64,000 nt of DNA from positions 248,001 to 312,000 of the forward strand of contig NZ_RHNW01000001.1 in NCBI RefSeq assembly GCF_003946045.1. The letters run 5' to 3'. Position 1 is the stretch's first letter. The number at the start of each line of letters is the position of its first letter. Below the pieces are notes generated by a model, which was not told the origin of the DNA, made no database searches, and saw nothing but the letters and a program-made list of their open reading frames with translations. Made by a program: the position numbers and the translations under genes. Shown here one piece after another: positions 1-64,000 of this stretch. This stretch comes from Levilactobacillus mulengensis. Lineage in GTDB: Bacteria; Bacillota; Bacilli; Lactobacillales; Lactobacillaceae.

Positions 1-1
1 T

Positions 2-580
2 CTGGAAACCGGGCACGGGAGCCAGTACGAACTGGGTCAAGCCGTCGCCCGCGTTCACCGGGTCACGGCCCCGAAGTTTGGCTTTGACCAGGACAACCTC
101 GTCGGCAAGCTCCCCAAGCACAATGATTGGCAAACGGATTGGACGACCTTTTATCTCCAACAACGCCTCGATCCGTTGGTGAAACGGGCACAGACCCATC
201 ACCTGTGGAACGACCAGCGCCAGGTCGCTTACGACCGGGTCCGTCAACACATCATCACCGAGAATCAGGACCGGCAAATCACGCCATCCCTGTTACACGG
301 CGACTTGTGGTCGGGCAACTACCTGTTTACCGCCGATGGCACCCCCACGCTGATCGACCCCGACGTTTTATACGGTGACCGCGAGTTTGATATCGCCATG
401 ACCACCATCTTTGGTGGCTTCTCCGCCGACTTCTACCGCGGCTACACGGATGCCTACCCGTTTACGCCGGGGTATACGGACCGGTTGGCACACTACCAGC
501 TGTATTACTTGTTGGCACATTTGAATTTGTTTGGAGAAACGTACGGTGGCGCGGTCGATGAAGTTCTTTCACGGGGATAA
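2..580 (+). CDS. Fructosamine/ketosamine-3-kinase family protein, 5' end cut by window
   Basis: The reading frame is open from the first bases of the window, so the N-terminal part is missing; 192 residues are visible. The C-terminal lobe carries the aminoglycoside-phosphotransferase-like catalytic loop LLHGDLWSGNYLF, followed by LIDPDVLYGDREFDIAM, which fits the Brenner loop and metal-binding Asp of fructosamine kinases. Such proteins phosphorylate the sugar of Amadori adducts on glycated proteins or small amines, leading to deglycation. The gene ends in a very strong terminator, so it is the last gene of its transcript. An ordinary APH-fold kinase with another substrate is the alternative; the family call is good, the substrate is inferred. 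Confidence 0.8.
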   Translation: METGHGSQYELGQAVARVHRVTAPKFGFDQDNLVGKLPKHNDWQTDWTTFYLQQRLDPLVKRAQTHHLWNDQRQVAYDRVRQHIITENQDRQITPSLLHGDLWSGNYLFTADGTPTLIDPDVLYGDREFDIAMTTIFGGFSADFYRGYTDAYPFTPGYTDRLAHYQLYYLLAHLNLFGETYGGAVDEVLSRG

Positions 581-612
581 AGAGGCCGGGACATCACTCG
601 GTTTCTATCGAA

Positions 613-657
613 AACAGGAAGAAAATTCTCGACTTGAGAATTTTCTTCCTGTTTTTT
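613..657 (+). terminator. Rho-independent terminator after the fructosamine kinase gene
   Basis: An 18-bp perfect inverted repeat (613-630 with 636-653) around the loop GACTT is followed by a T run. It is symmetrical enough to act on both strands, so it may also end the minus-strand gene at 732-1088. Confidence 0.9.
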
Positions 658-731
658 GTCCATAACTTGCTGAATTCAAAATGTAAAAACAACTAGCGCC
701 ACGCGTAACTGACGATGATTCATTGTCGATG

Positions 732-1088
732 TCATTCTTTTAGCTTGAAATTGAGGGTCCACACAATTAATGCCAAAAATAATATCAGTAGAATAAAAAT
801 TCCTAGTCCCTGTGCCATCAAAAGAATCAGAATAGACACGACCAATGCCATTAGCACACACCAATTAGTTATTTTCTCAGATATTTGAAAACCCAGCCAC
901 AAGTTAATTAATATAAGGACCATCAGCACGACTTCTAACCACAGAAGTAAATCCGCCCAAATAAATGATGGCTCAACTGTTTCAACCGTATTAACTTCTG
1001 CATCGGCGTTTACCAGGTACCATAATCCCAAATAAATGGTTATCAGTGAAGCTAATATTCTTAATCCAATCGTTACTGCTTTTTTCAT
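732..1088 (-). CDS. Small multi-pass membrane protein, unknown function
   Basis: The protein is 118 residues and not recognised. Hydrophobicity suggests four membrane segments at about residues 8-25, 44-66, 75-91 and 94-112, with a short charged C-terminal tail (NFKLKE). Just after the first segment lies an acidic stretch (DAEVNTVETVE) predicted to face outside. A GGGGGA box lies about 10 nt before the ATG. It stands alone between a fructosamine kinase gene and a HAD phosphatase gene and shares no obvious operon with either. No function can be proposed from sequence alone. Confidence 0.6.
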   Translation of the reverse strand: MKKAVTIGLRILASLITIYLGLWYLVNADAEVNTVETVEPSFIWADLLLWLEVVLMVLILINLWLGFQISEKITNWCVLMALVVSILILLMAQGLGIFILLILFLALIVWTLNFKLKE

Positions 1089-1226
1089 CGGACGCTCTTC
1101 CCCCTACGAACAACTTTTTTACCTGATAGCTGTAGGATAACGTAAACGATTCCTGAAATTTCCAACTAGCCCATGCGAGAATACACTATGAGCGTTTGAC
1201 TTAACCTATTTTAAGGTTGTTTGTCG

Positions 1227-1871
1227 CTATTCTTCCGTTAACCAATCCTGCAGCTCAGCGTAACGAATCACGCGAATCTCTGGTTGGCTCTCATCAACAA
1301 TCAAGTGCTCGGGGTCAAATAAGGCGCCCGCCATCCCCGCGCGGTGGCCCGCTTGGACATCCAGGTTACGGTCGCCAATCATCAGCGCATCCTCACGCTG
1401 AACGTCGTACTGCTTGGACAGGGCAATCAGACTGGTTGGGTCTGGCTTCCTAGGATAATCATCGTCGGCCGTGACGGCACCGGTAAAGTATTGCGCCAAA
1501 TTCAACTGTGACAGCCGGTCCATCGCGTGATGATCCCGGTGCGTCAGCAAGAAGTTCCGGCCGCCCGCAGCAACGTTGGCCGCTAAGACCTCGGCGACAC
1601 CAGCAAACGCTGGCGCATCCTTCAGTCGTGGCGCCGCTTCTTGCTGGTAAACCTTTGCCAAGCGCTCACGATTCAACCGAAATTCGGCGGTAAACCGTTG
1701 GAGGGCATTGCCCAGGCTGTGTTGGCGCATCGCCTTGTAAATCTCATCCTCGTCCAATTCAAAGTTATTGACGCCACAAGCCTCCAACGCGTCACAAAAC
1801 GCCGCGACCATTCCCGGATAGGTATCCACGAGGGTGCCATCGAAGTCCCAAAATAATTGTTGATAGCGCAT
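1227..1871 (-). CDS. HAD-superfamily hydrolase, phosphoglycolate-phosphatase-like
   Basis: This 214-residue haloacid dehalogenase-type phosphatase has all four HAD motifs: FWDFDGTLVDT with nucleophile Asp9 and acid Asp11, LLTHRD as motif II, the RKPDP lysine as motif III, and MIGDRNLD as the Mg2+-binding motif IV. A helical cap domain sits between motifs I and II (about residues 18-85), as in subclass IA enzymes of the Gph/PgmB type. The substrate is likely a small phosphorylated metabolite and cannot be told from sequence. The start follows an AGGAGG box, and a terminator hairpin directly upstream separates the gene from the rel-dtd transcript, so it is probably transcribed on its own. Confidence 0.85.
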   Translation of the reverse strand: MRYQQLFWDFDGTLVDTYPGMVAAFCDALEACGVNNFELDEDEIYKAMRQHSLGNALQRFTAEFRLNRERLAKVYQQEAAPRLKDAPAFAGVAEVLAANVAAGGRNFLLTHRDHHAMDRLSQLNLAQYFTGAVTADDDYPRKPDPTSLIALSKQYDVQREDALMIGDRNLDVQAGHRAGMAGALFDPEHLIVDESQPEIRVIRYAELQDWLTEE

Positions 1872-1888
1872 GCCGGTTCCTCCTTTAG

Positions 1889-1924
1889 AAAACGGCTAGT
1901 TTCTGTTGAGAAGCTAGCCGTTTT
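1889..1924 (-). terminator. Terminator hairpin just upstream of the HAD gene
   Basis: An 11-bp inverted repeat AAAACGGCTAG (1889-1899) with CTAGCCGTTTT (1914-1924) gives T runs on both strands. On the minus strand it would end transcripts coming from rel-dtd, immediately before the HAD ribosome binding site. Confidence 0.7.
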
Positions 1925-1980
1925 TGTGTTTTATTGATTTTGTTTTGTCGATTTGAAAATATTTCTGTGATATGCGAGGC

Positions 1981-2139
1981 AGTTAAATTTAACTGAACCC
2001 CGCTTGCTTTAGACCATTCAATTTGTTCTTCGCGGAACAATCCTGGTCCTGGCGGCCTCTGAAACGTGCTACACGAGCCAGACTCCTGCGCTTAACCCGG
2101 CTAAGAAAATATCCCAAATTCGGGGATATTCCCTTAGCC
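1981..2139. other. Structured intergenic block: palindrome plus three consecutive hairpins
   Basis: The 300 bases between dtd and the HAD gene hold no gene but are densely structured. There is a 14-bp perfect palindrome AGTTAAATTTAACT (1981-1994). Three hairpins follow almost without gaps. The first pairs GACCA with TGGTC and TTGTTC with GAACAA (2012-2048). The second pairs CTGGC with GCCAG and CGTG with CACG (2049-2081). The third pairs GGCTAAG with CTTAGCC and AATATCCC with GGGATATT (2099-2139). Read on the minus strand this would be the 3' untranslated region of the rel-dtd mRNA. It does not resemble the dispersed repeats elsewhere in the window. It may be a small RNA or a processed 3' UTR; function unknown. 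Confidence 0.5.
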
Positions 2140-2177
2140 ACGTTAATGCTCAGAGTCTAACCGGCTCGCTCCGCACT

Positions 2178-2624
2178 CTACTTCTCGTCCGTATCAAACC
2201 AAATCGTGACTGGTCCGTCGTTGATGAGGGCGACGCGCATGTTGGCGCCGAAGACCCCCGTCTCCACGTGACGGCCCGTTGCGGCGAGTTTCTCATTGAA
2301 TTCATCGTAGATTTTTTCCGCGTGGGCGGGGTCGCCGGCGTCGACGAAGCTTGGCCGGTTGCCCTTCTTGGTGTTGGCGTACAACGTGAACTGGGAGACG
2401 GACAGGATGCTGCCATCCACGTCCTCGATGCTCTTGTTCATCTTGCCGTCTTCATCCTCGAAGACCCGTAGCTTAGTGATCTTGTGAACCAGGTAATCGA
2501 CCTGTTCGCTGGTGTCGCTATCTTCTGCGCCCACCAGTAACAGATATCCCTGAGCAATGGACCCCTTCACGTCGCCTTCGACTAACACACTTGACTGTCT
2601 AACTCGTTGCAATAAAACGCGCAT
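2178..2624 (-). CDS. dtd: D-aminoacyl-tRNA deacylase
   Basis: This cytoplasmic proofreading enzyme hydrolyses D-aminoacyl-tRNAs and glycyl-tRNA(Ala). The 148-residue length is typical for Dtd. Both active-site signatures are present: SVSQFTLYA (residues about 77-85) and the Gly-cisPro motif [10 protein letters not shown] near the C-terminus, which gives the enzyme its chirality. It follows rel by 14 nt on the same strand, an order common in Firmicutes, so both are probably on one mRNA. The ATG is preceded by AAGGGTCAAACG, a modest ribosome binding site. The call is secure. Confidence 0.97.
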
Positions 2625-2638
2625 CGTTTGACCCTTCC

Positions 2639-4873
2639 TTAGTGGAACGCCCGCTTGACCACGTAGACGTCCGGAATATTTTTGATATTGTCCAAGATTC
2701 GCTGAAGCTCAAGCTGGTTTCGCGTCCCCAAGCTGATGGAAATGGTGGCCATCTTATTGTGGTCGACCTTCCCGTTGATGGACGTCAGGTACTTGGTATT
2801 GTTGTTAATCGTCCGTAACACATCGTTTAACAGCCCGTTACGGTTGTAACCTTGGACTTCAATGTCGGCGTTGTAATTGGTCTTGTCGCCGGCCTTGTTG
2901 CCCCAGCGCACGTCGACCAGCCGTTCACCATTCTGCTCAGCGTTCTTGACGTTTGGGCAATCCTGCCGGTGCACGGAGACCCCGCGGCCCTTAGTGATGT
3001 ACCCCACAATGTCGTCGCCAGGCACGGGAGAACAACAGTGACTCAACCGAATCAACAGGTTATCCACGCCTTCAATGACCACGCCGTCGGAGTCCTTGGC
3101 CTTCTTCCGATCCTTCTTTTCACTATCAGGATCGTTCTTAATGGTCTGGTGCTCCTCCAGCAATTCCCGTTCCTCTTGCCGACGCCGCTCGTCTTCTTCT
3201 GCCTGCCGCACGCCCTCAGTCAAGCGGTTGGCAACCCCGCGAGGTTGTAAATCGCCAAACCCAATGGCGGCTAACAGGTCATCCGCGTGCTGGTAGTGCA
3301 TCTTAGCGGTAACCTTGTCCAGGTTTTCCTTACTCATCAAGCCCTTTGGCTCGTAACCCAGGTCGCGAATCGTCCGCTCCACGGCGTCCTGGCCGGAGAC
3401 AATATTTTGCTCCCGGTCGGCGGCTCTGAAGAACTGCTTGATCTTGTTGCGGGCCCGCCGCGTTGAGACCAGCTTGACCCAGTCCCGGCTAGGACCGGCC
3501 GAGCTGCTGGACGTGCGGATGTCCACGATGTCCCCATTTTTAATTTCGTAGTTCAAAGGCACAATCTTGCCGTTGATGGTGGCGCCGGTCGTGTGGTGCC
3601 CAACCTCGGTGTGGATGGCGTAGGCCATATCCAATGGTCCCGCCCCCTTAGGCAGCTCCAACACGTCGCCCTTAGGGGTAAACGCATAGACGTGGTCGCC
3701 AAAGAGTTCGCCCTTGACACTGTCCATGAAGTCGGAGGCGTCATCGGTATCTTCTTGCAGTTCGATAATGTGCTTGAACAAGTTCAGTTTGTCACCAGAA
3801 TTGGTCTCTTGAACCTTGTCCGTGACCCCTTCCTTGTAAGCCCAGTGGGCCGCAACCCCGTATTCGGCCACGGCGTGCATTTCCTTAGTCCGAATCTGGA
3901 CTTCCAGCGGCTTACCCTCGGGCCCAATCACCGTGGTATGCAGAGATTGGTACATGTTGGCCTTAGGCATCGCAATGTAGTCCTTGAACCGGCCGGGCAT
4001 TGGCTTCCACTGGGAGTGAATGGCCCCCAGCACGGCATAACAGTCCTTAATGGTATCGACGATGACCCGAATGGCCAGCAAGTCATAGATTTGGCTAAAT
4101 TGCTTGTGCTGGTCCTTCATCTTCCGGTAGACGGAGTAGATATGCTTCGGTCGACCGTAGATTTCGGGCGTCATTTTCAGATCCTTGATGGAGTCCTGAA
4201 TATCCTTGATGGCCCCAGCAATGTACTGTTCCCGCTGGTCCCGCCGTGAATTCATCAGGTGGACGATGCGGTAATACTGTTGCGGGTTCAGGTACCGCAG
4301 TGAGATATCTTCAAGCTCCCACTTGATGGTACTGATCCCCAACCGGTCAGCCAGTGGCGCGTAAATTTCCAGCGTTTCATTAGCGATTCGCCGTTGCTTG
4401 TCTGGGCGCAGGTGTTCCAGCGTCCGCATGTTATGCAGCCGATCGGCCAGTTTGACGATCATGACCCGAATATCCTTGGACATGGCCAACAGGAGTTTTC
4501 GGTGATTTTCTGCCAACTGTTCTCGGTTAGACTTGTATTTAATTTTCCCCAGCTTGGTGACGCCGTCAACGATCAACGCCACGTCATCGCCAAATAGCTC
4601 CTGGACGTCACTCAAGGTGACCCCGGTGTCTTCCACAACATCATGCAGGAAGCCGGCCGAAACCGTTTCGGGATCCATGTTCAGGTCGGCTAAAATTCCC
4701 GCAACCTGAATGGGATGCATAATGTAGGGTTCGCCAGACTGACGTGTTTGATCCTTGTGCGCAACCGTCGCAAACTGGCAGGCTTTAACCACCATTTCAA
4801 CGTGTTCCGCATTCATATATTTACCGACTCTGGCAATTACTTCTTTAGCCGTCCAGACACGTTCTTTGGTCAT
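2639..4873 (-). CDS. rel: Bifunctional (p)ppGpp synthetase/hydrolase, Rel/Rsh family
   Basis: This long stringent-response enzyme (744 residues) makes and degrades (p)ppGpp on the ribosome. The HD hydrolase domain has HDVVEDT at residues 77-83. The synthetase domain has [14 protein letters not shown] and YQSLHTTV, with the acidic/basic features of a bifunctional manganese-type Rel. A TGS domain ([14 protein letters not shown]), a helical/zinc-finger region with HCCSPVPGD and a C-terminal ACT domain follow. I start at the ATG at 4873 (MTKERVW), behind AAGGGTGG; the frame extends 22 codons upstream without a good ribosome binding site. It lies between a small membrane-protein gene and dtd. The promoter is probably the one at 5327-5355. 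Confidence 0.96.
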
Positions 4874-4960
4874 ATGGACGCCACCACCCTTAGTTTTATA
4901 AAATTGTCTGTGCTGACACGACATTGTGCGGTCAGTCACAGGTCATTTTGAACGGTTCAG

Positions 4961-5302
4961 TTATTTCGATTCAGTCTTGGCCTGCGTTAAGCCGTATGCC
5001 AAGTAGGAGATGCACAGGTAAACAATCGCAAAGTAACGGGTGTAGCGTGGCAAGAACCACAGCGAGCCCGCTAAATAAATGAGTGGCCAAATCAACAGCC
5101 ACCACCCTGGTTGGGTCTTGCGATAGATCAGGCGACCTAAAATAATCGCCAAACAGCCATTAATAATCACCAGTAACCCGCCGAAGCGCATAACGGGGCT
5201 AATCCCGATCCCCGTGGCCAATGCTGGCAACGCCAACCCCATCACGATGGCGACCAGCCAGTAACGCCAGCCAATCCGTTCTAAAAATGCCATCTCGTTC
5301 AC
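4961..5302 (-). CDS. Small membrane protein upstream of rel
   Basis: The product is about 113 residues with four predicted membrane segments (about 13-31, 38-56, 66-80 and 87-105) and short charged loops (YRKTQPG). I do not recognise a family. Two starts are possible behind the AAGAGAGATGG box: GTG at 5302 or ATG at 5293 (110 residues); the first codons alone do not settle it. It is the first gene after a promoter-like sequence and lies 87 nt upstream of rel, so it probably heads the rel-dtd transcript. Whether it has anything to do with the stringent response is unknown. Confidence 0.65.
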   Translation of the reverse strand: MNEMAFLERIGWRYWLVAIVMGLALPALATGIGISPVMRFGGLLVIINGCLAIILGRLIYRKTQPGWWLLIWPLIYLAGSLWFLPRYTRYFAIVYLCISYLAYGLTQAKTESK

Positions 5303-5326
5303 CCATCTCTCTTAATAATTGCAACT

Positions 5327-5355
5327 ATTTTAGCATGTTTCAGGGAAGATTTCAC
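5327..5355 (-). promoter_or_regulatory. Candidate promoter of the membrane protein-rel-dtd unit
   Basis: On the minus strand GTGAAA, a 17-bp spacer and TAAAAT lie about 25 nt upstream of the first gene. There is no terminator between rsmE and this site, so read-through from prmA-rsmE is also possible. Confidence 0.45.
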
Positions 5356-5388
5356 CCTGTTACCCGTTATCCGAGTGAATTTGTCCGA

Positions 5389-6147
5389 TTAACTGTGACT
5401 ACCTTGCTGTAACTCCAAGACCATGGAAACCGCCGACAGGAAATACAGCGGGGCCGTTTCCGTGCGAAGAATCCGTGGGCCTAAGCCCACCAGCGTGGCG
5501 TTTAGGTCCTGCGCCTGGGCAACTTCGGCTGGGCTGATGCCACCCTCGGGGCCAAAGACAGCGACCACGCGTTGGCCGGAAGTCAGGGCTTGGAGCTGCT
5601 GGTTTAACGCGCTCTGTTCACCCTGCTTAGCTGATTCCTCGTACGCCACTAATGCCACGTCGTGTGGTGTTTCCAAGGCTGTCCGCAGGTTGGGGGCGTA
5701 GCTGACGTCTGGCCGGCGTAACCGGTGTGCCTGTTCCGCGGCGCCATGGGCAATCTTCGTTAAGCGGGCTAACTTTTTGGCGACCTTGTTGGGCTGCCAC
5801 TTGGCAACCGACCAGTCCGCGGCATAGAAAATCACGTGGTCCACGCCCAATTCGGTAGCCTTTTGGGTGATCCATTCGGCCTTTTCCTGCTTGGGCAGGC
5901 CACAGATAATCGTGACGCCCACGGGCAGTTCGACCGCTGGTGTTGGGACGGCAGTCAATTTGACCGTCGCCGCATCCCCGGTCACCGCCAGGAGTTGGCC
6001 GTGAAACAGGTGGGCCGTATCGTCCACGAACTCCGCTTCGGCACCAACCTCAGCGCGTAGGACCGTGACCCAGTGGTGATAGATGGCCGGTGAGAGGGTA
6101 ATTTGTTCGCCATCCTGACTAGTTGCTTCCAAGAAATACCGTTGCAT
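5389..6147 (-). CDS. rsmE: 16S rRNA (uracil1498-N3)-methyltransferase
   Basis: This SPOUT-class methyltransferase modifies U1498 of 16S rRNA in the assembled 30S subunit. At 252 residues it has the normal length. The N-terminal PUA-like domain (MQRYFLEA) is followed by the trefoil-knot SAM-binding motifs VFGPEGGISPAEV and LGPRILRTETAPLYFLSAV. The ATG is only 2 nt after the prmA stop, with the ribosome binding site CGGAGGATGAC inside the prmA end, which indicates translational coupling. The prmA-rsmE pair is a conserved arrangement in Firmicutes. Secure call. Confidence 0.96.
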   Translation of the reverse strand: MQRYFLEATSQDGEQITLSPAIYHHWVTVLRAEVGAEAEFVDDTAHLFHGQLLAVTGDAATVKLTAVPTPAVELPVGVTIICGLPKQEKAEWITQKATELGVDHVIFYAADWSVAKWQPNKVAKKLARLTKIAHGAAEQAHRLRRPDVSYAPNLRTALETPHDVALVAYEESAKQGEQSALNQQLQALTSGQRVVAVFGPEGGISPAEVAQAQDLNATLVGLGPRILRTETAPLYFLSAVSMVLELQQGSHS

Positions 6148-6149
6148 AC

Positions 6150-7100
6150 TTAGTCATCCTCCGTTGGTTTATGGGCGATTACCCCGCGCCAGTCCTTCAT
6201 TTGCAGGATGTTGTCGATGATGAAACCCTGCTTCTTCTGGGCGGCCACAACTTCGTCCAACTTGTCGGCGATGATGCCGGACGTCAGGAAGTAACCCCCA
6301 TCATGCAGGTTTTCCCAAGCTTGGGGAATCAGTGGCAAGATGATTTCGGCCAGAATGTTGGCCACTACTAGATCAACTGGCTGATGAATCCCATTCAACA
6401 GGTCGTTGGGCTTAGCCACGATGTCCGTTGCGACGGGGTTGAGGTCCAAGTTGGTCTTGGCGGAACGAACGGCCACGTCATCGAGGTCAAAGGCCGTGAT
6501 GTCCTTAACGCCCAAGTACTTGGCCGCAATGCTCAGAACGCCTGAGCCGGTTCCCACGTCGTACATGGTCTCGCCGCCGCGAACCACCATTTCTAGGGCC
6601 GTCAGTGACAGCCGCGTGGTTGGGTGCGTCCCGGTCCCAAAGGCCATCCCTGGGTCCAAACGAATCACGTGTTCATCCGCCTGAACCGGTTGGTAATTTT
6701 CCCAGCTAGGGCTGACCGTCAAATAACGGGTGACCCGGACCGGGTGGTAATACTTCTGCCAGGCAGTCGCCCAGCTTTCGTCGTCCACGGCCTTGGTCGT
6801 AACCGTCCCGGGCGTGGGGTCCAAGCCAAACTTGGTCAGGTCACTGACCCGTTGCTTGATGGTTGGTAAAATTTCTGGCACAAAGATGGTTTCGGGATAG
6901 TAAGCGCTGATTTCCGCGCCAGACGTCCGGTGCGGAATCGTCGCGAGATCGACGACTTCCCCGTACTTGCCGGGCTTCAGGTTGGCAAAGTCGGCGGCGT
7001 CATCGATTTTCACGCCACTGGCCCCTGCTTCCTGTAAAATATTGCTAACGGCCTCAACGGCTTCGTTCGTGGTAATGACACTGACTTCGGTCCATTCCAT
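6150..7100 (-). CDS. prmA: Ribosomal protein L11 methyltransferase
   Basis: This SAM-dependent enzyme trimethylates ribosomal protein L11. The protein is 316 residues, the usual size. The PrmA signature [18 protein letters not shown] is followed by the class I SAM motif [15 protein letters not shown], the acidic FDLDDVAV motif and [13 protein letters not shown]. The N-terminal L11-recognition domain covers roughly residues 1-110. The start follows AAGGAGG at a 10-nt spacing. A dispersed multi-hairpin repeat fills most of the upstream region, so the prmA leader may contain that structure if transcription starts beyond it. Confidence 0.96.
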
Positions 7101-7163
7101 GGGTAAATATCCTCCTTGAGGGTTTAATTTTCTATATATGATCTTTCACTATGCTTCCGGGCG

Positions 7164-7392
7164 GGTGAAAATGAGCCGACCTGCCCGTTCCCGACGGTGG
7201 GTTCAAGGTGCCCTGCTGTGGGGCCCGGCTCCAGCCTGTGAAACGGTCTTCCACCTCGGCTTGAAGCCTGGAAAATCGCCAGTCTCCAAGACCGTCCCAT
7301 GCTCTAACCTGAGAAAACACTCAGGTAAGACCATCGACACAGCTGGGCACCTTGACCCGCCTCTGGTCACTGACATGGTGGTCTCATTTTAT
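7164..7392 (+). repeat. Dispersed multi-hairpin repeat, family 1, copy A (full length)
   Basis: The outer ends are complementary (GAAAATGAG near 7169 with CTCATTTT at 7384-7391). The inner closing stem GGTGGGTTCAAGGTGCCC (7197-7214) pairs with GGGCACCTTGACCCGCC (7346-7362). Inside are further hairpins, including ACCTGAG with CTCAGGT. Constant motifs shared with the other family 1 copies are CGTTCCCG on the left, CTTCCACCTCG in the middle, ATCGACACAGCT, and GCCTCTGGTCACTGACAT on the right. It lies upstream of prmA. Several open frames pass through it, but they are by-products of the palindromes. Confidence 0.85.
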
Positions 7393-7530
7393 CGCGCCGT
7401 AACCGACGTGACAGCAATTATAATCTGCCAATTTTTATCGAACGGTCATGCAATAGCCCGTCACCTCAAAGCGCCAAATACGACTTACGCCTAGCGAGAT
7501 AAACGCGTTATCAGCCTTCGACGGAAAACC

Positions 7531-7605
7531 CATAGCAGGATCACCTTGACCCCGCCATCGAGAGCGGACTTCACCCGCGATTTTCACGCAGGTTGGTCAC
7601 CGGAA
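7531..7605 (-). repeat. Degenerate family 1 repeat end, inverted relative to copy A
   Basis: CCCATAGCAGG, CACCTTGACCCCGCC, an imperfect CGGGAACGGAC and GATTTTCACGCAGG occur in the same order as at the right ends of copies B and I. The rest of the element is not recognisable, so this looks like an eroded remnant. The remaining bases between prmA and 7734 hold no gene I can support. Confidence 0.5.
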
Positions 7606-7669
7606 AGAAGCTGACTCTTCAATTATAGAGGAGTCGGCTGTGAATTGCCAAAATTCAGGCCAAAGAAAA

Positions 7670-7701
7670 GAGCCGCGGGCAAATTTAATTGCCTGCGGCT
7701 C
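7670..7701 (-). terminator. Terminator of the small gene at 7734-8051
   Basis: A 13-bp stem (GAGCCGC and GGCAA arms, one G-T mismatch) has its T-rich tract (TTTTCTTT) on the minus strand, 33 nt after the stop codon. Confidence 0.8.
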
Positions 7702-7733
7702 ACCGCTAAAATTAAATAATTAACAAAACGGTC

Positions 7734-8051
7734 CTAGACCTTCTCGGTATCGCTCGGATGATCAGCGTGACGTTGCTCGCGCTGGGCAAGTTGCGTTTCC
7801 AAGTAATCTAACATATCCGCCTCGTTTTGAAACACGCGTGGATGCTTTTGTTTGTGCAACCGCAAATCAATCTCGTTGATTCGCTGGCGTCCGGTCCACG
7901 TGTGACCATAACGAATGATTACCCGATTATTGAGCGAATCTTGACCGAATTTAAACACGTAGACGCTCTCTGGCGCCATTAATGGCCGGATATACGACTT
8001 TTCGTAACGATAGTTATGTTGCCGTAAGAACTCTTTGGTCCGACTCAGCAT
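7734..8051 (-). CDS. Hypothetical small basic protein
   Basis: The product is 105 residues, soluble and strongly basic, with no membrane segment. The middle shows beta-strand-like repeats (SVYVFKFGQ, RVIIRYGHTW, INEIDLRLHKQK) and the tail is a charged helix rich in Gln and Arg. I do not recognise a family. The frame stays open three codons further to a GTG, but that GTG lies inside the AGGAGGTGATTACC ribosome binding site, so the ATG at 8051 is the real start. It is transcribed alone and ends in a clear terminator. Confidence 0.65.
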   Translation of the reverse strand: MLSRTKEFLRQHNYRYEKSYIRPLMAPESVYVFKFGQDSLNNRVIIRYGHTWTGRQRINEIDLRLHKQKHPRVFQNEADMLDYLETQLAQREQRHADHPSDTEKV

Positions 8052-8347
8052 GGTAATCACCTCCTAATTCATGACAATCTACTCAGCTTTTAACCGACTC
8101 TTAAGCCGGTTCGGTTGCCTACCCGTTTTAAAATGTATCAATAATTGATAATAGTTGATTTTTCACTAGATTGCAAGCAAAATGTCTGGCTTCCCAAACT
8201 TTTTTCACGGTCGATTACAGGAAATTTCACACATTTGGCAATCCGATTGAAACCACTTACATTGTTTATTGTACTATACTTTCAAGACCATTGGAACTAA
8301 CTAAATTGAAAAAACACGGCTCACTTTCGGGACGCGTTAATGTAAAC

Positions 8348-8746
8348 TTAGCAAGACTCACCCTTCATCGTGATTCCCTGGGCGAAGGCAGCCAATACGT
8401 CCTGGCCATTCGCAATTTGGACCGTGTTGTCCAGCATGGCATGCGCATCATCCTTGATGGAAACCTGACCGTTTTGATAATCCATGGCTACGCCCGTTTC
8501 CAGAAAAATCAGATCGTAGTCGGACGTCCAGAGATGAATCCCCTGGTCGTTGTGCAATTTAACCGGATAATCCTTGTCAGGCGCATCAATCACAATCAGG
8601 GTGAAGTTGGTGCCAATCGTACAGGCACCACCCTGCAGAGAATACTTGCCGCCACCATCATCCGTCAATAAAATCAAATTCTTTTGTGCCAACCCCTTAT
8701 GCTGCAGCAACGCAACCAGTGAGTCGCTTAATTGAATACTGGCCAT
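8348..8746 (-). CDS. Fe-S cluster biosynthesis (A-type/HesB-like) domain protein, divergent
   Basis: The 132-residue protein resembles the iron-sulphur biosynthesis domain proteins of lactobacilli: KNLILLTDDGGGKYSLQGGACTIG, then NFTLIVID and LETGVAMDY, in the order of the HesB/IscA fold. True A-type carriers hold iron with one internal Cys and a C-terminal Cys-X-Cys pair. Here only Cys42-type (ACTIG) and a last-residue Cys are visible, so a role as a classical cluster carrier is doubtful. No suf or isc genes lie nearby. The gene is alone, in opposite orientation to mscL. The family assignment is moderate, the function inferred. Confidence 0.6.
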   Translation of the reverse strand: MASIQLSDSLVALLQHKGLAQKNLILLTDDGGGKYSLQGGACTIGTNFTLIVIDAPDKDYPVKLHNDQGIHLWTSDYDLIFLETGVAMDYQNGQVSIKDDAHAMLDNTVQIANGQDVLAAFAQGITMKGESC

Positions 8747-8938
8747 TTTAAATCCCCCTTAATTTGAATCTATTTACTCTATAAGTCCATTTTACCGCAG
8801 CGCAACCGACCGCGCACCACCGAGCGCTTCGTTTCCGCTAGGTCATTAGTCGCTAAACGTTTTAGCCCCAGCGTTTTGGTTGCAATTTTCACCCAAATCA
8901 TTAAAAATAGAAGACAAAACCTTTAGGAGGAATCGCTC

Positions 8939-9313
8939 GTGTTAAAAGAATTTAAAGAGTTTATTGCCCGCGGCAACGTGATGGACCTGGCCGTCGGGGT
9001 TATCGTCGGGGCAGCCTTTACCGCCATCGTCAACTCGTTGGTCACCAACCTAATCAACCCCCTGCTGGGCATCTTTGTGGGGAGCATTGACTTCTCCAAC
9101 CTGGTGCTCACCGTGGGCAGCGCCCATTTCCGTTACGGGGCCTTCATCAACTCGGTGATTAATTTCCTGATTATTGCCTTCGTGGTCTTCCTGTTGATCA
9201 AGTTGCTCAACAAGATTCTGGCCAAGCCGGCGGAAGAGCCTAGCGAGCCCGTGCCAACGCAGGAGGAAAAGTACCTGCGTGAAATCGTCGAGTTGCTTAA
9301 AAAGGACAAGTAA
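8939..9313 (+). CDS. mscL: Large-conductance mechanosensitive channel
   Basis: This inner-membrane pentameric channel opens under membrane tension to release solutes on hypo-osmotic shock. The 124-residue length is typical. The N-terminal amphipathic helix [20 protein letters not shown] leads into TM1 ([15 protein letters not shown]), followed by a periplasmic loop, TM2 ([18 protein letters not shown]) and a charged cytoplasmic helix ending in LLKKDK. The start is GTG at 8939, eight bases after AGGAGG. It is monocistronic, with a strong terminator downstream. Confidence 0.96.
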
Positions 9314-9381
9314 CCCGCTCAGTTCACCAAGGTGAAGCCAGCTCTACTAACACGTCTCACCCTTACACAAACCTTTCGATT

Positions 9382-9422
9382 AGCCATGTCTATCCGTGAT
9401 TTACGGGAGACATGGCTTTTTT
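9382..9422 (+). terminator. Terminator of mscL
   Basis: A 10-bp perfect stem AGCCATGTCT (9382-9391) with AGACATGGCT (9408-9417) is followed by TTTTTT. Confidence 0.9.
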
Positions 9423-9517
9423 GGTTACCCCACTGGCCCCCATTTTTATTAGCGACGTCATTAACCAGAAAAATTTTGTTCACCCTCGCAATCTTTAGAA
9501 TTAATTACAAAAAAGTC

Positions 9518-9546
9518 TTGCGACTGGCGGTCCATGCCCGTAGAAT
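9518..9546 (+). promoter_or_regulatory. Candidate promoter of the secreted nuclease cluster
   Basis: TTGCGA, a 17-bp spacer and TAGAAT lie about 80 nt before the first gene of the cluster. Nothing else was seen between the mscL terminator and 9625. Confidence 0.5.
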
Positions 9547-9624
9547 TGGTGATGAACCACAACTACTTTGTAGCATACATACAGCACTAAAGTGGCAAAC
9601 TAGGAGAAAGAAGCTGATTATCGC

Positions 9625-10254
9625 ATGACTTTTGCACTTATTTGGATCCTCCTGTGGGGCGGGGCGGCCTACTGGGTCCTGCGCAAACCCCACCGCCGCA
9701 AGATCTTGGGGAGTGCCTTTATTTTTCTCGCCCTCTTTGGCGGCGTGGTCGGGCTGGCCGCTGACAACCCACAACCGACCGTCAAGACCAAGACCGTTCT
9801 GGTGGGCACGAAACGCTTATCCCGCGCCAAGGCCGAGTCCCGCCGGTTGGCTGTGATTGCTAGTCAACAGACCGCCACCAGCGACCCACTTGATGCCCAG
9901 TCCAGTTCGCAGGCCGCCGCTGCTAGTAAAGCCGCCAGTGCCAGTGAAGCTGCCAGCCAGTCCGAAAGTCGGGCGAGTGCGAAACGTGCCTCACGGGAAG
10001 CGGCCAGTCAAGCAGCCGCGGCCAAGGCCAGTAGTCGTGCCGCTAGTTCTAGCGCGACCACGCAGTCTAGCCACGCCCGCCGCACCCAAGGCGACCTGAC
10101 CACCGGCAAGGACGGCCAGATTATCGGCAACAAGAATTCCAAGATTTATCACGTGCCCGGGCAATCGGGCTACCACATGAACAGTAGTAACGCCGTTTAC
10201 TTCCAAACGGAAGCGCAAGCCAAGGCGGCCGGCTACAGAAAGGCGTTGCGATAA
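9625..10254 (+). CDS. Membrane-anchored Ser/Ala-rich protein with short C-terminal domain
   Basis: The protein is 209 residues. Two membrane segments at the N-terminus (about 2-18 and 27-46) are followed by a low-complexity outer region of Ala, Ser and Gln (about 80-150), likely a flexible cell-wall spacer. The C-terminal 40 residues (IIGNKNSKIYHVPGQ, AVYFQTEAQAKAAGYRKA) resemble the small domain often found at the ends of secreted nucleases and called sunset domain, as far as I recall. No start other than ATG 9625 is possible because a TAG stop lies seven codons upstream. The AGGAGA box is unusually far, about 17 nt. The next gene starts one base after the stop, so both are probably coupled. 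Confidence 0.7.
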   Translation: MTFALIWILLWGGAAYWVLRKPHRRKILGSAFIFLALFGGVVGLAADNPQPTVKTKTVLVGTKRLSRAKAESRRLAVIASQQTATSDPLDAQSSSQAAAASKAASASEAASQSESRASAKRASREAASQAAAAKASSRAASSSATTQSSHARRTQGDLTTGKDGQIIGNKNSKIYHVPGQSGYHMNSSNAVYFQTEAQAKAAGYRKALR

Positions 10255-10255
10255 G

Positions 10256-11116
10256 ATGAAAAAGTTAACCGCCATCACGGCCACATTATTGAGTCTGACA
10301 CTCATCGGGCTTAGCGGCTGCACCCATAACAAGCAGTCGGCCGCGGCCAATGTGACCAGTACCAAGGTCATTTACGATCATCAGCCCCAAAAGCAGGCTA
10401 AAAAATTAGAACGGGCCAACTCCGCGGAGCGTACCCGCTTAGCCAGCGAGCAGAAATCGTTGGCTCACCGCAAGGCCAAACTTAAAAAGTCAGCCAAGAA
10501 GAAGCCAGCCGCCACACGGTCTACCAAGTCGGCGGCCACCACGAACCTCGCCGCCCTTACCTACACGGGCCAACAGGAAATCACCGTCAACCACAACAAT
10601 CCGGGCTTTAGTCGCAAACAGCTGTCCAAGACCCACGGTGCCTGGCAAACGTATCACGCCCTCGATAGCCAAAACCGGGTCACCGGTGCCGCGGCCCTGC
10701 TGAATCAGTCGCTGATGCCCAGTGCCAAACGGGAAGCTCTGACCGTCGATCCCACCGGCTGGCACAATAAGCGCACGCATCACGGCTGGTTGTACAACCG
10801 TAGCCATTTAATCGGCTACCAATTTACCGGTCAAAATAACAATCCTAAGAACCTGATGACCGGGACACGAACCCTGAACAGTCCACTTATGTTGCACAAC
10901 GAAATGGACGTCGCCACCTACCTTCACGCCAGCAAGGCCCATTACGTGCGTTACACCGTGACCCCGATTTTCCGGGGCAACGAACTGGTCGCCCGTGGGG
11001 TCCAGATGCGGGCTCAGTCGTTGGGCTCCAACGATATTCACTTCAACGTCTACATTTTTAACGTCGAACCTGGTTACACGATTGACTACGCCACCGGCTA
11101 CAGTCACGCCAGTTAA
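10256..11116 (+). CDS. Secreted DNA/RNA non-specific endonuclease, lipoprotein
   Basis: The 286-residue precursor has a lipobox LSGC with Cys22 as the likely lipidated residue, so it is anchored outside the cell. Residues about 30-95 form a basic, Lys-rich linker. The nuclease domain (about 100-280) carries HHGWLYNRSHLIGYQ, a variant of the DRGH motif with His184 as general base, and Asn in NNNPKNLMTGTRTLN as metal ligand. This is the EndA/DNA-entry nuclease type, which cleaves nucleic acid at the cell surface during competence or for nutrient scavenging. It starts 1 nt after the preceding stop. Nuclease family secure, biological role inferred. Confidence 0.9.
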   Translation: MKKLTAITATLLSLTLIGLSGCTHNKQSAAANVTSTKVIYDHQPQKQAKKLERANSAERTRLASEQKSLAHRKAKLKKSAKKKPAATRSTKSAATTNLAALTYTGQQEITVNHNNPGFSRKQLSKTHGAWQTYHALDSQNRVTGAAALLNQSLMPSAKREALTVDPTGWHNKRTHHGWLYNRSHLIGYQFTGQNNNPKNLMTGTRTLNSPLMLHNEMDVATYLHASKAHYVRYTVTPIFRGNELVARGVQMRAQSLGSNDIHFNVYIFNVEPGYTIDYATGYSHAS

Positions 11117-11176
11117 TCAGTGGTCCAAACTCTGAAGACTTGAAAAGCTGAACTGATTCCCCGGGAGGAAAATTTG

Positions 11177-11428
11177 ATGAAAACATTACGCAAGGCCTTA
11201 ACCCTGATTGCCATCACCTTTACGCTGGGTGGCGTCGTCGAACCCCTGACCGCCCCCGTTCCTAACGCCGAAGCCAAGAGCGTTAAAGTCTGGATTGCCC
11301 CTAACCACGGCCACCGTTATCACTTCGATAAAACCTGCCGCGGCTTGAACCACGCGGGCAAACTCAAACACGTGACGAAGAAATGGGCAAAGGCCCACCA
11401 CTACACGCTGTGTGGCTGGGAAAAGTAA
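11177..11428 (+). CDS. Small secreted protein with His/Cys zinc-ligand-like motif
   Basis: The 83-residue precursor has a signal peptide (KTLRKALTLIAITFTLGG) likely cut near AEA at residue about 34. The 45-residue mature part reads HRYHFDKTCRGL, then HVTKKWAKAHHYTLCGW, a pattern of His and Cys pairs found in short Ada-like or zinc-ribbon domains attached to secreted nucleases. I chose the ATG at 11177, eight bases after GGGAGG, instead of an upstream TTG. It closes the three-gene run with the nuclease and ends in a terminator. A role in nucleic-acid binding is an inference from context. Confidence 0.65.
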   Translation: MKTLRKALTLIAITFTLGGVVEPLTAPVPNAEAKSVKVWIAPNHGHRYHFDKTCRGLNHAGKLKHVTKKWAKAHHYTLCGWEK

Positions 11429-11435
11429 AGCCTGT

Positions 11436-11462
11436 AAGGCTGGCGCACCTGCCAGCCTTTTT
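11436..11462 (+). terminator. Terminator of the secreted nuclease cluster
   Basis: A 9-bp perfect stem AAGGCTGGC with GCCAGCCTT around a GCACCT-type loop is followed by T5, starting 8 nt after the stop. Confidence 0.9.
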
Positions 11463-11491
11463 GCGTGCCACCGTTTGGTCTAACCAGCCGC

Positions 11492-11519
11492 TTACTATTT
11501 TGCGAGAAAATGCTATACT
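11492..11519 (+). promoter_or_regulatory. Candidate promoter with extended -10 (TGCTATACT)
   Basis: TTACTA, a 16-bp spacer and TATACT preceded by TG lie about 80 nt upstream of the gene at 11600. The same TGCTATACT box appears before the genes at 60049 and 63096. Confidence 0.45.
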
Positions 11520-11599
11520 GTGGAAAGGGTCATTTGTTTAGCGAATAAATAAAATTTAACTATTCTACATATTTTATGTGAATCTAGAGGTCGACGAAG

Positions 11600-11962
11600 A
11601 TGAAAGAACAACAAGCAGATTTTACCGAAACTGATTGGCAACGGGCCCAAACGGCGGTCTTTGACGAGTATGACCTATTCACCAAGCAGCTCCACGTAGA
11701 AGGTGTGGACTACACCATCTTACAAGCACGCAGAATCGTGATCTACCAGGATTTGATTGAGGAATGGCGCCACAGTGCCCCGACGCTGAAGGTTGATTTA
11801 GAAGACAATACCGAAGCGCTGACGGTCTTTGAGGACCTCGCCACGGATGGCAAGAGCCACCTGCTGGACCGCTGTGCTAAAAAAATGGAAAAGTGGCCGG
11901 ACTACATCCCCTCACCCCTAACGATTTGGCTGGAACTGGCCGAGGATGCCGAACGCGAGTAA
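11600..11962 (+). CDS. Hypothetical acidic cytoplasmic protein
   Basis: The 120-residue protein is acidic, rich in Glu, Asp and Trp, and has no signal peptide or membrane segment. It is predicted mostly helical (RRIVIYQDLIEEWRHSA, LDRCAKKMEKW). I do not recognise it. The ATG follows GAGGTCGACGAAG, a moderate ribosome binding site, and an extended -10 promoter lies 80 nt upstream. It sits between secreted-protein genes but is itself not secreted. A hairpin terminator follows. Confidence 0.65.
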   Translation: MKEQQADFTETDWQRAQTAVFDEYDLFTKQLHVEGVDYTILQARRIVIYQDLIEEWRHSAPTLKVDLEDNTEALTVFEDLATDGKSHLLDRCAKKMEKWPDYIPSPLTIWLELAEDAERE

Positions 11963-12000
11963 GTGCAAATGGCTAAGTCCCTTATTGATTAGACTGCTGA

Positions 12001-12028
12001 AACGACTGGCGACTAGCTAGCCGTTTTT
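12001..12028 (+). terminator. Probable terminator of the gene at 11600
   Basis: A 9-bp stem with one mismatch (ACGACTGGC with GCTAGCCGT) is followed by TTTTTTG, about 40 nt after the stop. Confidence 0.65.
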
Positions 12029-12095
12029 TGCTCGTCTGCGGTGACGTCCAAAACTGACGACGTTAAAAGCTGATTGTCTTTCTAGGAGGAGTTTC

Positions 12096-12449
12096 ATGCA
12101 TTTGAGAAAATGGGGATTGTTGTTACTGGCCCTGGTCGTGGTCGGCTTACCCGCTGTCCCCGTCCACGCCAGTTATCTAAACGGTAATTCGTACGCCGCT
12201 ATGGCTACCCGCCGTGTCAAAATCACCCGGACCGTTCACGTTTACCGGGTGCGGACCGGCAAGTACGAAGCCGCCAACCGCTTTACGGATGCCGGGTACG
12301 TTCACAAGGGCGCGCACGTCAAGATTTCCCACTGGTTGATGAGTGCCGGTAGTGTCTGGGTAATCAAGTCGCCACACAAGTACACCCACAATTCACGAAC
12401 CTTCTTTGTGGTTGCGGCCAAGGGTCATCATTGGTATCGCAAATATTAA
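12096..12449 (+). CDS. Small secreted basic protein
   Basis: The 117-residue precursor has a clear signal peptide (MHLRKWGLLLLALVVVGLP) with a probable cleavage after VHA (residue about 25). The mature protein is very basic and aromatic, with beta-strand-like segments (TRTVHVYRVRTG, HVKISHWLMSAGSVWVI, TFFVVAAKGHHWYRKY), compatible with a small cell-surface beta domain. The family is unknown to me; such proteins are common and fast-evolving in lactobacilli. The ATG follows AGGAGG at a normal distance. The gene has its own terminator and is not in an operon. Confidence 0.7.
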   Translation: MHLRKWGLLLLALVVVGLPAVPVHASYLNGNSYAAMATRRVKITRTVHVYRVRTGKYEAANRFTDAGYVHKGAHVKISHWLMSAGSVWVIKSPHKYTHNSRTFFVVAAKGHHWYRKY

Positions 12450-12465
12450 TAGCGAAACAGCTGCA

Positions 12466-12494
12466 ACGGTTGTCGAAAATGGCAACCGGTTTTT
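12466..12494 (+). terminator. Terminator of the secreted protein gene at 12096
   Basis: A CGGTTG with CAACCG stem around a GAAAAT-containing loop is followed by GTTTTTG, 17 nt after the stop. Confidence 0.7.
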
Positions 12495-12615
12495 GATGTG
12501 ATGATTAATCGCCTTCATAGTCTAACGAAGAATACATTTTCTTCCACCCAATTTCAGCTGTATATTAATCTGTGTATTAGTGTCTACATAAATTTTGGTG
12601 TAAAGGATGATTTCA

Positions 12616-13023
12616 ATGAATAAACGTCTAACACTTTCAATCACGCTGTTAACCGGTCTGTTGTTGGGCTCTGCTGGACTGCCGGTATCGGCCGAGGCGA
12701 AAACGACCAAAGCGGTGCCCACGCAACTGCGTGGCTACTACAAGCACGGCCAGGCCAAGGCCATCCATTTGACCCGGCATTACTTTGATGTCGGCCCCTT
12801 TGGCAAGGGCTCCTTCCACATCAAGGTGACCTCTGTGAAGCAAACTGGTAATCACTATTCAATCCTGATGCGCAAATTTTCCAAAAAGCCGATGAAGCTG
12901 ACCCAGTTGTCGCATAAGCAGCTGCAGTTCTCTGGGCAATTCCCATTCGCCAGCAAAAAGAAAGTTGCTACGCGGACCACGAAATCAGCTTTTGACCATA
13001 TTTATAACTATACCGCCTACTAA
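12616..13023 (+). CDS. Small secreted basic protein
   Basis: The 135-residue precursor has a signal peptide (MNKRLTLSITLLTGLLLGSAG) with cleavage probably after AEA near residue 29. The mature part is basic, with strand-like segments (GSFHIKVTSVKQTG, YSILMRKFSKKPMKL) and a Lys-rich C-terminal half. It is not recognised and has no clear similarity to its neighbour at 12096 beyond size, charge and secretion. I start at ATG 12616, eight bases after AAAGGA; an ATG three codons earlier overlaps that box. The upstream 150 bases are AT-rich and may hold the promoter. A bidirectional terminator follows. Confidence 0.7.
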   Translation: MNKRLTLSITLLTGLLLGSAGLPVSAEAKTTKAVPTQLRGYYKHGQAKAIHLTRHYFDVGPFGKGSFHIKVTSVKQTGNHYSILMRKFSKKPMKLTQLSHKQLQFSGQFPFASKKKVATRTTKSAFDHIYNYTAY

Positions 13024-13061
13024 AAATTTGATTGGCCTTTTATCCTGTCCAGTAGCAATGC

Positions 13062-13105
13062 AAAACACCCAGGTTCACGTCGATTGACGCGTGCCTGGGT
13101 GTTTT
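13062..13105. terminator. Bidirectional terminator between convergent genes
   Basis: A 12-bp perfect stem AAAACACCCAGG (13062-13073) with CCTGGGTGTTTT (13094-13105), plus an inner CACGT with ACGCGTG pairing. It serves both the plus-strand secreted protein and the minus-strand gene at 13159. Confidence 0.9.
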
Positions 13106-13158
13106 AATTTACAAAAAGCCAACGACTACATCCCTGATGTCAGTCGTTGACCCCCTAC

Positions 13159-13401
13159 TTAAACGCGTTCGCCAAGATCCAACAGTTCTAACCGTTCCAG
13201 TTTAGTTAACCGCCATTCGACCTCAGTTGGCGATAACTGTAAGCTCTCCACCGGAATGACACAGTGATTCGTCCATGACCACTCACAAACCTGTTCTAAG
13301 ATTTTCAAATCTTCATCATCCAGGTCGTCAATGACAATGGCTAATCGATCAATAAACGCGGTCGGTCCCCCATGAAACGCAAATGCTAGTCCCTTAGTCA
13401 T
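13159..13401 (-). CDS. Hypothetical small acidic protein, possible winged-helix-like tail
   Basis: The 80-residue protein is acidic at its centre (IDDLDDEDLKILEQVCEW). The last 25 residues (LSPTEVEWRLTKLERLELLDLG) look like the recognition part of a short helix-turn-helix, as in proteins where a small wing distinguishes a branch of gene regulation, but the match is weak. The ribosome binding site GAGGGGGAG precedes the ATG. It is alone on the minus strand, convergent with the secreted protein gene. Family unknown. Confidence 0.55.
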   Translation of the reverse strand: MTKGLAFAFHGGPTAFIDRLAIVIDDLDDEDLKILEQVCEWSWTNHCVIPVESLQLSPTEVEWRLTKLERLELLDLGERV

Positions 13402-13653
13402 GCGCTACTCCCCCTCAATCGTTCTATAGCTGTCTAACGTCGCTAAATATATCTGTAGATTACCATTGATTGGGTTAGTGATGTATGGGGGATGACTTGT
13501 CTGGAAAGCTTAGTTTCTAAACGAACGGGGAGAATTTTTGGTACTGTTATATTCGTCATTTGTTCGAACTGATCATTCAATCAATACTCCCCACAATACC
13601 AGCTGTCGAAAATAATTTGCGGTTATATGCATAAATACGACTAATATCACCCA

Positions 13654-14187
13654 TTATAAGGATTTTTCAAATTTTCCGTCCATTCTATCAGCTATTGAAT
13701 TTAGTTCTTGCCTATTGTAATCGTTAATTTTTAACGATTCATCTCCTACCATTTTCTTGGAGATAGCATAAAGAGCATGTGCAACATCCTCTCTATTTTC
13801 TTCAAGAACATCACTACCTAAACTGTCCTCAATAGATCTTAACCTATTGACCCAATCTCGTTGAACCTCGTCACTAGCTTTGTGCTTGCCGTTGACTTCA
13901 TGCAAAGCAAGGTCCATAAGGATACGACTAAGGCTCATTTTGACTTTTCTATCAGCACTTTCACTCAATGTTGAAATCTGCTTCAAGTTATATTTGGTAA
14001 CCATTTCATTTTCGAGTTCAGCCTTCATTTTGTCATACTGCTCCCTACTTGCTCTAAGCTGTAGCCACATTAGTGCTGAAAAAGCAATAGTAGTCAGTAC
14101 TAGAACAATCGCAATTATAGACAAGTAATGGTCATTAATTGCGTGTATTTGGTCGAAAAGATTTTGAATAATTTCATCCTTGCTCAT
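13654..14187 (-). CDS. Membrane-anchored coiled-coil protein in an AT-rich islet
   Basis: The 177-residue protein has one membrane segment (about residues 22-41, SIIAIVLVLTTIAFSALMW) followed by a coiled-coil (REQYDKMKAELENEMV) and a charged helical cytoplasmic part. No family was recognised. I choose ATG 14187, eight bases after GGAGG; an earlier in-frame ATG lies inside that box. The gene and its flanks (about 13,440-14,230) are clearly more AT-rich, with different codon use (AGA, ATA, TTA) from all neighbours, suggesting acquisition from elsewhere. A role in phage or plasmid defence is possible for such single membrane proteins, but nothing in the sequence shows it. Confidence 0.65.
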   Translation of the reverse strand: MSKDEIIQNLFDQIHAINDHYLSIIAIVLVLTTIAFSALMWLQLRASREQYDKMKAELENEMVTKYNLKQISTLSESADRKVKMSLSRILMDLALHEVNGKHKASDEVQRDWVNRLRSIEDSLGSDVLEENREDVAHALYAISKKMVGDESLKINDYNRQELNSIADRMDGKFEKSL

Positions 14188-14365
14188 ATTCGATACCTCC
14201 ATAGTTATGTTAATTATATCAGAACCATACTAAACTAAAACATCATTGCTAGGACCATCTCCCCACACTACTATGCTGTTGGAAGACGGTGCAAATGTTA
14301 CAAGGCCATGGGCATATTACTCTCACGTCACCAAAAAAGTGAGTTCCGAGACCGCCGACATATTC

Positions 14366-14405
14366 AAAAAAATGGTGCTCCATCAGAAAAACTGACAGTG
14401 CACCA
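14366..14405 (-). terminator. Terminator of lepA
   Basis: On the minus strand TGGTGC pairs with GCACCA and inner TCAG with CTGA, followed by seven T (plus-strand A run 14366-14372). A further hairpin TGCCGAC with GTCGGCA (14435-14454) lies between it and the lepA stop. The remaining bases from 14202 to 14509 hold no gene. Confidence 0.8.
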
Positions 14406-14508
14406 TCTTAGTAAATTATTTAATTTTGTCGACATGCCGACAATTCCGTCGGCAAATGGTAGGCAAATGGGCGGCAACCGAAAAGGCAGTCCCCTAGAAC
14501 CCGCGTCA

Positions 14509-16341
14509 CTACTTGGTTTCATCCTCGTCAGTCTTCAAAACGGCCATGAACGCTTCCTGAGGGATATCCACTTTCCCAACAGCCTTCATCCGCTTTTTCC
14601 CAACTTTTTGTTTCTCTAACAGCTTCATCCGTCGAGTCCGGTCACCACCATAAAGCTTGGCGGTCACGTCCTTCCGGTAGGCCTTGATCGTGGTTCTCGC
14701 AATGATCTTAGCCCCAATAGCTGCTTGCACAGGGATTTCAAAGTTTTGCCGGGGGATAATCCCCTTCAAGCGGGACGCAATCTCACGACCCCGTTGGGCG
14801 GCGAAGGTGCGGTGCGCGATAAAGCTCAGGGCATCGACCTTGTCGCCATTCAGGAGAATATCGATTTTGACCAAGTCGGCCTCTTGATACCCGGCCCGCT
14901 CGTAATCCAATGAAGCGTAGCCCCGGGTGCTGGATTTCAGCTTGTCAAAGAAGTCAAAAATGATTTCTGACAACGGCATGTTATAGATAATGTTGACCCG
15001 GTAATCATCCAGGTATTCCATCGTCAAGAACTGGCCCCGTCGGTGTTGGCACAGGTCCATGACGGCCCCAACGTATTCGTTAGGCGCCATGATGGTGGCC
15101 TTCACGATAGGTTCTTCAATCCGCTTGATGGCGGAAGCTTCCGGCATTTCTGCAGGGTTTTCAACTTCCTTCATGCCACCGTCCGTCAAGTACGCGTGAT
15201 AGGTAACGGATGGTGCCGTAGTAATCAAGTCCAGGTTGAATTCCCGTTCCAAACGTTCCTGGATGACGTCCATGTGGAGCATCCCCAAGAACCCACACCG
15301 GAACCCAAATCCTAACGCTTGCGACGCTTCGGGTTCAAATTCCAACGCGGCATCGTTCAGCTTCAATTTTTCCAAAGCCTCACGCAGGTCGTTCAACTTC
15401 GCGTTGTCGGTCGGGTAAAGCCCGGCGTAAACCATGGGACTCATTTCCCGGTACCCAGGCAAGGCCTTGTCGGCAGGCTTAGCCGCATTGGTGACGGTAT
15501 CACCCACTCGGGTATCCGTGATGTCCTTGATGCTGGCCGTGATGTAACCCACGTCACCGGCAATCAGGTAGTCGCGTGAAATCGGCTTAGGCGAGTTGAC
15601 CCCGACTTCAGTCACTTCATACTCACTACCGCTGTTCATCAGACGAATCTTATCGCCGGGTTGAACCGTGCCCTCAAATACCCGAACACTCAGCACAACC
15701 CCCCGGTAATCATCGTAAACGGAGTCGAAGACCAAGGCCTTCAACGGCGCATCCAGGTCGCCACTAGGTGCGGGCACCTTGGCCACGATTTGTTCCAGCA
15801 GTTCTGGAATCCCGATACCCTGCTTGGCACTGGCCAAGACGGCGTCGGACGCATCCAACCCAATCACGTCTTCAATTTCTTTTTTAACCTTTTCTGGATC
15901 AGCGGCGGGCAAGTCAATCTTGTTAACGACCGGCACGATTTCCAGGTTATCGTCCAAGGCTAAGTAAACGTTGGCCAACGTCTGGGCTTCGACCCCTTGG
16001 GCAGCATCCACGACCAGAACGGCCCCTTCACAGGCTGCCAAGCTCCGTGAGACCTCATAGGAGAAGTCGACGTGCCCTGGTGTATCGATCAGGTGAAATT
16101 CATAGTCGTGGCCGTCCTTGGCGTGATACGTCAATTCAACCGCGTTTAATTTAATCGTAATTCCGCGTTCACGCTCAAGGTCCATGTTATCCAACACTTG
16201 ATCTTGCATGTCGCGCTTGGAAATGGTATCCGTTAACTCCAAGATTCGGTCCGCAATCGTGGACTTCCCGTGGTCGATATGGGCCACGATGGAAAAGTTA
16301 CGGATGTATTTTTGATGTTGCTTTAATTTCTCAAGATCCAT
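14509..16341 (-). CDS. lepA: Elongation factor 4 (back-translocase GTPase)
   Basis: This translational GTPase binds stalled or misassembled ribosomes and is thought to promote back-translocation or 30S biogenesis. The 610-residue length is standard. The G domain has [17 protein letters not shown] and [13 protein letters not shown]-like domains II, III and V and the LepA-specific C-terminal domain ([16 protein letters not shown]) follow. The ATG is preceded by GTAGGAAATC. It is probably transcribed alone from an extended -10 promoter about 40 nt upstream, and ends with its own terminator. Confidence 0.97.
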
Positions 16342-16377
16342 GTTGATTTCCTACTTTCTTAAACGCCATTCTCAACA

Positions 16378-16383
16378 ATTATA
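16378..16383 (-). promoter_or_regulatory. Extended -10 promoter of lepA
   Basis: On the minus strand TGTTATAAT, a TG-extended perfect -10 box, lies 37 nt from the lepA ATG. No convincing -35 was seen. A 9-bp inverted repeat AAACGAATT with AATTCGTTT (16450-16477) lies 70 nt further upstream and could be an operator. Confidence 0.5.
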
Positions 16384-16494
16384 ACATAGCCATCGCATTT
16401 TCCTACCTTTAACCCCTAGCGAATCCGATAAGCAATCGAAAGTTTACCCAAACGAATTCGATGCTGAAAATTCGTTTCATCCTTTCAAAAATCA

Positions 16495-16529
16495 CAAAAA
16501 AACGGGCACCCCACCAAAGAGGATACCCG
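16495..16529 (-). terminator. Terminator of the dlt operon
   Basis: On the minus strand an imperfect 9-bp stem (CGGGTATCC with GGTGCCCG arms) is followed by seven T, about 12 nt after the dltD stop. Confidence 0.8.
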
Positions 16530-16540
16530 CCAGTTAACGT

Positions 16541-17830
16541 CTATTTATTGTCCGCCTCATACTGCTTCAAATCGCTTGGCGCCAAGTTCTGCCATTGCTT
16601 ACTGTAGAACTTGTCGTTAATCGCGTAGTGCGGTTGCGGTTGTTGCTTACTGAGAAACGGATTGACTCGTTGATCGACGGCCAACCAACCGCGCCAGCCC
16701 AGGTGAATCGTATCCGTCATGAAGTACGGCACGTTCCCCTTGTTGCTGAGGTCAACAATGTTGTTGAATCCTTGTGATTGTAATTGGTAGTGAATCTTTT
16801 GGTCAAACTGCTTGAGCATCGTGGCCGATAAGCCCGTGTACTTCTGCCACCGCGCGTTGATTGGTGGAATGATGAAGAGCACGTTGGTGTTCAACCGTGA
16901 GAATTGATCCAGACACAGCTGGAAGTCAGCGAATTCTGGCGACTTGGTGTACGACAGGTTCTTCTGGAAGTTCTTCAGATTGCCCGTCTTCAATTCCTTC
17001 TTCAGCCCTTGCTTATAGAACTTATCGCTGATGTGGAATCGGTTATCACCGGTCGCTGCTTTCCCTAACTGACCACCCAGGCGATCCAGTGCCGAGTAGG
17101 AATAATGAGTGGGTAACTTCTTGGCTTGCTGGTTCACCCGATTGAGGTTTTGCGATGGCAGATCAATGCCGGAGAAGAACTGGTCTTCTTGTGTCAGCAT
17201 ATTCTTGCGCGTTTGCAGGTAGAACCGCTGGAAATCAGTCAGTCGTTCACCCTTGGCCACGCGTTGTAGCGCAGCGTAGATGAAGTGGTCCGAGTTAGCA
17301 GCGGGCATTTGGAGCAACCGTTGGGCCGCGTACTGGTCAATTGCATCGTGCCGGAAATGGGTCAACCATTCCGCCGTTTGTAATTGTGAGTAGTAGAACC
17401 CAAACGCGTCTTTCCGCGTCCCGTTTTTCACGAACCATTGTGGTGAGATCACGAAGACGGCTTTCTTGTTCCGCAATTCGCCCTGAATATTTTGCATCAC
17501 AAAGTATTGGGTCAGAGATTGTGAGCCCCGCGCCCCTAGCAGAAATGGTCGATAAGACCGCTTGTACTTCTGCGCCAAAACGGACGGATGCATGGGGTCA
17601 AACCGTGACCACTCGGAGGAGCCAAAGAATGGCACGTAGCCATCCTTTAACGCCTGTTCCTTTATGCGCTTCCCTCGTAAAACGTTGGGTGACAAGGAAA
17701 CTGCCGCCTGCCGTTCACGAGCCGCGCTAACGTGACTGAAGCCCCAGGTAACGGGCATCGCCAACACCGCAAAAACCAGAATCGCCGCGAGAATTAACGG
17801 ACCAAAGATCCGTAGTAATCGCTTTGCCAT
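16541..17830 (-). CDS. dltD: D-alanine transfer protein DltD
   Basis: This membrane-anchored extracellular SGNH-type enzyme completes D-alanyl transfer to teichoic acid. The 429-residue protein has one N-terminal membrane segment (about 7-28). The catalytic Ser lies in FFGSSEWSRFDPMHPS and the catalytic Asp-His pair in DTIHLGWRGW near residue 375. It is the last gene of dltXABCD and starts 3 nt after the dltC stop, so it is tightly coupled. D-alanylation lowers wall negative charge and affects cationic-peptide resistance and host or insect growth promotion by lactobacilli. Confidence 0.95.
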   Translation of the reverse strand: MAKRLLRIFGPLILAAILVFAVLAMPVTWGFSHVSAARERQAAVSLSPNVLRGKRIKEQALKDGYVPFFGSSEWSRFDPMHPSVLAQKYKRSYRPFLLGARGSQSLTQYFVMQNIQGELRNKKAVFVISPQWFVKNGTRKDAFGFYYSQLQTAEWLTHFRHDAIDQYAAQRLLQMPAANSDHFIYAALQRVAKGERLTDFQRFYLQTRKNMLTQEDQFFSGIDLPSQNLNRVNQQAKKLPTHYSYSALDRLGGQLGKAATGDNRFHISDKFYKQGLKKELKTGNLKNFQKNLSYTKSPEFADFQLCLDQFSRLNTNVLFIIPPINARWQKYTGLSATMLKQFDQKIHYQLQSQGFNNIVDLSNKGNVPYFMTDTIHLGWRGWLAVDQRVNPFLSKQQPQPHYAINDKFYSKQWQNLAPSDLKQYEADNK

Positions 17831-17833
17831 TGG

Positions 17834-18067
17834 CTAAGCCAGACTTTCGACTTTCGCAATGATTTTGTTGGGCGTGTCCCACTCTGACCGCTCAAATTCA
17901 GAAACGGGCACGTTGATGCCTAAGTCCCCTTGTAATTGCAATAACAGTTGGACAGACCCCATGGAGTCCATCAGACCACTGTCGAACAAGTTGTCGTCCA
18001 TCGCGCCACTAACATCGTTACCAGTTAAGTCGTTTAAAATCCCTAAAACAGTTTCTTTGATATCCAT
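17834..18067 (-). CDS. dltC: D-alanyl carrier protein
   Basis: This small acyl-carrier-like protein accepts D-alanine from DltA on a 4'-phosphopantetheine arm and delivers it to DltB at the membrane. At 77 residues it has the standard length. The attachment serine is Ser35 in [13 protein letters not shown], where DSM replaces the DSL of most carrier proteins, as usual for DltC. It lies between dltB and dltD in the operon. Secure. Confidence 0.96.
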
Positions 18068-18102
18068 AATAATTTCCCCCTAAATAATAGTTATAACCCT
18101 AC

Positions 18103-19311
18103 TTAATGAAACCATAATTTATCCAGCATCCCTGAGAAAATCAGGAAGCTGAAGCAGACCATATTTGCCGTTAAGAAGATGGCAAATACTTGGGTGAAGC
18201 CGTTGTGTGGCACACTGGCTCGGTGCTTCTTCTTGTACCGCAGCCAAGTGTCGTTGATGACCAACGCACACCCATGAAACAGCCCGTACGTGATGTAGTA
18301 CCAGGTGACTCCGTGCCAGAACCCCATGACTAACATATTGATAATGTACGTCACGTTAGCCGTGGTAGTCGGCTTCTTGAAGACCTTATGCTTCATGAAC
18401 CAGAAAACCAGGCGCATGTAGATAAAGTCTCGGAACCAGAAGGACAACGTAATGTGCCACCGGTTCCAGAAATCCTTGATGTTCGGTGAGCGCCACGGTT
18501 GATTGAAGTTCATTGGCGTCGCAATGCCCATGATATAGGACGTCCCGACGGCAAACAACGAGTACCCCGCGAAGTCAAAGAACAAGTCAGCACTGTAAGC
18601 ATACATGTACCCCAGCACCGGCCAAGACAAGTCCATGAAGCCGCCCCGAGAATGCATTGCCATCACTTGCAGCTTAGGCATCAGCATCGTCCCGAAGTAG
18701 TACGCCAAGATGAACTTGTACAAGAAACCAACGAAGATGTAACGAATCCCCTTTTGAATCATCCCGAGATATTTCTCTCGGTCGGGCACTGACCGGTAAT
18801 CGGCTTCAAACCGCCGGTAACGGTCAATGGGCCCGGATGAAATCGTAGGGAAGAACAGCATGAACTGCAGGAACGTCATGACCTGATAGTCTTTTAACGT
18901 GCCATCCCGCGTTTCCATCATGGTTTGCACCGCCCGGAACGTCAGGTAACTGACCCCCAGGAACCCAATCAGGGAAGCCTGACCGTTTTCCACGGCGGGT
19001 GTGACCTTCACGATGGTCAACGGAATAATGGCGAGAATCACCATCAGGTAAAATATTGGCCCCGAATTTTGGTGCTTACGATAAACGGCATACCCCCAGG
19101 TCAACGCCACTTCGTACAAAATGTAGATGATCAAGGCCACCCCTTGGGTCCATTTGGGACCACCAAAGGTTAAGACCAGAAAGAAGATTGAGATCAACGT
19201 TTCGTACAGGCGTGACCGTTTGCCGTACAGAAGACCAATCATCAGTGGCAGTAACGCCACACCCAACAAGGCAAAGTACGTTGGGTTGCCGTAAGGCTCA
19301 AATGACAACAT
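18103..19311 (-). CDS. dltB: D-alanyl transferase DltB (MBOAT family)
   Basis: This polytopic membrane protein of the membrane-bound O-acyltransferase fold passes D-alanine from DltC across the membrane. It is 402 residues with about 11 hydrophobic segments. The invariant MBOAT histidine lies in GFWHGVTWYYITYG near residue 335, and RWHITLSFWFRDF marks the conserved intracellular helix. Its ATG overlaps the dltA stop as TAATG, so translation is coupled. Secure call. Confidence 0.96.
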   Translation of the reverse strand: MLSFEPYGNPTYFALLGVALLPLMIGLLYGKRSRLYETLISIFFLVLTFGGPKWTQGVALIIYILYEVALTWGYAVYRKHQNSGPIFYLMVILAIIPLTIVKVTPAVENGQASLIGFLGVSYLTFRAVQTMMETRDGTLKDYQVMTFLQFMLFFPTISSGPIDRYRRFEADYRSVPDREKYLGMIQKGIRYIFVGFLYKFILAYYFGTMLMPKLQVMAMHSRGGFMDLSWPVLGYMYAYSADLFFDFAGYSLFAVGTSYIMGIATPMNFNQPWRSPNIKDFWNRWHITLSFWFRDFIYMRLVFWFMKHKVFKKPTTTANVTYIINMLVMGFWHGVTWYYITYGLFHGCALVINDTWLRYKKKHRASVPHNGFTQVFAIFLTANMVCFSFLIFSGMLDKLWFH

Positions 19312-20837
19312 TACTGATTGACCTCGGCGATAATCGATTTAATATCAACCTTGCCGTTGGGGGTCATCGGTAGGCTTTCCTTGTAGACGAAGCGCTGTGG
19401 AATCATGTATTCCATCATGTCGCCGCCCTGTAAATTCTGTTTGATAGCCTTGGTCAGGGCTAATTCACTTGCAATTTCTGGTTCGCTTGGGACGACCCAG
19501 GCAATCAACTGGCTAACCTTGTGGTTGCGGTCGTACCGTGGTACGGCAACGCCCACTTGGATATGGTCCTCTTGAGACAGGTAGTGGTTAACCTCTTCCA
19601 GTTCGATACGGTAGCCGTGAAGCTTGATTTGAAAATCAGTCCGGCCACGGTACATAATCAAGCCGTTGTCCAATTGAACCCCTAAGTCACCAGAGCGGTA
19701 AACCGTTTTCCCGTCCACTGTAACAAAGGCCTTTTCAGTCTTCTCTGGATTGTGCAGGTACCCTTTGGACATGGACGGCCCGCTGATCATCAGCTCGCCT
19801 TCAGTTCCCGCTGGAACCGTCTGGAGCTGGTCATCAACCACGGTGATCTGCGTATCATCCTTGGCGTAGCCGATTGGCAACCGTGGGTAGTCCGCTAAGA
19901 TCTGTTCCGTAATTTCCACTTGGGTCACCGCCACCGTGGTTTCCGTTGGTCCGTAAGTGTTGAAGATCCGGGCCTTAGGGAAGCGCTGGTGCAGGTTCGC
20001 TGCCGTGGCATGCGTCAATTCCTCGCCGCAGAACAGGAACCGGGTGAGCTGTGGATAATGAGTGGCATCAAATGTGGGCTCCATTAAGCAAATGTCCACA
20101 AAGGATGGGGTTGAGACCCAGACGTTCAGGTTCATCGTCGGTAAGGTTTCAAACAAGGCGCGGAAGTTATCCGTGACGGTCTTGGGTAACGCCACCAACG
20201 TGCCCCCCGCTGCCAAGGTCGGTCCCCAATCCATGACGGACAGGTCGAACGAGTATGGCGCTTGTGATAACGTGCGGGCATTGGCTGGCAACGTGAAGTC
20301 ATCGCTCAGCATCCAGTTCACATAGCTTAAAAGATTGGTGTGTGAAATCTGAACCCCTTTAGGCTTGCCAGTCGTCCCCGACGTGAAGATGATGTAGTAG
20401 GTGTCATCCCCGCTAACGCCATGGTCCACGTGATAGTCGACGGACTGGGTAAAAATCGTGGCTAAGTCATCGGCGGTAATCACCGGTGTGTCACCCAAGG
20501 TGGTTGGCAAGTCGCTGACAGCAATCGCCGCCGCTGGTTGCGCAATCTCATTGATTGTGGTAATTCGTTCCAGTGGTGAGTGTGTGTCGATTGGGACATA
20601 CGCGTGACCACTCTTCACGATTCCCAAGAACGTGGCCATCATGTCAAAGGTTTGGCCCCCGTACACCATGATTGGTGCGTGTGCCGGTAGGTCCATCCCA
20701 TCCAGGTGAGCCGCCAGGGCGTCTGAACGTTGTTTTAATTCCCCATAAGTGTTTGTGTGACCAAGGTCATCGTAAGCTAACCGTTCCGGGTCTTGAAGCG
20801 CCCACTGATCCATGGCCGTAATCATGTTTCTAATCAT
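19311..20837 (-). CDS. dltA: D-alanine--poly(phosphoribitol)/D-alanyl carrier protein ligase
   Basis: This adenylating enzyme activates D-alanine with ATP and loads it on DltC in the cytoplasm. It is 508 residues. The AMP-binding P-loop YIIFTSGTTGKPKGVQISH, FNTYGPTETTVAVT, YRSGDLG and the hinge/A10 lysine motif TPNGKVD are all present. I start at ATG 20837 (MIRNMI) behind GGGGGG; the frame extends five codons upstream to a TTG within that box. It follows dltX directly. Secure call. Confidence 0.97.
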   Translation of the reverse strand: MIRNMITAMDQWALQDPERLAYDDLGHTNTYGELKQRSDALAAHLDGMDLPAHAPIMVYGGQTFDMMATFLGIVKSGHAYVPIDTHSPLERITTINEIAQPAAAIAVSDLPTTLGDTPVITADDLATIFTQSVDYHVDHGVSGDDTYYIIFTSGTTGKPKGVQISHTNLLSYVNWMLSDDFTLPANARTLSQAPYSFDLSVMDWGPTLAAGGTLVALPKTVTDNFRALFETLPTMNLNVWVSTPSFVDICLMEPTFDATHYPQLTRFLFCGEELTHATAANLHQRFPKARIFNTYGPTETTVAVTQVEITEQILADYPRLPIGYAKDDTQITVVDDQLQTVPAGTEGELMISGPSMSKGYLHNPEKTEKAFVTVDGKTVYRSGDLGVQLDNGLIMYRGRTDFQIKLHGYRIELEEVNHYLSQEDHIQVGVAVPRYDRNHKVSQLIAWVVPSEPEIASELALTKAIKQNLQGGDMMEYMIPQRFVYKESLPMTPNGKVDIKSIIAEVNQ

Positions 20838-20890
20838 ACTCGATCCCCCCAAAGATTAATCATACTCCCACGAGCTGGTTGTTCTCGTAA

Positions 20891-21040
20891 CTAGAACTCG
20901 TTGTAAATGAACGTTGAATTATTCAAACCACTATACCCGTACAAATAAACCAACGCCATCAAAATCACAAAGTAGAATAAGGTCCAGCCGATAAAAGCGA
21001 CCACCGGCTGATGCCATAAAGCCAGCCACTTTGCTCTCAT
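20891..21040 (-). CDS. dltX: DltX, small membrane protein of the dlt operon
   Basis: The 49-residue protein has one transmembrane helix (VVAFIGWTLFYFVILMALVYL) and a conserved C-terminal tail ending SGLNNSTFIYNEF, the typical DltX signature. In other Firmicutes DltX is needed for D-alanylation and its C-terminus is thought to carry the D-alanyl group outside the membrane. The open frame runs 20 codons further upstream, but the ATG at 21040 has the GGGGGTG ribosome binding site and matches the family length. It opens the dlt operon. Confidence 0.92.
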   Translation of the reverse strand: MRAKWLALWHQPVVAFIGWTLFYFVILMALVYLYGYSGLNNSTFIYNEF

Positions 21041-21099
21041 GAAATTCACCCCCAAAGTTTGTCGACCGATTCGCCCCCAAAGTCGACGTCCGTACACCA

Positions 21100-21173
21100 C
21101 TTAACCAGATCGGTAACTCCCCGACGAATCGACGCTGGTTAAGCCTGGAGCTTATGTGGTCCCTACCACGCTC
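21100..21173 (-). promoter_or_regulatory. Structured 5' leader of the dlt operon
   Basis: Between the promoter and dltX two hairpins can form: a 9-bp perfect arm pair CTTAACCAG (21100-21108) with CTGGTTAAG (21135-21143), containing an inner pairing, and GAGC with GCTC plus TGGT with ACCA (21148-21173). No T run follows, so it is not a terminator. It could affect mRNA stability or bind a regulator. Confidence 0.4.
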
Positions 21174-21184
21174 CTTATGTTCTG

Positions 21185-21213
21185 AGAATATCATTGCCCC
21201 ACCCGGATTGCAA
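21185..21213 (-). promoter_or_regulatory. Promoter of the dltXABCD operon
   Basis: On the minus strand TTGCAA, an exact 17-bp spacer and TATTCT give a good sigma-A promoter, about 145 nt before the dltX ATG. Confidence 0.65.
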
Positions 21214-21277
21214 ACAACCTCACTCAACCTTAAACCTTTCTTTTCATTTCAGGGGGGTCACGGTTATTTTGCCCATC

Positions 21278-21309
21278 AAAAAAGGCCACTGACAATCGTC
21301 AGCAGCCTT
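21278..21309 (-). terminator. Terminator of dnaJ
   Basis: On the minus strand AAGGC pairs with GCCTT and inner CTGAC with GTCAG, followed by six T. It separates the heat-shock operon from dlt. Confidence 0.85.
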
Positions 21310-21344
21310 GATATATCAACTATTCACGCATTCTTAACTTTAGC

Positions 21345-22493
21345 TTAGTTTTCGTTGAACTTGTCGCGCATTTTGTTAAATAAGTTTCCTTTGCCAGTAC
21401 CTGTAACACTTTCGCCACTGGCTTTAGCAAAGTCACGTAAGGCATCGCGTTGCCCCTTGTTCAGGTTCTTAGGCGTGACAACATTCACGGTCACGTGTTC
21501 GTCACCGTTCCCATTGCCCCGCAGTCTTGGCGCACCCTTGCCCTTTAAACGGAAGGTCGTGCCACCTTGGGTACCAGCTGGTACCTTCAGCTTAACGTCA
21601 CCGTGGACCGTCTTGACCGTGACGTCATCCCCCAGGGTTGCCTGGACAAACGAGACGTCTTGGTTAAAGTAGATTTCCGTGCCATCGCGCCGGAAGTCCT
21701 TGCTAGGTTCCACTTGGAAGATGATGAACAGGTCACCATAGCCACCACCGTTTTGACCGGCTTCGCCTTGGCCCTGCAACCGCATTTGTTGCCCGTCATC
21801 GACCCCAGCTGGGATGGTGACTTCAACTTCGTGTTGGTCTTCCGTGTGACCGGTACCCCCACAGGTTGGGCACTTTTCTTTGATTTCTTGGCCCGTACCG
21901 TGGCAGACAGGACAAGGTTGTTGACTCCGCATCCGGCCTAATGGCGTGTTGGTCTCAGTCGTGACATAACCGGAACCCCCACACTGGTGACAAGTGACGG
22001 GTGAAGTCCCTGGCTTAGCGCCGTTCCCGCCACAGGTGTGGCATTGGGCTTCACGGGTATACTTGATCTTGGTCTTCTTCCCAAAAATGGCTTCTTCAAA
22101 CTTCAAGTCCATTTGGTATTGCAGGTCCCGACCCGGCCGTGGGGCGTTCGGATTACGCTGACCGCCACCGCCACCAAAGAATTGGTTAAAGATGTCGTCG
22201 AAACCACCGCCGCCACCAAAGCCGCCGAAGCCACCCTGTTGACCGCCGCCAAAGCCACCGAAACCGCCCTGTGCGCCATCAGCGGAACCATATTGATCAT
22301 AGTTTGACCGCTTCTGTTCGTCACCCAAAACGTCATAGGCATCCTGCACGGCCTTGAATTTCTCCGCCGCGTCGGGGGCCTTGTTCAAGTCCGGGTGATA
22401 CTTCTTTGACAATTTGCGATAGGCCTTTTTAATTTCTGCTTGGCTGGCATCCTTTGCGACGCCCAGTACGCCATATAAGTCCGTTTCCGCCAT
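21345..22493 (-). CDS. dnaJ: Hsp40 co-chaperone DnaJ
   Basis: DnaJ delivers unfolded substrates to DnaK and stimulates its ATPase. The 382-residue type I protein has the J domain with His33-Pro34-Asp35, a long Gly/Phe-rich linker (about 75-125), four zinc-binding repeats [24 protein letters not shown] and CPTCGGTG, and the C-terminal substrate-binding domains. I start at ATG 22493 ([11 protein letters not shown]) after GGGAGG; the frame extends six codons upstream. It follows dnaK after a terminator-like hairpin and has a possible promoter of its own. Confidence 0.97.
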
Positions 22494-22590
22494 CTTTTTC
22501 CTCCCAATCAATTCCGATATTTCCGTTACTAGCGTTGTTCGCTAGCTAGACTCGGTACAACCGATTCAGCTGTTAAAACATCCTCTAGTA

Positions 22591-22619
22591 AGAATAGCAT
22601 ACTCGAAACAAAAAGCCAA
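22591..22619 (-). promoter_or_regulatory. Candidate internal promoter of dnaJ
   Basis: On the minus strand TTGGCT, a 17-bp spacer and TATTCT lie about 100 nt before dnaJ. The -35 box overlaps the right arm of the dnaK terminator hairpin. Confidence 0.45.
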
Positions 22620-22639
22620 AGCCCCACGGACTCTGACTT
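22613..22639 (-). terminator. Terminator or attenuator between dnaK and dnaJ
   Basis: On the minus strand AAGTCAGAGTCC (22628-22639) pairs with GGGCTTTGGCTT (22613-22624) as a 12-bp RNA stem with three G-U pairs, followed by T5. It should reduce dnaJ expression relative to dnaK. Confidence 0.65.
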
Positions 22640-22664
22640 TCTGCTTACACACTGACAGTAATGA

Positions 22665-24536
22665 TTACTTCTTATCGTCGTCGTTAACTTCGTGGAAGTC
22701 ACCGTCAACGGTATTGTCATCCTTACCATCGCTCTTAGCATCACCACTAGCTTGGCCAGCAGCGGCGCCGTCAGCACCTTGTGCTTGTTGTGCCTGTTGA
22801 GCTTGTTGGTATAACTTGACGGAGAGGTCCTGGATGATCTTGTTCAGGTCGTCCTTCTTGCTCTTCATGTCGTCCAAATTGTTCGCTTCTTGGGCCTTCT
22901 TCAGAGCATCACGGGCATCTTCAGCCTTCTTGATTTCGTCGTCAGAGACCTTACCCTTAACGTCTTTCAACGTCTTGTCGGTCTGGAAGAGTAATTGGTC
23001 GACTTCGTTCTTGGTGTCGACTTCTTCCTTACGTTGCTTGTCGGCAGCTTCGTTTTCCTTAGCTTCCTTCATCATCTTTTCAACTTCGTCGTCAGACAGA
23101 CCGTCGGAGCTCTTGATGGTAATCTTTTGTTCCTTGTTCGTTCCCATATCCTTGGCAGAAACGTTAACGATCCCGTTCTTGTCGATATCGAACGTCACTT
23201 GGATTTGAGGAACACCACGAGGGGCAGCTGGAATGTCAGCGAGCTGAAAGTTACCCAACGTCTTGTTGTCAGCAGCCATTGGCCGTTCACCTTGTAAGAC
23301 GTGGATATCAACGGCTGGTTGGTTGTCAGCAGCGGTTGAGAAGACTTGTGACTTGCTGGTAGGAATGGTCGTGTTCCGGTCGATCAACTTGGTGAAGACC
23401 CCACCCATGGTTTCGATACCCAAGGATAATGGCGTCACATCAAGTAAAACAACGTCCTTCACATCACCGGTGATGACCCCACCTTGAACGGCGGCACCTA
23501 AAGCAACGGCTTCATCAGGGTTGATGGAGTGGTTAGGTTCCTTGCCCGTCCACTTTTGTACGGCTTCTTGCACGGCTGGAATCCGCGTAGAACCACCGTT
23601 TAAGATCACAACATCGACGTCGCTAGCTTGTAAGTCAGCATCCTTCAACGCATTTTCAACTGGGACCCGGGTCTTTTCAACCAGGTCAGCGGTCAATTCG
23701 TTGAACTTAGCCCGGCTCAAGCTCTTTTCCAAGTGCAATGGGCCGTTGTCGCCAGCGGAGATAAATGGCAAGCTGATTGAGGCTTCAGTCACGCCAGAAA
23801 GGTCCTTCTTGGCCTTTTCAGCAGCGTCCTTTAACCGTTGAACAGCCATCTTATCCTTGGATAAGTCGACACCGTTTTCGTCCTTGAAGCCGGCAATCAA
23901 CCAGTCCATGATCTTTTGGTCAAAGTCGTCCCCACCTAAATGGGTATCCCCGTTCGTAGAGAGCACATCGAAGACACCGTCACCTAAGTCCAGGATGGAG
24001 ACATCAAAGGTCCCACCACCAAGGTCGTAGACCATAACTTTTTCATCTTTGTCTTGCTTGTCCAAACCGTAAGCCAAAGCAGCGGCCGTTGGTTCGTTGA
24101 TGATCCGTTCAACGTTCAAGCCAGCAATCTTACCGGCATCCTTCGTCGCTTGCCGTTGGGCATCGTTGAAGTAAGCTGGGACCGTGATAACGGCCTTGTC
24201 AACCGTGTCGCCAATGTAATCTTCGGCGAATGATTTCAGGTGTTGTAAAATCATTGCAGAAACTTGTTCTGGCGTGTAATCCTTGCCATCAACCGTTTCC
24301 TTGAAGCCGGCTTCACCCATGTGACTCTTAATAGATGAAATGGTGTTCGGGTTGGTGATTGCTTGGCGCTTGGCCACTTCACCAACTTGCGTTTCGCCGT
24401 CTTTAAAAGCGACAACGGATGGCGTCGTCCGGGCGCCTTCCTTGTTCGCGATAATCTTAGGCGTGCTACCTTCAAGAACGGCGACAGCAGAGTTCGTCGT
24501 CCCTAAGTCAATTCCGATAATCTTGTTACTTGCCAT
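22665..24536 (-). CDS. dnaK: Hsp70 chaperone DnaK
   Basis: This is the ATP-dependent chaperone of the heat-shock response. It is 623 residues. The actin-like ATPase domain starts [18 protein letters not shown], with [20 protein letters not shown] and [17 protein letters not shown]. The linker [17 protein letters not shown] follows, then the substrate-binding domain and a C-terminal lid rich in Gln, Ala and Asp ([16 protein letters not shown]) ending [12 protein letters not shown] start at ATG 24536, one codon after an upstream TTG. Third gene of the hrcA-grpE-dnaK-dnaJ operon. Confidence 0.98.
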
Positions 24537-24572
24537 CAAAAATTCCCTCTTTTTTAGTTTTTATTTATAAAT

Positions 24573-25157
24573 TTATTGTGCCACGACAACCATTGCTGGC
24601 CGGAGAACCCGGTCCTTCAATTGGTAGCCCTTTTGCAGCACGTTAACCACCGTTTCAGCCGTTTGCCCGTCACTAACGGGGACGGATTGTACAGCCTGAT
24701 GCAACGTTGGGTCAAATGGTTTGCCCAGTGCTTCGATCTCGGTCACGTGGTTGCGCTTCAAAGCGTCTTCCATGTGGTCGTAGGTCATCTGAACACCCTT
24801 CTTGATCTGCTTGCTGGCATCATCGGTCGCTTCAACCGCTAAAGCTCGCTCCAAATTATCAATCACGGGGAGCACATCCTTCGCGAGTTGCTGACCATCA
24901 TACTTGATGAGCGACGCTTGTTCCTTTTGGTAACGCGCCTGCATGTTCTGCACTTCCGCCTCGGCCCGAAGATACTTGTCTTCGAAGTCATCCGCCTTCT
25001 TTTGCACGGCGGCTAATTGTTCAGCCGTAACGGTCGGCTTAGCGGCGGCTTTTGGTTCCGCCGCTGTGCCTTGCTCAGTCTTGTCTGGGTCTTGCTTAGT
25101 AGTGGCGGCCTTTGCCGCAGTTTCATCATCAGTGGATGGTTGTTGCTTGTCAGCCAC
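24573..25157 (-). CDS. grpE: Nucleotide exchange factor GrpE
   Basis: GrpE releases ADP from DnaK and senses temperature through its long coiled coil. The 194-residue protein has a low-complexity Ala/Thr/Lys-rich N-terminal extension (about 1-45), a long helix (AAVQKKADDFEDKYLRAEAE) and the C-terminal beta domain with HQAVQSVPV and GYQLKDRVLRPAMVVV. The start is GTG behind GGGAGG. It lies 20 nt downstream of hrcA. Confidence 0.97.
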   Translation of the reverse strand: MADKQQPSTDDETAAKAATTKQDPDKTEQGTAAEPKAAAKPTVTAEQLAAVQKKADDFEDKYLRAEAEVQNMQARYQKEQASLIKYDGQQLAKDVLPVIDNLERALAVEATDDASKQIKKGVQMTYDHMEDALKRNHVTEIEALGKPFDPTLHQAVQSVPVSDGQTAETVVNVLQKGYQLKDRVLRPAMVVVAQ

Positions 25158-25177
25158 GATAAAAAACCTCCCTTTCT

Positions 25178-26215
25178 TTACTCGTCATAAAACCGATAAT
25201 AATCTAATAGTTTTTTCGCGAGCTCTTCACGAAACGCACCGACAATTCCCAACATCCGTGAATATGGCATCCGGGTCGGTCCCAGAATGGCAATCATACC
25301 CTTGCCGTGCTGGTTAACGTCATAGGTGGCAGTGATCAAACTGAAGTTACGGAGCGCATCGTTGGTCATTTCATTTCCGATTTGCACGGAAATCTTATCA
25401 CTCGGTTGCCCCAAAACGTTGGCAATATCATCGGTCTTATCGATCAATGAATACAACGACTTCAGCGAATCCACGTCACTGTCCTGCGAGAAGTTCAACA
25501 GATTGAGCCGACCGCCTACGTAGAACCGCTCTTGTGCGGCCCGGGTGAGCACGTCGCCAAAAATATCTAGGAAGCCCTCGGGACTTTGTAAATAATTGGC
25601 GATCTTCATCGGAATATCTGCTTGCAACTTCTGTAAGACTTCTGGCAACGTCAAACCAACCAGCTGATCGTTAATCAACCGGACGACCGCCTCAAGCTGA
25701 TCCCCAGTCACCGTCTCGTTCACGTCGAAGGTCTGGTTCTCCACATCACCACTATCGGTGACCAGGATGGCCATCACTTGCCGCTTGCCGAGTGGCACTA
25801 ACCGGAACCCACTGAGACGACTGTTTTTCAATTCTGGCTTCAACGTAAAGGCCGTGTAGCTAGTCAGGTTGGACAAAATCGTTGCCGATTGCGAAATAAT
25901 TTCGTCAATCTTATGGAAATCGCCGCCTAATGAAGACTGAATCACGTCAATATCGTTGGGCCGTAACGGATCTGGTTTAACCAGGTGGTCGACGTAGTAC
26001 CGGTAACCTTCGCCAGAAGGAATTCGACCGGAAGACGAGTGGGTTTTCTCAATGAGTCCCTGCTCCTCCAGCGCCGCCAGCTCATTACGAATTGTCGCTG
26101 AGCTTACGTGGATGGGTAACTGCTTGGCTAATGTCTTGGACCCCACTGGCACACCAGTGTTAGTAAAGTCGCGGACAACGGCTCGCAGAATCATCATTTG
26201 TCTTTCTGAAAGCAT
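25178..26215 (-). CDS. hrcA: Heat-inducible transcription repressor HrcA
   Basis: HrcA represses class I heat-shock genes by binding CIRCE and is stabilised by GroEL. It is 345 residues. The N-terminal winged helix-turn-helix (SERQMMILRAVVRDF, VSSATIRNELAALEEQGL) is followed by the GAF-like dimerisation and inserted domains. I start at ATG 26215 after AGGGGTGATTG; the frame is open nine codons further, but those codons fall in the operator region. It is the first gene of the heat-shock operon and probably autoregulated through the two CIRCE elements upstream. Confidence 0.97.
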   Translation of the reverse strand: MLSERQMMILRAVVRDFTNTGVPVGSKTLAKQLPIHVSSATIRNELAALEEQGLIEKTHSSSGRIPSGEGYRYYVDHLVKPDPLRPNDIDVIQSSLGGDFHKIDEIISQSATILSNLTSYTAFTLKPELKNSRLSGFRLVPLGKRQVMAILVTDSGDVENQTFDVNETVTGDQLEAVVRLINDQLVGLTLPEVLQKLQADIPMKIANYLQSPEGFLDIFGDVLTRAAQERFYVGGRLNLLNFSQDSDVDSLKSLYSLIDKTDDIANVLGQPSDKISVQIGNEMTNDALRNFSLITATYDVNQHGKGMIAILGPTRMPYSRMLGIVGAFREELAKKLLDYYRFYDE

Positions 26216-26231
26216 CACAATCACCCCTTTT

Positions 26232-26258
26232 TTAGCACTCAAACGTCACAAGTGCTAA
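26232..26258 (-). promoter_or_regulatory. CIRCE operator 1 (HrcA binding site)
   Basis: TTAGCACTC, 9 bp, then AAGTGCTAA: eight of nine arm positions pair as in the CIRCE consensus. It lies between the -10 box and hrcA. Confidence 0.92.
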
Positions 26259-26269
26259 GACACATATAT

Positions 26270-26298
26270 AATGTAGCAAAACCCGGTTTTGAAGTCAA
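26270..26298 (-). promoter_or_regulatory. Promoter of hrcA-grpE-dnaK-dnaJ
   Basis: On the minus strand TTGACT, a 17-bp spacer and TACATT. The promoter is bracketed by the two CIRCE sites. Confidence 0.75.
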
Positions 26299-26315
26299 GA
26301 AATCTGGTAGAATTT

Positions 26316-26342
26316 TTAGCAATCGTTGCTATTAAGTGCTAA
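26316..26342 (-). promoter_or_regulatory. CIRCE operator 2, upstream of the -35 box
   Basis: TTAGCAATC, 9 bp, then AAGTGCTAA. The left arm departs from the consensus at one position (A for C), so it is probably the weaker site. Confidence 0.8.
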
Positions 26343-26595
26343 TTTTGGGAATTTACTGAGAAAAATACCCATTTTCAGTGATCTTTAACGTTTGCCGGCC
26401 CTGAACCAATAAGGACCGGCACCACCATAATCACCACGCCAGATGGTAACACGTCCCGGACCGTCACCCAATTAATTTGTCAAAATAACCGAGCCTAAAT
26501 AAAAATGCCACGCGGCAACCCAGTTCCAGGAAGTGCGTGACACAATTTTTTTGAAATATGGTTAAGTAGGCTTTGCGTTAGACTAGCCAACATTA

Positions 26596-26675
26596 TTTCA
26601 ACCGGTGATACACAACTCTCAGAAACGAATGTGTCACGGTCCAAACCAGTGTCAGCCACAGGACTGGTGAAAATG
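26596..26675. repeat. 80-bp direct repeat unit 1, left flank of repeat copy B
   Basis: It matches 26893-26971 through most of its length (shared CCGGTGA, TCACGGTCCAAAC, AGTGTCAGCC, CTGGTGAAAATG). It contains a small hairpin GTGATACAC with GTGTCAC. The bases from 26343 to 26595 contain no gene. Confidence 0.8.
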
Positions 26676-26880
26676 AGCCACGCAGTCAATGTTAGTGACC
26701 AGAGGCGGGCCAAAGTGACCAGCTGTGTCGATGGCCTTAGCTGAGCGATTTTCTCAGCTTAGCCCATGGGACAACCTTTGTGACCGCTTCTCAGGCACAA
26801 AGTTGAGGTGGAAGCCCGCCCTTTGGCTGGAACCGGCCCCACAGCAGGGCACTTTGAGCCCGCCGTCGGGAACGGACACG
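26648..26880 (-). repeat. Dispersed multi-hairpin repeat, family 1, copy B
   Basis: It is in the opposite orientation to copy A. The closing stem GGCGGGCCAAAGTGACC (26704-26720) pairs with GGGCACTTTGAGCCCGCC (26847-26864). Inside are AGCTGAG with CTCAGCT and a CAAC-CTTTGTG stem where other copies have CGAC-CTTTGAG, with both arms changed. It shares GTGACCAGAGGCGG and CATCGACACAGCT (reverse complement) with the rest of the family. Its right outer arm is missing; instead copy C begins. Confidence 0.85.
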
Positions 26881-26892
26881 ACCATGATATTG

Positions 26893-26971
26893 TTTCGCCG
26901 GTGACACACCACATTCAGAAGCGAATGTATCACGGTCCAAACTAGTGTCAGCCGCAGGGCTGGTGAAAATG
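26893..26971. repeat. 80-bp direct repeat unit 2, left flank of repeat copy C
   Basis: Second copy of the unit at 26596-26675, 297 bp downstream. Here the hairpin arms are GTGACACAC and GTATCAC, with extra CATTC-GAATG pairing. Confidence 0.8.
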
Positions 26972-27122
26972 GGCTAAGCCGTGGGAGTTGCCTTAGCGGG
27001 TTTCCCGCTTAGGCAACTGCTATCTTTGAGACTCGGGTTATGAGGCTCAAAGTAAGTCTGAAGACCGCTTCTCAGGCTTCAGACGGGCGCCCACAGCGTC
27101 ACGGCCCAGTTTTCACCAGCCC
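26957..27122 (+). repeat. Dispersed multi-hairpin repeat, family 2, copy C
   Basis: The outer stem GGGCTGGTGAAAATGGGC (26957-26974) pairs with GCCCAGTTTTCACCAGCCC (27104-27122). An inner GTGGG (26981) pairs with CCCAC (27090). Three hairpins lie inside: 26986-27018 (15 bp, one mismatch), CTTTGAG with CTCAAAG (27024-27052) and GTCTGAAG with CTTCAGAC (27056-27084). The order and spacing are identical in copies E and F. Confidence 0.88.
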
Positions 27123-27155
27123 GGAGGCGGCGCCAACAACGACTAGTTTAGCCCG

Positions 27156-28112
27156 TTACGATTCGTGCGCTGCTAGTTGCTGGAAGTAGGCCCGCGTATC
27201 GTCCTCGTCCTGCTTCAACTGGGCCACTAGCCCGTCCGCGTCGTCAAACTTGACCTCGCCACGGAGCCGGTGATGCCATTCAACCTCAACGGGTTCGCCG
27301 TACAGGTCGCCCTGGAAGTCCAACAGGTTCATTTCAACCGTGATGGGCCGGTTATCCCCAAAGGTCACGTTGCGACCCACAGAGACCATCCCAGGGTACC
27401 AGATGGCGCCGACCTTAAGCCGGGCCGTGTAGATACCGATACCAGGGATCCATTCGTCTTGGGGTGCCAATACGTTGGCTGTTGGGTACCCAATCGTCCG
27501 GCCCCGGGCCTCGCCGTGAACGACCAGCCCGGTCGAACGGTAGGTATAGCCCAGCAATTGGTTAACCAGGTCAATATCTCCCGCCTTCATGGCTTCACGA
27601 ATATGGCTGGAACTCACTTTCTGCGTACCATTCGCCTCTTCCGGCACGGTAATCACCTCAAAACGGCCCTGGGCGTAGCCGGGTAACAGGTCCATGTTGG
27701 CCACGTCCTTCTTGCCATAGGTGTGATCAAAGCCCGCCACCGCGGCCACCGTGTGAAAACCGACCAGGTAGTTGTCAACGAACTCCTGGGGACTTTGTGA
27801 AGCGAAATCACCGGTATAGTTCACCAGAAAGACCCGGTCAACGCCCAAACGGTCCAGCTGTTGGAGCTTCCGTTTGATAGGACTCAGATACTTTTGATCA
27901 TCCACCTGTAACGGCCGGTAAACCAGGGCTGGATGGTGGTCATAGGTTAAAACGGCTAACTTAACGCCCTTAGCTTGCGCCACCGCCTTTGCCCGGTTGA
28001 TGACCGCCTGGTGCCCCCGGTGAACGCCATCGAAAAAGCCCATGGCCAAAACGACCGGCTCATCGGGAATCTGACGTGCATCTAAGGGGTGATGTATGTG
28101 AATAACTTCCAT
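27156..28112 (-). CDS. ribF: Bifunctional riboflavin kinase/FAD synthetase
   Basis: The enzyme phosphorylates riboflavin to FMN and adenylates FMN to FAD. It is 318 residues. The N-terminal nucleotidyltransferase domain has MGFFDGVHRGHQAV with HRGH at 31-34 and SSHIREAM. The C-terminal kinase domain has GRTIGYPTANV and ITVEMNLLDFQGDLYGEPVEV. It follows truB by 22 nt, the standard truB-ribF order. Downstream lie about 900 bases with two dispersed repeats and no clear terminator other than those structures. Confidence 0.97.
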   Translation of the reverse strand: MEVIHIHHPLDARQIPDEPVVLAMGFFDGVHRGHQAVINRAKAVAQAKGVKLAVLTYDHHPALVYRPLQVDDQKYLSPIKRKLQQLDRLGVDRVFLVNYTGDFASQSPQEFVDNYLVGFHTVAAVAGFDHTYGKKDVANMDLLPGYAQGRFEVITVPEEANGTQKVSSSHIREAMKAGDIDLVNQLLGYTYRSTGLVVHGEARGRTIGYPTANVLAPQDEWIPGIGIYTARLKVGAIWYPGMVSVGRNVTFGDNRPITVEMNLLDFQGDLYGEPVEVEWHHRLRGEVKFDDADGLVAQLKQDEDDTRAYFQQLAAHES

Positions 28113-28134
28113 TGGAAATTCCTCTTCTCAAAAC

Positions 28135-29046
28135 TTAGTTCACCGCAAACATTTTTAGCGGTTTGTATTGTTGTTTTTCTTCAGACCACTGATACAGACA
28201 CTTGGTCGCGCCTTGATACGTCAGGGCAATCTCCGGTGCCGTAGCGCCGTCTACCTCGTCCGTTGTCAGGAAGACCCCGTTCTTCACCAAAGCCCAGACA
28301 CGGTCGCTCAGGGCCACGTGCGGGTATTCAGCCAAGGCATAGTCGATTGGCCGTAAAATGGGACTCAGATCTTCATTGGCCATGGCTTCGGCCACCTGGT
28401 CCAACGTCACCGTCTGGTCCAGGGTGAAGCCCCCACTCTTGTGCCGGGTCAACGAGGCCATGACCGCGGGCACGCCGAGTTGGCGACCCAGGTCAACAGC
28501 CAGCGTCCGGACGTAGGTGCCCTTGGAACAGGCCACTTCAAAGGCCACGGTCTGGGTTCCGGCTTCGGCATCAAAGGTGCCAGCATCGGTCAACGTAAAA
28601 TGATCGACGGTAATCGTCCGCGTGGGCCGTTCAACCGTTTCACCAGCGCGCGCATACTCGTACAGCTTGCGCCCGTTGACCTTGACCGCGGAAAACATCG
28701 GTGGCGTCTGTTGAATGGTCCCGGTCAGCTTTGCCGTCGCTGCCGTTAATTGTTCAAAGGTGAACGGCGTGGTCAACGGTTGCTTCTCCACGACCTCGCC
28801 ATCCAAATCTTCGGTCGTGGTCGCCAAGCCTAACGTGACAGTTCCCCGGTACATTTTACCGGAGGCCATCAGGTACGGAACGACCTTGGTCGCTGAGCCA
28901 ATACAAATTGGCAAGACACCGTCGACACTAGGGTCCAGGGTGCCGCTGTGGCCAACCTTTTTGGTGTGTAAAATGTGCCGCAACTTGGCCACACAGTCGA
29001 AGCTGGTCATGCCGCGTTTTTTATACAGGGGAATAATCCCATCCAT
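28135..29046 (-). CDS. truB: tRNA pseudouridine55 synthase
   Basis: TruB makes pseudouridine 55 in the T loop of tRNAs. The 303-residue protein has the catalytic aspartate Asp38 in GHSGTLDPSVDGVLP, plus KVNGRKLYEYAR and the C-terminal PUA-like extension. The ATG has GGAGGAACC before it. It lies downstream of rbfA but is separated from it by a terminator and repeat copy D. Secure. Confidence 0.97.
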   Translation of the reverse strand: MDGIIPLYKKRGMTSFDCVAKLRHILHTKKVGHSGTLDPSVDGVLPICIGSATKVVPYLMASGKMYRGTVTLGLATTTEDLDGEVVEKQPLTTPFTFEQLTAATAKLTGTIQQTPPMFSAVKVNGRKLYEYARAGETVERPTRTITVDHFTLTDAGTFDAEAGTQTVAFEVACSKGTYVRTLAVDLGRQLGVPAVMASLTRHKSGGFTLDQTVTLDQVAEAMANEDLSPILRPIDYALAEYPHVALSDRVWALVKNGVFLTTDEVDGATAPEIALTYQGATKCLYQWSEEKQQYKPLKMFAVN

Positions 29047-29083
29047 GCTGGTTCCTCCGTTTCATTTCTACGTGTTATTTACT

Positions 29084-29281
29084 GGTGAAAATAAGGTCTC
29101 TAACCATCCGCTTCCGGCGGCGGGTTCAAAACTCCCTGCTGTGGGGAACGCTTCCAGCCTGAAACCCAGTCTCCAAGGTCGTCCCATGCTCTAAACTGAG
29201 AAAGTCGCTCAGCTAAGAGCATCGACACAGCTAGGAATTTTGACCCGCCTCTGGTCGCTTACATTAGCCACCCATTTTCAC
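29084..29281 (+). repeat. Dispersed multi-hairpin repeat, family 1, copy D (one internal hairpin lost)
   Basis: Outer ends GGTGAAAAT (29084-29092) and ATTTTCAC (29274-29281) are complementary. The closing stem GGCGGGTTCAAAACTCC (29119) pairs with GGAATTTTGACCCGCC (29234-29249). The GCTCT-CTGAG / CTCAG-AGAGC hairpin is kept, but the segment with CTTCCACCTCG and the first arm of the CTTTGAG stem is missing. The remaining 29282-29470 is AT-rich and geneless; it may hold the truB promoter, none convincing. Confidence 0.8.
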
Positions 29282-29470
29282 TATTTCCACAGTCCAGCCT
29301 AATTGGCATCAAACTCATGCAATAACCCGTCTCTTTTGGCTATCAATTTATTTTAACTAATCCTAAGACGCATAGCTCATATAGTTTACCACAGACAAAA
29401 GGTTGCTGGCTAATGGAAACCCCAGAATTACGTTGTCGTCGCGCGCGTTAACCGCCACCGCACAGAAAAA

Positions 29471-29500
29471 GGACCCCGGTCATTAACGACCGACGCCCTC
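29471..29500 (-). terminator. Terminator of the rimP-nusA-infB-rbfA operon
   Basis: On the minus strand CGGTC pairs with GACCG around GTTAAT, extended by GG/CC pairs, then TCCTTTTTC. It lies 13 nt after the rbfA stop. Confidence 0.75.
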
Positions 29501-29512
29501 TTGCACCAGCGA

Positions 29513-29863
29513 TTACTCGCGGCGATGTAAATCATTTAACAGTTCATCGATGTGACTCCCATAACGGACGGAAGAGTCCTGTTCGAAGGTCAGCTCTGGC
29601 GTCTTGTAGATGCTCAAGCGTGACCCCAATTCGGACCGGATCAACCCAGTGGCCTTGTTCAGACCTTGCTGCGTCTTTTCCGCTGAAGAAGCCTTGTCGG
29701 ATAAAATGCTGTAGTAAATCGTTGCCTGCTGCAAGTCACCTGTGACTTCCACGCCGGTAACGGTGACGCCCTCGACCCGCGGATCGCGGACACGTTTTAG
29801 GAGAATATCCGTAACTTCCCGCTGGATTTCTTGTTCCAACCGGCCAACTCGATATTGTGCCAT
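29513..29863 (-). CDS. rbfA: 30S ribosome-binding factor A
   Basis: RbfA binds immature 30S subunits and acts in 16S rRNA 5'-end maturation and cold adaptation. The 116-residue KH-like protein starts MAQYRVGRLEQEIQREVTDIL and carries the family features VRDPRVEGVTVTGVEVTGDL, ATIYYSIL and LRIxxTPELTFEQDSS-like strand (SIYKTPELTFEQDSSVRYG). It follows infB by 19 nt with GGAGG before the ATG. Last gene of the nusA operon. Confidence 0.97.
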   Translation of the reverse strand: MAQYRVGRLEQEIQREVTDILLKRVRDPRVEGVTVTGVEVTGDLQQATIYYSILSDKASSAEKTQQGLNKATGLIRSELGSRLSIYKTPELTFEQDSSVRYGSHIDELLNDLHRRE

Positions 29864-29882
29864 GACGTTTGCCTCCGATTAT

Positions 29883-32369
29883 TTATTTAACGGGAACTTC
29901 CTTCATCACGTAGGCTTCGATCACGTCGCCCACCTTGATGTCGTTGTAGTTCTCGATAGTTAATCCTAATTCATAACCCATCTTAACTTGCTTGACGTCG
30001 TCCTTGAACCGCTTCAAGCTACCCAACTTACCTTCGTAAATGACCACGCCGTCACGAATCAACCGGACGTCGCTGTCAGCGTTGACGTAACCTTCAGTCA
30101 CCATCCCACCGACAATTGTGCCGACCTTAGAGGCATGGAAGATATCCTTGACTTCAATTTCACCAGTGATTTCTTCTTCGTAGGTTGGTTCCAACAGCCC
30201 CTTCATCGCCGTCTCAATTTCATCGATAGCGTTGTAGATGACGTTGTGCAGCCGGATGTCGACCTTGTCGCTGTCGGCTTGGGCCCGTGCTTGCGGCGTT
30301 GGCCGGACGTTGAACCCGATAATGATGGCATCTGAGGCTTCCGCCAAAGTGACATCACTTTCGTTAATGGCACCAACGGCAGAGTGAATGATGTTGACCC
30401 GCACGCCAGAGACGTCGATCTTCTTCAAGCTCCCAGCCAAGGCTTCAACGGAACCTTGAACGTCGGCCTTGATGATGACGTCAACTTCCTTCATTTCGCC
30501 TTCCTTAAGGGAATCGAAGAGGTTGTCCAACGTGACATGACTCGTGTTCCGGCGTTCCTTGACCAAGGCTTCCTTGGCCCGTTCTTCACCGGCTGCCCGC
30601 GCAGTCTTTTCATCGTTGAAGACCACGAACCGGTCCCCAGCTTCTGGCACGTCGTTCAACCCAGTAATTTCAACAGGGGTTGATGGCACGGCGTCCTTGA
30701 TCCGACGACCACGTTCGTTGACCATCGTCCGGACACGACCAAACGTGTTCCCAACAACGATTGGGTCCCCAACGTGTAAGGTCCCTTGTTGAACCAGTAA
30801 GGTCGCAACAGAACCTTGACCTTGATCCAAACGGGCTTCGATAACGTTCCCAGCACCGTTTTGTTCAGGGTTAGCCTTTAATTCCAAGACTTCGGACTGC
30901 AGTAAGATCATGTCGAGCAGTTCGTCGATATTCTTGCCAAACTTCGCTGAAATTTCAACGAAAATGGTGTCGCCACCCCAGTCTTCAGGAATCAATTCGT
31001 ATTCCGTCAATTGTTCCATAACGTGGTTCGGGTTAGCACCTGGCTTATCGATCTTGTTCACAGCCACGATAATTGGCGTCCCAGCAGCCTTCGCATGGTG
31101 AATGGCTTCGATGGTTTGTGGCATAACCCCATCATCGGCAGCAACCACTAAGACAGTGATGTCGGTAATTTCGGCACCACGGGCCCGCATTTCAGTAAAG
31201 GCCGCATGTCCTGGGGTATCCAAGAAGGTAATCAGCTTGTCATTGTAGTGGACTTGGTAAGCCCCAATGGCCTGCGTGATCCCACCGGCTTCACCCTCAG
31301 TAATGTGAGAATGACGTAAGTGGTCCAGCAACGTCGTCTTCCCATGGTCAACGTGACCCATGATGGTAACGACTGGTGCCCGAGAAACCAGGTGATCCTT
31401 GTTAGCCATTTCTTCATCAAAGGCCTTATCGATATCAGAAACGTCGACTTCAACCTTTTCTTGGGCCTGGATGCCATAGTCGTCGGCCAAAATTTCAATC
31501 GTATCCTTATCCAGGGATTGGTTTTGGTTGACCATGACGCCCAACATGAAGAGTTTCTTCACGATTTCAGCTGAAGAACGGTGTAAGATTTTTGCCAAGT
31601 CTTGGGCGTTCATCCCATCGGAGTAGACCAGAACTTCTGGTAAAGCCTTGTTCTTCCGTTCTGGTGCGCCCTTGTGTTGGTTCGTGTCCTTAATCCGTTG
31701 GTTCTTCTTATAACGATTGTTGTTATTATTACGACGGCGGTTATTGCGGTTGTTCCGGTTATTACGGCCCCCACGGCTATTGCCGTTGCCACCGTTGCTA
31801 CGCCGGCCGTTACTATTGTTTGTATTATTATTCAAGCTTCCACCAAATCTGCCGGTACCGGAATTATGTTGCTCAGTGTGTGTACTCCCGGTCTGGCCAT
31901 TATTTTTATTGTTGTTACGGTGATTCTGATTGTTGCCCCCATTACCATTATTATGGTTCCGGTTGCCATTGTTGCCGTTCTGTTGGTTACGGTTCCCGCC
32001 AGCCGAATTTTGCTGTGAACGTGGTTGTTTCCCGTTCGTAGACGACTTCTGCTGATTACCGGACTGCTGCGAACTCCCATGGTTCTGGTGAGTCGTTGCG
32101 TTGCCACGGGTTTGGTTCCCGGATTGTGCTGGTCGGGCAGCCTGCGTACTTGACGCAGATTGCCGAGCCGGCTGCGACTTACCAGCGGCTGGTTTAGCTA
32201 CTGGCTTGCCTTGAGGCTTAAAAGCAGCCCGTAACTGACGTTCTTCGTTCTCGCCGAGCGTTGACATGTGGTTTTTCACCGGAAAGCCTTTTTCTTCGGC
32301 TTTCGCGATGATCTGTTTACTGGAGACATTAATTTCTTTTGCGAGTTCATAGATTCGCTTTTTCCCCAT
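29883..32369 (-). CDS. infB: Translation initiation factor IF-2, with Asn-rich N-terminal extension
   Basis: IF-2 brings fMet-tRNA to the 30S subunit and joins the subunits. The 828-residue protein has the N-terminal IF2_N helix ([19 protein letters not shown]). A remarkable region of Asn, Gly, Arg, Gln and Ser (about 60-235) follows, then the second IF2_N-like part, and the GTPase core with [26 protein letters not shown] and [10 protein letters not shown]. The C-terminal domains IVa and IVb close the protein. It sits between ylxQ and rbfA in the rimP operon. The extension is likely disordered and basic, possibly RNA-binding. Confidence 0.97.
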
Positions 32370-32416
32370 ATCTTCACACTCCTTAATATTCTACCGATCA
32401 CGAGAACGTCAGGTGG

Positions 32417-32719
32417 CTACTCAAGTAATTGTTGTAACTTCCGGACAAATCCCGGATCAGTAATTGCGATGACCGTGCGCGCCGACCCAATGGCCGTGCT
32501 CAGTTGGTCCTTAGTAAATGATTCATTCAATGGGACGCCATAGCTCGTCGTTTTATCGCGAAATTGCTTTTGGCTACTCTTACCGGTGTCACTGGCCATG
32601 AGTACCAATTTAGCTGATCTATCCCGCACGGCGGCTAGGACAAAGGACTCGCCGGTAACCAGTTTACCTGCTCGCCGGACCAGTCCTAATAATTGTAAGG
32701 CACGCTCGGGATTAGTCAT
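32417..32719 (-). CDS. ylxQ: L7Ae-family RNA-binding protein YlxQ
   Basis: This 100-residue protein of the L7Ae/L30e/Gadd45 fold, which binds kink-turns in RNA, is normally encoded between nusA-ylxR and infB in Firmicutes. Features are ALQLLGLVRRAGKLVTGESFV and LVLMASDTGKSSQKQF. The frame extends upstream, but the ATG at 32719 (MTNPERAL) fits the family and overlaps the ylxR stop by 8 nt, showing coupled translation. The exact role is unsettled, probably ribosome or RNase P-linked. Confidence 0.92.
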   Translation of the reverse strand: MTNPERALQLLGLVRRAGKLVTGESFVLAAVRDRSAKLVLMASDTGKSSQKQFRDKTTSYGVPLNESFTKDQLSTAIGSARTVIAITDPGFVRKLQQLLE

Positions 32720-33008
32720 TGTCGAATAATTCCCGTCGTGCTTGCTGATGATCAACATACGCAATTAAATCATCGTAAAATTGATCATCGATCTTAACAC
32801 CAAAAGCGTGGTCAAAGGTCCGTTCCTTCTTGGCCCGTTGCGCAATGGCAACATCCAAACTGATGTAAGCCCCACGCCCGGATTGCTTGCCGGTAGGATC
32901 AATGCTGACCGCTTGTTCTTGGTTGCGGACGACCCGCACCAATTGTTTCTTTGGTGCCATTTCCCCAGTCACAATATCCTTGCGCATAGGGATCTTCCGT
33001 TGTTTCAT
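32712..33008 (-). CDS. ylxR: RNase P modulator/RNA-binding protein RnpM (YlxR)
   Basis: This 98-residue basic protein of the YlxR family was reported to bind and modulate RNase P RNA. The signature RKIPMRKDIVTGEMAPKKQLVRVVR and GKQSGRGAYIS motif are clear; the GRGAY loop is the nucleic-acid-binding patch. It lies between nusA and ylxQ, with AAGGAGGG before the ATG, and overlaps ylxQ at its 3' end. Secure family call. Confidence 0.95.
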   Translation of the reverse strand: MKQRKIPMRKDIVTGEMAPKKQLVRVVRNQEQAVSIDPTGKQSGRGAYISLDVAIAQRAKKERTFDHAFGVKIDDQFYDDLIAYVDHQQARRELFDND

Positions 33009-33034
33009 GGACCTAACCCTCCTTGTAAATGGCG

Positions 33035-34300
33035 CTATTCGGCGTCGTCACCGTCGTCGGTAGCGTCACTAGTGGCGTCGGTATCCGCTGCTGAATCAGC
33101 TGGGGTTGCCGTTGCGGCATCTTCAGTCGTTTCAGTCTCAGCTGATGGAACGTCCGTCGTGGCTTCAGTGGTTGCAGCCGCGTCTTCATCAGGCGTCGCT
33201 GCGGCAGAAGTATCACTGGCGTCAGTCGTGTCGTCGCTAGCAGTCTGATCAGCTTCCATTATAGCAGATGCTTCGGATTCTGATTTGATATCGATCTTAT
33301 AACCGGTCAACTTAGCGGCTAAACGGGCATTTTGGCCCCGCTTACCAATGGCCAGGGATAATTGATAATCTGGCACGATAACTTGGCAAGCCCGTTCGTT
33401 GTTCGGGTCAAAGATAACGTCCAAGACTTCGGCTGGGTTCAACGCGTTAGCGATAAACTTGGCTTCATCATCGGTCCATTCAACGATATCCATGTTTTCA
33501 CCACCGAGTTCATTCACGATGGTCTGAACCCGTTGACCACGAGGGCCGACACTGGTCCCCACGGGGTCGATATCAGGGTTGTTTGAGCGAACCGCAACCT
33601 TGGCCCGGTCACCGGCTTCACGCGCAATCGCCATGATTTCCACAGTCCCATCGTAAACTTCTGGGACTTCTTGTTCAAATAACCGCTTCAATAAATCGGC
33701 GTGGGTCCGGCTAACAAAGACTTGTGGGCCCTTGGTGGCGTTTTCCACACGGGTCACGTAAACCTTGATGCGGTCGTGAATCCGGTAGGTTTCGTTAGGC
33801 ATTTGATCCTGACGACCCATCACGGCTTCAACCTTGCCCAAGCTGACGTAAACGAACCGTGAATCCTGGCGTTCAACTTCCCCGGTCACGATTTCATTTT
33901 CGTATTGGCTGTATTGGTTGTAGATGATGTTCCGTTCGGCTTCACGAACCCGTTGCAGGATAACCTGTTTGGCCGTTTGCGCAGCGATTCGACCGAAGTT
34001 TTTAGGGGTGACCTCAAACTTGATGTCATCACCAATTTCGTAACCCTTGTTGATGGTCAGGGCTTCATCCAGGCTAACTTCCAACCGTGAATCGTAGACT
34101 TGGTCAACGACTTTCTTAACGGCAAAAACGTGAATGTCCCCTTTCCGTTGGTCAAAGTTGACCTCAACGTTTTGGGCTTGGTCGTAATTACGCTTGTATG
34201 CCGAAACCAAAGCGGCTTCGAGGGCGTCAATCACGATTTGTTTGTCGATGCCTTTTTCCGTTTCCAGAACATCTAAGGCACCCAATAATTCTTTACTCAT
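33035..34300 (-). CDS. nusA: Transcription termination/antitermination factor NusA, acidic tail
   Basis: NusA binds RNA polymerase and nascent RNA, enhancing pausing, termination and antitermination. It is 421 residues. The N-terminal polymerase-binding domain (KGIDKQIVIDALEAAL) is followed by S1 (IVTGEVERQDSRFVYVSLGK), KH1 (GTSVGPRGQRVQTIVNE) and KH2 (LAIGKRGQNARLAAKLTG). The last 75 residues are only Ala, Asp, Glu, Thr, Ser and Pro, a very acidic tail in place of any structured C-terminal domain. Second gene of the rimP operon. Secure. Confidence 0.97.
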   Translation of the reverse strand: MSKELLGALDVLETEKGIDKQIVIDALEAALVSAYKRNYDQAQNVEVNFDQRKGDIHVFAVKKVVDQVYDSRLEVSLDEALTINKGYEIGDDIKFEVTPKNFGRIAAQTAKQVILQRVREAERNIIYNQYSQYENEIVTGEVERQDSRFVYVSLGKVEAVMGRQDQMPNETYRIHDRIKVYVTRVENATKGPQVFVSRTHADLLKRLFEQEVPEVYDGTVEIMAIAREAGDRAKVAVRSNNPDIDPVGTSVGPRGQRVQTIVNELGGENMDIVEWTDDEAKFIANALNPAEVLDVIFDPNNERACQVIVPDYQLSLAIGKRGQNARLAAKLTGYKIDIKSESEASAIMEADQTASDDTTDASDTSAAATPDEDAAATTEATTDVPSAETETTEDAATATPADSAADTDATSDATDDGDDAE

Positions 34301-34321
34301 GTGTTGTTTCGCTCCTTATTG

Positions 34322-34795
34322 TTAGAACTTGATAGCTAACCGGGCTTGCGCAATGGCATCGCGGGGAATCGTTAAGGTCTTGATGCGACCTTTTAGATTA
34401 ACCGTTAATGCCAGACTATCTGCGCTTAATGATTCCAAAGTTCCTTCATAAACCTTGCTATTACCGATCTTTTGGTAAAGGGACACGTGGATGTAATCCC
34501 CCACAGCCTTTTCAAAGTCGGCCGGCTTCTTCAATGGTCGTTCGGCACCCGGTGAGGATACCTCCAAGAAGTAGGCTTGAGGAATGGGGTCTGGATCTAA
34601 GCTATCCATTTTTTCGGATATCTCATCACTGACCATCGCACATTCTTCAATGTTGATGCCCCCCGGCTTATCGATGTAGAGCCGCAGGTACCAACTCTTA
34701 CCTTCTTTGACAAATTCAACGTCAACTAGTTCAAACTGATGCTGCGCCACGATTGGCTGGGCTAAGGCCGTCACGGTCTCGACGACAGTACTCAA
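34322..34795 (-). CDS. rimP: Ribosome maturation factor RimP
   Basis: RimP assists late 30S assembly. The 157-residue protein has [37 protein letters not shown]-type [16 protein letters not shown] and a C-terminal SH3-like domain. The start is a TTG at 34795, nine bases after AGGAGG; an upstream ATG lies beyond that box and would put the terminator hairpin within the coding frame. It opens the rimP-nusA-ylxR-ylxQ-infB-rbfA operon. Confidence 0.93.
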
Positions 34796-34823
34796 AGAAT
34801 TCCGCCTCCTATATTTTTCCATT

Positions 34824-34851
34824 AAAAAGAGTGAGCAATGACTGCTCACTC
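34824..34851 (-). terminator. Terminator hairpin inside the rimP operon leader
   Basis: A 9-bp perfect stem GAGTGAGCA with TGCTCACTC around a 5-nt loop is followed on the minus strand by T5. It lies between the promoter at 34882-34910 and rimP, so it may attenuate the operon or end the upstream gene. Confidence 0.85.
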
Positions 34852-34881
34852 ATTTAAAAAACGAGTTTAACTACAAGAGCT

Positions 34882-34910
34882 AGTTTACTACAGCTACCGC
34901 GTGATTGCAA
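34882..34910 (-). promoter_or_regulatory. Promoter of the rimP-nusA-infB operon
   Basis: On the minus strand TTGCAA, a 17-bp spacer and TAAACT, just after the stop of the upstream membrane-protein gene. Confidence 0.6.
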
Positions 34911-34922
34911 CCGTGGTGCCCC

Positions 34923-35198
34923 TTACGCTTCACAAGTCAACAGGAGCAAAATGAAACCGACAATCGTGATAAATTCAAAGACTAAGAAATTCAAACGCGT
35001 CGTCGCCATCGATTTCAAACTAATGGCCTTAATTAACGTGAGGATGAAAGCCACCACGAAGTAGGCTAACACCATCGCCAAGAACGTGGCCTCACCCACG
35101 CTCGCCATGATACCGAACAAAATGTAACCTAAGCCAAGCAAACAATAACCTGCCAGAAAAATCCACCCATCTGGTAATCTCACGAACCGCCGTAACAT
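34923..35198 (-). CDS. Small membrane protein with a cre-overlapped promoter
   Basis: The 91-residue protein has about three membrane segments (13-31, 37-57, 66-86) and a positively charged N-terminus (MLRRFVRLPDGW). Family unknown. The ATG at 35198 is preferred over a GTG three codons upstream. Its promoter (35254-35281) overlaps a catabolite-responsive element, so expression is probably repressed when a good sugar is present. It is transcribed separately from the rimP operon, with the terminator hairpin at 34824-34851 available to end it. Confidence 0.6.
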   Translation of the reverse strand: MLRRFVRLPDGWIFLAGYCLLGLGYILFGIMASVGEATFLAMVLAYFVVAFILTLIKAISLKSMATTRLNFLVFEFITIVGFILLLLTCEA

Positions 35199-35253
35199 GG
35201 TGAACACCCGCTTTCGCTAAAGTTTATTAATGGTTTACGTTTTCCTTAAGTAA

Positions 35254-35281
35254 ATTATACCATAGTTAGCGGGTCTTGTAA
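35254..35281 (-). promoter_or_regulatory. Promoter of the membrane protein gene at 34923
   Basis: On the minus strand TTACAA, a 16-bp spacer and a perfect TATAAT. The -35 box is part of the cre site. Confidence 0.6.
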
Positions 35282-35290
35282 GCGTTTACA
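35277..35290 (-). promoter_or_regulatory. Catabolite-responsive element (CcpA site)
   Basis: TGTAAGCGTTTACA agrees with the cre consensus TGWAANCGNTNWCA at every fixed position and is near-palindromic. Overlapping the -35 box, it should give CcpA repression. Confidence 0.7.
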
Positions 35291-35331
35291 GTTCGATTGT
35301 TTAGGCATTTGCTCTTTGTCTACGACTTACC

Positions 35332-35501
35332 GGGAAGCGAAAATAAATCGGAACGCGGTGGGCGAACGACCGGAGCCAAATTACGGTCTCCGGTCTTACT
35401 TTGAGTCGCTGAGAATCGCGTCTCAAAGACAGCAATGCCCTAAGCGGCAAAGTGCGCCACTAAGGGCATTCCCACGGCTGAGCCCATTTTCACCAGACCT
35501 G
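35332..35501 (-). repeat. Dispersed multi-hairpin repeat, family 2, copy E
   Basis: Reverse orientation to copies C and F. Hairpins: GACCGGAG (35368-35375) with CTCCGGTC (35388-35395), the CTTTGAG-CGC stem (35398-35427), and AATGCCCTAAGCGGC (35434-35448) with GCCACTAAGGGCATT (35456-35470). GTGGG (35358) and CCCAC (35471) close them. The outermost stem is eroded to about GAAAAT with ATTTTC. Confidence 0.85.
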
Positions 35502-35697
35502 CGGCTCACACTGTCTTAGCCCAAGATCACGATTAGCTACCCATATAGGCAGTCACGTAAACTGGAAATACCTTTAGCAAATTCTAACGCGCAATCTAAC
35601 GGTCATCGAACTAACTCATTTGACCAGGAACTTTTTCCGTCATCATTGCTCTCTCAAAACTTTCAGTGCTGACTTTAAAAAACAAAAATAAGCGTAA

Positions 35698-35733
35698 ACA
35701 AAAAGGCAGAACCCCTCTTGGGAATTCCACCTT
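35698..35733 (-). terminator. Terminator downstream of polC and repeat copy F
   Basis: On the minus strand a 13-pair stem with three G-U pairs (AAGGTGGAATTCCC with GGGGTTCTGCCTT) is followed by T5. Because copy F lies between polC and this site, F would be part of the polC 3' untranslated region. Confidence 0.75.
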
Positions 35734-35813
35734 CTTAACACAAAGTCATACACAATATCATACAAAGTAACCTGATGTTGCCGTGAACCGGGTTCAACTA
35801 GTGTCAGCCGTGA

Positions 35814-35971
35814 GGGCGGCGAAAATAAACTCAGCTGTGGGAATTGCCTTGGCGGTTCGCCAAGGCAATTAGCGTCTTTGAGACTCGTCCTTTGAGGCTC
35901 AAAGCGAAGCCGAAGACTGCTCTCTGGCTTCGGCTGTCCGCCCTCAGCGTTCCGGTTTATTTTCACCGCCC
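35814..35971 (+). repeat. Dispersed multi-hairpin repeat, family 2, copy F (best-conserved fold)
   Basis: The outer stem GGGCGGCGAAAATAAA (35814-35829) pairs with TTTATTTTCACCGCCC (35956-35971), one mismatch. Inside, a perfect 13-bp hairpin AATTGCCTTGGCG with CGCCAAGGCAATT (35842-35870), CTTTGAG with CTCAAAG (35876-35904) and AGCCGAAG with CTTCGGCT (35908-35935). It is antisense-oriented relative to polC transcription. Confidence 0.88.
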
Positions 35972-36001
35972 GGTAAGGCGCCGTGACCGCGAGAGTTGAA
36001 C

Positions 36002-36047
36002 CAGCGTTCCGGCCCATTTTTCTCGCCTGGCAAGGCGCGGCCAACGC
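36002..36047 (+). repeat. Truncated tandem duplicate of the right end of copy F
   Basis: CAGCGTTCCGG, ATTTT and AAGGCGC recur in the order seen at 35945-35990, 57 bp upstream. Only the right end is present, a footprint of partial duplication or insertion. Confidence 0.65.
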
Positions 36048-36068
36048 ACAACTTTGCGGCAGGAGCGG

Positions 36069-39000
36069 TTACATCATGTCGTCGAAGAGGCTGAGTTGGT
36101 TCTCGTCCGGCAAGCCCTTCAGCACGCCGTTCTCAGTCATAAAGTCGATGATGGTCTTCGAGACCTTCCCGCGTTTGGCCAGATCTTCCTTGGAAATGAA
36201 TGGCCGGTCGTTCCGGGCAGCCACGATTTGCTTGGCGACGTTCAATCCCAAACCAGGTGCGGCTTGGAATGGCGCAATCAGCGTGTCACCATCAATGATC
36301 CAGTCGGCAGCGTCGGAACGTTCCAAGTCGATCATCTTAAAGTTGAAGCCCCGTTCGAGCATTTCGTTGGCCAATTCCAACACGGTCAGGAGGTTTTTGT
36401 CCTTGGTGGACGCATCCATCCCCTGGTCGTTGATGGCCTTCATAGCCGCCTTAACCGCCGTCTTCCCCTGCGACATGGCGACGACGTCAAAGTCATCGGC
36501 CCGCACGGAGAAGTAAGCCGCGTAGTAAATGATTGGGAAGTAGACCTTGAAGTAGGCCACCCGTAACGCCATCAGCACGTAGGCTGCAGCATGGGCCCGG
36601 GGGAACATGTACTTGATCTTCAAACAAGAATCAATGTACCAGTCCGGACAGTCGGTCTCCTTCATTTTCTCTTGCCATTCATCCGGGATACCCCGGCCTT
36701 TCCGTACGTGTTCCATGACCTGGAAGGACGTTTCGGAATCAAGACCGAAGTTGATCAAGTCGGTCATGATGTTATCCCGACACCCAATCACGTTGGCAAT
36801 GGTGGCGGTACCGTTCTTGATTAATTCCTCGGCGTTTCCTAACCACACATCGGTCCCGTGAGAGAGGCCAGAAATTTGGAGCAATTGCGAGTAGTTCTGC
36901 GGATGCGTTTCTTCCAGCATCCCCCGGACAAACCGCGTCCCAAATTCAGGTACACCCAGCGTCCCGGTCTTGGATTGAATTTCTTCCGGCGTCACGCCTA
37001 AGGAATCCGTCCCGGAGAACAACGCCATGACCCCGGGATCATCCATTGGAATGGTCTGCGGATCGACCCCAGATAAATCTTGGAGCGTCCGGATCATCGT
37101 GGGATCATCATGTCCCAGAATATCAATTTTCAAAATATTATCATGGATCGAATGGAAATCGAAGTGGGTCGTTTGCCAAGCCGCGTTCTGGTCATCGGCT
37201 GGGTACTGGATCGGCGTAAAGTCGTAAATATCCATGTAGTCCGGCACAACAATGATTCCCGCGGGATGTTGCCCCGTGTTTCGCTTGACCCCGGTCACAC
37301 CCTTGGCTAGCCGGTCAATCTCGGCGCCCCGTAAGTTCTGCTCGGTGTCTCGTTCGTAAGCCTTGACGTACCCGTAACCGGTCTTGTCCGCCACCGTCCC
37401 AATTGTGCCGGCCCGGTACACATTTTTCTCACCGAACAAGACTTTGGTATAGTTGTGGGCAATCGGTTGGTAGTCCCCGGAGAAGTTCAAATCGATATCG
37501 GGGACCTTGTTTCCCTTAAACCCTAAGAAAGTTTCGAAAGGAATGTTATGGCCGTCACCGATCATTAACGTGCCACAGTTGGGGCAATTCTTTTCGGGTA
37601 AATCGTAGCCAGAACTGTATTCCCCTTTGGTATAGAAATGAGAATACTGACAGTTCGGGCACCGGTAGTGTGGGGGCAACGGATTCACTTCGGTAATTCC
37701 GGTGAACGTGGCCACCACACTGGACCCAACGGACCCCCGTGACCCAACTAAGTATCCATCCTTATTGGATTTGGCTACCAATCGTTGGGCAATCAAATAA
37801 ATCACGGAGAACCCGTTGCCGATGATGGACTTCAGTTCCCGGTCGACCCGGTGCTGCACCAGTTCGGGCAGCGGATCGCCATACCACGCGTGCGCGGTAT
37901 CCATGGTCCGTTGCCGAATTTCATCCTCGGCACCCTCCATCCGTGGTGTGTACAGCTTATCCTTTAACGGATGAACCTCGTCCACGTCGTTGGCAATCTT
38001 CTGCGTGTTGGTGACCACGATTTCCTTGGCCGTTTCCGGTCCCAGGTAAGCAAAGTCGTCCAACATTTCATTAGTTGTCATGAAATGCGCGTCCGGTAGT
38101 TCGTGACGGTTCAGCGGGTTAGCGCCCCCCTGGGAGTGAATCAGGATCTTTCGGTAAATGTAGTCTTCCGGATCCAGGTAATGCACATCCCCGGTCGCCA
38201 CAACGGGCTTGTTGAGGTCATGCCCCAGCTTGACCATGTTGCCCACAATCTCTTCCAGGTTGGCCTCGTCAGCAATCAAGCCGGAATCAATCAGGGGTTT
38301 GTAGGCCGCCTTGGGTTGGACTTCCAAGTAATCATAGTACTTGGCCTTCGCTGCCGCCTCGACCTGGCCCTTTTGCATCATGGCCGTAAAGACTTCACCG
38401 GACGAACAAGCTGAACCGACAATGATGCCGTCCCGGTACTTGTCCAGCAAGCTGCGTGGCACCCGTGGCACCCGGTAAAAGTAGTCCACGTTCGAGGCCG
38501 AAACCAGCTTAAACATGTTCTTCAACCCGTCCTGGGTCTTGGCAATCAAAATGGCATGGCTCGGCCGTGCGTGCTTATAGGCATCGTTGTCGGTCATGTG
38601 ATCGTTTAATTGATCATGATACTGAATATTGTAGCGGTCCTCGGCATCCTTCAGGAACAGATAGTTCAAGTGTCCCGTGGATTCCGCATCGTAAACGGCT
38701 CGGTGATGGTGCTCCAGGCTGACATGGAAGCGTTTAGCCAAGGTGTTTAACCGGTAACTCTTCAACGTTGGGTACAGGAACCGTGCCAACGTTAAGGTAT
38801 CAATGATCGGGTTACTGATTTCGGGCATCCCGTGACGTTGGTATCCGGTGTTCATGAACCCCACGTCAAACGTGACGTTATGCCCAACGATGATGGCATC
38901 CCCACAGAATTCGCGGAAGAGCTTAAAGACTTCCTCTTCCGACTTGGAACCGGCAACCATATCATCCGTAATACTGGTCAAATTGGTGGTCTGCTCGGAC

Positions 39001-40406
39001 AGAGGGAACCCCGGGTCAATGAATTCTTCAAACTGTTCGATGACGTTTTTATGCTGCATCTTGACCGCTGAGAGTTCGATAACTTTATCGTAAATGGCAG
39101 ACAACCCAGTGGTTTCCACGTCAAAAACAACGTACGTGGCCCCGTCTAAGGCCTCGTGAGCGCTGTTGTACCCGATTGGGACCCCATCGTCCACCAGGTT
39201 AGCTTCCACCCCATAGAGCATCTTGATTCCTGCCTTAGACCCCGAATTGAAGGCCGCCGGGAATCCCTGAACGTCGGCGTGGTCGGTAATGGCCAGCGCT
39301 GGCATCCCCCACTTTTTCGCCCGGCTCACGTAATCCGTGATGGGGTTCGTCGCATCCATTTGGCTCATGGACGTGTGTAAATGGAGTTCGACCCGTTTCT
39401 CATCCGCCGGCGCGGTATCCTGGCGCATAGCGTGCTTAACTTGGTTGATATCGTAGGCGTTCAAGGCCAGGTCATGCATGTAGGTATCTTCCTGCACGCT
39501 CCCGCGAACCTTGACCCAGCTACCTTCTTCGACCCCAGCAAATTGGGCTTCATCTTCCGCTCCCCGAGAGAATTTTTTCACGGCAAACGAGGACGTGTAG
39601 TCGGTGATCTTTAGGGTCAACAGTTGCCGACCTGACCGTAACTTCCGCACTTCCTTGTCGAAGACGTAACCTTCAACCACCACGGAGCGTTCCTCTTGGG
39701 TAATATCCACCATCCGCGTAATTGGTTGGTCACCCTTGATGGTCTTCCCAATCTGAGTGGGACCCTCCGCAGCTGGCGTATCGCCCTGGGCGGCTCGTTT
39801 CTGATTGGCCTTTTCAATCGCCGCAGCCGCCTGTTGGGCCAGCTGGGCATCGTTCTTTTCCTGACGGGCTTTGAATTCATCAATCTTGGCCTGCGACTTA
39901 GACTCGTCGACCATGACCTTGATATTAAACTTAGGGAACCCGGCATCCCGGTACGTGGCTTCCAACGGGCCGAGGGCCTGGTTGGTCAAAAAGTCTTTGA
40001 CGACCTCATTTTGCGCGTATAACAGCACCCGGTTATCTTCGTCCAGCCCCGGAACCTGTGACTGACATAATTCCTGCACCAGGTTACTGGTCAAGCCGCT
40101 GTTTTCCACGACCCACTTCCAGTAGTCCCCGAGCGCCCGGTTCGTCAGTTCCGGCTGGTCCACTTCCAAGGTCGCCTCGACCTTAGCAATATCCTTAAAG
40201 GCCATTTGTAAATGATTGTGAAAATCAACGAAAGCCGTGAACGGCATCAAACTTGGTAACTTCAAGAAGAAGTGCCACCGCCGTGATTGCTCGTGCACCG
40301 TGAGCCGGTCGATGGTGGCCGTCTGGAAATACGGTTGCGCCGCAGCAGCAGACAGATCTAGTTGTTGTAGTAATTTTTCAAATAAAGCATGGCGATCTTC
40401 GTCCAC
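36069..40406 (-). CDS. polC: DNA polymerase III alpha subunit, Gram-positive PolC type
   Basis: This is the replicative polymerase with built-in proofreading. The 1445-residue protein has an N-terminal tau-interacting and OB region. The PHP domain ([14 protein letters not shown]) is split by the DEDDh exonuclease ([11 protein letters not shown] near residue 415). The polymerase core follows with [14 protein letters not shown] and a zinc finger [10 protein letters not shown]...CPNCG. The end is typical ([11 protein letters not shown]) and holds the clamp-binding motif QLSLF. The start is GTG 40406 after AAAGGAG. It lies downstream of proS beyond a terminator. Confidence 0.97.
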
Positions 40407-40450
40407 GAGGAAACTCCTTTCATAACTTGAAACATTTCTGTGAGGAACCA

Positions 40451-40478
40451 AAAAGACCAGCCATCAATGCTGGTCTTT
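40451..40478 (-). terminator. Terminator between proS and polC
   Basis: A 10-bp perfect stem AAAGACCAGC with GCTGGTCTTT is followed on the minus strand by T5, 10 nt after the proS stop. polC must be expressed by read-through or from an unseen promoter. Confidence 0.85.
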
Positions 40479-40487
40479 ACGGTGTCG

Positions 40488-43513
<3,026 letters not shown>

Positions 43514-43612
43514 AGGTGTCGTCCCTTCTTCAGTCGAGAGTAGCGTTTCGTTTTTGCATCTGCTCCCTAGCATACCCTAAGAACCCTAGGGGGCGCAAGC
43601 GAACAGCTAAGT

Positions 43613-44401
43613 CTAAATCAATCCGAATAAATGGATGACTGGCAGAACTAACAGTAAACTATCGAACCGGTCTAAGATGCCACCATGACCGGGTAAAATC
43701 TTCCCAGAGTCCTTGACGCCGTAATAGCGTTTCAAAGCGGACTCAACCAGATCACCGAACTGACCCACGATGGAGAAGACCAACGTCAATAGGACCATGA
43801 CCAGTAAGCTGTAGTGACCGATCGGGTAGAAGTACCAGAAGACACTCCCGACAATCGTGGCCACTAAAGATCCACCGATGGAGCCTTCCCAGGTCTTGTT
43901 GGGACTGATGTGGGGGGCCAACTTATTCTTCCCAATCTTCCGGCCAATCATGTAGGCCCCAGAGTCGGTCGTCCACACGATAAACAGCGCGTACAGCAGA
44001 GCAATCAAGCCCACACCCCGTGCGGCGATGAAGAAGTGAAAGCCAATCCCGATGTAGAGCATGCTCAGGGTAATCACCCCGGCATCGTCAAAGGAGAACC
44101 GGTTCTTGGAAACCACCGTCCGTAACAATAATAACAGGACAAACAAATAAACGATGTACCAAGGATTCAGATAGCTGGGTAACCAGTCCCACCAGCTGCT
44201 AGGTGCGATAACGGCAATGATGCCGATACCAGAGATCCAAGCTTCTGGGCTGACCAGCAATTTTTTCCGCATGATCAGGACTTCTGACAACGCAACCAAA
44301 CCTAACGCAATGGCGGCGATGTCCACCCAGATGCCCCCCGCGATAATAATGGGGATAAATATGATTAAGGCGATGACCGCCGTAATAACCCGTTGTCTCA
44401 T
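43613..44401 (-). CDS. cdsA: Phosphatidate cytidylyltransferase
   Basis: CdsA converts phosphatidic acid and CTP to CDP-diacylglycerol, the branch point of phospholipid synthesis. The 262-residue protein has about eight membrane segments and the CDP-diglyceride synthetase signature SALKRYYGVKDSGKILPG followed by HGGILDRFDSLL. NKTWEGSIGG lies upstream. It follows uppS by 19 nt with GAGGAG before the ATG, a conserved uppS-cdsA-rseP order. Confidence 0.97.
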   Translation of the reverse strand: MRQRVITAVIALIIFIPIIIAGGIWVDIAAIALGLVALSEVLIMRKKLLVSPEAWISGIGIIAVIAPSSWWDWLPSYLNPWYIVYLFVLLLLLRTVVSKNRFSFDDAGVITLSMLYIGIGFHFFIAARGVGLIALLYALFIVWTTDSGAYMIGRKIGKNKLAPHISPNKTWEGSIGGSLVATIVGSVFWYFYPIGHYSLLVMVLLTLVFSIVGQFGDLVESALKRYYGVKDSGKILPGHGGILDRFDSLLLVLPVIHLFGLI

Positions 44402-44419
44402 GTTAAAAGCTCCTCAATT

Positions 44420-45211
44420 TTATTTTTTCTCCGGTTCGGAGGCTAATCCCCCATACCGCCGGTGTCGTTGTTGATACTCATAAATAGCCTCTTCCAGAGC
44501 TGTTTGGTCAAAGTCTGGCCAATGTTGCTGGGTGAAGACAAACTCGCTGTAGGCGACCTGCCAGAGCATAAAATTCGACAGGCGCTCTTCGCCACTGGTC
44601 CGAATCAACAGGTCAGGATCGCGCAAATCGCCGAGGTCACTGGTCATCAACTGCTGGTCGATGGCAGCGTCATCAATTTTGGCGGGATCCAAGGTGCCTG
44701 CCTGAACTTGTTGCGCTAACGTCTGGACGGCCGTCACGATTTCTGCACGACCCCCGTAATTCAACGCGAAGTTCAACACCATTCCCGTGCAATCAGCAGT
44801 GTCTGCGATTGCATCCTTGACGGCCTTTTGCGTCGCGGCTGGCAATTGATCCGTGTACCCCATGACTTTCACGCGAATGTTGTTCTTGATTAGGTCGGGC
44901 ACAAAGGTCCCAAAGAAATCCACGGGCAACTTCATCAGATAATTAACTTCGGCGGTTGGCCGCTTCCAGTTCTCCGTTGAGAAGGCGTACAGGGTCAACA
45001 CCTTAACTCCTAAGTGACTCGCTGCCTTGGCAACTGTCTTGACGGTGTTCATCCCTTGCTTATGTCCGGCAATTCGGGGCAAATGTCGCTGCTGCGCCCA
45101 CCGGCCGTTACCATCCATAATGATGGCGACGTGAGCCGGGATGTTGGCGTCATCCAGCTGGCGTTCTGTCACTTCACCCGTTGCTTGATCTTTTTTTGAA
45201 AATGAAAACAC
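44420..45211 (-). CDS. uppS: Undecaprenyl diphosphate synthase
   Basis: This cytoplasmic cis-prenyltransferase makes the C55 lipid carrier for peptidoglycan and wall polymers. The 263-residue protein has the signature IIMDGNGRWAQQRHLPRIAGH with the catalytic Asp, FSTENWKRP, and LLIRTSGEERLSNFMLWQ. The start is GTG 45211 after GGAGGTGCGCC. It lies just after a terminator, so uppS-cdsA-rseP-proS probably has a promoter overlapping the T-rich sequence near 45240-45255. Confidence 0.96.
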   Translation of the reverse strand: MFSFSKKDQATGEVTERQLDDANIPAHVAIIMDGNGRWAQQRHLPRIAGHKQGMNTVKTVAKAASHLGVKVLTLYAFSTENWKRPTAEVNYLMKLPVDFFGTFVPDLIKNNIRVKVMGYTDQLPAATQKAVKDAIADTADCTGMVLNFALNYGGRAEIVTAVQTLAQQVQAGTLDPAKIDDAAIDQQLMTSDLGDLRDPDLLIRTSGEERLSNFMLWQVAYSEFVFTQQHWPDFDQTALEEAIYEYQQRHRRYGGLASEPEKK

Positions 45212-45250
45212 GGCGCACCTCCATTGGTCTTTACAACCTCTCATCATAAC

Positions 45251-45277
45251 AAAAAAGAGACCGGGAAACTATCCCGG
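45251..45277 (-). terminator. Terminator between the 45313 gene and uppS
   Basis: CCGGGAA pairs with TCCCGG, followed on the minus strand by CTCTTTTTTG. The TATGAT in the following bases could be a -10 box for uppS. Confidence 0.75.
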
Positions 45278-45312
45278 CCCCCAAATTGAGCGAAAACTTT
45301 AATTTTGACCGG

Positions 45313-45744
45313 CTACTCAATTAACCGCCATTCGCCACGCTTAGCGTCCGCTAAGGTGCCAAAGTAGCTTAACAGGTTGTTGGCGTCATCGGCGCTAACT
45401 TGGCCTAACAGGTTCAGGCCTTCCCCGGTTGGGAGTGGGTCGGACAGGTCCGTGATCTCATTACCGTTTTCGATAGTTGCCTTAGAAAAGGCCACGATCC
45501 AGTCGTCACCGATTAATTGGGTCACCACAAAGAACAGGTTGAAGTCATCGCTAACAAAAGCTGGTTGGGCGTATACGCCGTCTTGAATTTGCTCCAGTTC
45601 AGCACCGTTGTAGTTCAAGATTGAGACGTTTTCCGCGTTAACCGGATTGTTTAAACGAAAGACCATTTTACCAAATTGTTCAGTACCTGGTGTGATCTCA
45701 ATGTTTTCTGGGTCTTCTTGGTTATTTTGCTTGTCTTCTGCCAT
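45313..45744 (-). CDS. Hypothetical acidic protein between frr and uppS
   Basis: The 143-residue protein is acidic with no membrane segment. The N-terminal 20 residues are disordered-like (AEDKQNNQEDPENIE). The rest looks like a compact alpha/beta domain (GKMVFRLNNPVNAENVSILNY, AFVSDDFNLFFVVTQLIGDDW, LLGQVSADDANNLLSYF). I do not recognise a family. It lies 28 nt downstream of frr and its stop is followed by a terminator, so it is the last gene of pyrH-frr. The setting among ribosome and cell-wall genes gives no firm hint. Confidence 0.65.
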   Translation of the reverse strand: MAEDKQNNQEDPENIEITPGTEQFGKMVFRLNNPVNAENVSILNYNGAELEQIQDGVYAQPAFVSDDFNLFFVVTQLIGDDWIVAFSKATIENGNEITDLSDPLPTGEGLNLLGQVSADDANNLLSYFGTLADAKRGEWRLIE

Positions 45745-45771
45745 AATTTAAGCGCTCCTTTTTGTAGGTGG

Positions 45772-46329
45772 TTAGTCGGTCATAACTTCCTTTTCCTTGT
45801 CGGCAGCAATCGTGTCGACACCCTTGATGGCCTTGTCGGTGACTTTTTGGACTTGGTCTTCCAGGTTGTGCAGGTCGTCATCGGTGTAATCGCCGTTCTT
45901 ATGGCCTTTTTTGATGCTATCCATGGCGTCACGACGGACGTTCCGGACGGCAACCTTGCCTTCTTCGGCTTTGGCCTTAACTTGTTTAGCAATTTCCTTA
46001 CGCCGTTCCTCAGTTAATTGGGGAATGACCAAACGCAGGGCAGACCCATCGTTTGCTGGCGTAATGCCGACATCGGATTCCAAGATACCCTTTTCGATGT
46101 CTTCCAAGGCCGACTTGTCGTAAGGCGTAACCAGTAAGAGCCGGGCTTCTGGAATGGTAATGGAAGCCACTTGGTTCAATGGCGTTGCGGCGCCATAGTA
46201 GTCTACCATGACCCGGTTTAAGATACTGGCGTTAGCCCGGCCGGCACGAATCGTTCCCAACTCACGCTTTAAGACTTCTTCCGCCTTTTTCATTTTTGAT
46301 TCTGCTGTTGTAACTATCTGATCAGCCAT
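45772..46329 (-). CDS. frr: Ribosome recycling factor
   Basis: RRF splits post-termination ribosomes together with EF-G. The 185-residue protein has the full-length tRNA-like two-domain form: the long helical domain I ([21 protein letters not shown]) and beta domain II ([16 protein letters not shown]), ending [19 protein letters not shown]. Its ATG lies 2 nt after the pyrH stop. Secure. Confidence 0.98.
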
Positions 46330-46331
46330 AA

Positions 46332-47087
<756 letters not shown>

Positions 47088-47089
47088 CT

Positions 47090-47118
47090 ATCATAAACGG
47101 GGGGCCAGTGATAGTCAG
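47090..47118 (-). promoter_or_regulatory. Promoter of pyrH-frr
   Basis: On the minus strand CTGACT, a 17-bp spacer and TATGAT lie about 35 nt before pyrH. Two hairpins (CACGAAAA with TTTTCGTG, TTCCCC with GGGGAA) lie further upstream and could end or regulate incoming transcripts. Confidence 0.55.
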
Positions 47119-47272
47119 GGCGCACGAAAACCTGATTTTCGTGACAATTCCTTACAAATTTCCCCATATTGGGGAAGCTTTCACTGACAGCGCCGCCAAC
47201 TAAGTCTAGTGTAACGCAGAATCCCTGACTTGTTTTGACTTACTTTATTGCCATCATTATTCTAATTCCAGC

Positions 47273-47308
47273 AAAAAAGCGCAGACCCCCTCACGGAATC
47301 TACGCTTT
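47273..47308 (-). terminator. Terminator of rpsB-tsf
   Basis: On the minus strand AAAGCGTAGATTCC pairs with GGTCTGCGCTTT (one mismatch and a bulge), followed by T6, 11 nt after the tsf stop. Confidence 0.85.
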
Positions 47309-47318
47309 TCTTTCGGAA

Positions 47319-48203
47319 TTAACCGTTGATTTGGTCTTGAACTTCTTTGGCCAGGTCAACCGTTGGCTTTTCGATTCCTTCACCAACTTCGTAACGAACG
47401 AAGGTGACTAACTTGCCACCCTTGCTAGCAACGAATTGGCTGACAGTTTGGTCGCCATCCTTAACGAATGGTTGGTCAGCTAAACTGATTTCTGACAAGA
47501 ACTTGTGCAGACGGCCTTCAACCATCTTTTCAACGATCTTTTCAGGCTTGCCTTCGTTGAGGGCTTCTTGCTTCAGAACTTCGCGTTCGTGAGCTAAGCG
47601 GTCAGCAGGAATGTCATCGCGAGAAACGAATTCTGGGTTGATGGCAGCGACGTGCATCGCAACATCCTTGGCAGTAGCTTCGTCGGCGCCTTCCAAAACA
47701 ACCAATGCGGCGATTTGGCCACCTTGGTGTAAGTAAGAACCGAAGACTTGGCTATCCGTCTTCTTTTCGATAGCAAAACGACGTAATTGCACGTTTTCAC
47801 TAGTTACTTGCGTGGTCTTAACGATTTCTTCGTTGATCGTTGAGCCATCAGCAGTTGGTAATGCCAAAGCAGCATCCAAGTCAGCTGGTTGCTTAGCGGC
47901 AATCGTGTCGGCAACTAAGTCAACTAAACCGTTGAAGGTGTCGTTGGTTGCGACAAAGTCAGTTTCTGAGTTGACTTCGATGATGGCAGCGGTGTTACCG
48001 TCAACCTTCACGCGAGCCAAACCGTTAGCAGCAACGTTGCCGCTCTTCTTCTTGGCCTTAGCGATACCCTTTTCACGTAAGAAGTCGATGGCCTTGTCCA
48101 TGTCGCCGTCAGAGGCAACGAGGGCCTTCTTAGCATCCATCATCCCAACTTGAGTCTTGTCCCGTAACTCTTTAACTTGTGCTGCAGTGATTTTACTTGC
48201 CAT
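47319..48203 (-). CDS. tsf: Elongation factor Ts
   Basis: EF-Ts regenerates EF-Tu-GTP. The 294-residue protein has the N-terminal domain ([34 protein letters not shown]), the core with [13 protein letters not shown], and the C-terminal module ([12 protein letters not shown]). The ATG follows AAAAGGAGG. It is downstream of rpsB after a 150-nt spacer, the classical rpsB-tsf operon. Secure. Confidence 0.98.
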
Positions 48204-48351
48204 GTGTAATGGCCTCCTTTTATCAATTCATCTAAGGCACCAAAAAAGACTGACTCAATCTCAGGCCATTATCGGTCCTAAACATTAAGCCAGCCTAAGG
48301 TGCTTTAAATCATATTTGGAAAGTCGCGGTTGCCCGCAACCTTGCATTTAA

Positions 48352-49149
48352 TTACTTGTTGTCGCCTTCGACAGCGTTAACGATGCTTTCCATTGAGTTG
48401 TCGGTCTTCTTGTCGCCCTTAGCGGCATCAGACTTCTTTTCAAAGGTCTTTTCGTCAACTTGGTCTTCACCCTGACGGCCTTCAACAATGGCATCAGCCA
48501 TCTTGGAAGTGATCAGACGAACGGCACGGATAGCGTCATCGTTAGATGGGATAACAACGTCGATTTCGTCTGGGTCAGTGTTCGTATCAACCATGGCAAC
48601 GATCGGAATGTTCAACTTTTGTGCTTCGTGAACAGCGATTTGTTCCTTGCGAGGGTCAACGATGAACATAACGTCAGGCAGCTTAGGCATGTCTTCGATA
48701 CCGCCTAAGAAACGTTCCAACTTGTCTTGAGACTTCTTAAGTAAGGAAACTTCCTTCTTAGGAAGAACATCAAAAGTACCGTCAGTAGCCATCTTCTTCA
48801 AAGACTTCAGACGCTTGATCCGAGTTTGGATGGTTTCCCAGTTAGTCAAAGTCCCACCTAACCAACGGTGGTTAACGTAGTATTGACCAGCACGGGTAGC
48901 TTCTTCTTCGATAGAGTCTTGCGCTTGCTTCTTAGTCCCAACAAACAGAACAACGGCGCCTTTAGCAGCTTCGTCCTTCATGTAGTTGTAAGCAGCGTCA
49001 ATCAACTTCACCGTCTTTTGTAAGTCGATGATGTAGATACCGTTACGTTCCGTGAAGATGTATTGCTTCATCTTAGGGTTCCAACGACGGGTTTGGTGAC
49101 CAAAGTGGACACCGGCTTCGAGCAGTTGTTTCATTGAAATAACAGCCAT
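48352..49149 (-). CDS. rpsB: Ribosomal protein S2
   Basis: S2 is a late-assembling 30S protein. The 265-residue protein has the standard S2 fold ([23 protein letters not shown] split over the N-terminus, [38 protein letters not shown]) and a Lys/Asp-rich C-terminal tail ([13 protein letters not shown]). The ATG follows GGAGGCATTTT. It is driven by a strong promoter and a structured leader. Secure. Confidence 0.98.
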
Positions 49150-49272
49150 GATAAAATGCCTCCAAATAGTTTTTGATTTCCTCCCCCACGCTCAACTGAC
49201 TGGAGAACTCGCAAGCGAGCACCCCTCCGGTCATCACGCGAGGTGTGAATTGGCGCATACGCACCGAAAGTA
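49150..49272 (-). promoter_or_regulatory. Structured leader of rpsB, possible S2 autoregulatory element
   Basis: The 120-nt leader can form GGTGCG with CGCC, CACCTCG through GGGGTG, and CTCGC with GCGAG hairpins before the ribosome binding site. Ribosomal protein leaders of this kind commonly bind the encoded protein; that is inferred here. The bases from 49302 to 49435 hold only inverted repeats and no gene. Confidence 0.4.
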
Positions 49273-49301
49273 ATTATACAAAATCTCTCGGCTAAACACA
49301 A
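49273..49301 (-). promoter_or_regulatory. Promoter of rpsB-tsf
   Basis: On the minus strand TTGTGT, a 17-bp spacer and a perfect TATAAT. Confidence 0.7.
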
Positions 49302-49435
49302 GCAAAAGTTTAGGATTCTTGTCGAGCTTGTCCAATGACTGACGGGACGCCGTTCGTTAATTTCCCGTCTGATGGATTCTCTTAGTCGGCTGGTTAAAGC
49401 CAGAGCCGAACGTTAGTCCCCCTCATCCCAGAAAA

Positions 49436-49464
49436 TTGGCATTTTTTAATAAGTATGATAAACT
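49436..49464 (+). promoter_or_regulatory. Promoter of the HAD gene at 49494
   Basis: TTGGCA, a 17-bp spacer and TAAACT lie 30 nt before the ATG. Confidence 0.6.
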
Positions 49465-49493
49465 ACCAAAGAACTAAATGAGGAGGAAACGAA

Positions 49494-50216
49494 ATGATAA
49501 AAGCGGTCGTCTTCGATGTCGATGACACGCTCTATGACCAAAAGGCTCCCTTCGTGGCCGCCTTGGAACCACTAGTAACCAATTCAGAAACGCTCGATTT
49601 CACCCAGGCCTTTCAGGACTACCGGTGCCAAAGCGCTAGTGCCTACGACCAAGTCGCCAGTGGCCGCTGGTCGCACGAAGAAATGGCCGTCAACCGTTTG
49701 AACGCCACCCTGCAAAAGCAGGACGTCGCGCCGGTTGACAGTGCCACGGCATTAGCGTTTGAACACGCCTATGCCGCTGGCCTACAAGATATTAAACTGT
49801 TCCCGGGGCTGGCAACGGCCTTGGACCAACTGAAAGATCAATTTAAGTTGGGCATCATTACCAATGGTAAAACGCAACACCAACTCGCCAAGGTCATGCA
49901 ATTGGAAATGCACCGGTGGATTGACCGGGACAACATCATCACGTCCGAGGAAGCCGGCTTAGCCAAGCCCGACCCCCAAATCTTTACGATGATGAATCAC
50001 CGCTTGAACCTCCGTGCCACCGAAGTCGCCTACGTGGGTGACTGCTACGGCATGGACGTCAAGGGTGCTAAGCAAGCCGGTTGGCACGCCTTTTGGTTCA
50101 ACCACCGCAACGCTGAAATGACCGATGGCGGCAACTGGATTCCGGATCAGACGGTCGGCGATTCTTTGGAACTGCAGGACCTCCTGCTCGCCCTCTCCGC
50201 CGTTCCTGAACTGTAG
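49494..50216 (+). CDS. HAD-superfamily hydrolase, YjjG-like nucleotidase
   Basis: The 240-residue cytoplasmic phosphatase has all HAD motifs: VVFDVDDTLYDQ with Asp8 and Asp10, GIITNGKTQHQ as motif II, AKPDPQIF with the motif III lysine, and VGDCYGMDVKGAKQAG as motif IV. The four-helix cap between motifs I and II and the DDTLYDQ variant fit YjjG/YfnB-type house-cleaning 5'-nucleotidases. The exact substrate is inferred. It has GAGGAGG before the ATG and a promoter of its own; repeat copy G follows the stop. Confidence 0.85.
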   Translation: MIKAVVFDVDDTLYDQKAPFVAALEPLVTNSETLDFTQAFQDYRCQSASAYDQVASGRWSHEEMAVNRLNATLQKQDVAPVDSATALAFEHAYAAGLQDIKLFPGLATALDQLKDQFKLGIITNGKTQHQLAKVMQLEMHRWIDRDNIITSEEAGLAKPDPQIFTMMNHRLNLRATEVAYVGDCYGMDVKGAKQAGWHAFWFNHRNAEMTDGGNWIPDQTVGDSLELQDLLLALSAVPEL

Positions 50217-50235
50217 AACCGATTGTACTTTGTCT

Positions 50236-50346
50236 CTCGTTCCCGGCGGCGGTCTCAAGATGCCCTGCTTGTGGGGAACGGCTCCAGCCTGAGAAGCGTT
50301 CTTCCGCCTCGCCGGGCATCTTGGACCGCCTCTGGTCACTGACATT
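50236..50346 (+). repeat. Dispersed multi-hairpin repeat, family 1, copy G (short form)
   Basis: Only 110 bp. The closing stem GGCGGTCTCAAGATGCCC (50248-50265) pairs with GGGCATCTTGGACCGCC (50314-50330). The left part to CTTCCGCCTC is present, but the CTTTGAG and CTGAG hairpins are gone. CGTTCCCGG and CCTCTGGTCACTGACATT mark its ends. It lies between convergent genes. Confidence 0.85.
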
Positions 50347-50442
50347 GCGCAACGGTTTACAGTTCCGTCTTAATTTGACTGATTTCGACCAACAACCCAC
50401 TTGCTTGGTTCGGTCAGTCCTCCTAAATTAAAAAGTAAGCAT

Positions 50443-50474
50443 AAAAAAAGTCGCTCAGCTGAGCGGCTTTTTTG
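50443..50474. terminator. Bidirectional terminator at the D-LDH gene end
   Basis: AAGTCGCTCAG pairs with CTGAGCGGCTT and is flanked by T7 and T6 on the two strands. Confidence 0.88.
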
Positions 50475-50484
50475 CTAGCAATTT

Positions 50485-51480
50485 TTAGAACTTAACTTCG
50501 TTCTCGGCCTTGCCAGTTTCAATTAATTGTTTGTTGTTGTTCAAAGCGAACTGGACCATGTTCTTAACGGCCGTCTTGGTGTAGAAGGCGATGTGTGGCG
50601 TAACCAGTACATTTTCGCGCTTCATCAAGTTCTTCAGGCGTTCGTCAGGAATGGCGTCGAAGCTACCGAAGTCGGTGTTGAAGATGCCCACTTCGTCTTC
50701 GTAAACGTCCAGCGCAGCACCGGCAACCTTGCCGCTGTCGAGGGCCCGAATCAAAGCGTCCGTGTCGATCAGTGCACCACGGGCAGGGTTCAAGATCCAA
50801 ACGCCATCCTTCATCTTACCGAAGGCGTCGTCGTTCAACATCTTTTCGTTATCCTTGGTTGCGGGGGCGTGTAAGGAGATGACGTCGGCTTGGGCGTACA
50901 ATTCATCCAACGTATCCACGTAGATACCCTGCTTTTCCAGCTCTGGGTTGTGGAAGACATCGTAAGCAATCACCTTGGCACCGAAGCCTTGGTAGATCTT
51001 CATCGCTGCGCGACCAATCCGACCGGTGGCAACGATACCGACCGTCATGCTGTTCAATTCATCCGCAATGTCTGGGGCCCAAGTCAGGTCACCGTTGGCC
51101 TGCTTACGGTCAAACGTTGGTGTCCGCCGTAACAGACGCATCAATTGCGTAACTGTTAATTCAGCAATCGCTTCTGGTGAGTATGCTGGAACGTTGGTAA
51201 CCTTGAAGCCGTTGCGTTTAACGGCATCGGCATCAACGTTATCCACACCGACATTCCGTAATGACAGATTGGTCACCCCATTAGCGGCTAACTTGTCTAA
51301 GACAGAGGCCGTGTAAGGTTTTTGTTGGTAAACCACTGCCCCGTCATAGCCTTTAGCAAGATCAACAGTCTTGTCGTCTAAGAGGTCGCCGACAGCCTTA
51401 ACTTCAATCCCTTGTTCCTTGGACCATTGTTCCAAATAAGGTTGTTCGTCGTCACGAATGCCATAAGCAATAATTTTCAC
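50485..51480 (-). CDS. ldhD: D-lactate dehydrogenase (D-2-hydroxyacid dehydrogenase)
   Basis: The enzyme reduces pyruvate to D-lactate with NADH in the cytoplasm. Its 331 residues fit D-LDH of lactobacilli throughout (SLRNVGVDNVD, WAPDIADELNSMTVG). Catalytic residues are visible: Arg234 in NPARGALID, an acidic cluster DVYEDE near 263, and His296 in VTPHIAFYT. The Rossmann motif reads VGIVATGRIG, so the first glycine of GxGxxG is Ala151, unusual in this family. The start is GTG after GAGGAGG. A 16-bp palindrome lies directly upstream of that box. Confidence 0.9.
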   Translation of the reverse strand: MKIIAYGIRDDEQPYLEQWSKEQGIEVKAVGDLLDDKTVDLAKGYDGAVVYQQKPYTASVLDKLAANGVTNLSLRNVGVDNVDADAVKRNGFKVTNVPAYSPEAIAELTVTQLMRLLRRTPTFDRKQANGDLTWAPDIADELNSMTVGIVATGRIGRAAMKIYQGFGAKVIAYDVFHNPELEKQGIYVDTLDELYAQADVISLHAPATKDNEKMLNDDAFGKMKDGVWILNPARGALIDTDALIRALDSGKVAGAALDVYEDEVGIFNTDFGSFDAIPDERLKNLMKRENVLVTPHIAFYTKTAVKNMVQFALNNNKQLIETGKAENEVKF

Positions 51481-51492
51481 AGTAATTTCCTC

Positions 51493-51508
51493 CTCAAATT
51501 AATTTGAG
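51493..51508 (-). promoter_or_regulatory. Palindrome next to the ldhD ribosome binding site
   Basis: CTCAAATTAATTTGAG is a perfect 16-bp palindrome ending against the Shine-Dalgarno sequence. It could be an operator or an RNA hairpin affecting translation. Confidence 0.4.
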
Positions 51509-51561
51509 ACACTTTTTTGAAGCACGGGCATAGTGTAACACAGATAAACCAATTTTCTCCA

Positions 51562-51831
51562 CTAAAGTGTTACCCCATGATCGGCTAGGTAGGCCAATTT
51601 CTTTTGCCGGCTCTGGTGCTTGAAGGCCCACTCCGCGTGTAAGGCATCGTGCTTGCTGTTAAATTCTTCACTATAGAGGACCTTCAACGGCCGGTGAACC
51701 TTCGTATACTTGGCCCCCTTGCCGGCTAAATGGGTGGCAAAGCGTTTGGCAACATCGGTCGTGAAGCCGCCATACAGGGAATTGTCCGCGCACAAGAGCA
51801 CGTAGAAGTAGTACAACTTAGTGCTGGCCAT
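51562..51831 (-). CDS. GIY-YIG nuclease-domain protein
   Basis: This 89-residue single-domain protein of the YhbQ/YazA (UPF0213-like) type has [20 protein letters not shown], where YVL and YGG give the GIY-YIG signature, [15 protein letters not shown] with the catalytic Arg, and the Glu in LHAEWAFK. Such stand-alone domains are probably DNA nicking or repair nucleases, but their substrate is unknown. It overlaps the end of the upstream methyltransferase gene by 14 nt, with GGAGG inside that gene, so they are translationally coupled, an order conserved in Firmicutes. Confidence 0.9.
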
Positions 51832-52564
51832 AGAGTAACGCCTCCACTTCGGGCGTGTAATGGCCCTGCGCGTCGTAAACCGTGAGTGGCGTTGGGAACC
51901 GCAGTCCCCCGGGCTTGCCGTCCTTGATGGCTTCGACCAGGACCATGTTGGCCTCCTTGCCGGGCTTCGGGTGAACCAGCCGTACGCGTTTAGGGGCCAA
52001 CCGGTTCGCCGTCATCAGCTCCAACAGCTGAAGCAGCCGGTCGGGCCGGTGAACAAAGTAAGCCTTGCCGTTCATCTTGAGCAAGCCACTGGTCGTTTCC
52101 ACAATCGTTGCCAAATTAGTCAAAATTTCATGGCGGGCAATCGCCAGGTACCGGTTCGGATTCTTCTGACTGTCCGGCAGGTCTTCGAAATACGGCGGGT
52201 TACAGGTCACTACGTCCACCGAATCCTTGGGAATCCAGTCGTTCACCTGGGCCAAATCGCCCTCGTACACCGTCATGCGGTCCGTCAGGTCATTCAGGGC
52301 AATGCTGCGTCGAGCCATGTCGGCCAGCCGCGGCTGAATCTCCACCTCGGCCAACTGACCGTGCGTCTTGCTACTCATAAACAGGCCCACCGCGCCGTTA
52401 CCGGCACACAGGTCGACCGTCTGACTGGTCGCGCGCAACGGGAGCTTGGCAAAATCCGCCAGCAATACGGCGTCCAGTGAAAAGGCGAAGACCTCGGGGC
52501 TCTGAATAATTTGAATATCTTGACTATATAATTGATCGATTCGTTCATCGGGTTTCAGGTTCAC
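51818..52564 (-). CDS. tRNA1(Val) (adenine37-N6)-methyltransferase-like protein
   Basis: The 248-residue class I SAM methyltransferase has [10 protein letters not shown], the SAM loop [13 protein letters not shown], and the N6-adenine catalytic motif [10 protein letters not shown]. It belongs to the TrmN6/YabB group, which methylates A37 of tRNA(Val) in E. coli; function in lactobacilli is by homology only. The start is a GTG after GGAGGCGTTATCG. It is the first gene of a pair with the GIY-YIG gene and is divergent from the acyltransferase gene, with repeat copy H between them. Confidence 0.85.
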
Positions 52565-52624
52565 CGATAACGCCTCCGTTTCGTTAAAAGGTTTTTAGTT
52601 AAAATTAATTGGCTTGCGGTAATT

Positions 52625-52812
52625 GTTCGTTCCCGGCGGCGGGCTCAAAACGGCCTGCTATGGGGCCGGTTCCAGCCAAAGAACGGGCTTCCACCTCGAC
52701 TTTGAGCCACAGTACGGTCTCAAAGGTCGTCCCGTGGACTAGGCTGAGAAAATTCCTCAGCCAAGGCCACCGACACAGCTGGCCATTTTGGCCCGCCTCT
52801 GGTCACTGACAC
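52625..52812 (+). repeat. Dispersed multi-hairpin repeat, family 1, copy H
   Basis: The closing stem GGCGGGCTCAAAACGGCC (52638-52655) pairs with GGCCATTTTGGCCCGCC (52781-52797). Inner hairpins are CGAC-CTTTGAG with CTCAAAG-GTCG (52697-52729) and GGCTGAG with CTCAGCC (52742-52762). Constant blocks CTTCCACCTCGAC, CACCGACACAGCT and CCTCTGGTCACTGACA are present. The outer GTGAAAAT ends seen in copies A and D are not recognisable. The rest of the 500-nt gap (52813-52998) has no gene. Confidence 0.88.
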
Positions 52813-52998
52813 TGGCCACTCTGCCACATCTTGCCAACCTGGCAACTCACTCTCTTAAATTGCCAGTCTATATTCCTCTGACATGGACTTGATGCTTGAC
52901 CCACTCAAGCTAATTTTACCTATTCGGATCATCAGCCATCTGCCAGCCACCCAGTTGGATGTCACGCGCACATTTCTCCAGCATTTTCACAAGATAGC

Positions 52999-53027
52999 TT
53001 GCAACCCCGCGACTTTTTTTGCATACT
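52999..53027 (+). promoter_or_regulatory. Promoter of the acyltransferase gene
   Basis: TTGCAA, a 17-bp spacer and CATACT. Its position rules out the longer open frame beginning near 52999 as the coding start. Confidence 0.55.
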
Positions 53028-53064
53028 AGAAACAATCAGTTTCATTGCGAGAGGAGTGTATCAC

Positions 53065-53700
53065 ATGTTTTATAAATTCTTACGGGGCGTGGTTTGTACG
53101 ATTTTGTACATCGTCAATGGCCGGGCACGGTACGTTCACCAAGCTGACTTGCCGGACGGCCCTTACGTTTTGGTGGGCCCCCACCGGACCTGGTTCGATC
53201 CCGTTTATTTTGCCATGGCGGGTTATCCGCGCAAGTTTAGTTTCATGGCCAAAGAGGAATTGTTCCAAAACCCTATTTTCCGATGGTTGTTGAAACATGT
53301 CAACGGTTTTCCAGTAAATCGTGACCATCCGGGCCCTTCAGCCATCAAAACCCCGGTTCGCATTCTGCGTCAGGGTGATTTGTCGCTGATCATGTTCCCT
53401 TCAGGCTCTCGGCACTCCGCCGAACTCAAGGGTGGCGCAGCGGTCATTGCTAAGATGGCCGGCGTTCCCCTGGTTCCCGCCGTCTACCAAGGCCCCCTGA
53501 CCTTCAAGCAACTCTTTTCCCGCAAGCCGGTCACGATTGCCTTTGGCACCCCCATCGTCATCGACCGCAAGATGAAATTAAACGAAGAAGGCCAAGCCGT
53601 CATCGAAAAGCAAATGCAGGCGGCCTTCGACAAGCTCGACAACGAAATCGACCCGAATTTCCACTACGTCGATGTCACGGGCGAAAAGAAAAAGGATTAA
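53065..53700 (+). CDS. plsC: 1-acyl-sn-glycerol-3-phosphate acyltransferase
   Basis: This membrane-associated enzyme acylates lysophosphatidic acid to phosphatidic acid, the substrate of CdsA. The 211-residue protein has the HX4D catalytic motif HRTWFD (His40, Asp45) and the glycerophosphate-binding FPSGSRHS in place of FPEGTRS, with an N-terminal amphipathic or membrane helix (YKFLRGVVCTILYIV). The ATG at 53065 follows AGGAG. The EGT to SGS change in motif III is a variation worth noting. A very strong terminator follows. Confidence 0.9.
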   Translation: MFYKFLRGVVCTILYIVNGRARYVHQADLPDGPYVLVGPHRTWFDPVYFAMAGYPRKFSFMAKEELFQNPIFRWLLKHVNGFPVNRDHPGPSAIKTPVRILRQGDLSLIMFPSGSRHSAELKGGAAVIAKMAGVPLVPAVYQGPLTFKQLFSRKPVTIAFGTPIVIDRKMKLNEEGQAVIEKQMQAAFDKLDNEIDPNFHYVDVTGEKKKD

Positions 53701-53716
53701 TAAAATATTCCATGAT

Positions 53717-53777
53717 AAAAGGGCTTCGTTAGTGTCTGGCACAGCATCTACTGTGACGCACTAACGAAGCCCTTTTT
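53717..53777. terminator. Long bidirectional terminator after plsC
   Basis: An 18-bp stem AAAAGGGCTTCGTTAGTG (53717-53734) with CACTAACGAAGCCCTTTT (53759-53776), and an inner CACAG with CTGTG hairpin, followed by T5. It is well above average strength. Confidence 0.92.
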
Positions 53778-53893
53778 CGTTTCACTTTTAATTCAACTAC
53801 CAGCAACCATTATGACAAAGTACATGAATGCCAACAGAGCATCTAAACATCTGAACACGAGATCAATAATTGTAGGCCAACATGAGCCGCAGA

Positions 53894-54138
53894 ACTGGTT
53901 AAAATGTGCCCAGTGCAACCCGTTTTAGTGACCAGAGGCGGACCAAGGTTCCCGGCTGTGTCGATGGCCTTGGCTGAGGTTTTCTCAGCCTAGCCCATGG
54001 GACGACCTTTGAGACCGCTTTTGGGCTCAAAGTCGAGGTGGAAGCCCGCCTCTCGGGCTGTAACCGACCCCATAGCAGGGAACCTTGAGCCCGCCGCCGG
54101 GAACGAACATCCCCGCAACCCGGCACAGTTTAACCAGT
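53894..54138 (-). repeat. Dispersed multi-hairpin repeat, family 1, copy I (complete, with outer stem)
   Basis: The outer stem ACTGGTTAAAATGTGCC (53894-53910) pairs with GGCACAGTTTAACCAGT (54122-54138), one mismatch. The closing stem GGCGGACCAAGGTTCCC (53937-53953) pairs with GGGAACCTTGAGCCCGCC (54078-54095). Inside are GGCTGAG with CTCAGCC, CGAC-CTTTGAG with CTCAAAG-GTCG and AGCCCG with CGGGCT. It lies between convergent plsC and the ABC transporter gene, overlapping neither. Confidence 0.9.
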
Positions 54139-54162
54139 CCGGAGGCGCTGTAGCGAAAATGA

Positions 54163-55956
54163 TTAGTCCACGTGGGCGGCGTTTTGGAGTTGAATCATGT
54201 CGTAGTAGTAACCGTGTTGCGCCATCAACTCGTCGTTGGTCCCACGTTCCACGATTCTCCCTTGGTTCAAAACCAAAATCAAATCGGCATTCTGGATCGT
54301 TGATAACCGGTGCGCAATCGCAATCGTCGTCCGATTTTCTTGAATCCGGCTCAACCCGTTTTGAATCATGGTTTCCGTTTCCGTGTCGACGTTGGCCGTT
54401 GCCTCATCCAGGATCAGAATCTTGGGATCGGTGACCACCGTCCGGGCAAAGGTAATCAGTTGTCGCTGACCAGCGGAGTATTCGGTTCCCCGTTCCAAGA
54501 CCGGCGTGGCATAGCCCTCCGGTAACTTGTCGATAAACTCATCGGCTTGAACGAAGTGTGCGGCCCGCTCGACCTGCTCGTCGGAGATATCCGGATTAAA
54601 CATCCGAATGTTGGTTTGGATATCGCCATAGAACAACTGCGGTTCCTGCAAAACCAAGCCCATCTTAGCGCGGAGCTCGGCTGCCGGGTAATCCCGGATG
54701 TCGCGGTCATCAATCAAGACCTGCCCGGATTGGAACTCGTAGAAACGCATCAACACGTTGATCGTTGATGTCTTCCCGGAACCCGTTTGGCCAACCAAGG
54801 CAACCGTTTGACCGGGCTCGGCGACAAACGAGACGTCGCGCAGGACGGGATGCTCCTGGTCGTAAGCAAAGGTCACGTGGCGAAATTCAACTTTGCCGGC
54901 CGTGATCTTAGCGTCGGCGACAGGATGCTGTTGGGGTGCGAGCGTTTGGTCATCCAAGATGCGTAACACCCGGGAACCCGCCACCATCCCGTTTTGAAAG
55001 TCACTCAGGTTATCCATCATGTTGCTCATGGGACTGTAAAAGTTGTTCAAATACGTAATGAACGCATAAATCACCCCGGCAGCCACGACCTCATGTAGAC
55101 CGCGAACACCGAAGATACCCAAGACAATGACGGTCCCTAACGCGTAAAACAGATTGATGATGGGGCTCAACAATAACGAGTTGGTCCGAATCATGTCGCG
55201 GCGGGTCCCGTAATAGGCCTTGTTGGTCTTCTCAAAGTTGGCTGCCGTCCGCTTTTCTTGGCGGAACTCCTGAATGACACTGATTCCCGTAATGGCCTCG
55301 GCCAATTTGGTGTTCAGTTCACTCAACCGTTCCCGCATCCGCCGGTAGACCTTGGAGCTGAAACGTTGGTAATACCAAATCGTCAGGCCCAAGAATGGCA
55401 CCAGAATCAACGTCCAGAGCGCCACCTTCACATCCGTCACGTACATGGCGATGAAGGATGAAATCACGGCGAACAACGCCAACACCAGGGTGTTAAACAG
55501 CGCCCAGAAGTTGGAGAAGGTCATGGTATCGTTCATCAACCGTGACAGGATGGACCCACCTGGCGTTTGGTCAAAGTACCGCATCCCCTTACCATGTAAA
55601 TCATGGAAAAGTTTGCGGCGCACATTTTCTAGCATGTACTCGGCACCCATGGTACTGGTATAGTTTTGCCAGAATTGGAAGACCGCCTTGACGACCATCC
55701 CGAACAGGTACAGGCCGGCGAACATCCACATAATGGCAATCGTGGCGTTGCTGGTCCGCAAATACTTGTCCATGTAAGTCCGGAGCAGCCATGGCAGGAA
55801 GACGTTCACGGCACTGATCAGCGCCGACAAGATGACGGAGCCGACGAAGAACCATTTATACGGCGCGGCAAAATGAAAGAGTCGCTTGACCACTGTCAGT
55901 TGTTCCTTGGTTGACATGCTATGGGCCCAAGCGGATTCGTGTGGTTTATCTGCCAT
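54163..55956 (-). CDS. ABC exporter half-transporter, subunit 2 (catalytically active NBD)
   Basis: The 597-residue protein has an N-terminal type I exporter membrane domain (six segments, about 35-325) and a nucleotide-binding domain with Walker A ALVGQTGSGKTSTIN, Walker B KILILDEATANVD with the catalytic Glu, and H-loop IAIAHRLSTI. Its signature is YSAGQRQ instead of LSGGQ. Together with the partner encoded just upstream it forms a heterodimeric multidrug or peptide exporter of the LmrCD/BmrCD type; the substrate is not known. The ATG at 55956 overlaps the partner's end by 11 nt. Confidence 0.92.
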   Translation of the reverse strand: MADKPHESAWAHSMSTKEQLTVVKRLFHFAAPYKWFFVGSVILSALISAVNVFLPWLLRTYMDKYLRTSNATIAIMWMFAGLYLFGMVVKAVFQFWQNYTSTMGAEYMLENVRRKLFHDLHGKGMRYFDQTPGGSILSRLMNDTMTFSNFWALFNTLVLALFAVISSFIAMYVTDVKVALWTLILVPFLGLTIWYYQRFSSKVYRRMRERLSELNTKLAEAITGISVIQEFRQEKRTAANFEKTNKAYYGTRRDMIRTNSLLLSPIINLFYALGTVIVLGIFGVRGLHEVVAAGVIYAFITYLNNFYSPMSNMMDNLSDFQNGMVAGSRVLRILDDQTLAPQQHPVADAKITAGKVEFRHVTFAYDQEHPVLRDVSFVAEPGQTVALVGQTGSGKTSTINVLMRFYEFQSGQVLIDDRDIRDYPAAELRAKMGLVLQEPQLFYGDIQTNIRMFNPDISDEQVERAAHFVQADEFIDKLPEGYATPVLERGTEYSAGQRQLITFARTVVTDPKILILDEATANVDTETETMIQNGLSRIQENRTTIAIAHRLSTIQNADLILVLNQGRIVERGTNDELMAQHGYYYDMIQLQNAAHVD

Positions 55957-57706
55957 CACTGACGCCTCCCTTCACCTGAGTTTCAAGTTGTTGTTGCGTA
56001 AACATGCGCTGGTACCAGCCGTGAGCCGCCATTAATTGGTCATGCGTCCCCCGTTCGGCAACGGCACCTTCGCTGAGTACCAGAATTTCATCGGCATTCA
56101 TCACGGAACTCAACCGATGCGCAGAAATAATCGTGGTCTTGTTGGCCCGTTCGGCCTTCAGGTTGGCGAGAATTTCCGCCTCCGTTTCGGCATCGACCGC
56201 GGACAAGGCGTCATCCAAAATCAACAATTCTGGATTGATCAACAGGGCCCGGGCAATCGCTAACCGTTGGCGTTGCCCCCCGGATAAGGAAATCCCTTCC
56301 TCACCCACTTCGGTGTCATAGCCGGCGGGCAGCTTGGCAATTTGCCCGGCCAGATCACTCTTAGCCGCAGCCGCCTCGACCTGTTCTTGAGTCGCGTCCG
56401 GTTGGGCAAAGCGAATATTTTCAAAAATGTTCGAAGAGAATAGGAAGCTTTCTTGCGGCACGTACCCAATCGCTGGCAGATAGCTGTCTAGCGCATAATC
56501 TTTAATGGGGTGACCGCCAAAGTCAATTTCACCGGAATAGTTGTCAAACTCCCGTAAAATTAATTTCATAATCGTCGACTTCCCAGCCCCAACTCGACCC
56601 ACGATACCCAGGGTGTGCCCGGCCGGCAGCTCGAAATCAATCTGCTTCAGGCTAGCCCCCCCGTTGTCTGGATAATCAAACTGGTTCACGTGGTAACTGA
56701 TGGTTCCCTGTGGCCGTTGTTGAATCCCATCTTTTTGATCGATGATATGGGTCTTCTCGTTCAGCAGTTCCATAACCCGGTCGTAACTGGCATTGCCCCG
56801 TTCCATGGTGTTGAACAGCATCCCCACGGCAAACATCGGCCAGATCATCATGGCCAGGTAGCTGATAAAGGACACCAGATTCCCAATGGTAATGACGTTG
56901 TGGGTGACAAACAGGCCCCCAAGGACAATCGTGGCCACGTAGGAAATCGAGATGATCAGCGTGATGGCGGGGTCAAACATGGAGTCCAACCGGTTGACCC
57001 GGCGATTAATGCCAATGGTCCGGTCGACCTGGGCATCAAAGTCCGCCACGTCCGCATCGTCTTGGCCCAAGGCCTTGATGACCTTGATCCCACTGATACT
57101 TTCCTGGGCCTTGTTGTTCAGTCGAGAAAAGGCCGCTTGGGATTCGCCAAAGGCGCGATGAATCTTTTGCCCCAGATACCAAGAAACCACCGCCAACAGT
57201 GGAAATGGAATAATGGCTAAGAGGGTCAGCCGCCAATCAATTAAGGCCATCATAGCAATCAACGTGGTGCCCCCGGTAATAATGGCATCGGCGAACTGGA
57301 GAATCCCCCCACCGGCCACCCGTTGAATGGCTTCCAGGTCGTTGGTGGCATGGGCCATCAAGTCCCCGGTCCGGTATTTTTGGTAGAAGACCCGGTCCAT
57401 TTTCATAAAGTGCCCGAAAAGTTGGTTCCGGAGCAGTTGTTCGAGCCGCGCAGCCCCGCCCCAAATGGCATTACGCCAAATGTACCGGGTCCCGTACTGG
57501 GCCAACGCCGCCAGCGTCACAAACAGCAGATCAAGTAGCAGCAGATGGCTCGTCATGGTCTGCCCGTGAATGCCGTCCACCATGTTCCCAATGATCCGTG
57601 GGGGAATAATGGCGATGATAGCCGTCAACAGGAGTCCGATGACCCCTATCAGATACCGTCGCCATTCCAGACGAAAGTACCAGGATAATTTGCGAAAGAT
57701 ACTCAC
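55946..57706 (-). CDS. ABC exporter half-transporter, subunit 1 (degenerate site NBD)
   Basis: The 586-residue half-transporter has a type I membrane domain (about 15-310) and an NBD with Walker A GIVGRVGAGKSTIMK, a perfect signature SLSGGQRQRLAIARAL and Walker B LLILDDALSAVD. The catalytic Glu after Walker B is replaced by Asp, the usual mark of the non-catalytic subunit of heterodimeric exporters. The start is GTG 57706, seven bases after AGGAGG; an ATG two codons earlier is too close to that box. It is the first gene of the pair and is preceded by AT-rich sequence likely to contain the promoter. Confidence 0.92.
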   Translation of the reverse strand: MSIFRKLSWYFRLEWRRYLIGVIGLLLTAIIAIIPPRIIGNMVDGIHGQTMTSHLLLLDLLFVTLAALAQYGTRYIWRNAIWGGAARLEQLLRNQLFGHFMKMDRVFYQKYRTGDLMAHATNDLEAIQRVAGGGILQFADAIITGGTTLIAMMALIDWRLTLLAIIPFPLLAVVSWYLGQKIHRAFGESQAAFSRLNNKAQESISGIKVIKALGQDDADVADFDAQVDRTIGINRRVNRLDSMFDPAITLIISISYVATIVLGGLFVTHNVITIGNLVSFISYLAMMIWPMFAVGMLFNTMERGNASYDRVMELLNEKTHIIDQKDGIQQRPQGTISYHVNQFDYPDNGGASLKQIDFELPAGHTLGIVGRVGAGKSTIMKLILREFDNYSGEIDFGGHPIKDYALDSYLPAIGYVPQESFLFSSNIFENIRFAQPDATQEQVEAAAAKSDLAGQIAKLPAGYDTEVGEEGISLSGGQRQRLAIARALLINPELLILDDALSAVDAETEAEILANLKAERANKTTIISAHRLSSVMNADEILVLSEGAVAERGTHDQLMAAHGWYQRMFTQQQLETQVKGGVSDGR

Positions 57707-57790
57707 GAACATCCCTCCTTAAAAATTAGAATATGATTAAAATATAGCACAGACTTTATCATTTTACTGGAATTTTCATAAAATACAATC

Positions 57791-57830
57791 AAAAAGACTC
57801 GCCTCCAGGAAATAAGCTGGAAGCGAGTCT
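57791..57830 (-). terminator. Terminator of the YneF gene
   Basis: AGACTCGCCTCCAG (57795-57808) pairs with CTGGAAGCGAGTCT (57817-57830), one mismatch, with T5 on the minus strand. Confidence 0.88.
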
Positions 57831-57843
57831 CAATAAAGCCAAT

Positions 57844-58065
57844 TTATTTTTTAGCGTTTTGTTGCATCGCGTTCATCATTTGATGAAGTTTTCGTTGTGA
57901 AGGCTTTTGCCCCATTTGCAACATCATTGCCCGTAATTGGTCTTCGTTAATTGGTGGATTGTCTTTCAGATAGTTTTCCATGTACTTCCGTGCGCCGAAA
58001 AAGCCACCCGCTGCGCAGGCCAGACCGACGACGATCACGATTAAGATCCAGATCCAAGTTGCCAA
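57844..58065 (-). CDS. yneF: YneF family (UPF0154) small membrane protein
   Basis: The 73-residue protein has one N-terminal transmembrane helix ([20 protein letters not shown]) followed by a basic cytoplasmic helix with the family signature [19 protein letters not shown] and [16 protein letters not shown]. Function unknown; the family is almost universal in Firmicutes and is usually encoded near lexA and ynzC, as here. It lies 100 nt downstream of the DUF896 gene. Confidence 0.92.
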
Positions 58066-58126
58066 GTTCGTTCCCCTCCTTTGATGAAGTCATTCATTTA
58101 ACAATTCTACACAAACTTAAAGGAAA

Positions 58127-58157
58127 TTAAAAGAGCGAATCCCAAAAAGGACCCGCT
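58127..58157 (-). terminator. Possible weak terminator between the DUF896 gene and yneF
   Basis: On the minus strand AGCGGGTCC pairs with GGATTCGCT (one mismatch), followed by CTTTTAA. It probably allows partial read-through. Confidence 0.5.
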
Positions 58158-58164
58158 TCTTTCC

Positions 58165-58413
58165 TTAATCGTCACGTAAACCTTTGTTACGTTGAATCTG
58201 CCGGACCTTTTCAGGGGTAACTTCCTTACCATCCTTGTTGTAGACCTGCAGCATTTCAACTTGGCTACGGAAGCTCTGCTTGAATAACTTCAAGTATTGT
58301 TGGCGTAAGTCAGCGCGTTCGCTCTTTTCGGCCTCGGTCAAGCCTTCAGCCTTGTTCTTGTGTGCCAGCTCGTTGATCCGGGCCAGCAAGGTGTCCATTG
58401 TCGTGTCTGCCAT
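58165..58413 (-). CDS. ynzC: DUF896 (YnzC-like) small protein
   Basis: The 82-residue helical protein has the family pattern LLARINELAHKNKAEGLTEAE, ERADLRQQYLKLFKQSFR and VTPEKVRQIQRNKGLRDD. In B. subtilis the homologue is part of the SOS-regulated yneA-yneB-ynzC operon divergent from lexA. Here the same divergent position is kept but no yneA or yneB homologue lies between. The start has AAAGGAGGG before the ATG and a good promoter next to the LexA-type box. Function not known. Confidence 0.92.
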   Translation of the reverse strand: MADTTMDTLLARINELAHKNKAEGLTEAEKSERADLRQQYLKLFKQSFRSQVEMLQVYNKDGKEVTPEKVRQIQRNKGLRDD

Positions 58414-58479
58414 GAACGACCCTCCTTTAGTTTCGTTATTTTGGTGGGTATTAACCCCGCTTTTTTCAAGTCACGGTCT

Positions 58480-58508
58480 ATCATATCAGGGTTAATTTTA
58501 GATTTCAA
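58480..58508 (-). promoter_or_regulatory. Promoter of the DUF896-yneF unit
   Basis: On the minus strand TTGAAA, a 17-bp spacer and TATGAT. The LexA-type box begins 10 bp upstream of its -35. Confidence 0.65.
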
Positions 58509-58517
58509 CTTATTTAC

Positions 58518-58543
58518 CCGAACATCTGTTTGAAAATGTTCGG
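58518..58543. promoter_or_regulatory. LexA (SOS) box between lexA and the DUF896 gene
   Basis: CCGAACAT, 10 bp, then ATGTTCGG, an 8-bp perfect inverted repeat. It contains CGAACATCTGTTTG, close to the Gram-positive LexA consensus CGAACNNNNGTTYG. It overlaps the -35 box of lexA. Confidence 0.75.
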
Positions 58544-58558
58544 TCTGTATGCTACACT
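58530..58558 (+). promoter_or_regulatory. Promoter of lexA
   Basis: TTGAAA, a 17-bp spacer and TACACT, 44 nt before the ATG. The -35 lies within the LexA-type palindrome, so autorepression is expected. Confidence 0.65.
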
Positions 58559-58601
58559 AACACTAAACTATACTACGAATGACGAACGAGGTGGCAGAAA
58601 A

Positions 58602-59231
58602 ATGAGTAAAGCTTCTGAAAGCAAACAAATCGCTGTTCTCCGCTTCATTTGGGAACGGGTCAATGAAAAAGGGTATCCGCCAACCGTCCGGGAGATTGGT
58701 GAAGCCGTATCGCTCTCATCGACCTCTACGGTTCATGGCCACATCGCCCGCCTGGAAAAAAAGGGCTTGCTGGTCAAGGACCCGACGAAGCCCCGGGCAC
58801 TAGAAGTTACGCCCGCCGGTTTAGAAGAACTGGGCGTCCATGAAGAACAGACGCGAATTCCAGTCTTAGGCACCGTGACTGCCGGCGAACCGATTCTGGC
58901 CGTTCAGGAAGCGACCGACTACTTCCCAGTTCCCCCAGAATTTGAAAACGACGACGATCAACTCTTCATGTTAACGATTCGCGGCGAGAGTATGATCAAC
59001 ATCGGTATTTTAAACGGTGACCAGGTCATTGTCCGCCGGCAACAATCCGCGGACAATGGTGATGTCGTCATCGCCATGACCGAAGAAAACGAAGCCACTT
59101 GCAAACGATTCTTTAAGGAAGCCGATCATTTCCGGTTACAACCCGAAAATGATACCATGGCCCCCATCATCTTGAATCACGTCAGCATTTTAGGCCGCGT
59201 TGTGGGTCTCTTCCGTGACGACGTTCACTAA
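58602..59231 (+). CDS. lexA: SOS transcriptional repressor LexA
   Basis: LexA represses DNA-damage genes and self-cleaves when activated by RecA-ssDNA. The 209-residue protein has the winged helix domain ([21 protein letters not shown]), the Ala94-Gly95 cleavage site in GTVTAGEP, and the Ser130 (RGESM) and Lys168 (ATCKRF) catalytic dyad. The start at 58602 follows GAGGTGG; the frame runs 24 codons upstream through the promoter, which cannot be coding. Secure. Confidence 0.97.
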
Positions 59232-59243
59232 TAAAGTAAACTC

Positions 59244-59280
59244 AAAATCACCCGCCACAGTTCATGTGACGGGTGATTTT
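59244..59280. terminator. Bidirectional terminator between lexA and the deoxyribosyltransferase gene
   Basis: AAAATCACCCG (59244-59254) pairs with CGGGTGATTTT (59270-59280), with inner CAC/GTG. T runs on both strands. Confidence 0.92.
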
Positions 59281-59302
59281 TACGTTCGTGGGTTATTTGA
59301 GA

Positions 59303-59743
59303 CTAGATAACTTTCCCTTGGTAGTGGCTTTCGGGAAGCGTCGCAAAGTCATAGGCCGCCAGTGATTCGGCTTCGCGTAAGTAGGCATGCAGACCTTCCG
59401 CCAACATCAGATTTAAAATGGTGTCTTTTTCGTGGAGAACGACCACCGGCTTCTTGCTGTGGAAGGCGTAGCCAATTTCAAAGGCCGTGCCAGAATCCAC
59501 TTGGTCATCCACGAAATCGACCAGGGCCACCACAACGTCGGCCTGGTCAATCTGGTGGACATCCATTTGGAAGGTTTGGGTGGCCCACTCGGCCGTGCCC
59601 ATTTCTAACCCAGGAATCTCACTCAAGCGGGGACTAAAGACATTGGCGACCCGGGGATTGGCAGCCAAGGCCTTTTCCGCGCGTTCAATCCGGGAAATTT
59701 GTTCGTCATCAAAGAAGGGACCTGCTAAATAAACGTTCGTCAC
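59303..59743 (-). CDS. Nucleoside 2-deoxyribosyltransferase family protein
   Basis: The enzyme exchanges bases between deoxynucleosides in the salvage pathway of lactobacilli. The 146-residue protein has the start VYLAGPFFDDEQ, a DVVVALVDFVDDQ strand, and DSGTAFEIGYA with the catalytic Glu89. The family has two types (I purine-only, II broad); sequence alone does not settle which. It is monocistronic, convergent with lexA. About 300 bases of AT-rich sequence follow upstream with no other gene. Confidence 0.88.
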   Translation of the reverse strand: MTNVYLAGPFFDDEQISRIERAEKALAANPRVANVFSPRLSEIPGLEMGTAEWATQTFQMDVHQIDQADVVVALVDFVDDQVDSGTAFEIGYAFHSKKPVVVLHEKDTILNLMLAEGLHAYLREAESLAAYDFATLPESHYQGKVI

Positions 59744-59980
59744 TCTAATCTCCTCATTTCTCTCTTTATTACGATTAATTATAGCGGAAATGTTAACTCT
59801 TGGCGACTATTTTTTGATTAATATTCGGTTATAATTCACATAATCCGGATTTTAACTGCTTGCCACCTCGAATTATTCGACTTTAAACCTTTTTTCACGA
59901 ATCTTTTGCCCCTTAACCGCCCTGCAAGTTAACTAACGGTATTCATCTCAGCGCGGTTGTTTCATTCTCTAATTCATTCA

Positions 59981-59989
59981 TGCTATACT
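59981..59989 (+). promoter_or_regulatory. Extended -10 promoter of the gene at 60049
   Basis: TGCTATACT, identical to the boxes at 11511 and 63043, 60 nt before the ATG. The rest of the intergenic region from 59744 holds nothing I can name. Confidence 0.45.
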
Positions 59990-60048
59990 GGGACTAATTA
60001 AACGGCGGTTGACCTAACAAGCCGCCCTAACCTACGGAGGGGTGCATC

Positions 60049-60636
60049 ATGTTTCTAGGTATTACTATTTTGGGGATTATCTTCATTGTTATCACTGCGT
60101 TTTCCGTCGTCAATGCCAGTCGGCGGGGAGAATCCAAGCGCAGTTCCATCATCGTTTTGGTTATTACCATCCTGGTCACCGTGGGCGCAATCACCCAGTT
60201 GCCCTTCTGGTCAGCGTCCTCGACTCATGACAAGACGACTCAGACCAGCAAGCAATCATCACTAAGCTCGCAATCCGGCCAAGCCTTCTCTGCAAGTGAC
60301 AAGACGGCCACTCGTGCCGACAACGAAAAACAAGTGAAGACACAGTTGGCCAAGTCCCTGGTCAAGCTGGGCACCGTCACCTTCGATCACGCCAGCAAGA
60401 CCTACACGCTGACCCTTACCAACAAAAGTCTCAAGAAAACCATCAAGGGCTTAAAGGCCGACCCGAGTCAGGCCAAGGCGGCCAAGTGGCCAAAGTTCGT
60501 CGACAACTTTACCAAGACCAGTCAATCGCTCAAGAAGGCCCTCGGTCCCGGTTATCGGCTGGTCATGCGCGTTGGTGATCAGTCCCCCGTTCTGGTGTTT
60601 AAGGACGGGTACGTGACTAAGAATATCTTTGAATAG
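60049..60636 (+). CDS. Membrane-anchored extracellular protein, unknown
   Basis: The 195-residue protein has two N-terminal membrane segments (about 2-22 and 33-53) around a basic loop (SRRGESKRSS). A Ser/Thr/Gln-rich linker (about 58-92) and an alpha/beta C-terminal domain (VTFDHASKTYTLTLTNKSLKK, GPGYRLVMRVGDQSPVLVFKDG) follow. Such a layout suggests a domain displayed outside the cell; a sensor or chaperone-like role is only a guess. The ribosome binding site GGAGGGG is strong. A bidirectional terminator follows. Confidence 0.6.
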   Translation: MFLGITILGIIFIVITAFSVVNASRRGESKRSSIIVLVITILVTVGAITQLPFWSASSTHDKTTQTSKQSSLSSQSGQAFSASDKTATRADNEKQVKTQLAKSLVKLGTVTFDHASKTYTLTLTNKSLKKTIKGLKADPSQAKAAKWPKFVDNFTKTSQSLKKALGPGYRLVMRVGDQSPVLVFKDGYVTKNIFE

Positions 60637-60653
60637 ACATGATTAATGCATAC

Positions 60654-60697
60654 AAAAGCGTTGCCGTCATCCATATTGGCTGACAGCAACGCTTTTT
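60654..60697. terminator. Bidirectional terminator between convergent genes
   Basis: AAAAGCGTTGC (60654-60664) pairs with GCAACGCTTTT (60686-60696), with inner GTCA/TGAC. T runs on both sides. Confidence 0.92.
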
Positions 60698-60716
60698 ATT
60701 TGACCATTTTTACAAA

Positions 60717-61886
60717 TTATTGCTGACGATACTGTCGTTGCTCGTGCTGCCGACCGGCCAGATAATATGGCGCCGTTTCCTGACCCACGGCCAGTTGAAC
60801 ATCGCGGCTGTCGTTTGGCAGTTGCGCGCGATAAATTTCTTCATACTCCGCGACGCTCACGACTTGGCGATCCGCCAGTTGGTTGGCCAGAAAAGTCTCG
60901 TCAAACCCCTGCTGGAAGGTCGGTTGCACGGTGCCGCTGAAGAACTCGCCCTCAGCGCCCGATCCGTAGCTAAACAGCCCCAACCGTTCGCCGCCCTGTA
61001 GACCGCCGTGACGTAGTAATGACAACAGGCTCAGGTAAAGCGACCCCGTGTAGAGGTTGCCGACTTCCCGGTTATCCGCCTGGCTGGCCTCAAAGGCCGC
61101 GGTCAACGTGGCCTGTTGCGCACTCGTGGCCGTCGGCAGAATCTGTCGGAGCCCCTTCCGCCCCATCTTGGTAAATGGCAAGTGGAACACGAACGCGGAA
61201 AAATCCGCAATCGTGCGGTGCGTTTGGACCTGGTAGTCGTCCCAAACCCGCTGGAAGAAGTCGAGGTAGACGTTGGTTGAATATTTTCCATCTACCAATG
61301 CTTCGGTCCGGTAGGTTGGCCGCCAGAAGTCCATGACGTCGGCCGTATGGTAACTGCTGATGGCATCCAGCGCCAAGATTCGCGGATTGGCCGTTACCAG
61401 CATGGCCACGGCACCACCACCCTGGGTGACCTCACCAGCCGTCCGTAACCCGTAACGCGCGATATCGGCCCCGATGACCAGCACCTTCGCCGTGGGTCGG
61501 GCGCGGACAAAATCGGTGGCTAGCTGCAACCCAGCCGTCGCCCCGTAACAGGCCTGCTTGATTTCCACGGCCCGCGTGTTGCTGGGCAGACCCAGTAGGT
61601 GGGCTAAGTACACCGCCGTGGCCTTGGAATTGTCGATACCCGATTCCGTGCCGAAGAGGACCATGCTGATTTCTGCCTTAGTGGCTGGCGTTAAGATTTG
61701 CTCGGCCGCATTGGCTGCCATCGTGACCACATCCTGCGTTGGGGGAATCACCGCCTGTTTGGACTGGCCGATCCCAATTAAATATTTGTTTGGCTCAGCC
61801 CCTCTGGCGTGAGCGAGGTCCGTCATATCCAAATAAAGTCCGGGCGTATAAAACCCCAGTTTGTCGATTCCTACCGCAACGGTCAT
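60717..61886 (-). CDS. mvaS: Hydroxymethylglutaryl-CoA synthase
   Basis: The enzyme condenses acetoacetyl-CoA with acetyl-CoA to HMG-CoA, the entry to the mevalonate pathway that supplies isoprenoids including the substrate of UppS. The 389-residue thiolase-fold enzyme has the catalytic residues Glu81 (FGTESGIDNSKA), Cys113 (KQACYGATAGLQ) and His235 (FVFHLPFTKMGRKG). The ATG at 61886 follows AGGAGGATTCAG; a nine-codon upstream extension lies in that box. The promoter carries a long palindrome. Confidence 0.96.
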   Translation of the reverse strand: MTVAVGIDKLGFYTPGLYLDMTDLAHARGAEPNKYLIGIGQSKQAVIPPTQDVVTMAANAAEQILTPATKAEISMVLFGTESGIDNSKATAVYLAHLLGLPSNTRAVEIKQACYGATAGLQLATDFVRARPTAKVLVIGADIARYGLRTAGEVTQGGGAVAMLVTANPRILALDAISSYHTADVMDFWRPTYRTEALVDGKYSTNVYLDFFQRVWDDYQVQTHRTIADFSAFVFHLPFTKMGRKGLRQILPTATSAQQATLTAAFEASQADNREVGNLYTGSLYLSLLSLLRHGGLQGGERLGLFSYGSGAEGEFFSGTVQPTFQQGFDETFLANQLADRQVVSVAEYEEIYRAQLPNDSRDVQLAVGQETAPYYLAGRQHEQRQYRQQ

Positions 61887-61971
61887 CGTCTGAATCCTCC
61901 TAAGTAAAATCACTGAAATTAAGTTACCGCTACTTTAGCATTTATTAAGGGGATAAGGCAAATTTATCGCC

Positions 61972-61988
61972 AATTGTATCATACAATT
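61972..61988 (-). promoter_or_regulatory. Palindromic operator candidate over the mvaS promoter
   Basis: AATTGTAT C ATACAATT, a 17-bp perfect inverted repeat, covers the -10 box. Two further TATCAT-containing sequences (near 62006 and 62020) suggest repeated binding sites. Confidence 0.5.
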
Positions 61989-62001
61989 CAGCCATATTGA
62001 A
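61973..62001 (-). promoter_or_regulatory. Promoter of mvaS
   Basis: On the minus strand TTCAAT, a 17-bp spacer and TACAAT, about 90 nt before the ATG. Confidence 0.5.
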
Positions 62002-62037
62002 CGCGGTATCATGTACTGATATCATGCATATTGTCAG

Positions 62038-62919
62038 TTACAATTCTCCCTCTTTTAGCTGATGCAGGGTGGTCTTCAGCTTTTCCTTCGTCTCCTGTGA
62101 AACTTTCGGGTAAGTTGGGTGGATATTCTGAAGCCGCTTGACCAAAATGTTGGAGACTAACAGGCGAGCAACACCCTTGTCATCGGCCGGAATTAGGTAC
62201 CAAGGTTCCTTCTTTGTGGCCGTATTTTCCAACATCTTGGTATAGGCAACTTGGTAGTCCTCCCAAAAAGCCCGTTCCTGCATATCGCTGGGTGAGAATT
62301 TCCAGTTTTTACTAGGAATTTCGATTCGCCGTTCGAAGCGGTTCGTCTGCTCCTCACGGGAAAGGTGCAAGAAAAACTTGATGGTGATAAAGCCTTGGTG
62401 ACGCAAGTACGTTTCAAAATGCCGCAGATCATGGTACCGGCGGTCAAAGAATTTATCACCCACGTCGTCCAACGTCTCGACGCCAGGGAGATTTTGTTTC
62501 AACAACATTTCCGGATGGACCCGACTGATCAGGACGTCCTCGTACTGCGACCGGTTGAAAATCCGAATCTCACCGCGTTGTGGCAATGCCTGGTTGATCC
62601 GCCAGAGAAAATCATGGTCCAACTGGAGATGGGTGGGTTGCTTGAAACTGACGACACTCGTACCGGAGGGGTTCAACCCGCTGAACACGTGCCGAATCAG
62701 GCCGTCCTTCCCGGCGGTATCCATCCCCTGCAAGATGATGATGACCCCGGTCTTCTTCTGGGAATACAACCGACTCTGCAGGTCACTCAACGTCGCCACA
62801 TTGGCCTCCAAGGCATTGGTGATGACCGCCTGTTCGGGCACGTGATCGACCCGGGTGGCTAACTGACTAAGATCGAGGGGATGGTCCCCCATATAACGAT
62901 AACTACTTTCAGTACTCAA
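62038..62919 (-). CDS. Polyphosphate kinase 2 family protein
   Basis: The 293-residue P-loop kinase is of the PPK2 type, which uses polyphosphate to phosphorylate nucleotides. The Walker A motif is LQGMDTAGKDGLIRHV and the Walker B/lid elements are FNRSQYEDVLISRVH and FERRIEIPSKNWKFS. It probably belongs to class I or III (AMP/ADP phosphorylating); substrate not settled. The start is best placed at TTG 62919, nine bases after AGGAGG; the frame also runs 41 codons upstream into the promoter of the divergent gene. Confidence 0.88.
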   Translation of the reverse strand: MSTESSYRYMGDHPLDLSQLATRVDHVPEQAVITNALEANVATLSDLQSRLYSQKKTGVIIILQGMDTAGKDGLIRHVFSGLNPSGTSVVSFKQPTHLQLDHDFLWRINQALPQRGEIRIFNRSQYEDVLISRVHPEMLLKQNLPGVETLDDVGDKFFDRRYHDLRHFETYLRHQGFITIKFFLHLSREEQTNRFERRIEIPSKNWKFSPSDMQERAFWEDYQVAYTKMLENTATKKEPWYLIPADDKGVARLLVSNILVKRLQNIHPTYPKVSQETKEKLKTTLHQLKEGEL

Positions 62920-63042
62920 TACGCATCGCCTCCTGTTATTAAAAAGCATAGCATTCTTTACGCAACTTGGCGCTGGCAAAACCCTTAAAATTTGAAGATT
63001 TTTCATTTCAACGGCTAAATGGGTGCGCTCACCGCGTGGCAT

Positions 63043-63051
63043 TGCTATACT
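63043..63051 (+). promoter_or_regulatory. Extended -10 promoter of the phosphatase gene at 63096
   Basis: TGCTATACT, 45 nt before the ATG. No clear -35. Confidence 0.45.
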
Positions 63052-63095
63052 AGGTTTGTAACCACTTACTAAGTTGATGAGGGAGTTTTGAAAAA

Positions 63096-63758
63096 ATGAA
63101 GAAAATTACCGCGTACTTCGTGCGTCACGGGCAAACCATGTTAAACCACTACAACAAAGTTCAGGGCTGGATCGACTCTCCCCTGACCGAAAAGGGCCGT
63201 GCCGATGCCAAACGCGCCGGTGAACAGCTCAAGGGTGTTCCCCTGACCGCTGCCTACAGTAGTGATTCTGGCCGGGCCATCGAGACCGCGCGCATTGCGC
63301 TGAAACAAAATCCTGAAAACATGAATATTGTTTCTTACCAATACCCCGAATTCCGGGAACAGTGCCACGGTTACTTTGAAGGCAACGACTTGAACCAGAT
63401 GTGGCAGTTCGTCGGGGCCCAGGTCAAGCTGACCTCTGAATCCGACGTGCTGGGAACTTACGGTTTGGAAAAGGCTCGCGACCTGATTCACCAAGCCGAC
63501 CTGTACGGGGAAGCCGAAAGTAACGACATGTTCTGGACGCGTTTGGACCGAGGCTTTGATAAGTTGCGGGCCAACTCCAAGGATGGCGACCAAGTCTTAG
63601 TCGTTTCCCACGGGATGACGATTCGGTCCATCGTTGACCGCTACGCCCCTGAACTCGACGAAGGGATTGCCACCATCAACGGCAGTATCACCAAGCTGGA
63701 GATCACCGACGACACGATTCACGTCGACTTCTTCAACAAAACCGATTTTCAATCTTAA
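63096..63758 (+). CDS. Histidine phosphatase family protein (phosphoglycerate mutase-like)
   Basis: The 220-residue phosphatase has the catalytic RHG motif AYFVRHGQTMLN (Arg10, His11, Gly12). YSSDSGRAIETARIAL supplies the second Arg, and VVSHGMTIRSIVD the second catalytic His. It fits the cofactor-independent broad phosphatases of the GpmB/PhoE type more than true mutases. Substrate unknown. The ribosome binding site is GAGGGAG. It lies 26 nt upstream of the PspC gene, so they may form an operon. Confidence 0.88.
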   Translation: MKKITAYFVRHGQTMLNHYNKVQGWIDSPLTEKGRADAKRAGEQLKGVPLTAAYSSDSGRAIETARIALKQNPENMNIVSYQYPEFREQCHGYFEGNDLNQMWQFVGAQVKLTSESDVLGTYGLEKARDLIHQADLYGEAESNDMFWTRLDRGFDKLRANSKDGDQVLVVSHGMTIRSIVDRYAPELDEGIATINGSITKLEITDDTIHVDFFNKTDFQS

Positions 63759-63784
63759 AAATTATCTAGCGGGAGGGATTTCTC

Positions 63785-63970
63785 ATGAAAAATATTCACC
63801 GTTCACTTAATAATCGCGTTTTTGCCGGTGTCATTGGCGGACTAGCGGAACACTTTGGCTGGAACGTCGGAGTGGCTCGCGTCCTTTTCGTGGTCTTAGC
63901 CATTACCCCCGCCTTTCCTGGGCTAATCGCCTACCTGATTCTCTGGATGATCATGGGTGATCCAGAATAG
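63785..63970 (+). CDS. PspC-domain small membrane protein
   Basis: The 61-residue protein is one PspC domain: the charged start MKNIHRSLNNRVFAGVIGGLAEHFG, WNVGVARVLFVVLAI and a second hydrophobic helix PGLIAYLILWMIMGDP. Such proteins anchor the phage-shock or LiaFSR-type envelope stress response in the membrane. No other psp or lia gene is visible before the window ends. The ATG follows GGGAGGG. Confidence 0.92.
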   Translation: MKNIHRSLNNRVFAGVIGGLAEHFGWNVGVARVLFVVLAITPAFPGLIAYLILWMIMGDPE

Positions 63971-64000
63971 CGTTAAGCTCAAGCAGTTGCCGTTTTGACG

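Follow-up and report, generated by a model that had tools for sequence, protein, structure and literature searches.

Among the repeats closest to the one analyzed here, REPs are 20–40 bp long (PMC3733652), and in SBW25 93% of the 430 REPIN doublets are inverted, with both compensatory changes and heterodimers known (PMC3116915, PMC3733652). In the BOX elements of Streptococcus pneumoniae, an outer structure of boxA and boxC encloses variable inner modules, with spread in the past and slow insertion at present (PMC3049150). Photorhabdus luminescens carries as many as 711 ERIC copies (PMC10969869), and bcr1 is present in 31 copies of 167 bp in the Bacillus cereus group (PMC2267715). These descriptions follow excerpts of the cited papers.

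The repeat studied here shares with REPINs, or REP dimers, the high copy number of intergenic palindromes, the inverted doublets and the compensatory changes, but its units are approximately 185 nt long and multibranched, fall into two core families, showed no RAYT link at four of five Y1 loci and occupy slots that are stable between the compared species. It is modular like BOX, next to which it is placed by description and not by sequence, but the inner part is replaced by another folded core, whereas BOX varies the number of tandem boxB modules. Like MITEs such as ERIC it is non-coding, intergenic and folded; unlike them, it has no convincing direct repeats, is GC-rich and has a branched interior that covaries across the genus. 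It resembles bcr1 in being a dispersed folded repeat in a Gram-positive, bcr1 having fewer copies according to the excerpt cited. We read the repeat as a new, elaborate form of the REPIN/BOX/MITE kind that is renewed in place.

The stretch of 64 kb that was analyzed (the window) belongs to a Levilactobacillus genome close to L. lanxiensis and L. wangkuiensis. The earlier note on this DNA claimed six intergenic copies of one family (A, B, D, G, H and I), and all six were scored by the covariance model R1, at 219 to 73 bits, although the training set of the model included A, B, D, H and I. A second repeat family with the same architecture was found in the window. The elements are as follows:

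7152..7185, + strand: left shell arm of copy A (TGCTTCCGGGCGGGTGAAAATGAGCC...), read from the sequence
7186..7375, + strand: family 1 core, copy A (R1 179.3 bits)
26690..26874, - strand: family 1 core, copy B, flanked by ribF and hrcA (R1 217.2 bits)
26946..27129, - strand: family 2 element (shell and P2–P4) in tandem with copy B (R1 62.6 bits; aligned to other family 2 copies)
29109..29263, + strand: family 1 core, copy D, adjoining truB, with P2 and part of P3 deleted (R1 129.5 bits)
35343..35490, + strand: weak element-like match facing the family 2 element at 35802..35978 (R1 17.0 bits, E 0.006)
35802..35978, - strand: family 2 element (R1 36.5 bits; aligned with family 2 copies)
50238..50344, + strand: family 1 copy G, with closing stem and P2 region retained and P3/P4 absent (R1 72.6 bits)
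52628..52811, + strand: family 1 core, copy H, with closing stem, P2, P3 and P4 (R1 219.4 bits)
53923..54105, - strand: family 1 core, copy I (R1 209.9 bits)

The unit is a branched foldback, consisting of a closing stem and up to three hairpins, P2–P4. The closing stems quoted in the earlier note were recovered in place: AAGGTGCCC at 7205 pairs with GGGCACCTT at 7345 in copy A, AAGATGCCC at 50257 with GGGCATCTT at 50314 in copy G, and AAAACGGCC at 52647 with GGCCATTTT at 52781 in copy H, the latter with one internal C.A mismatch; the stems of copies I and B also match their earlier description. The proposed layout of a closing stem plus inner hairpins needs correction for two copies: D is without P2 and part of P3, and G is without P3 and P4. 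The linker motifs described as constant occurred above chance, with seven matches each, a level reached in none of 100 shuffles; for two of the motifs, five of seven and six of seven matches fell inside copies.

The copies in the window represent a much larger population. A whole-genome search with R1 returned at least 150 matches, and the 464 kb examined in full contained 112 entries corresponding to 111 elements. On average an element occurs about every 4 kb, cores account for roughly 4% of the DNA examined, and extrapolation from the 464 kb gives about 750 copies per genome. The search of this genome and its relatives proposed in the earlier note thus revealed many copies rather than just six, and the objection that only a few exist falls. 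The repeat family was detected by R1 in 33 of 35 Levilactobacillus genomes (all but G022 and G031), and by a broader model also in a few other genera. A distant blastn search with copy H gave no match in the plasmid and phage collections. The Rfam match that the earlier note named as a refutation did not appear: there was none at gathering thresholds across the 64-kb window, and nothing overlapped a copy at E values up to 5 in the window segment 26500–29400 and at loci L075, L222 and L223. Among the literature matches listed for lactobacilli, titles and abstract openings nowhere name the repeat.

The folding of copy H was far stronger than that of shuffled sequences on both strands, with RNA z-scores of -5.7 and -6.0 and a DNA z-score of -5.3. 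The covariation of the stems, which the earlier note took as evidence of selection on a folded form, exceeded that expected from phylogeny: there were 289 same-branch co-changes at partner columns, compared to a mean of 49.8 (sd 6.7, maximum 75) for deranged partners, on a single tree that approximates the history of the copies because they exchange sequence. As many as 234 of the 289 co-changes were from one Watson-Crick pair to another, and the interior hairpins covary genus-wide. Shared subfamilies account for part of the covarying cells. The R1 structure is partly a manual choice, in that the initial helices from RNAalifold (columns 109–156 and 41–63) contained many U.G cells and were partly replaced by hand, and the column-pairing controls were drawn from the same alignment. 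P2 (columns 43–52 with 62–71) was spotted later by eye and lies mostly outside the models. When orthologous family 1 copies were compared pairwise, in rows where 30 or more pairs were unchanged, 29 Watson-Crick changes were two-sided and 41 changes one-sided; since other subfamilies replace copies, these counts are not taken as evidence of step-by-step compensation.

The pair types are informative about the folded molecule. In family 1 of the own genome, 2893 pair cells were Watson-Crick, 56 G.T, 81 A.C and 171 other; the genus-wide numbers were 2730, 118, 142 and 232, respectively. A small control of seven tRNAs gave 138 Watson-Crick, 13 G.T and no A.C cells. In well-paired columns, A.C exceeded G.T genus-wide (64 vs 27), which may reflect folding of the complementary strand as RNA. 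The earlier note had left the choice between RNA and single-stranded DNA open; we lean towards pairing that is strand-symmetric or at the DNA level, because G.T cells are few and not above A.C, and because units are inserted in both transcription directions.

The position of the units relative to genes was polar. In 98 of 112 entries the 5' end of the unit pointed to the closer gene boundary, as it did in 17 of 23 and 20 of 24 cases in two other species. Units were found in both orientations to genes, often placed between a stop codon and a terminator-like site: among the 54 units that face a stop, such a site was located beyond the core in 31 and between stop and core in 7. Terminator-like sites were only somewhat rarer after element-free stops (49/117). 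Neighbouring units at distances of 150–600 bp were inverted ('+-') in all 19 cases, as in REPIN doublets, and at 50–600 bp in two other species, G028 and G015, in 16 of 17 cases, the remaining one being on the same strand. Solitary units are numerous.

Comparison with sister species showed that slots are shared. Of the gaps compared with the sister species G021, 39 were occupied in both genomes, 3 in the own genome only, 1 in the relative only and 103 were empty; for G012 the corresponding numbers were 26, 0, 1 and 33. Among the 14 indels of 110 nt or more in 138 gap alignments, none was a complete element cleanly inserted at an empty site. The contents of the slots are less stable. The core family had changed between sister species in 4 of 16 single-element slots; core exchange was aligned at four slots and observed at others too, so one slot can hold a core of either family depending on the species. 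The ortholog was nearer than the best own paralog in 5/12, 6/12, 3/8 and 6/7 comparisons. Some copies have a swapped or deleted interior. In this species the units are often enclosed by a long imperfect terminal inverted repeat (the shell), with a left consensus gggttTAA..GTTGTCAG and a right consensus CACTGGTTTAACCCG outside the inner landmarks, based on 47 entries (27 of family 2 and 20 of family 1) chosen by these landmarks. The strict landmark pattern is failed by most family 1 entries.

On balance, and with some reserve, we think it probable that the Levilactobacillus repeats are a non-coding, MITE/REPIN-like population with DNA-level pairing that spread in ancient times and is now mainly renewed in place. 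Pairing would be preserved at the DNA level, as a folded single strand or cruciform, and the ancient spread would have relied on an enzyme reading the folded ends. Today, new insertion would be less frequent than exchange between copies by way of the conserved shell ends. We infer that units would be transcribed with the neighbouring gene, with a possible effect on the mRNA. Several results weigh against this reading: there were no convincing direct repeats, no clean insertions among the indels compared, no elements near four of five Y1 genes and no recurrent gene enclosed by '+' and '-' units in the stretches examined, so that movement is inferred from copy number. The excess of A.C over G.T in well-paired columns, the frequency of terminator-like sites after element-free stops and the part of the covariation due to shared subfamilies count against it as well.

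An alternative that we consider unlikely is that the unit is a host-useful cis element of the mRNA, a structured 3'-UTR, or a 5'-UTR when read from the opposite strand, which would protect transcripts or insulate neighbouring genes and be held in place by selection. Consistent with this, slots are common to sister species, and of the 19 one-to-one slots shared with G021, 18 had the same orientation by eye, the exception being gap 91, where different units are set side by side. The nearest boundary on the 5' side was a stop codon in 62 of 112 entries, and the terminator-like sites beyond the core, described above, also fit. However, 36 of 112 units point the 5' end at a start codon, so that the transcribed strand differs among units; G.T cells are not in excess, and the interior is swapped or deleted.

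It is also doubtful that the repeat is an ordinary MITE, with terminal inverted repeats moved by a DDE transposase that an IS of this genome encodes and the branched fold as a by-product of the palindrome. The high copy number, the intergenic location and the long imperfect inverted shell ends agree with this, the shell being a terminal inverted repeat as in MITEs, but the interior hairpins covary genus-wide and the eight copies in the window have a GC content of 0.56–0.65, compared to 0.49–0.53 for the window, and are not AT-rich. No convincing target-site duplication was found: the best fixed offset gave 4-letter words in 4 of 46 copies (shuffles up to 3), as expected from a scan of thousands of offsets with uncertain element ends. 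Nor was an autonomous partner seen in the stretches examined. Between '+'/'-' units 600–2200 bp apart there was no recurrent gene in the five pairs, four with a single ORF of 150 aa or more and the fifth without any; the enclosed ORF in the window is an acyltransferase (Pfam), and the others resemble host genes by eye. Identity with integron attC sites, considered on account of the post-stop position, was rejected, as the end motifs are wrongly ordered and the neighbours are housekeeping genes.

We similarly regard it as improbable that the cores are exchangeable cargo, in which case a dedicated enzyme or process would dock on the folded shell at gene edges and swap cores in place, with one circulating pool of cores serving hundreds of fixed slots. 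A family of trans-acting small RNAs or riboswitch-like RNAs would explain the strong fold and the covariation, but is very unlikely given the extrapolated 750 copies per genome, both orientations to genes and no Rfam match in the regions searched. Least probable of all are REPINs proper, in which a RAYT (Y1) enzyme mobilises doublets. Inverted doublets, compensatory changes, intergenic location and hundreds of copies are as in the REPINs of the excerpted report (PMC3116915). However, no element was located within about 1.5 kb of four of five Y1 transposase genes, the Y1 gene of 139–141 aa at the two loci inspected, L069 and L070, lies beside a TnpB-like gene (IS605-like, named by eye), and the branched units of about 185 nt differ from REPs of 20–40 bp (PMC3733652, in excerpt); RAYT mobilisation was set aside.

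The gene-edge polarity, the inverted neighbours and the shared slots with differing core family are new beyond the earlier note. The repeats are a large hidden component of the genome in a food-relevant genus, named by no Rfam or literature match found. The combination of stable slots and changing contents separates the location of an element from its identity, which are usually confounded for bacterial repeats, and makes renewal in place testable with strain genomes. Finally, the scarcity of wobble pairs provides a sequence-only test of DNA versus RNA folding.

Re-reading of the window sequence recovered in place all six family 1 copies (A, B, D, G, H and I) that the earlier note had reported, together with their motifs. 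The search that it proposed, by covariance model in this genome and in other lactobacilli, was carried out with a model of family 1 cores from the own genome (R1), and returned at least 150 matches in L. mulengensis, from 1632 first-look candidates, and matches in 33 of 58 genomes. Besides the window, we scanned C12:1-360000 and a 20 kb piece of each of contigs C23 and C33 in full, 464 kb altogether; the pieces of C23 and C33 were picked for holding copies, C12 not for density. R1 gave 162 matches here, counting opposite-strand shadows, and the best 150 merge into 112 entries, one of which is an element split in two by tiling (the 12 weakest matches were unused). The genome thus holds far more than the few copies of the window, with 92 entries in the 360 kb of C12 alone and, by extrapolation, perhaps 750 elements in total. 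Overlap by more than half with an ORF of 150 aa or longer was seen for 7 of the 112 entries; such ORFs, called by length only, fill 72% of the DNA.

The fold was modelled on 33 aligned cores of this genome: 5 lie in the window, and the remaining 28 are further copies. It comprises a closing stem (columns 12–33 with 161–181) and the hairpins P2, P3 and P4, with an A.A mismatch kept within P4 in 30 of the 33 cores. Two-sided changes were seen in 22 of the 47 pairs, amounting to 118 cells, where shuffling gave 29.8 on average and sliding the partners no more than 16. RNAalifold, applied to the same cores, gave 59 pairs, 20 of them with two-sided changes. Copies G (50238–50344) and D (29109–29263) of the window retain the closing stem and apparently arose by internal deletion. 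Many copies were also matched by R1 on their opposite strand, at approximately 20–48 bits, so that the whole unit is quasi-palindromic. The family 2 elements (26946–27129 and 35802–35978) have the same layout and ends as family 1, and in L. mulengensis a family 2-like shell, the outer imperfect inverted-repeat arms, often encloses family 1 cores. Both shell arms fitted a strict pattern in 20 entries of family 1 and 27 of family 2.

In the 73-row genus-wide alignment, 45 of the 47 pairs had two-sided changes, 88.4% of cells were paired and 777 cells were two-sided (229 when shuffled, at most 157 when slid), but the rows had been fitted to the model, which biases them towards the modelled pairs. 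As a tree-aware control, we counted changes on the same branch at partner columns, with 1000 derangements of the partners. True partners had 289 such changes, 234 of them from one Watson-Crick pair to another, whereas deranged partners had 49.8 (sd 6.7, maximum 75). The 52 best rows from the own genome had 110, as compared to 7.9 (maximum 21). A single tree is an approximation, since copies exchange sequence; with this reservation, the compensatory change described in the earlier note exceeds what phylogeny would produce.

Covarying pairs that alternate between A-T and G-C do so nearly without intermediates, as in the first pair of P4 (AT 37, GC 33, CG 1, no G.T or A.C). If selection acted on the modelled RNA strand alone, G.T mismatches should outnumber A.C mismatches. 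Among 3201 cells of family 1 in the own genome with letters on both sides, we counted 56 G.T, 81 A.C and 171 other mismatches, and in the genus-wide alignment 118, 142 and 232, respectively. A small tRNA control (7 tRNAs, 151 pairs) had 13 G.T and no A.C. The expected G.T excess was absent. In well-paired columns of the genus-wide alignment, A.C exceeded G.T (64 to 27), which hints that the other strand folds. Both RNA strands of copy H fold well, as does its DNA. Taken together, these results support pairing in DNA or in both strands, without proving it.

The elements are ordered with respect to each other and to genes. In the own genome, neighbours less than 150 bp apart were on the same strand in 13 of 13 cases (one a tiling artefact), and those at 150–600 bp were ordered '+-' in 19 of 19. 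Neighbours at 50–600 bp in genomes G028 and G015 were '+-' in 16 of 17 cases, '--' in one and '-+' in none. G015 has nine inverted pairs, eight spaced 68–83 nt; judged by eye from the unit ends, 7 of these 8 close pairs combine a family-1-like and a family-2-like unit. The nearer gene boundary is faced by the 5' end in 98 of the 112 entries (a stop codon in 62, a start codon in 36) and by the 3' end in 14, and the 5' end points to it in 17 of 23 cases in G028 and 20 of 24 in G015, counts that rest on uncurated gene starts. For 54 units with the 5' end at most 150 nt from a stop codon, a simple purpose-made scan placed a terminator-like site in gene direction after the core in 31 and between stop and core in 7; element-free gaps had such a site at 49 of 117 stops.

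Orthologous gaps were compared with two relatives, G021 and G012, whose flanking genes are approximately 94% and 96% identical to those of the own genome in the subset compared. With detection thresholds that differed between own genome and relative, elements were present in both genomes in 39 gaps for G021 (own only 3, G021 only 1, none 103) and in 26 for G012 (own only 0, G012 only 1, none 33). In the one 'relative only' gap (gap 43), the right shell is still present in the own genome. Where a slot had one unit in each genome, in the same orientation, and both units were typed by eye, the core family differed in 4 of 16 cases for G021 (gaps 10, 66, 76 and 82) and 2 of 12 for G012 (gaps 33 and 40). 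When gaps 10, 66, 76 and 82 were aligned, the flanks agreed up to approximately CGCCTCCGGGCTGGTGAAAA on the left and from approximately CCAGCCCTGCGGCTGACAC on the right, and the interior differed. The same kind of difference was also seen by eye at gap 91, at gap 43 (G021 and G012 compared) and in the ribF-hrcA gap of loci L073 and L074. In same-family comparisons, the ortholog was more similar than the nearest paralog of the own genome in just 5 of 12, 6 of 12, 3 of 8 and 6 of 7 cases; since that paralog is the top scorer among dozens of copies, these comparisons do no more than suggest replacement within families. Clean indels of 110 nt or more numbered 14 in the 138 gap alignments; approximately 8 of them, by eye, repeat adjoining sequence like tandem gains or losses. 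At gap 56 (C12:86854-87314), a family-1-like core is present in the own genome, and G021 retains the outer ends alone, as either an emptied slot or one awaiting filling. A separate difference is a stretch of 2357 nt that G021 has and the own genome lacks, in a short gap between genes at C12:204816.

All genomes matched by R1 were Levilactobacillus (33 of 35 in the genus, 0 of 23 outside); G022 and G031 of this genus gave no match in that search, which used stricter filters and scored 45 candidates per genome. With more candidates scored, 24 of 26 of the same genus members had matches. The TruB protein encoded in the window is 98% identical to those of L. lanxiensis and L. wangkuiensis and 90% to that of L. 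brevis. The genus-wide model R2 was built on 73 diverse matches, one of which, in L060, shadows another on the opposite strand. Of 148 genomes sampled from the order, 6 had R2 matches: the own genome, G129 and G136 from other genera of the family, with at least 17 and with 8 matches, and G164, G169 and G122 from other families, with 2, 2 and 1. Five loci in three genomes of other families in the order (L224, L225, L226, L229 and L230) scored 30–51 bits and are either distant relatives or chance matches. R2 also hit Lactiplantibacillus modestisalitolerans at 91.5 bits and, with a weak 41.7 bits, L. plantarum near truB. At L222, from another genus, a repeat copy (1763–1913) and a T-box leader (2104–2311, 104 bits) are approximately 190 nt apart.

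Titles and abstract openings from literature searches were checked, and none named such a repeat in Levilactobacillus or L. brevis; in the text of PMC2267715, "lactobacill" occurs once, for L. johnsonii, in a table. Among MITEs, the folded, intergenic ERIC reaches 711 copies in Photorhabdus luminescens (PMC10969869). The direct repeats that mark MITEs were not convincingly found at the element ends. The own genome has five Y1 (IS200-type) transposase genes (C1:109602, C34:97085, C1:42643, C3:73244 and C23:35650); four of these loci were searched and had no copy of the repeat, so that no linked RAYT was seen, and in the two inspected the Y1 gene is divergent to a gene named TnpB-like by eye. 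Judging from the conservation of the shell, copies would exchange through its ends; simple homologous gene conversion would be the most economical mechanism for this, and a dedicated site-specific process the boldest one still compatible with the data. REPINs (PMC3116915, PMC3733652) and BOX elements (PMC3049150) are likewise populations of folded, gene-less repeats. Thus, being similar to these but showing neither a linked RAYT nor convincing direct repeats, the family is classed as a variant of folded-repeat elements.
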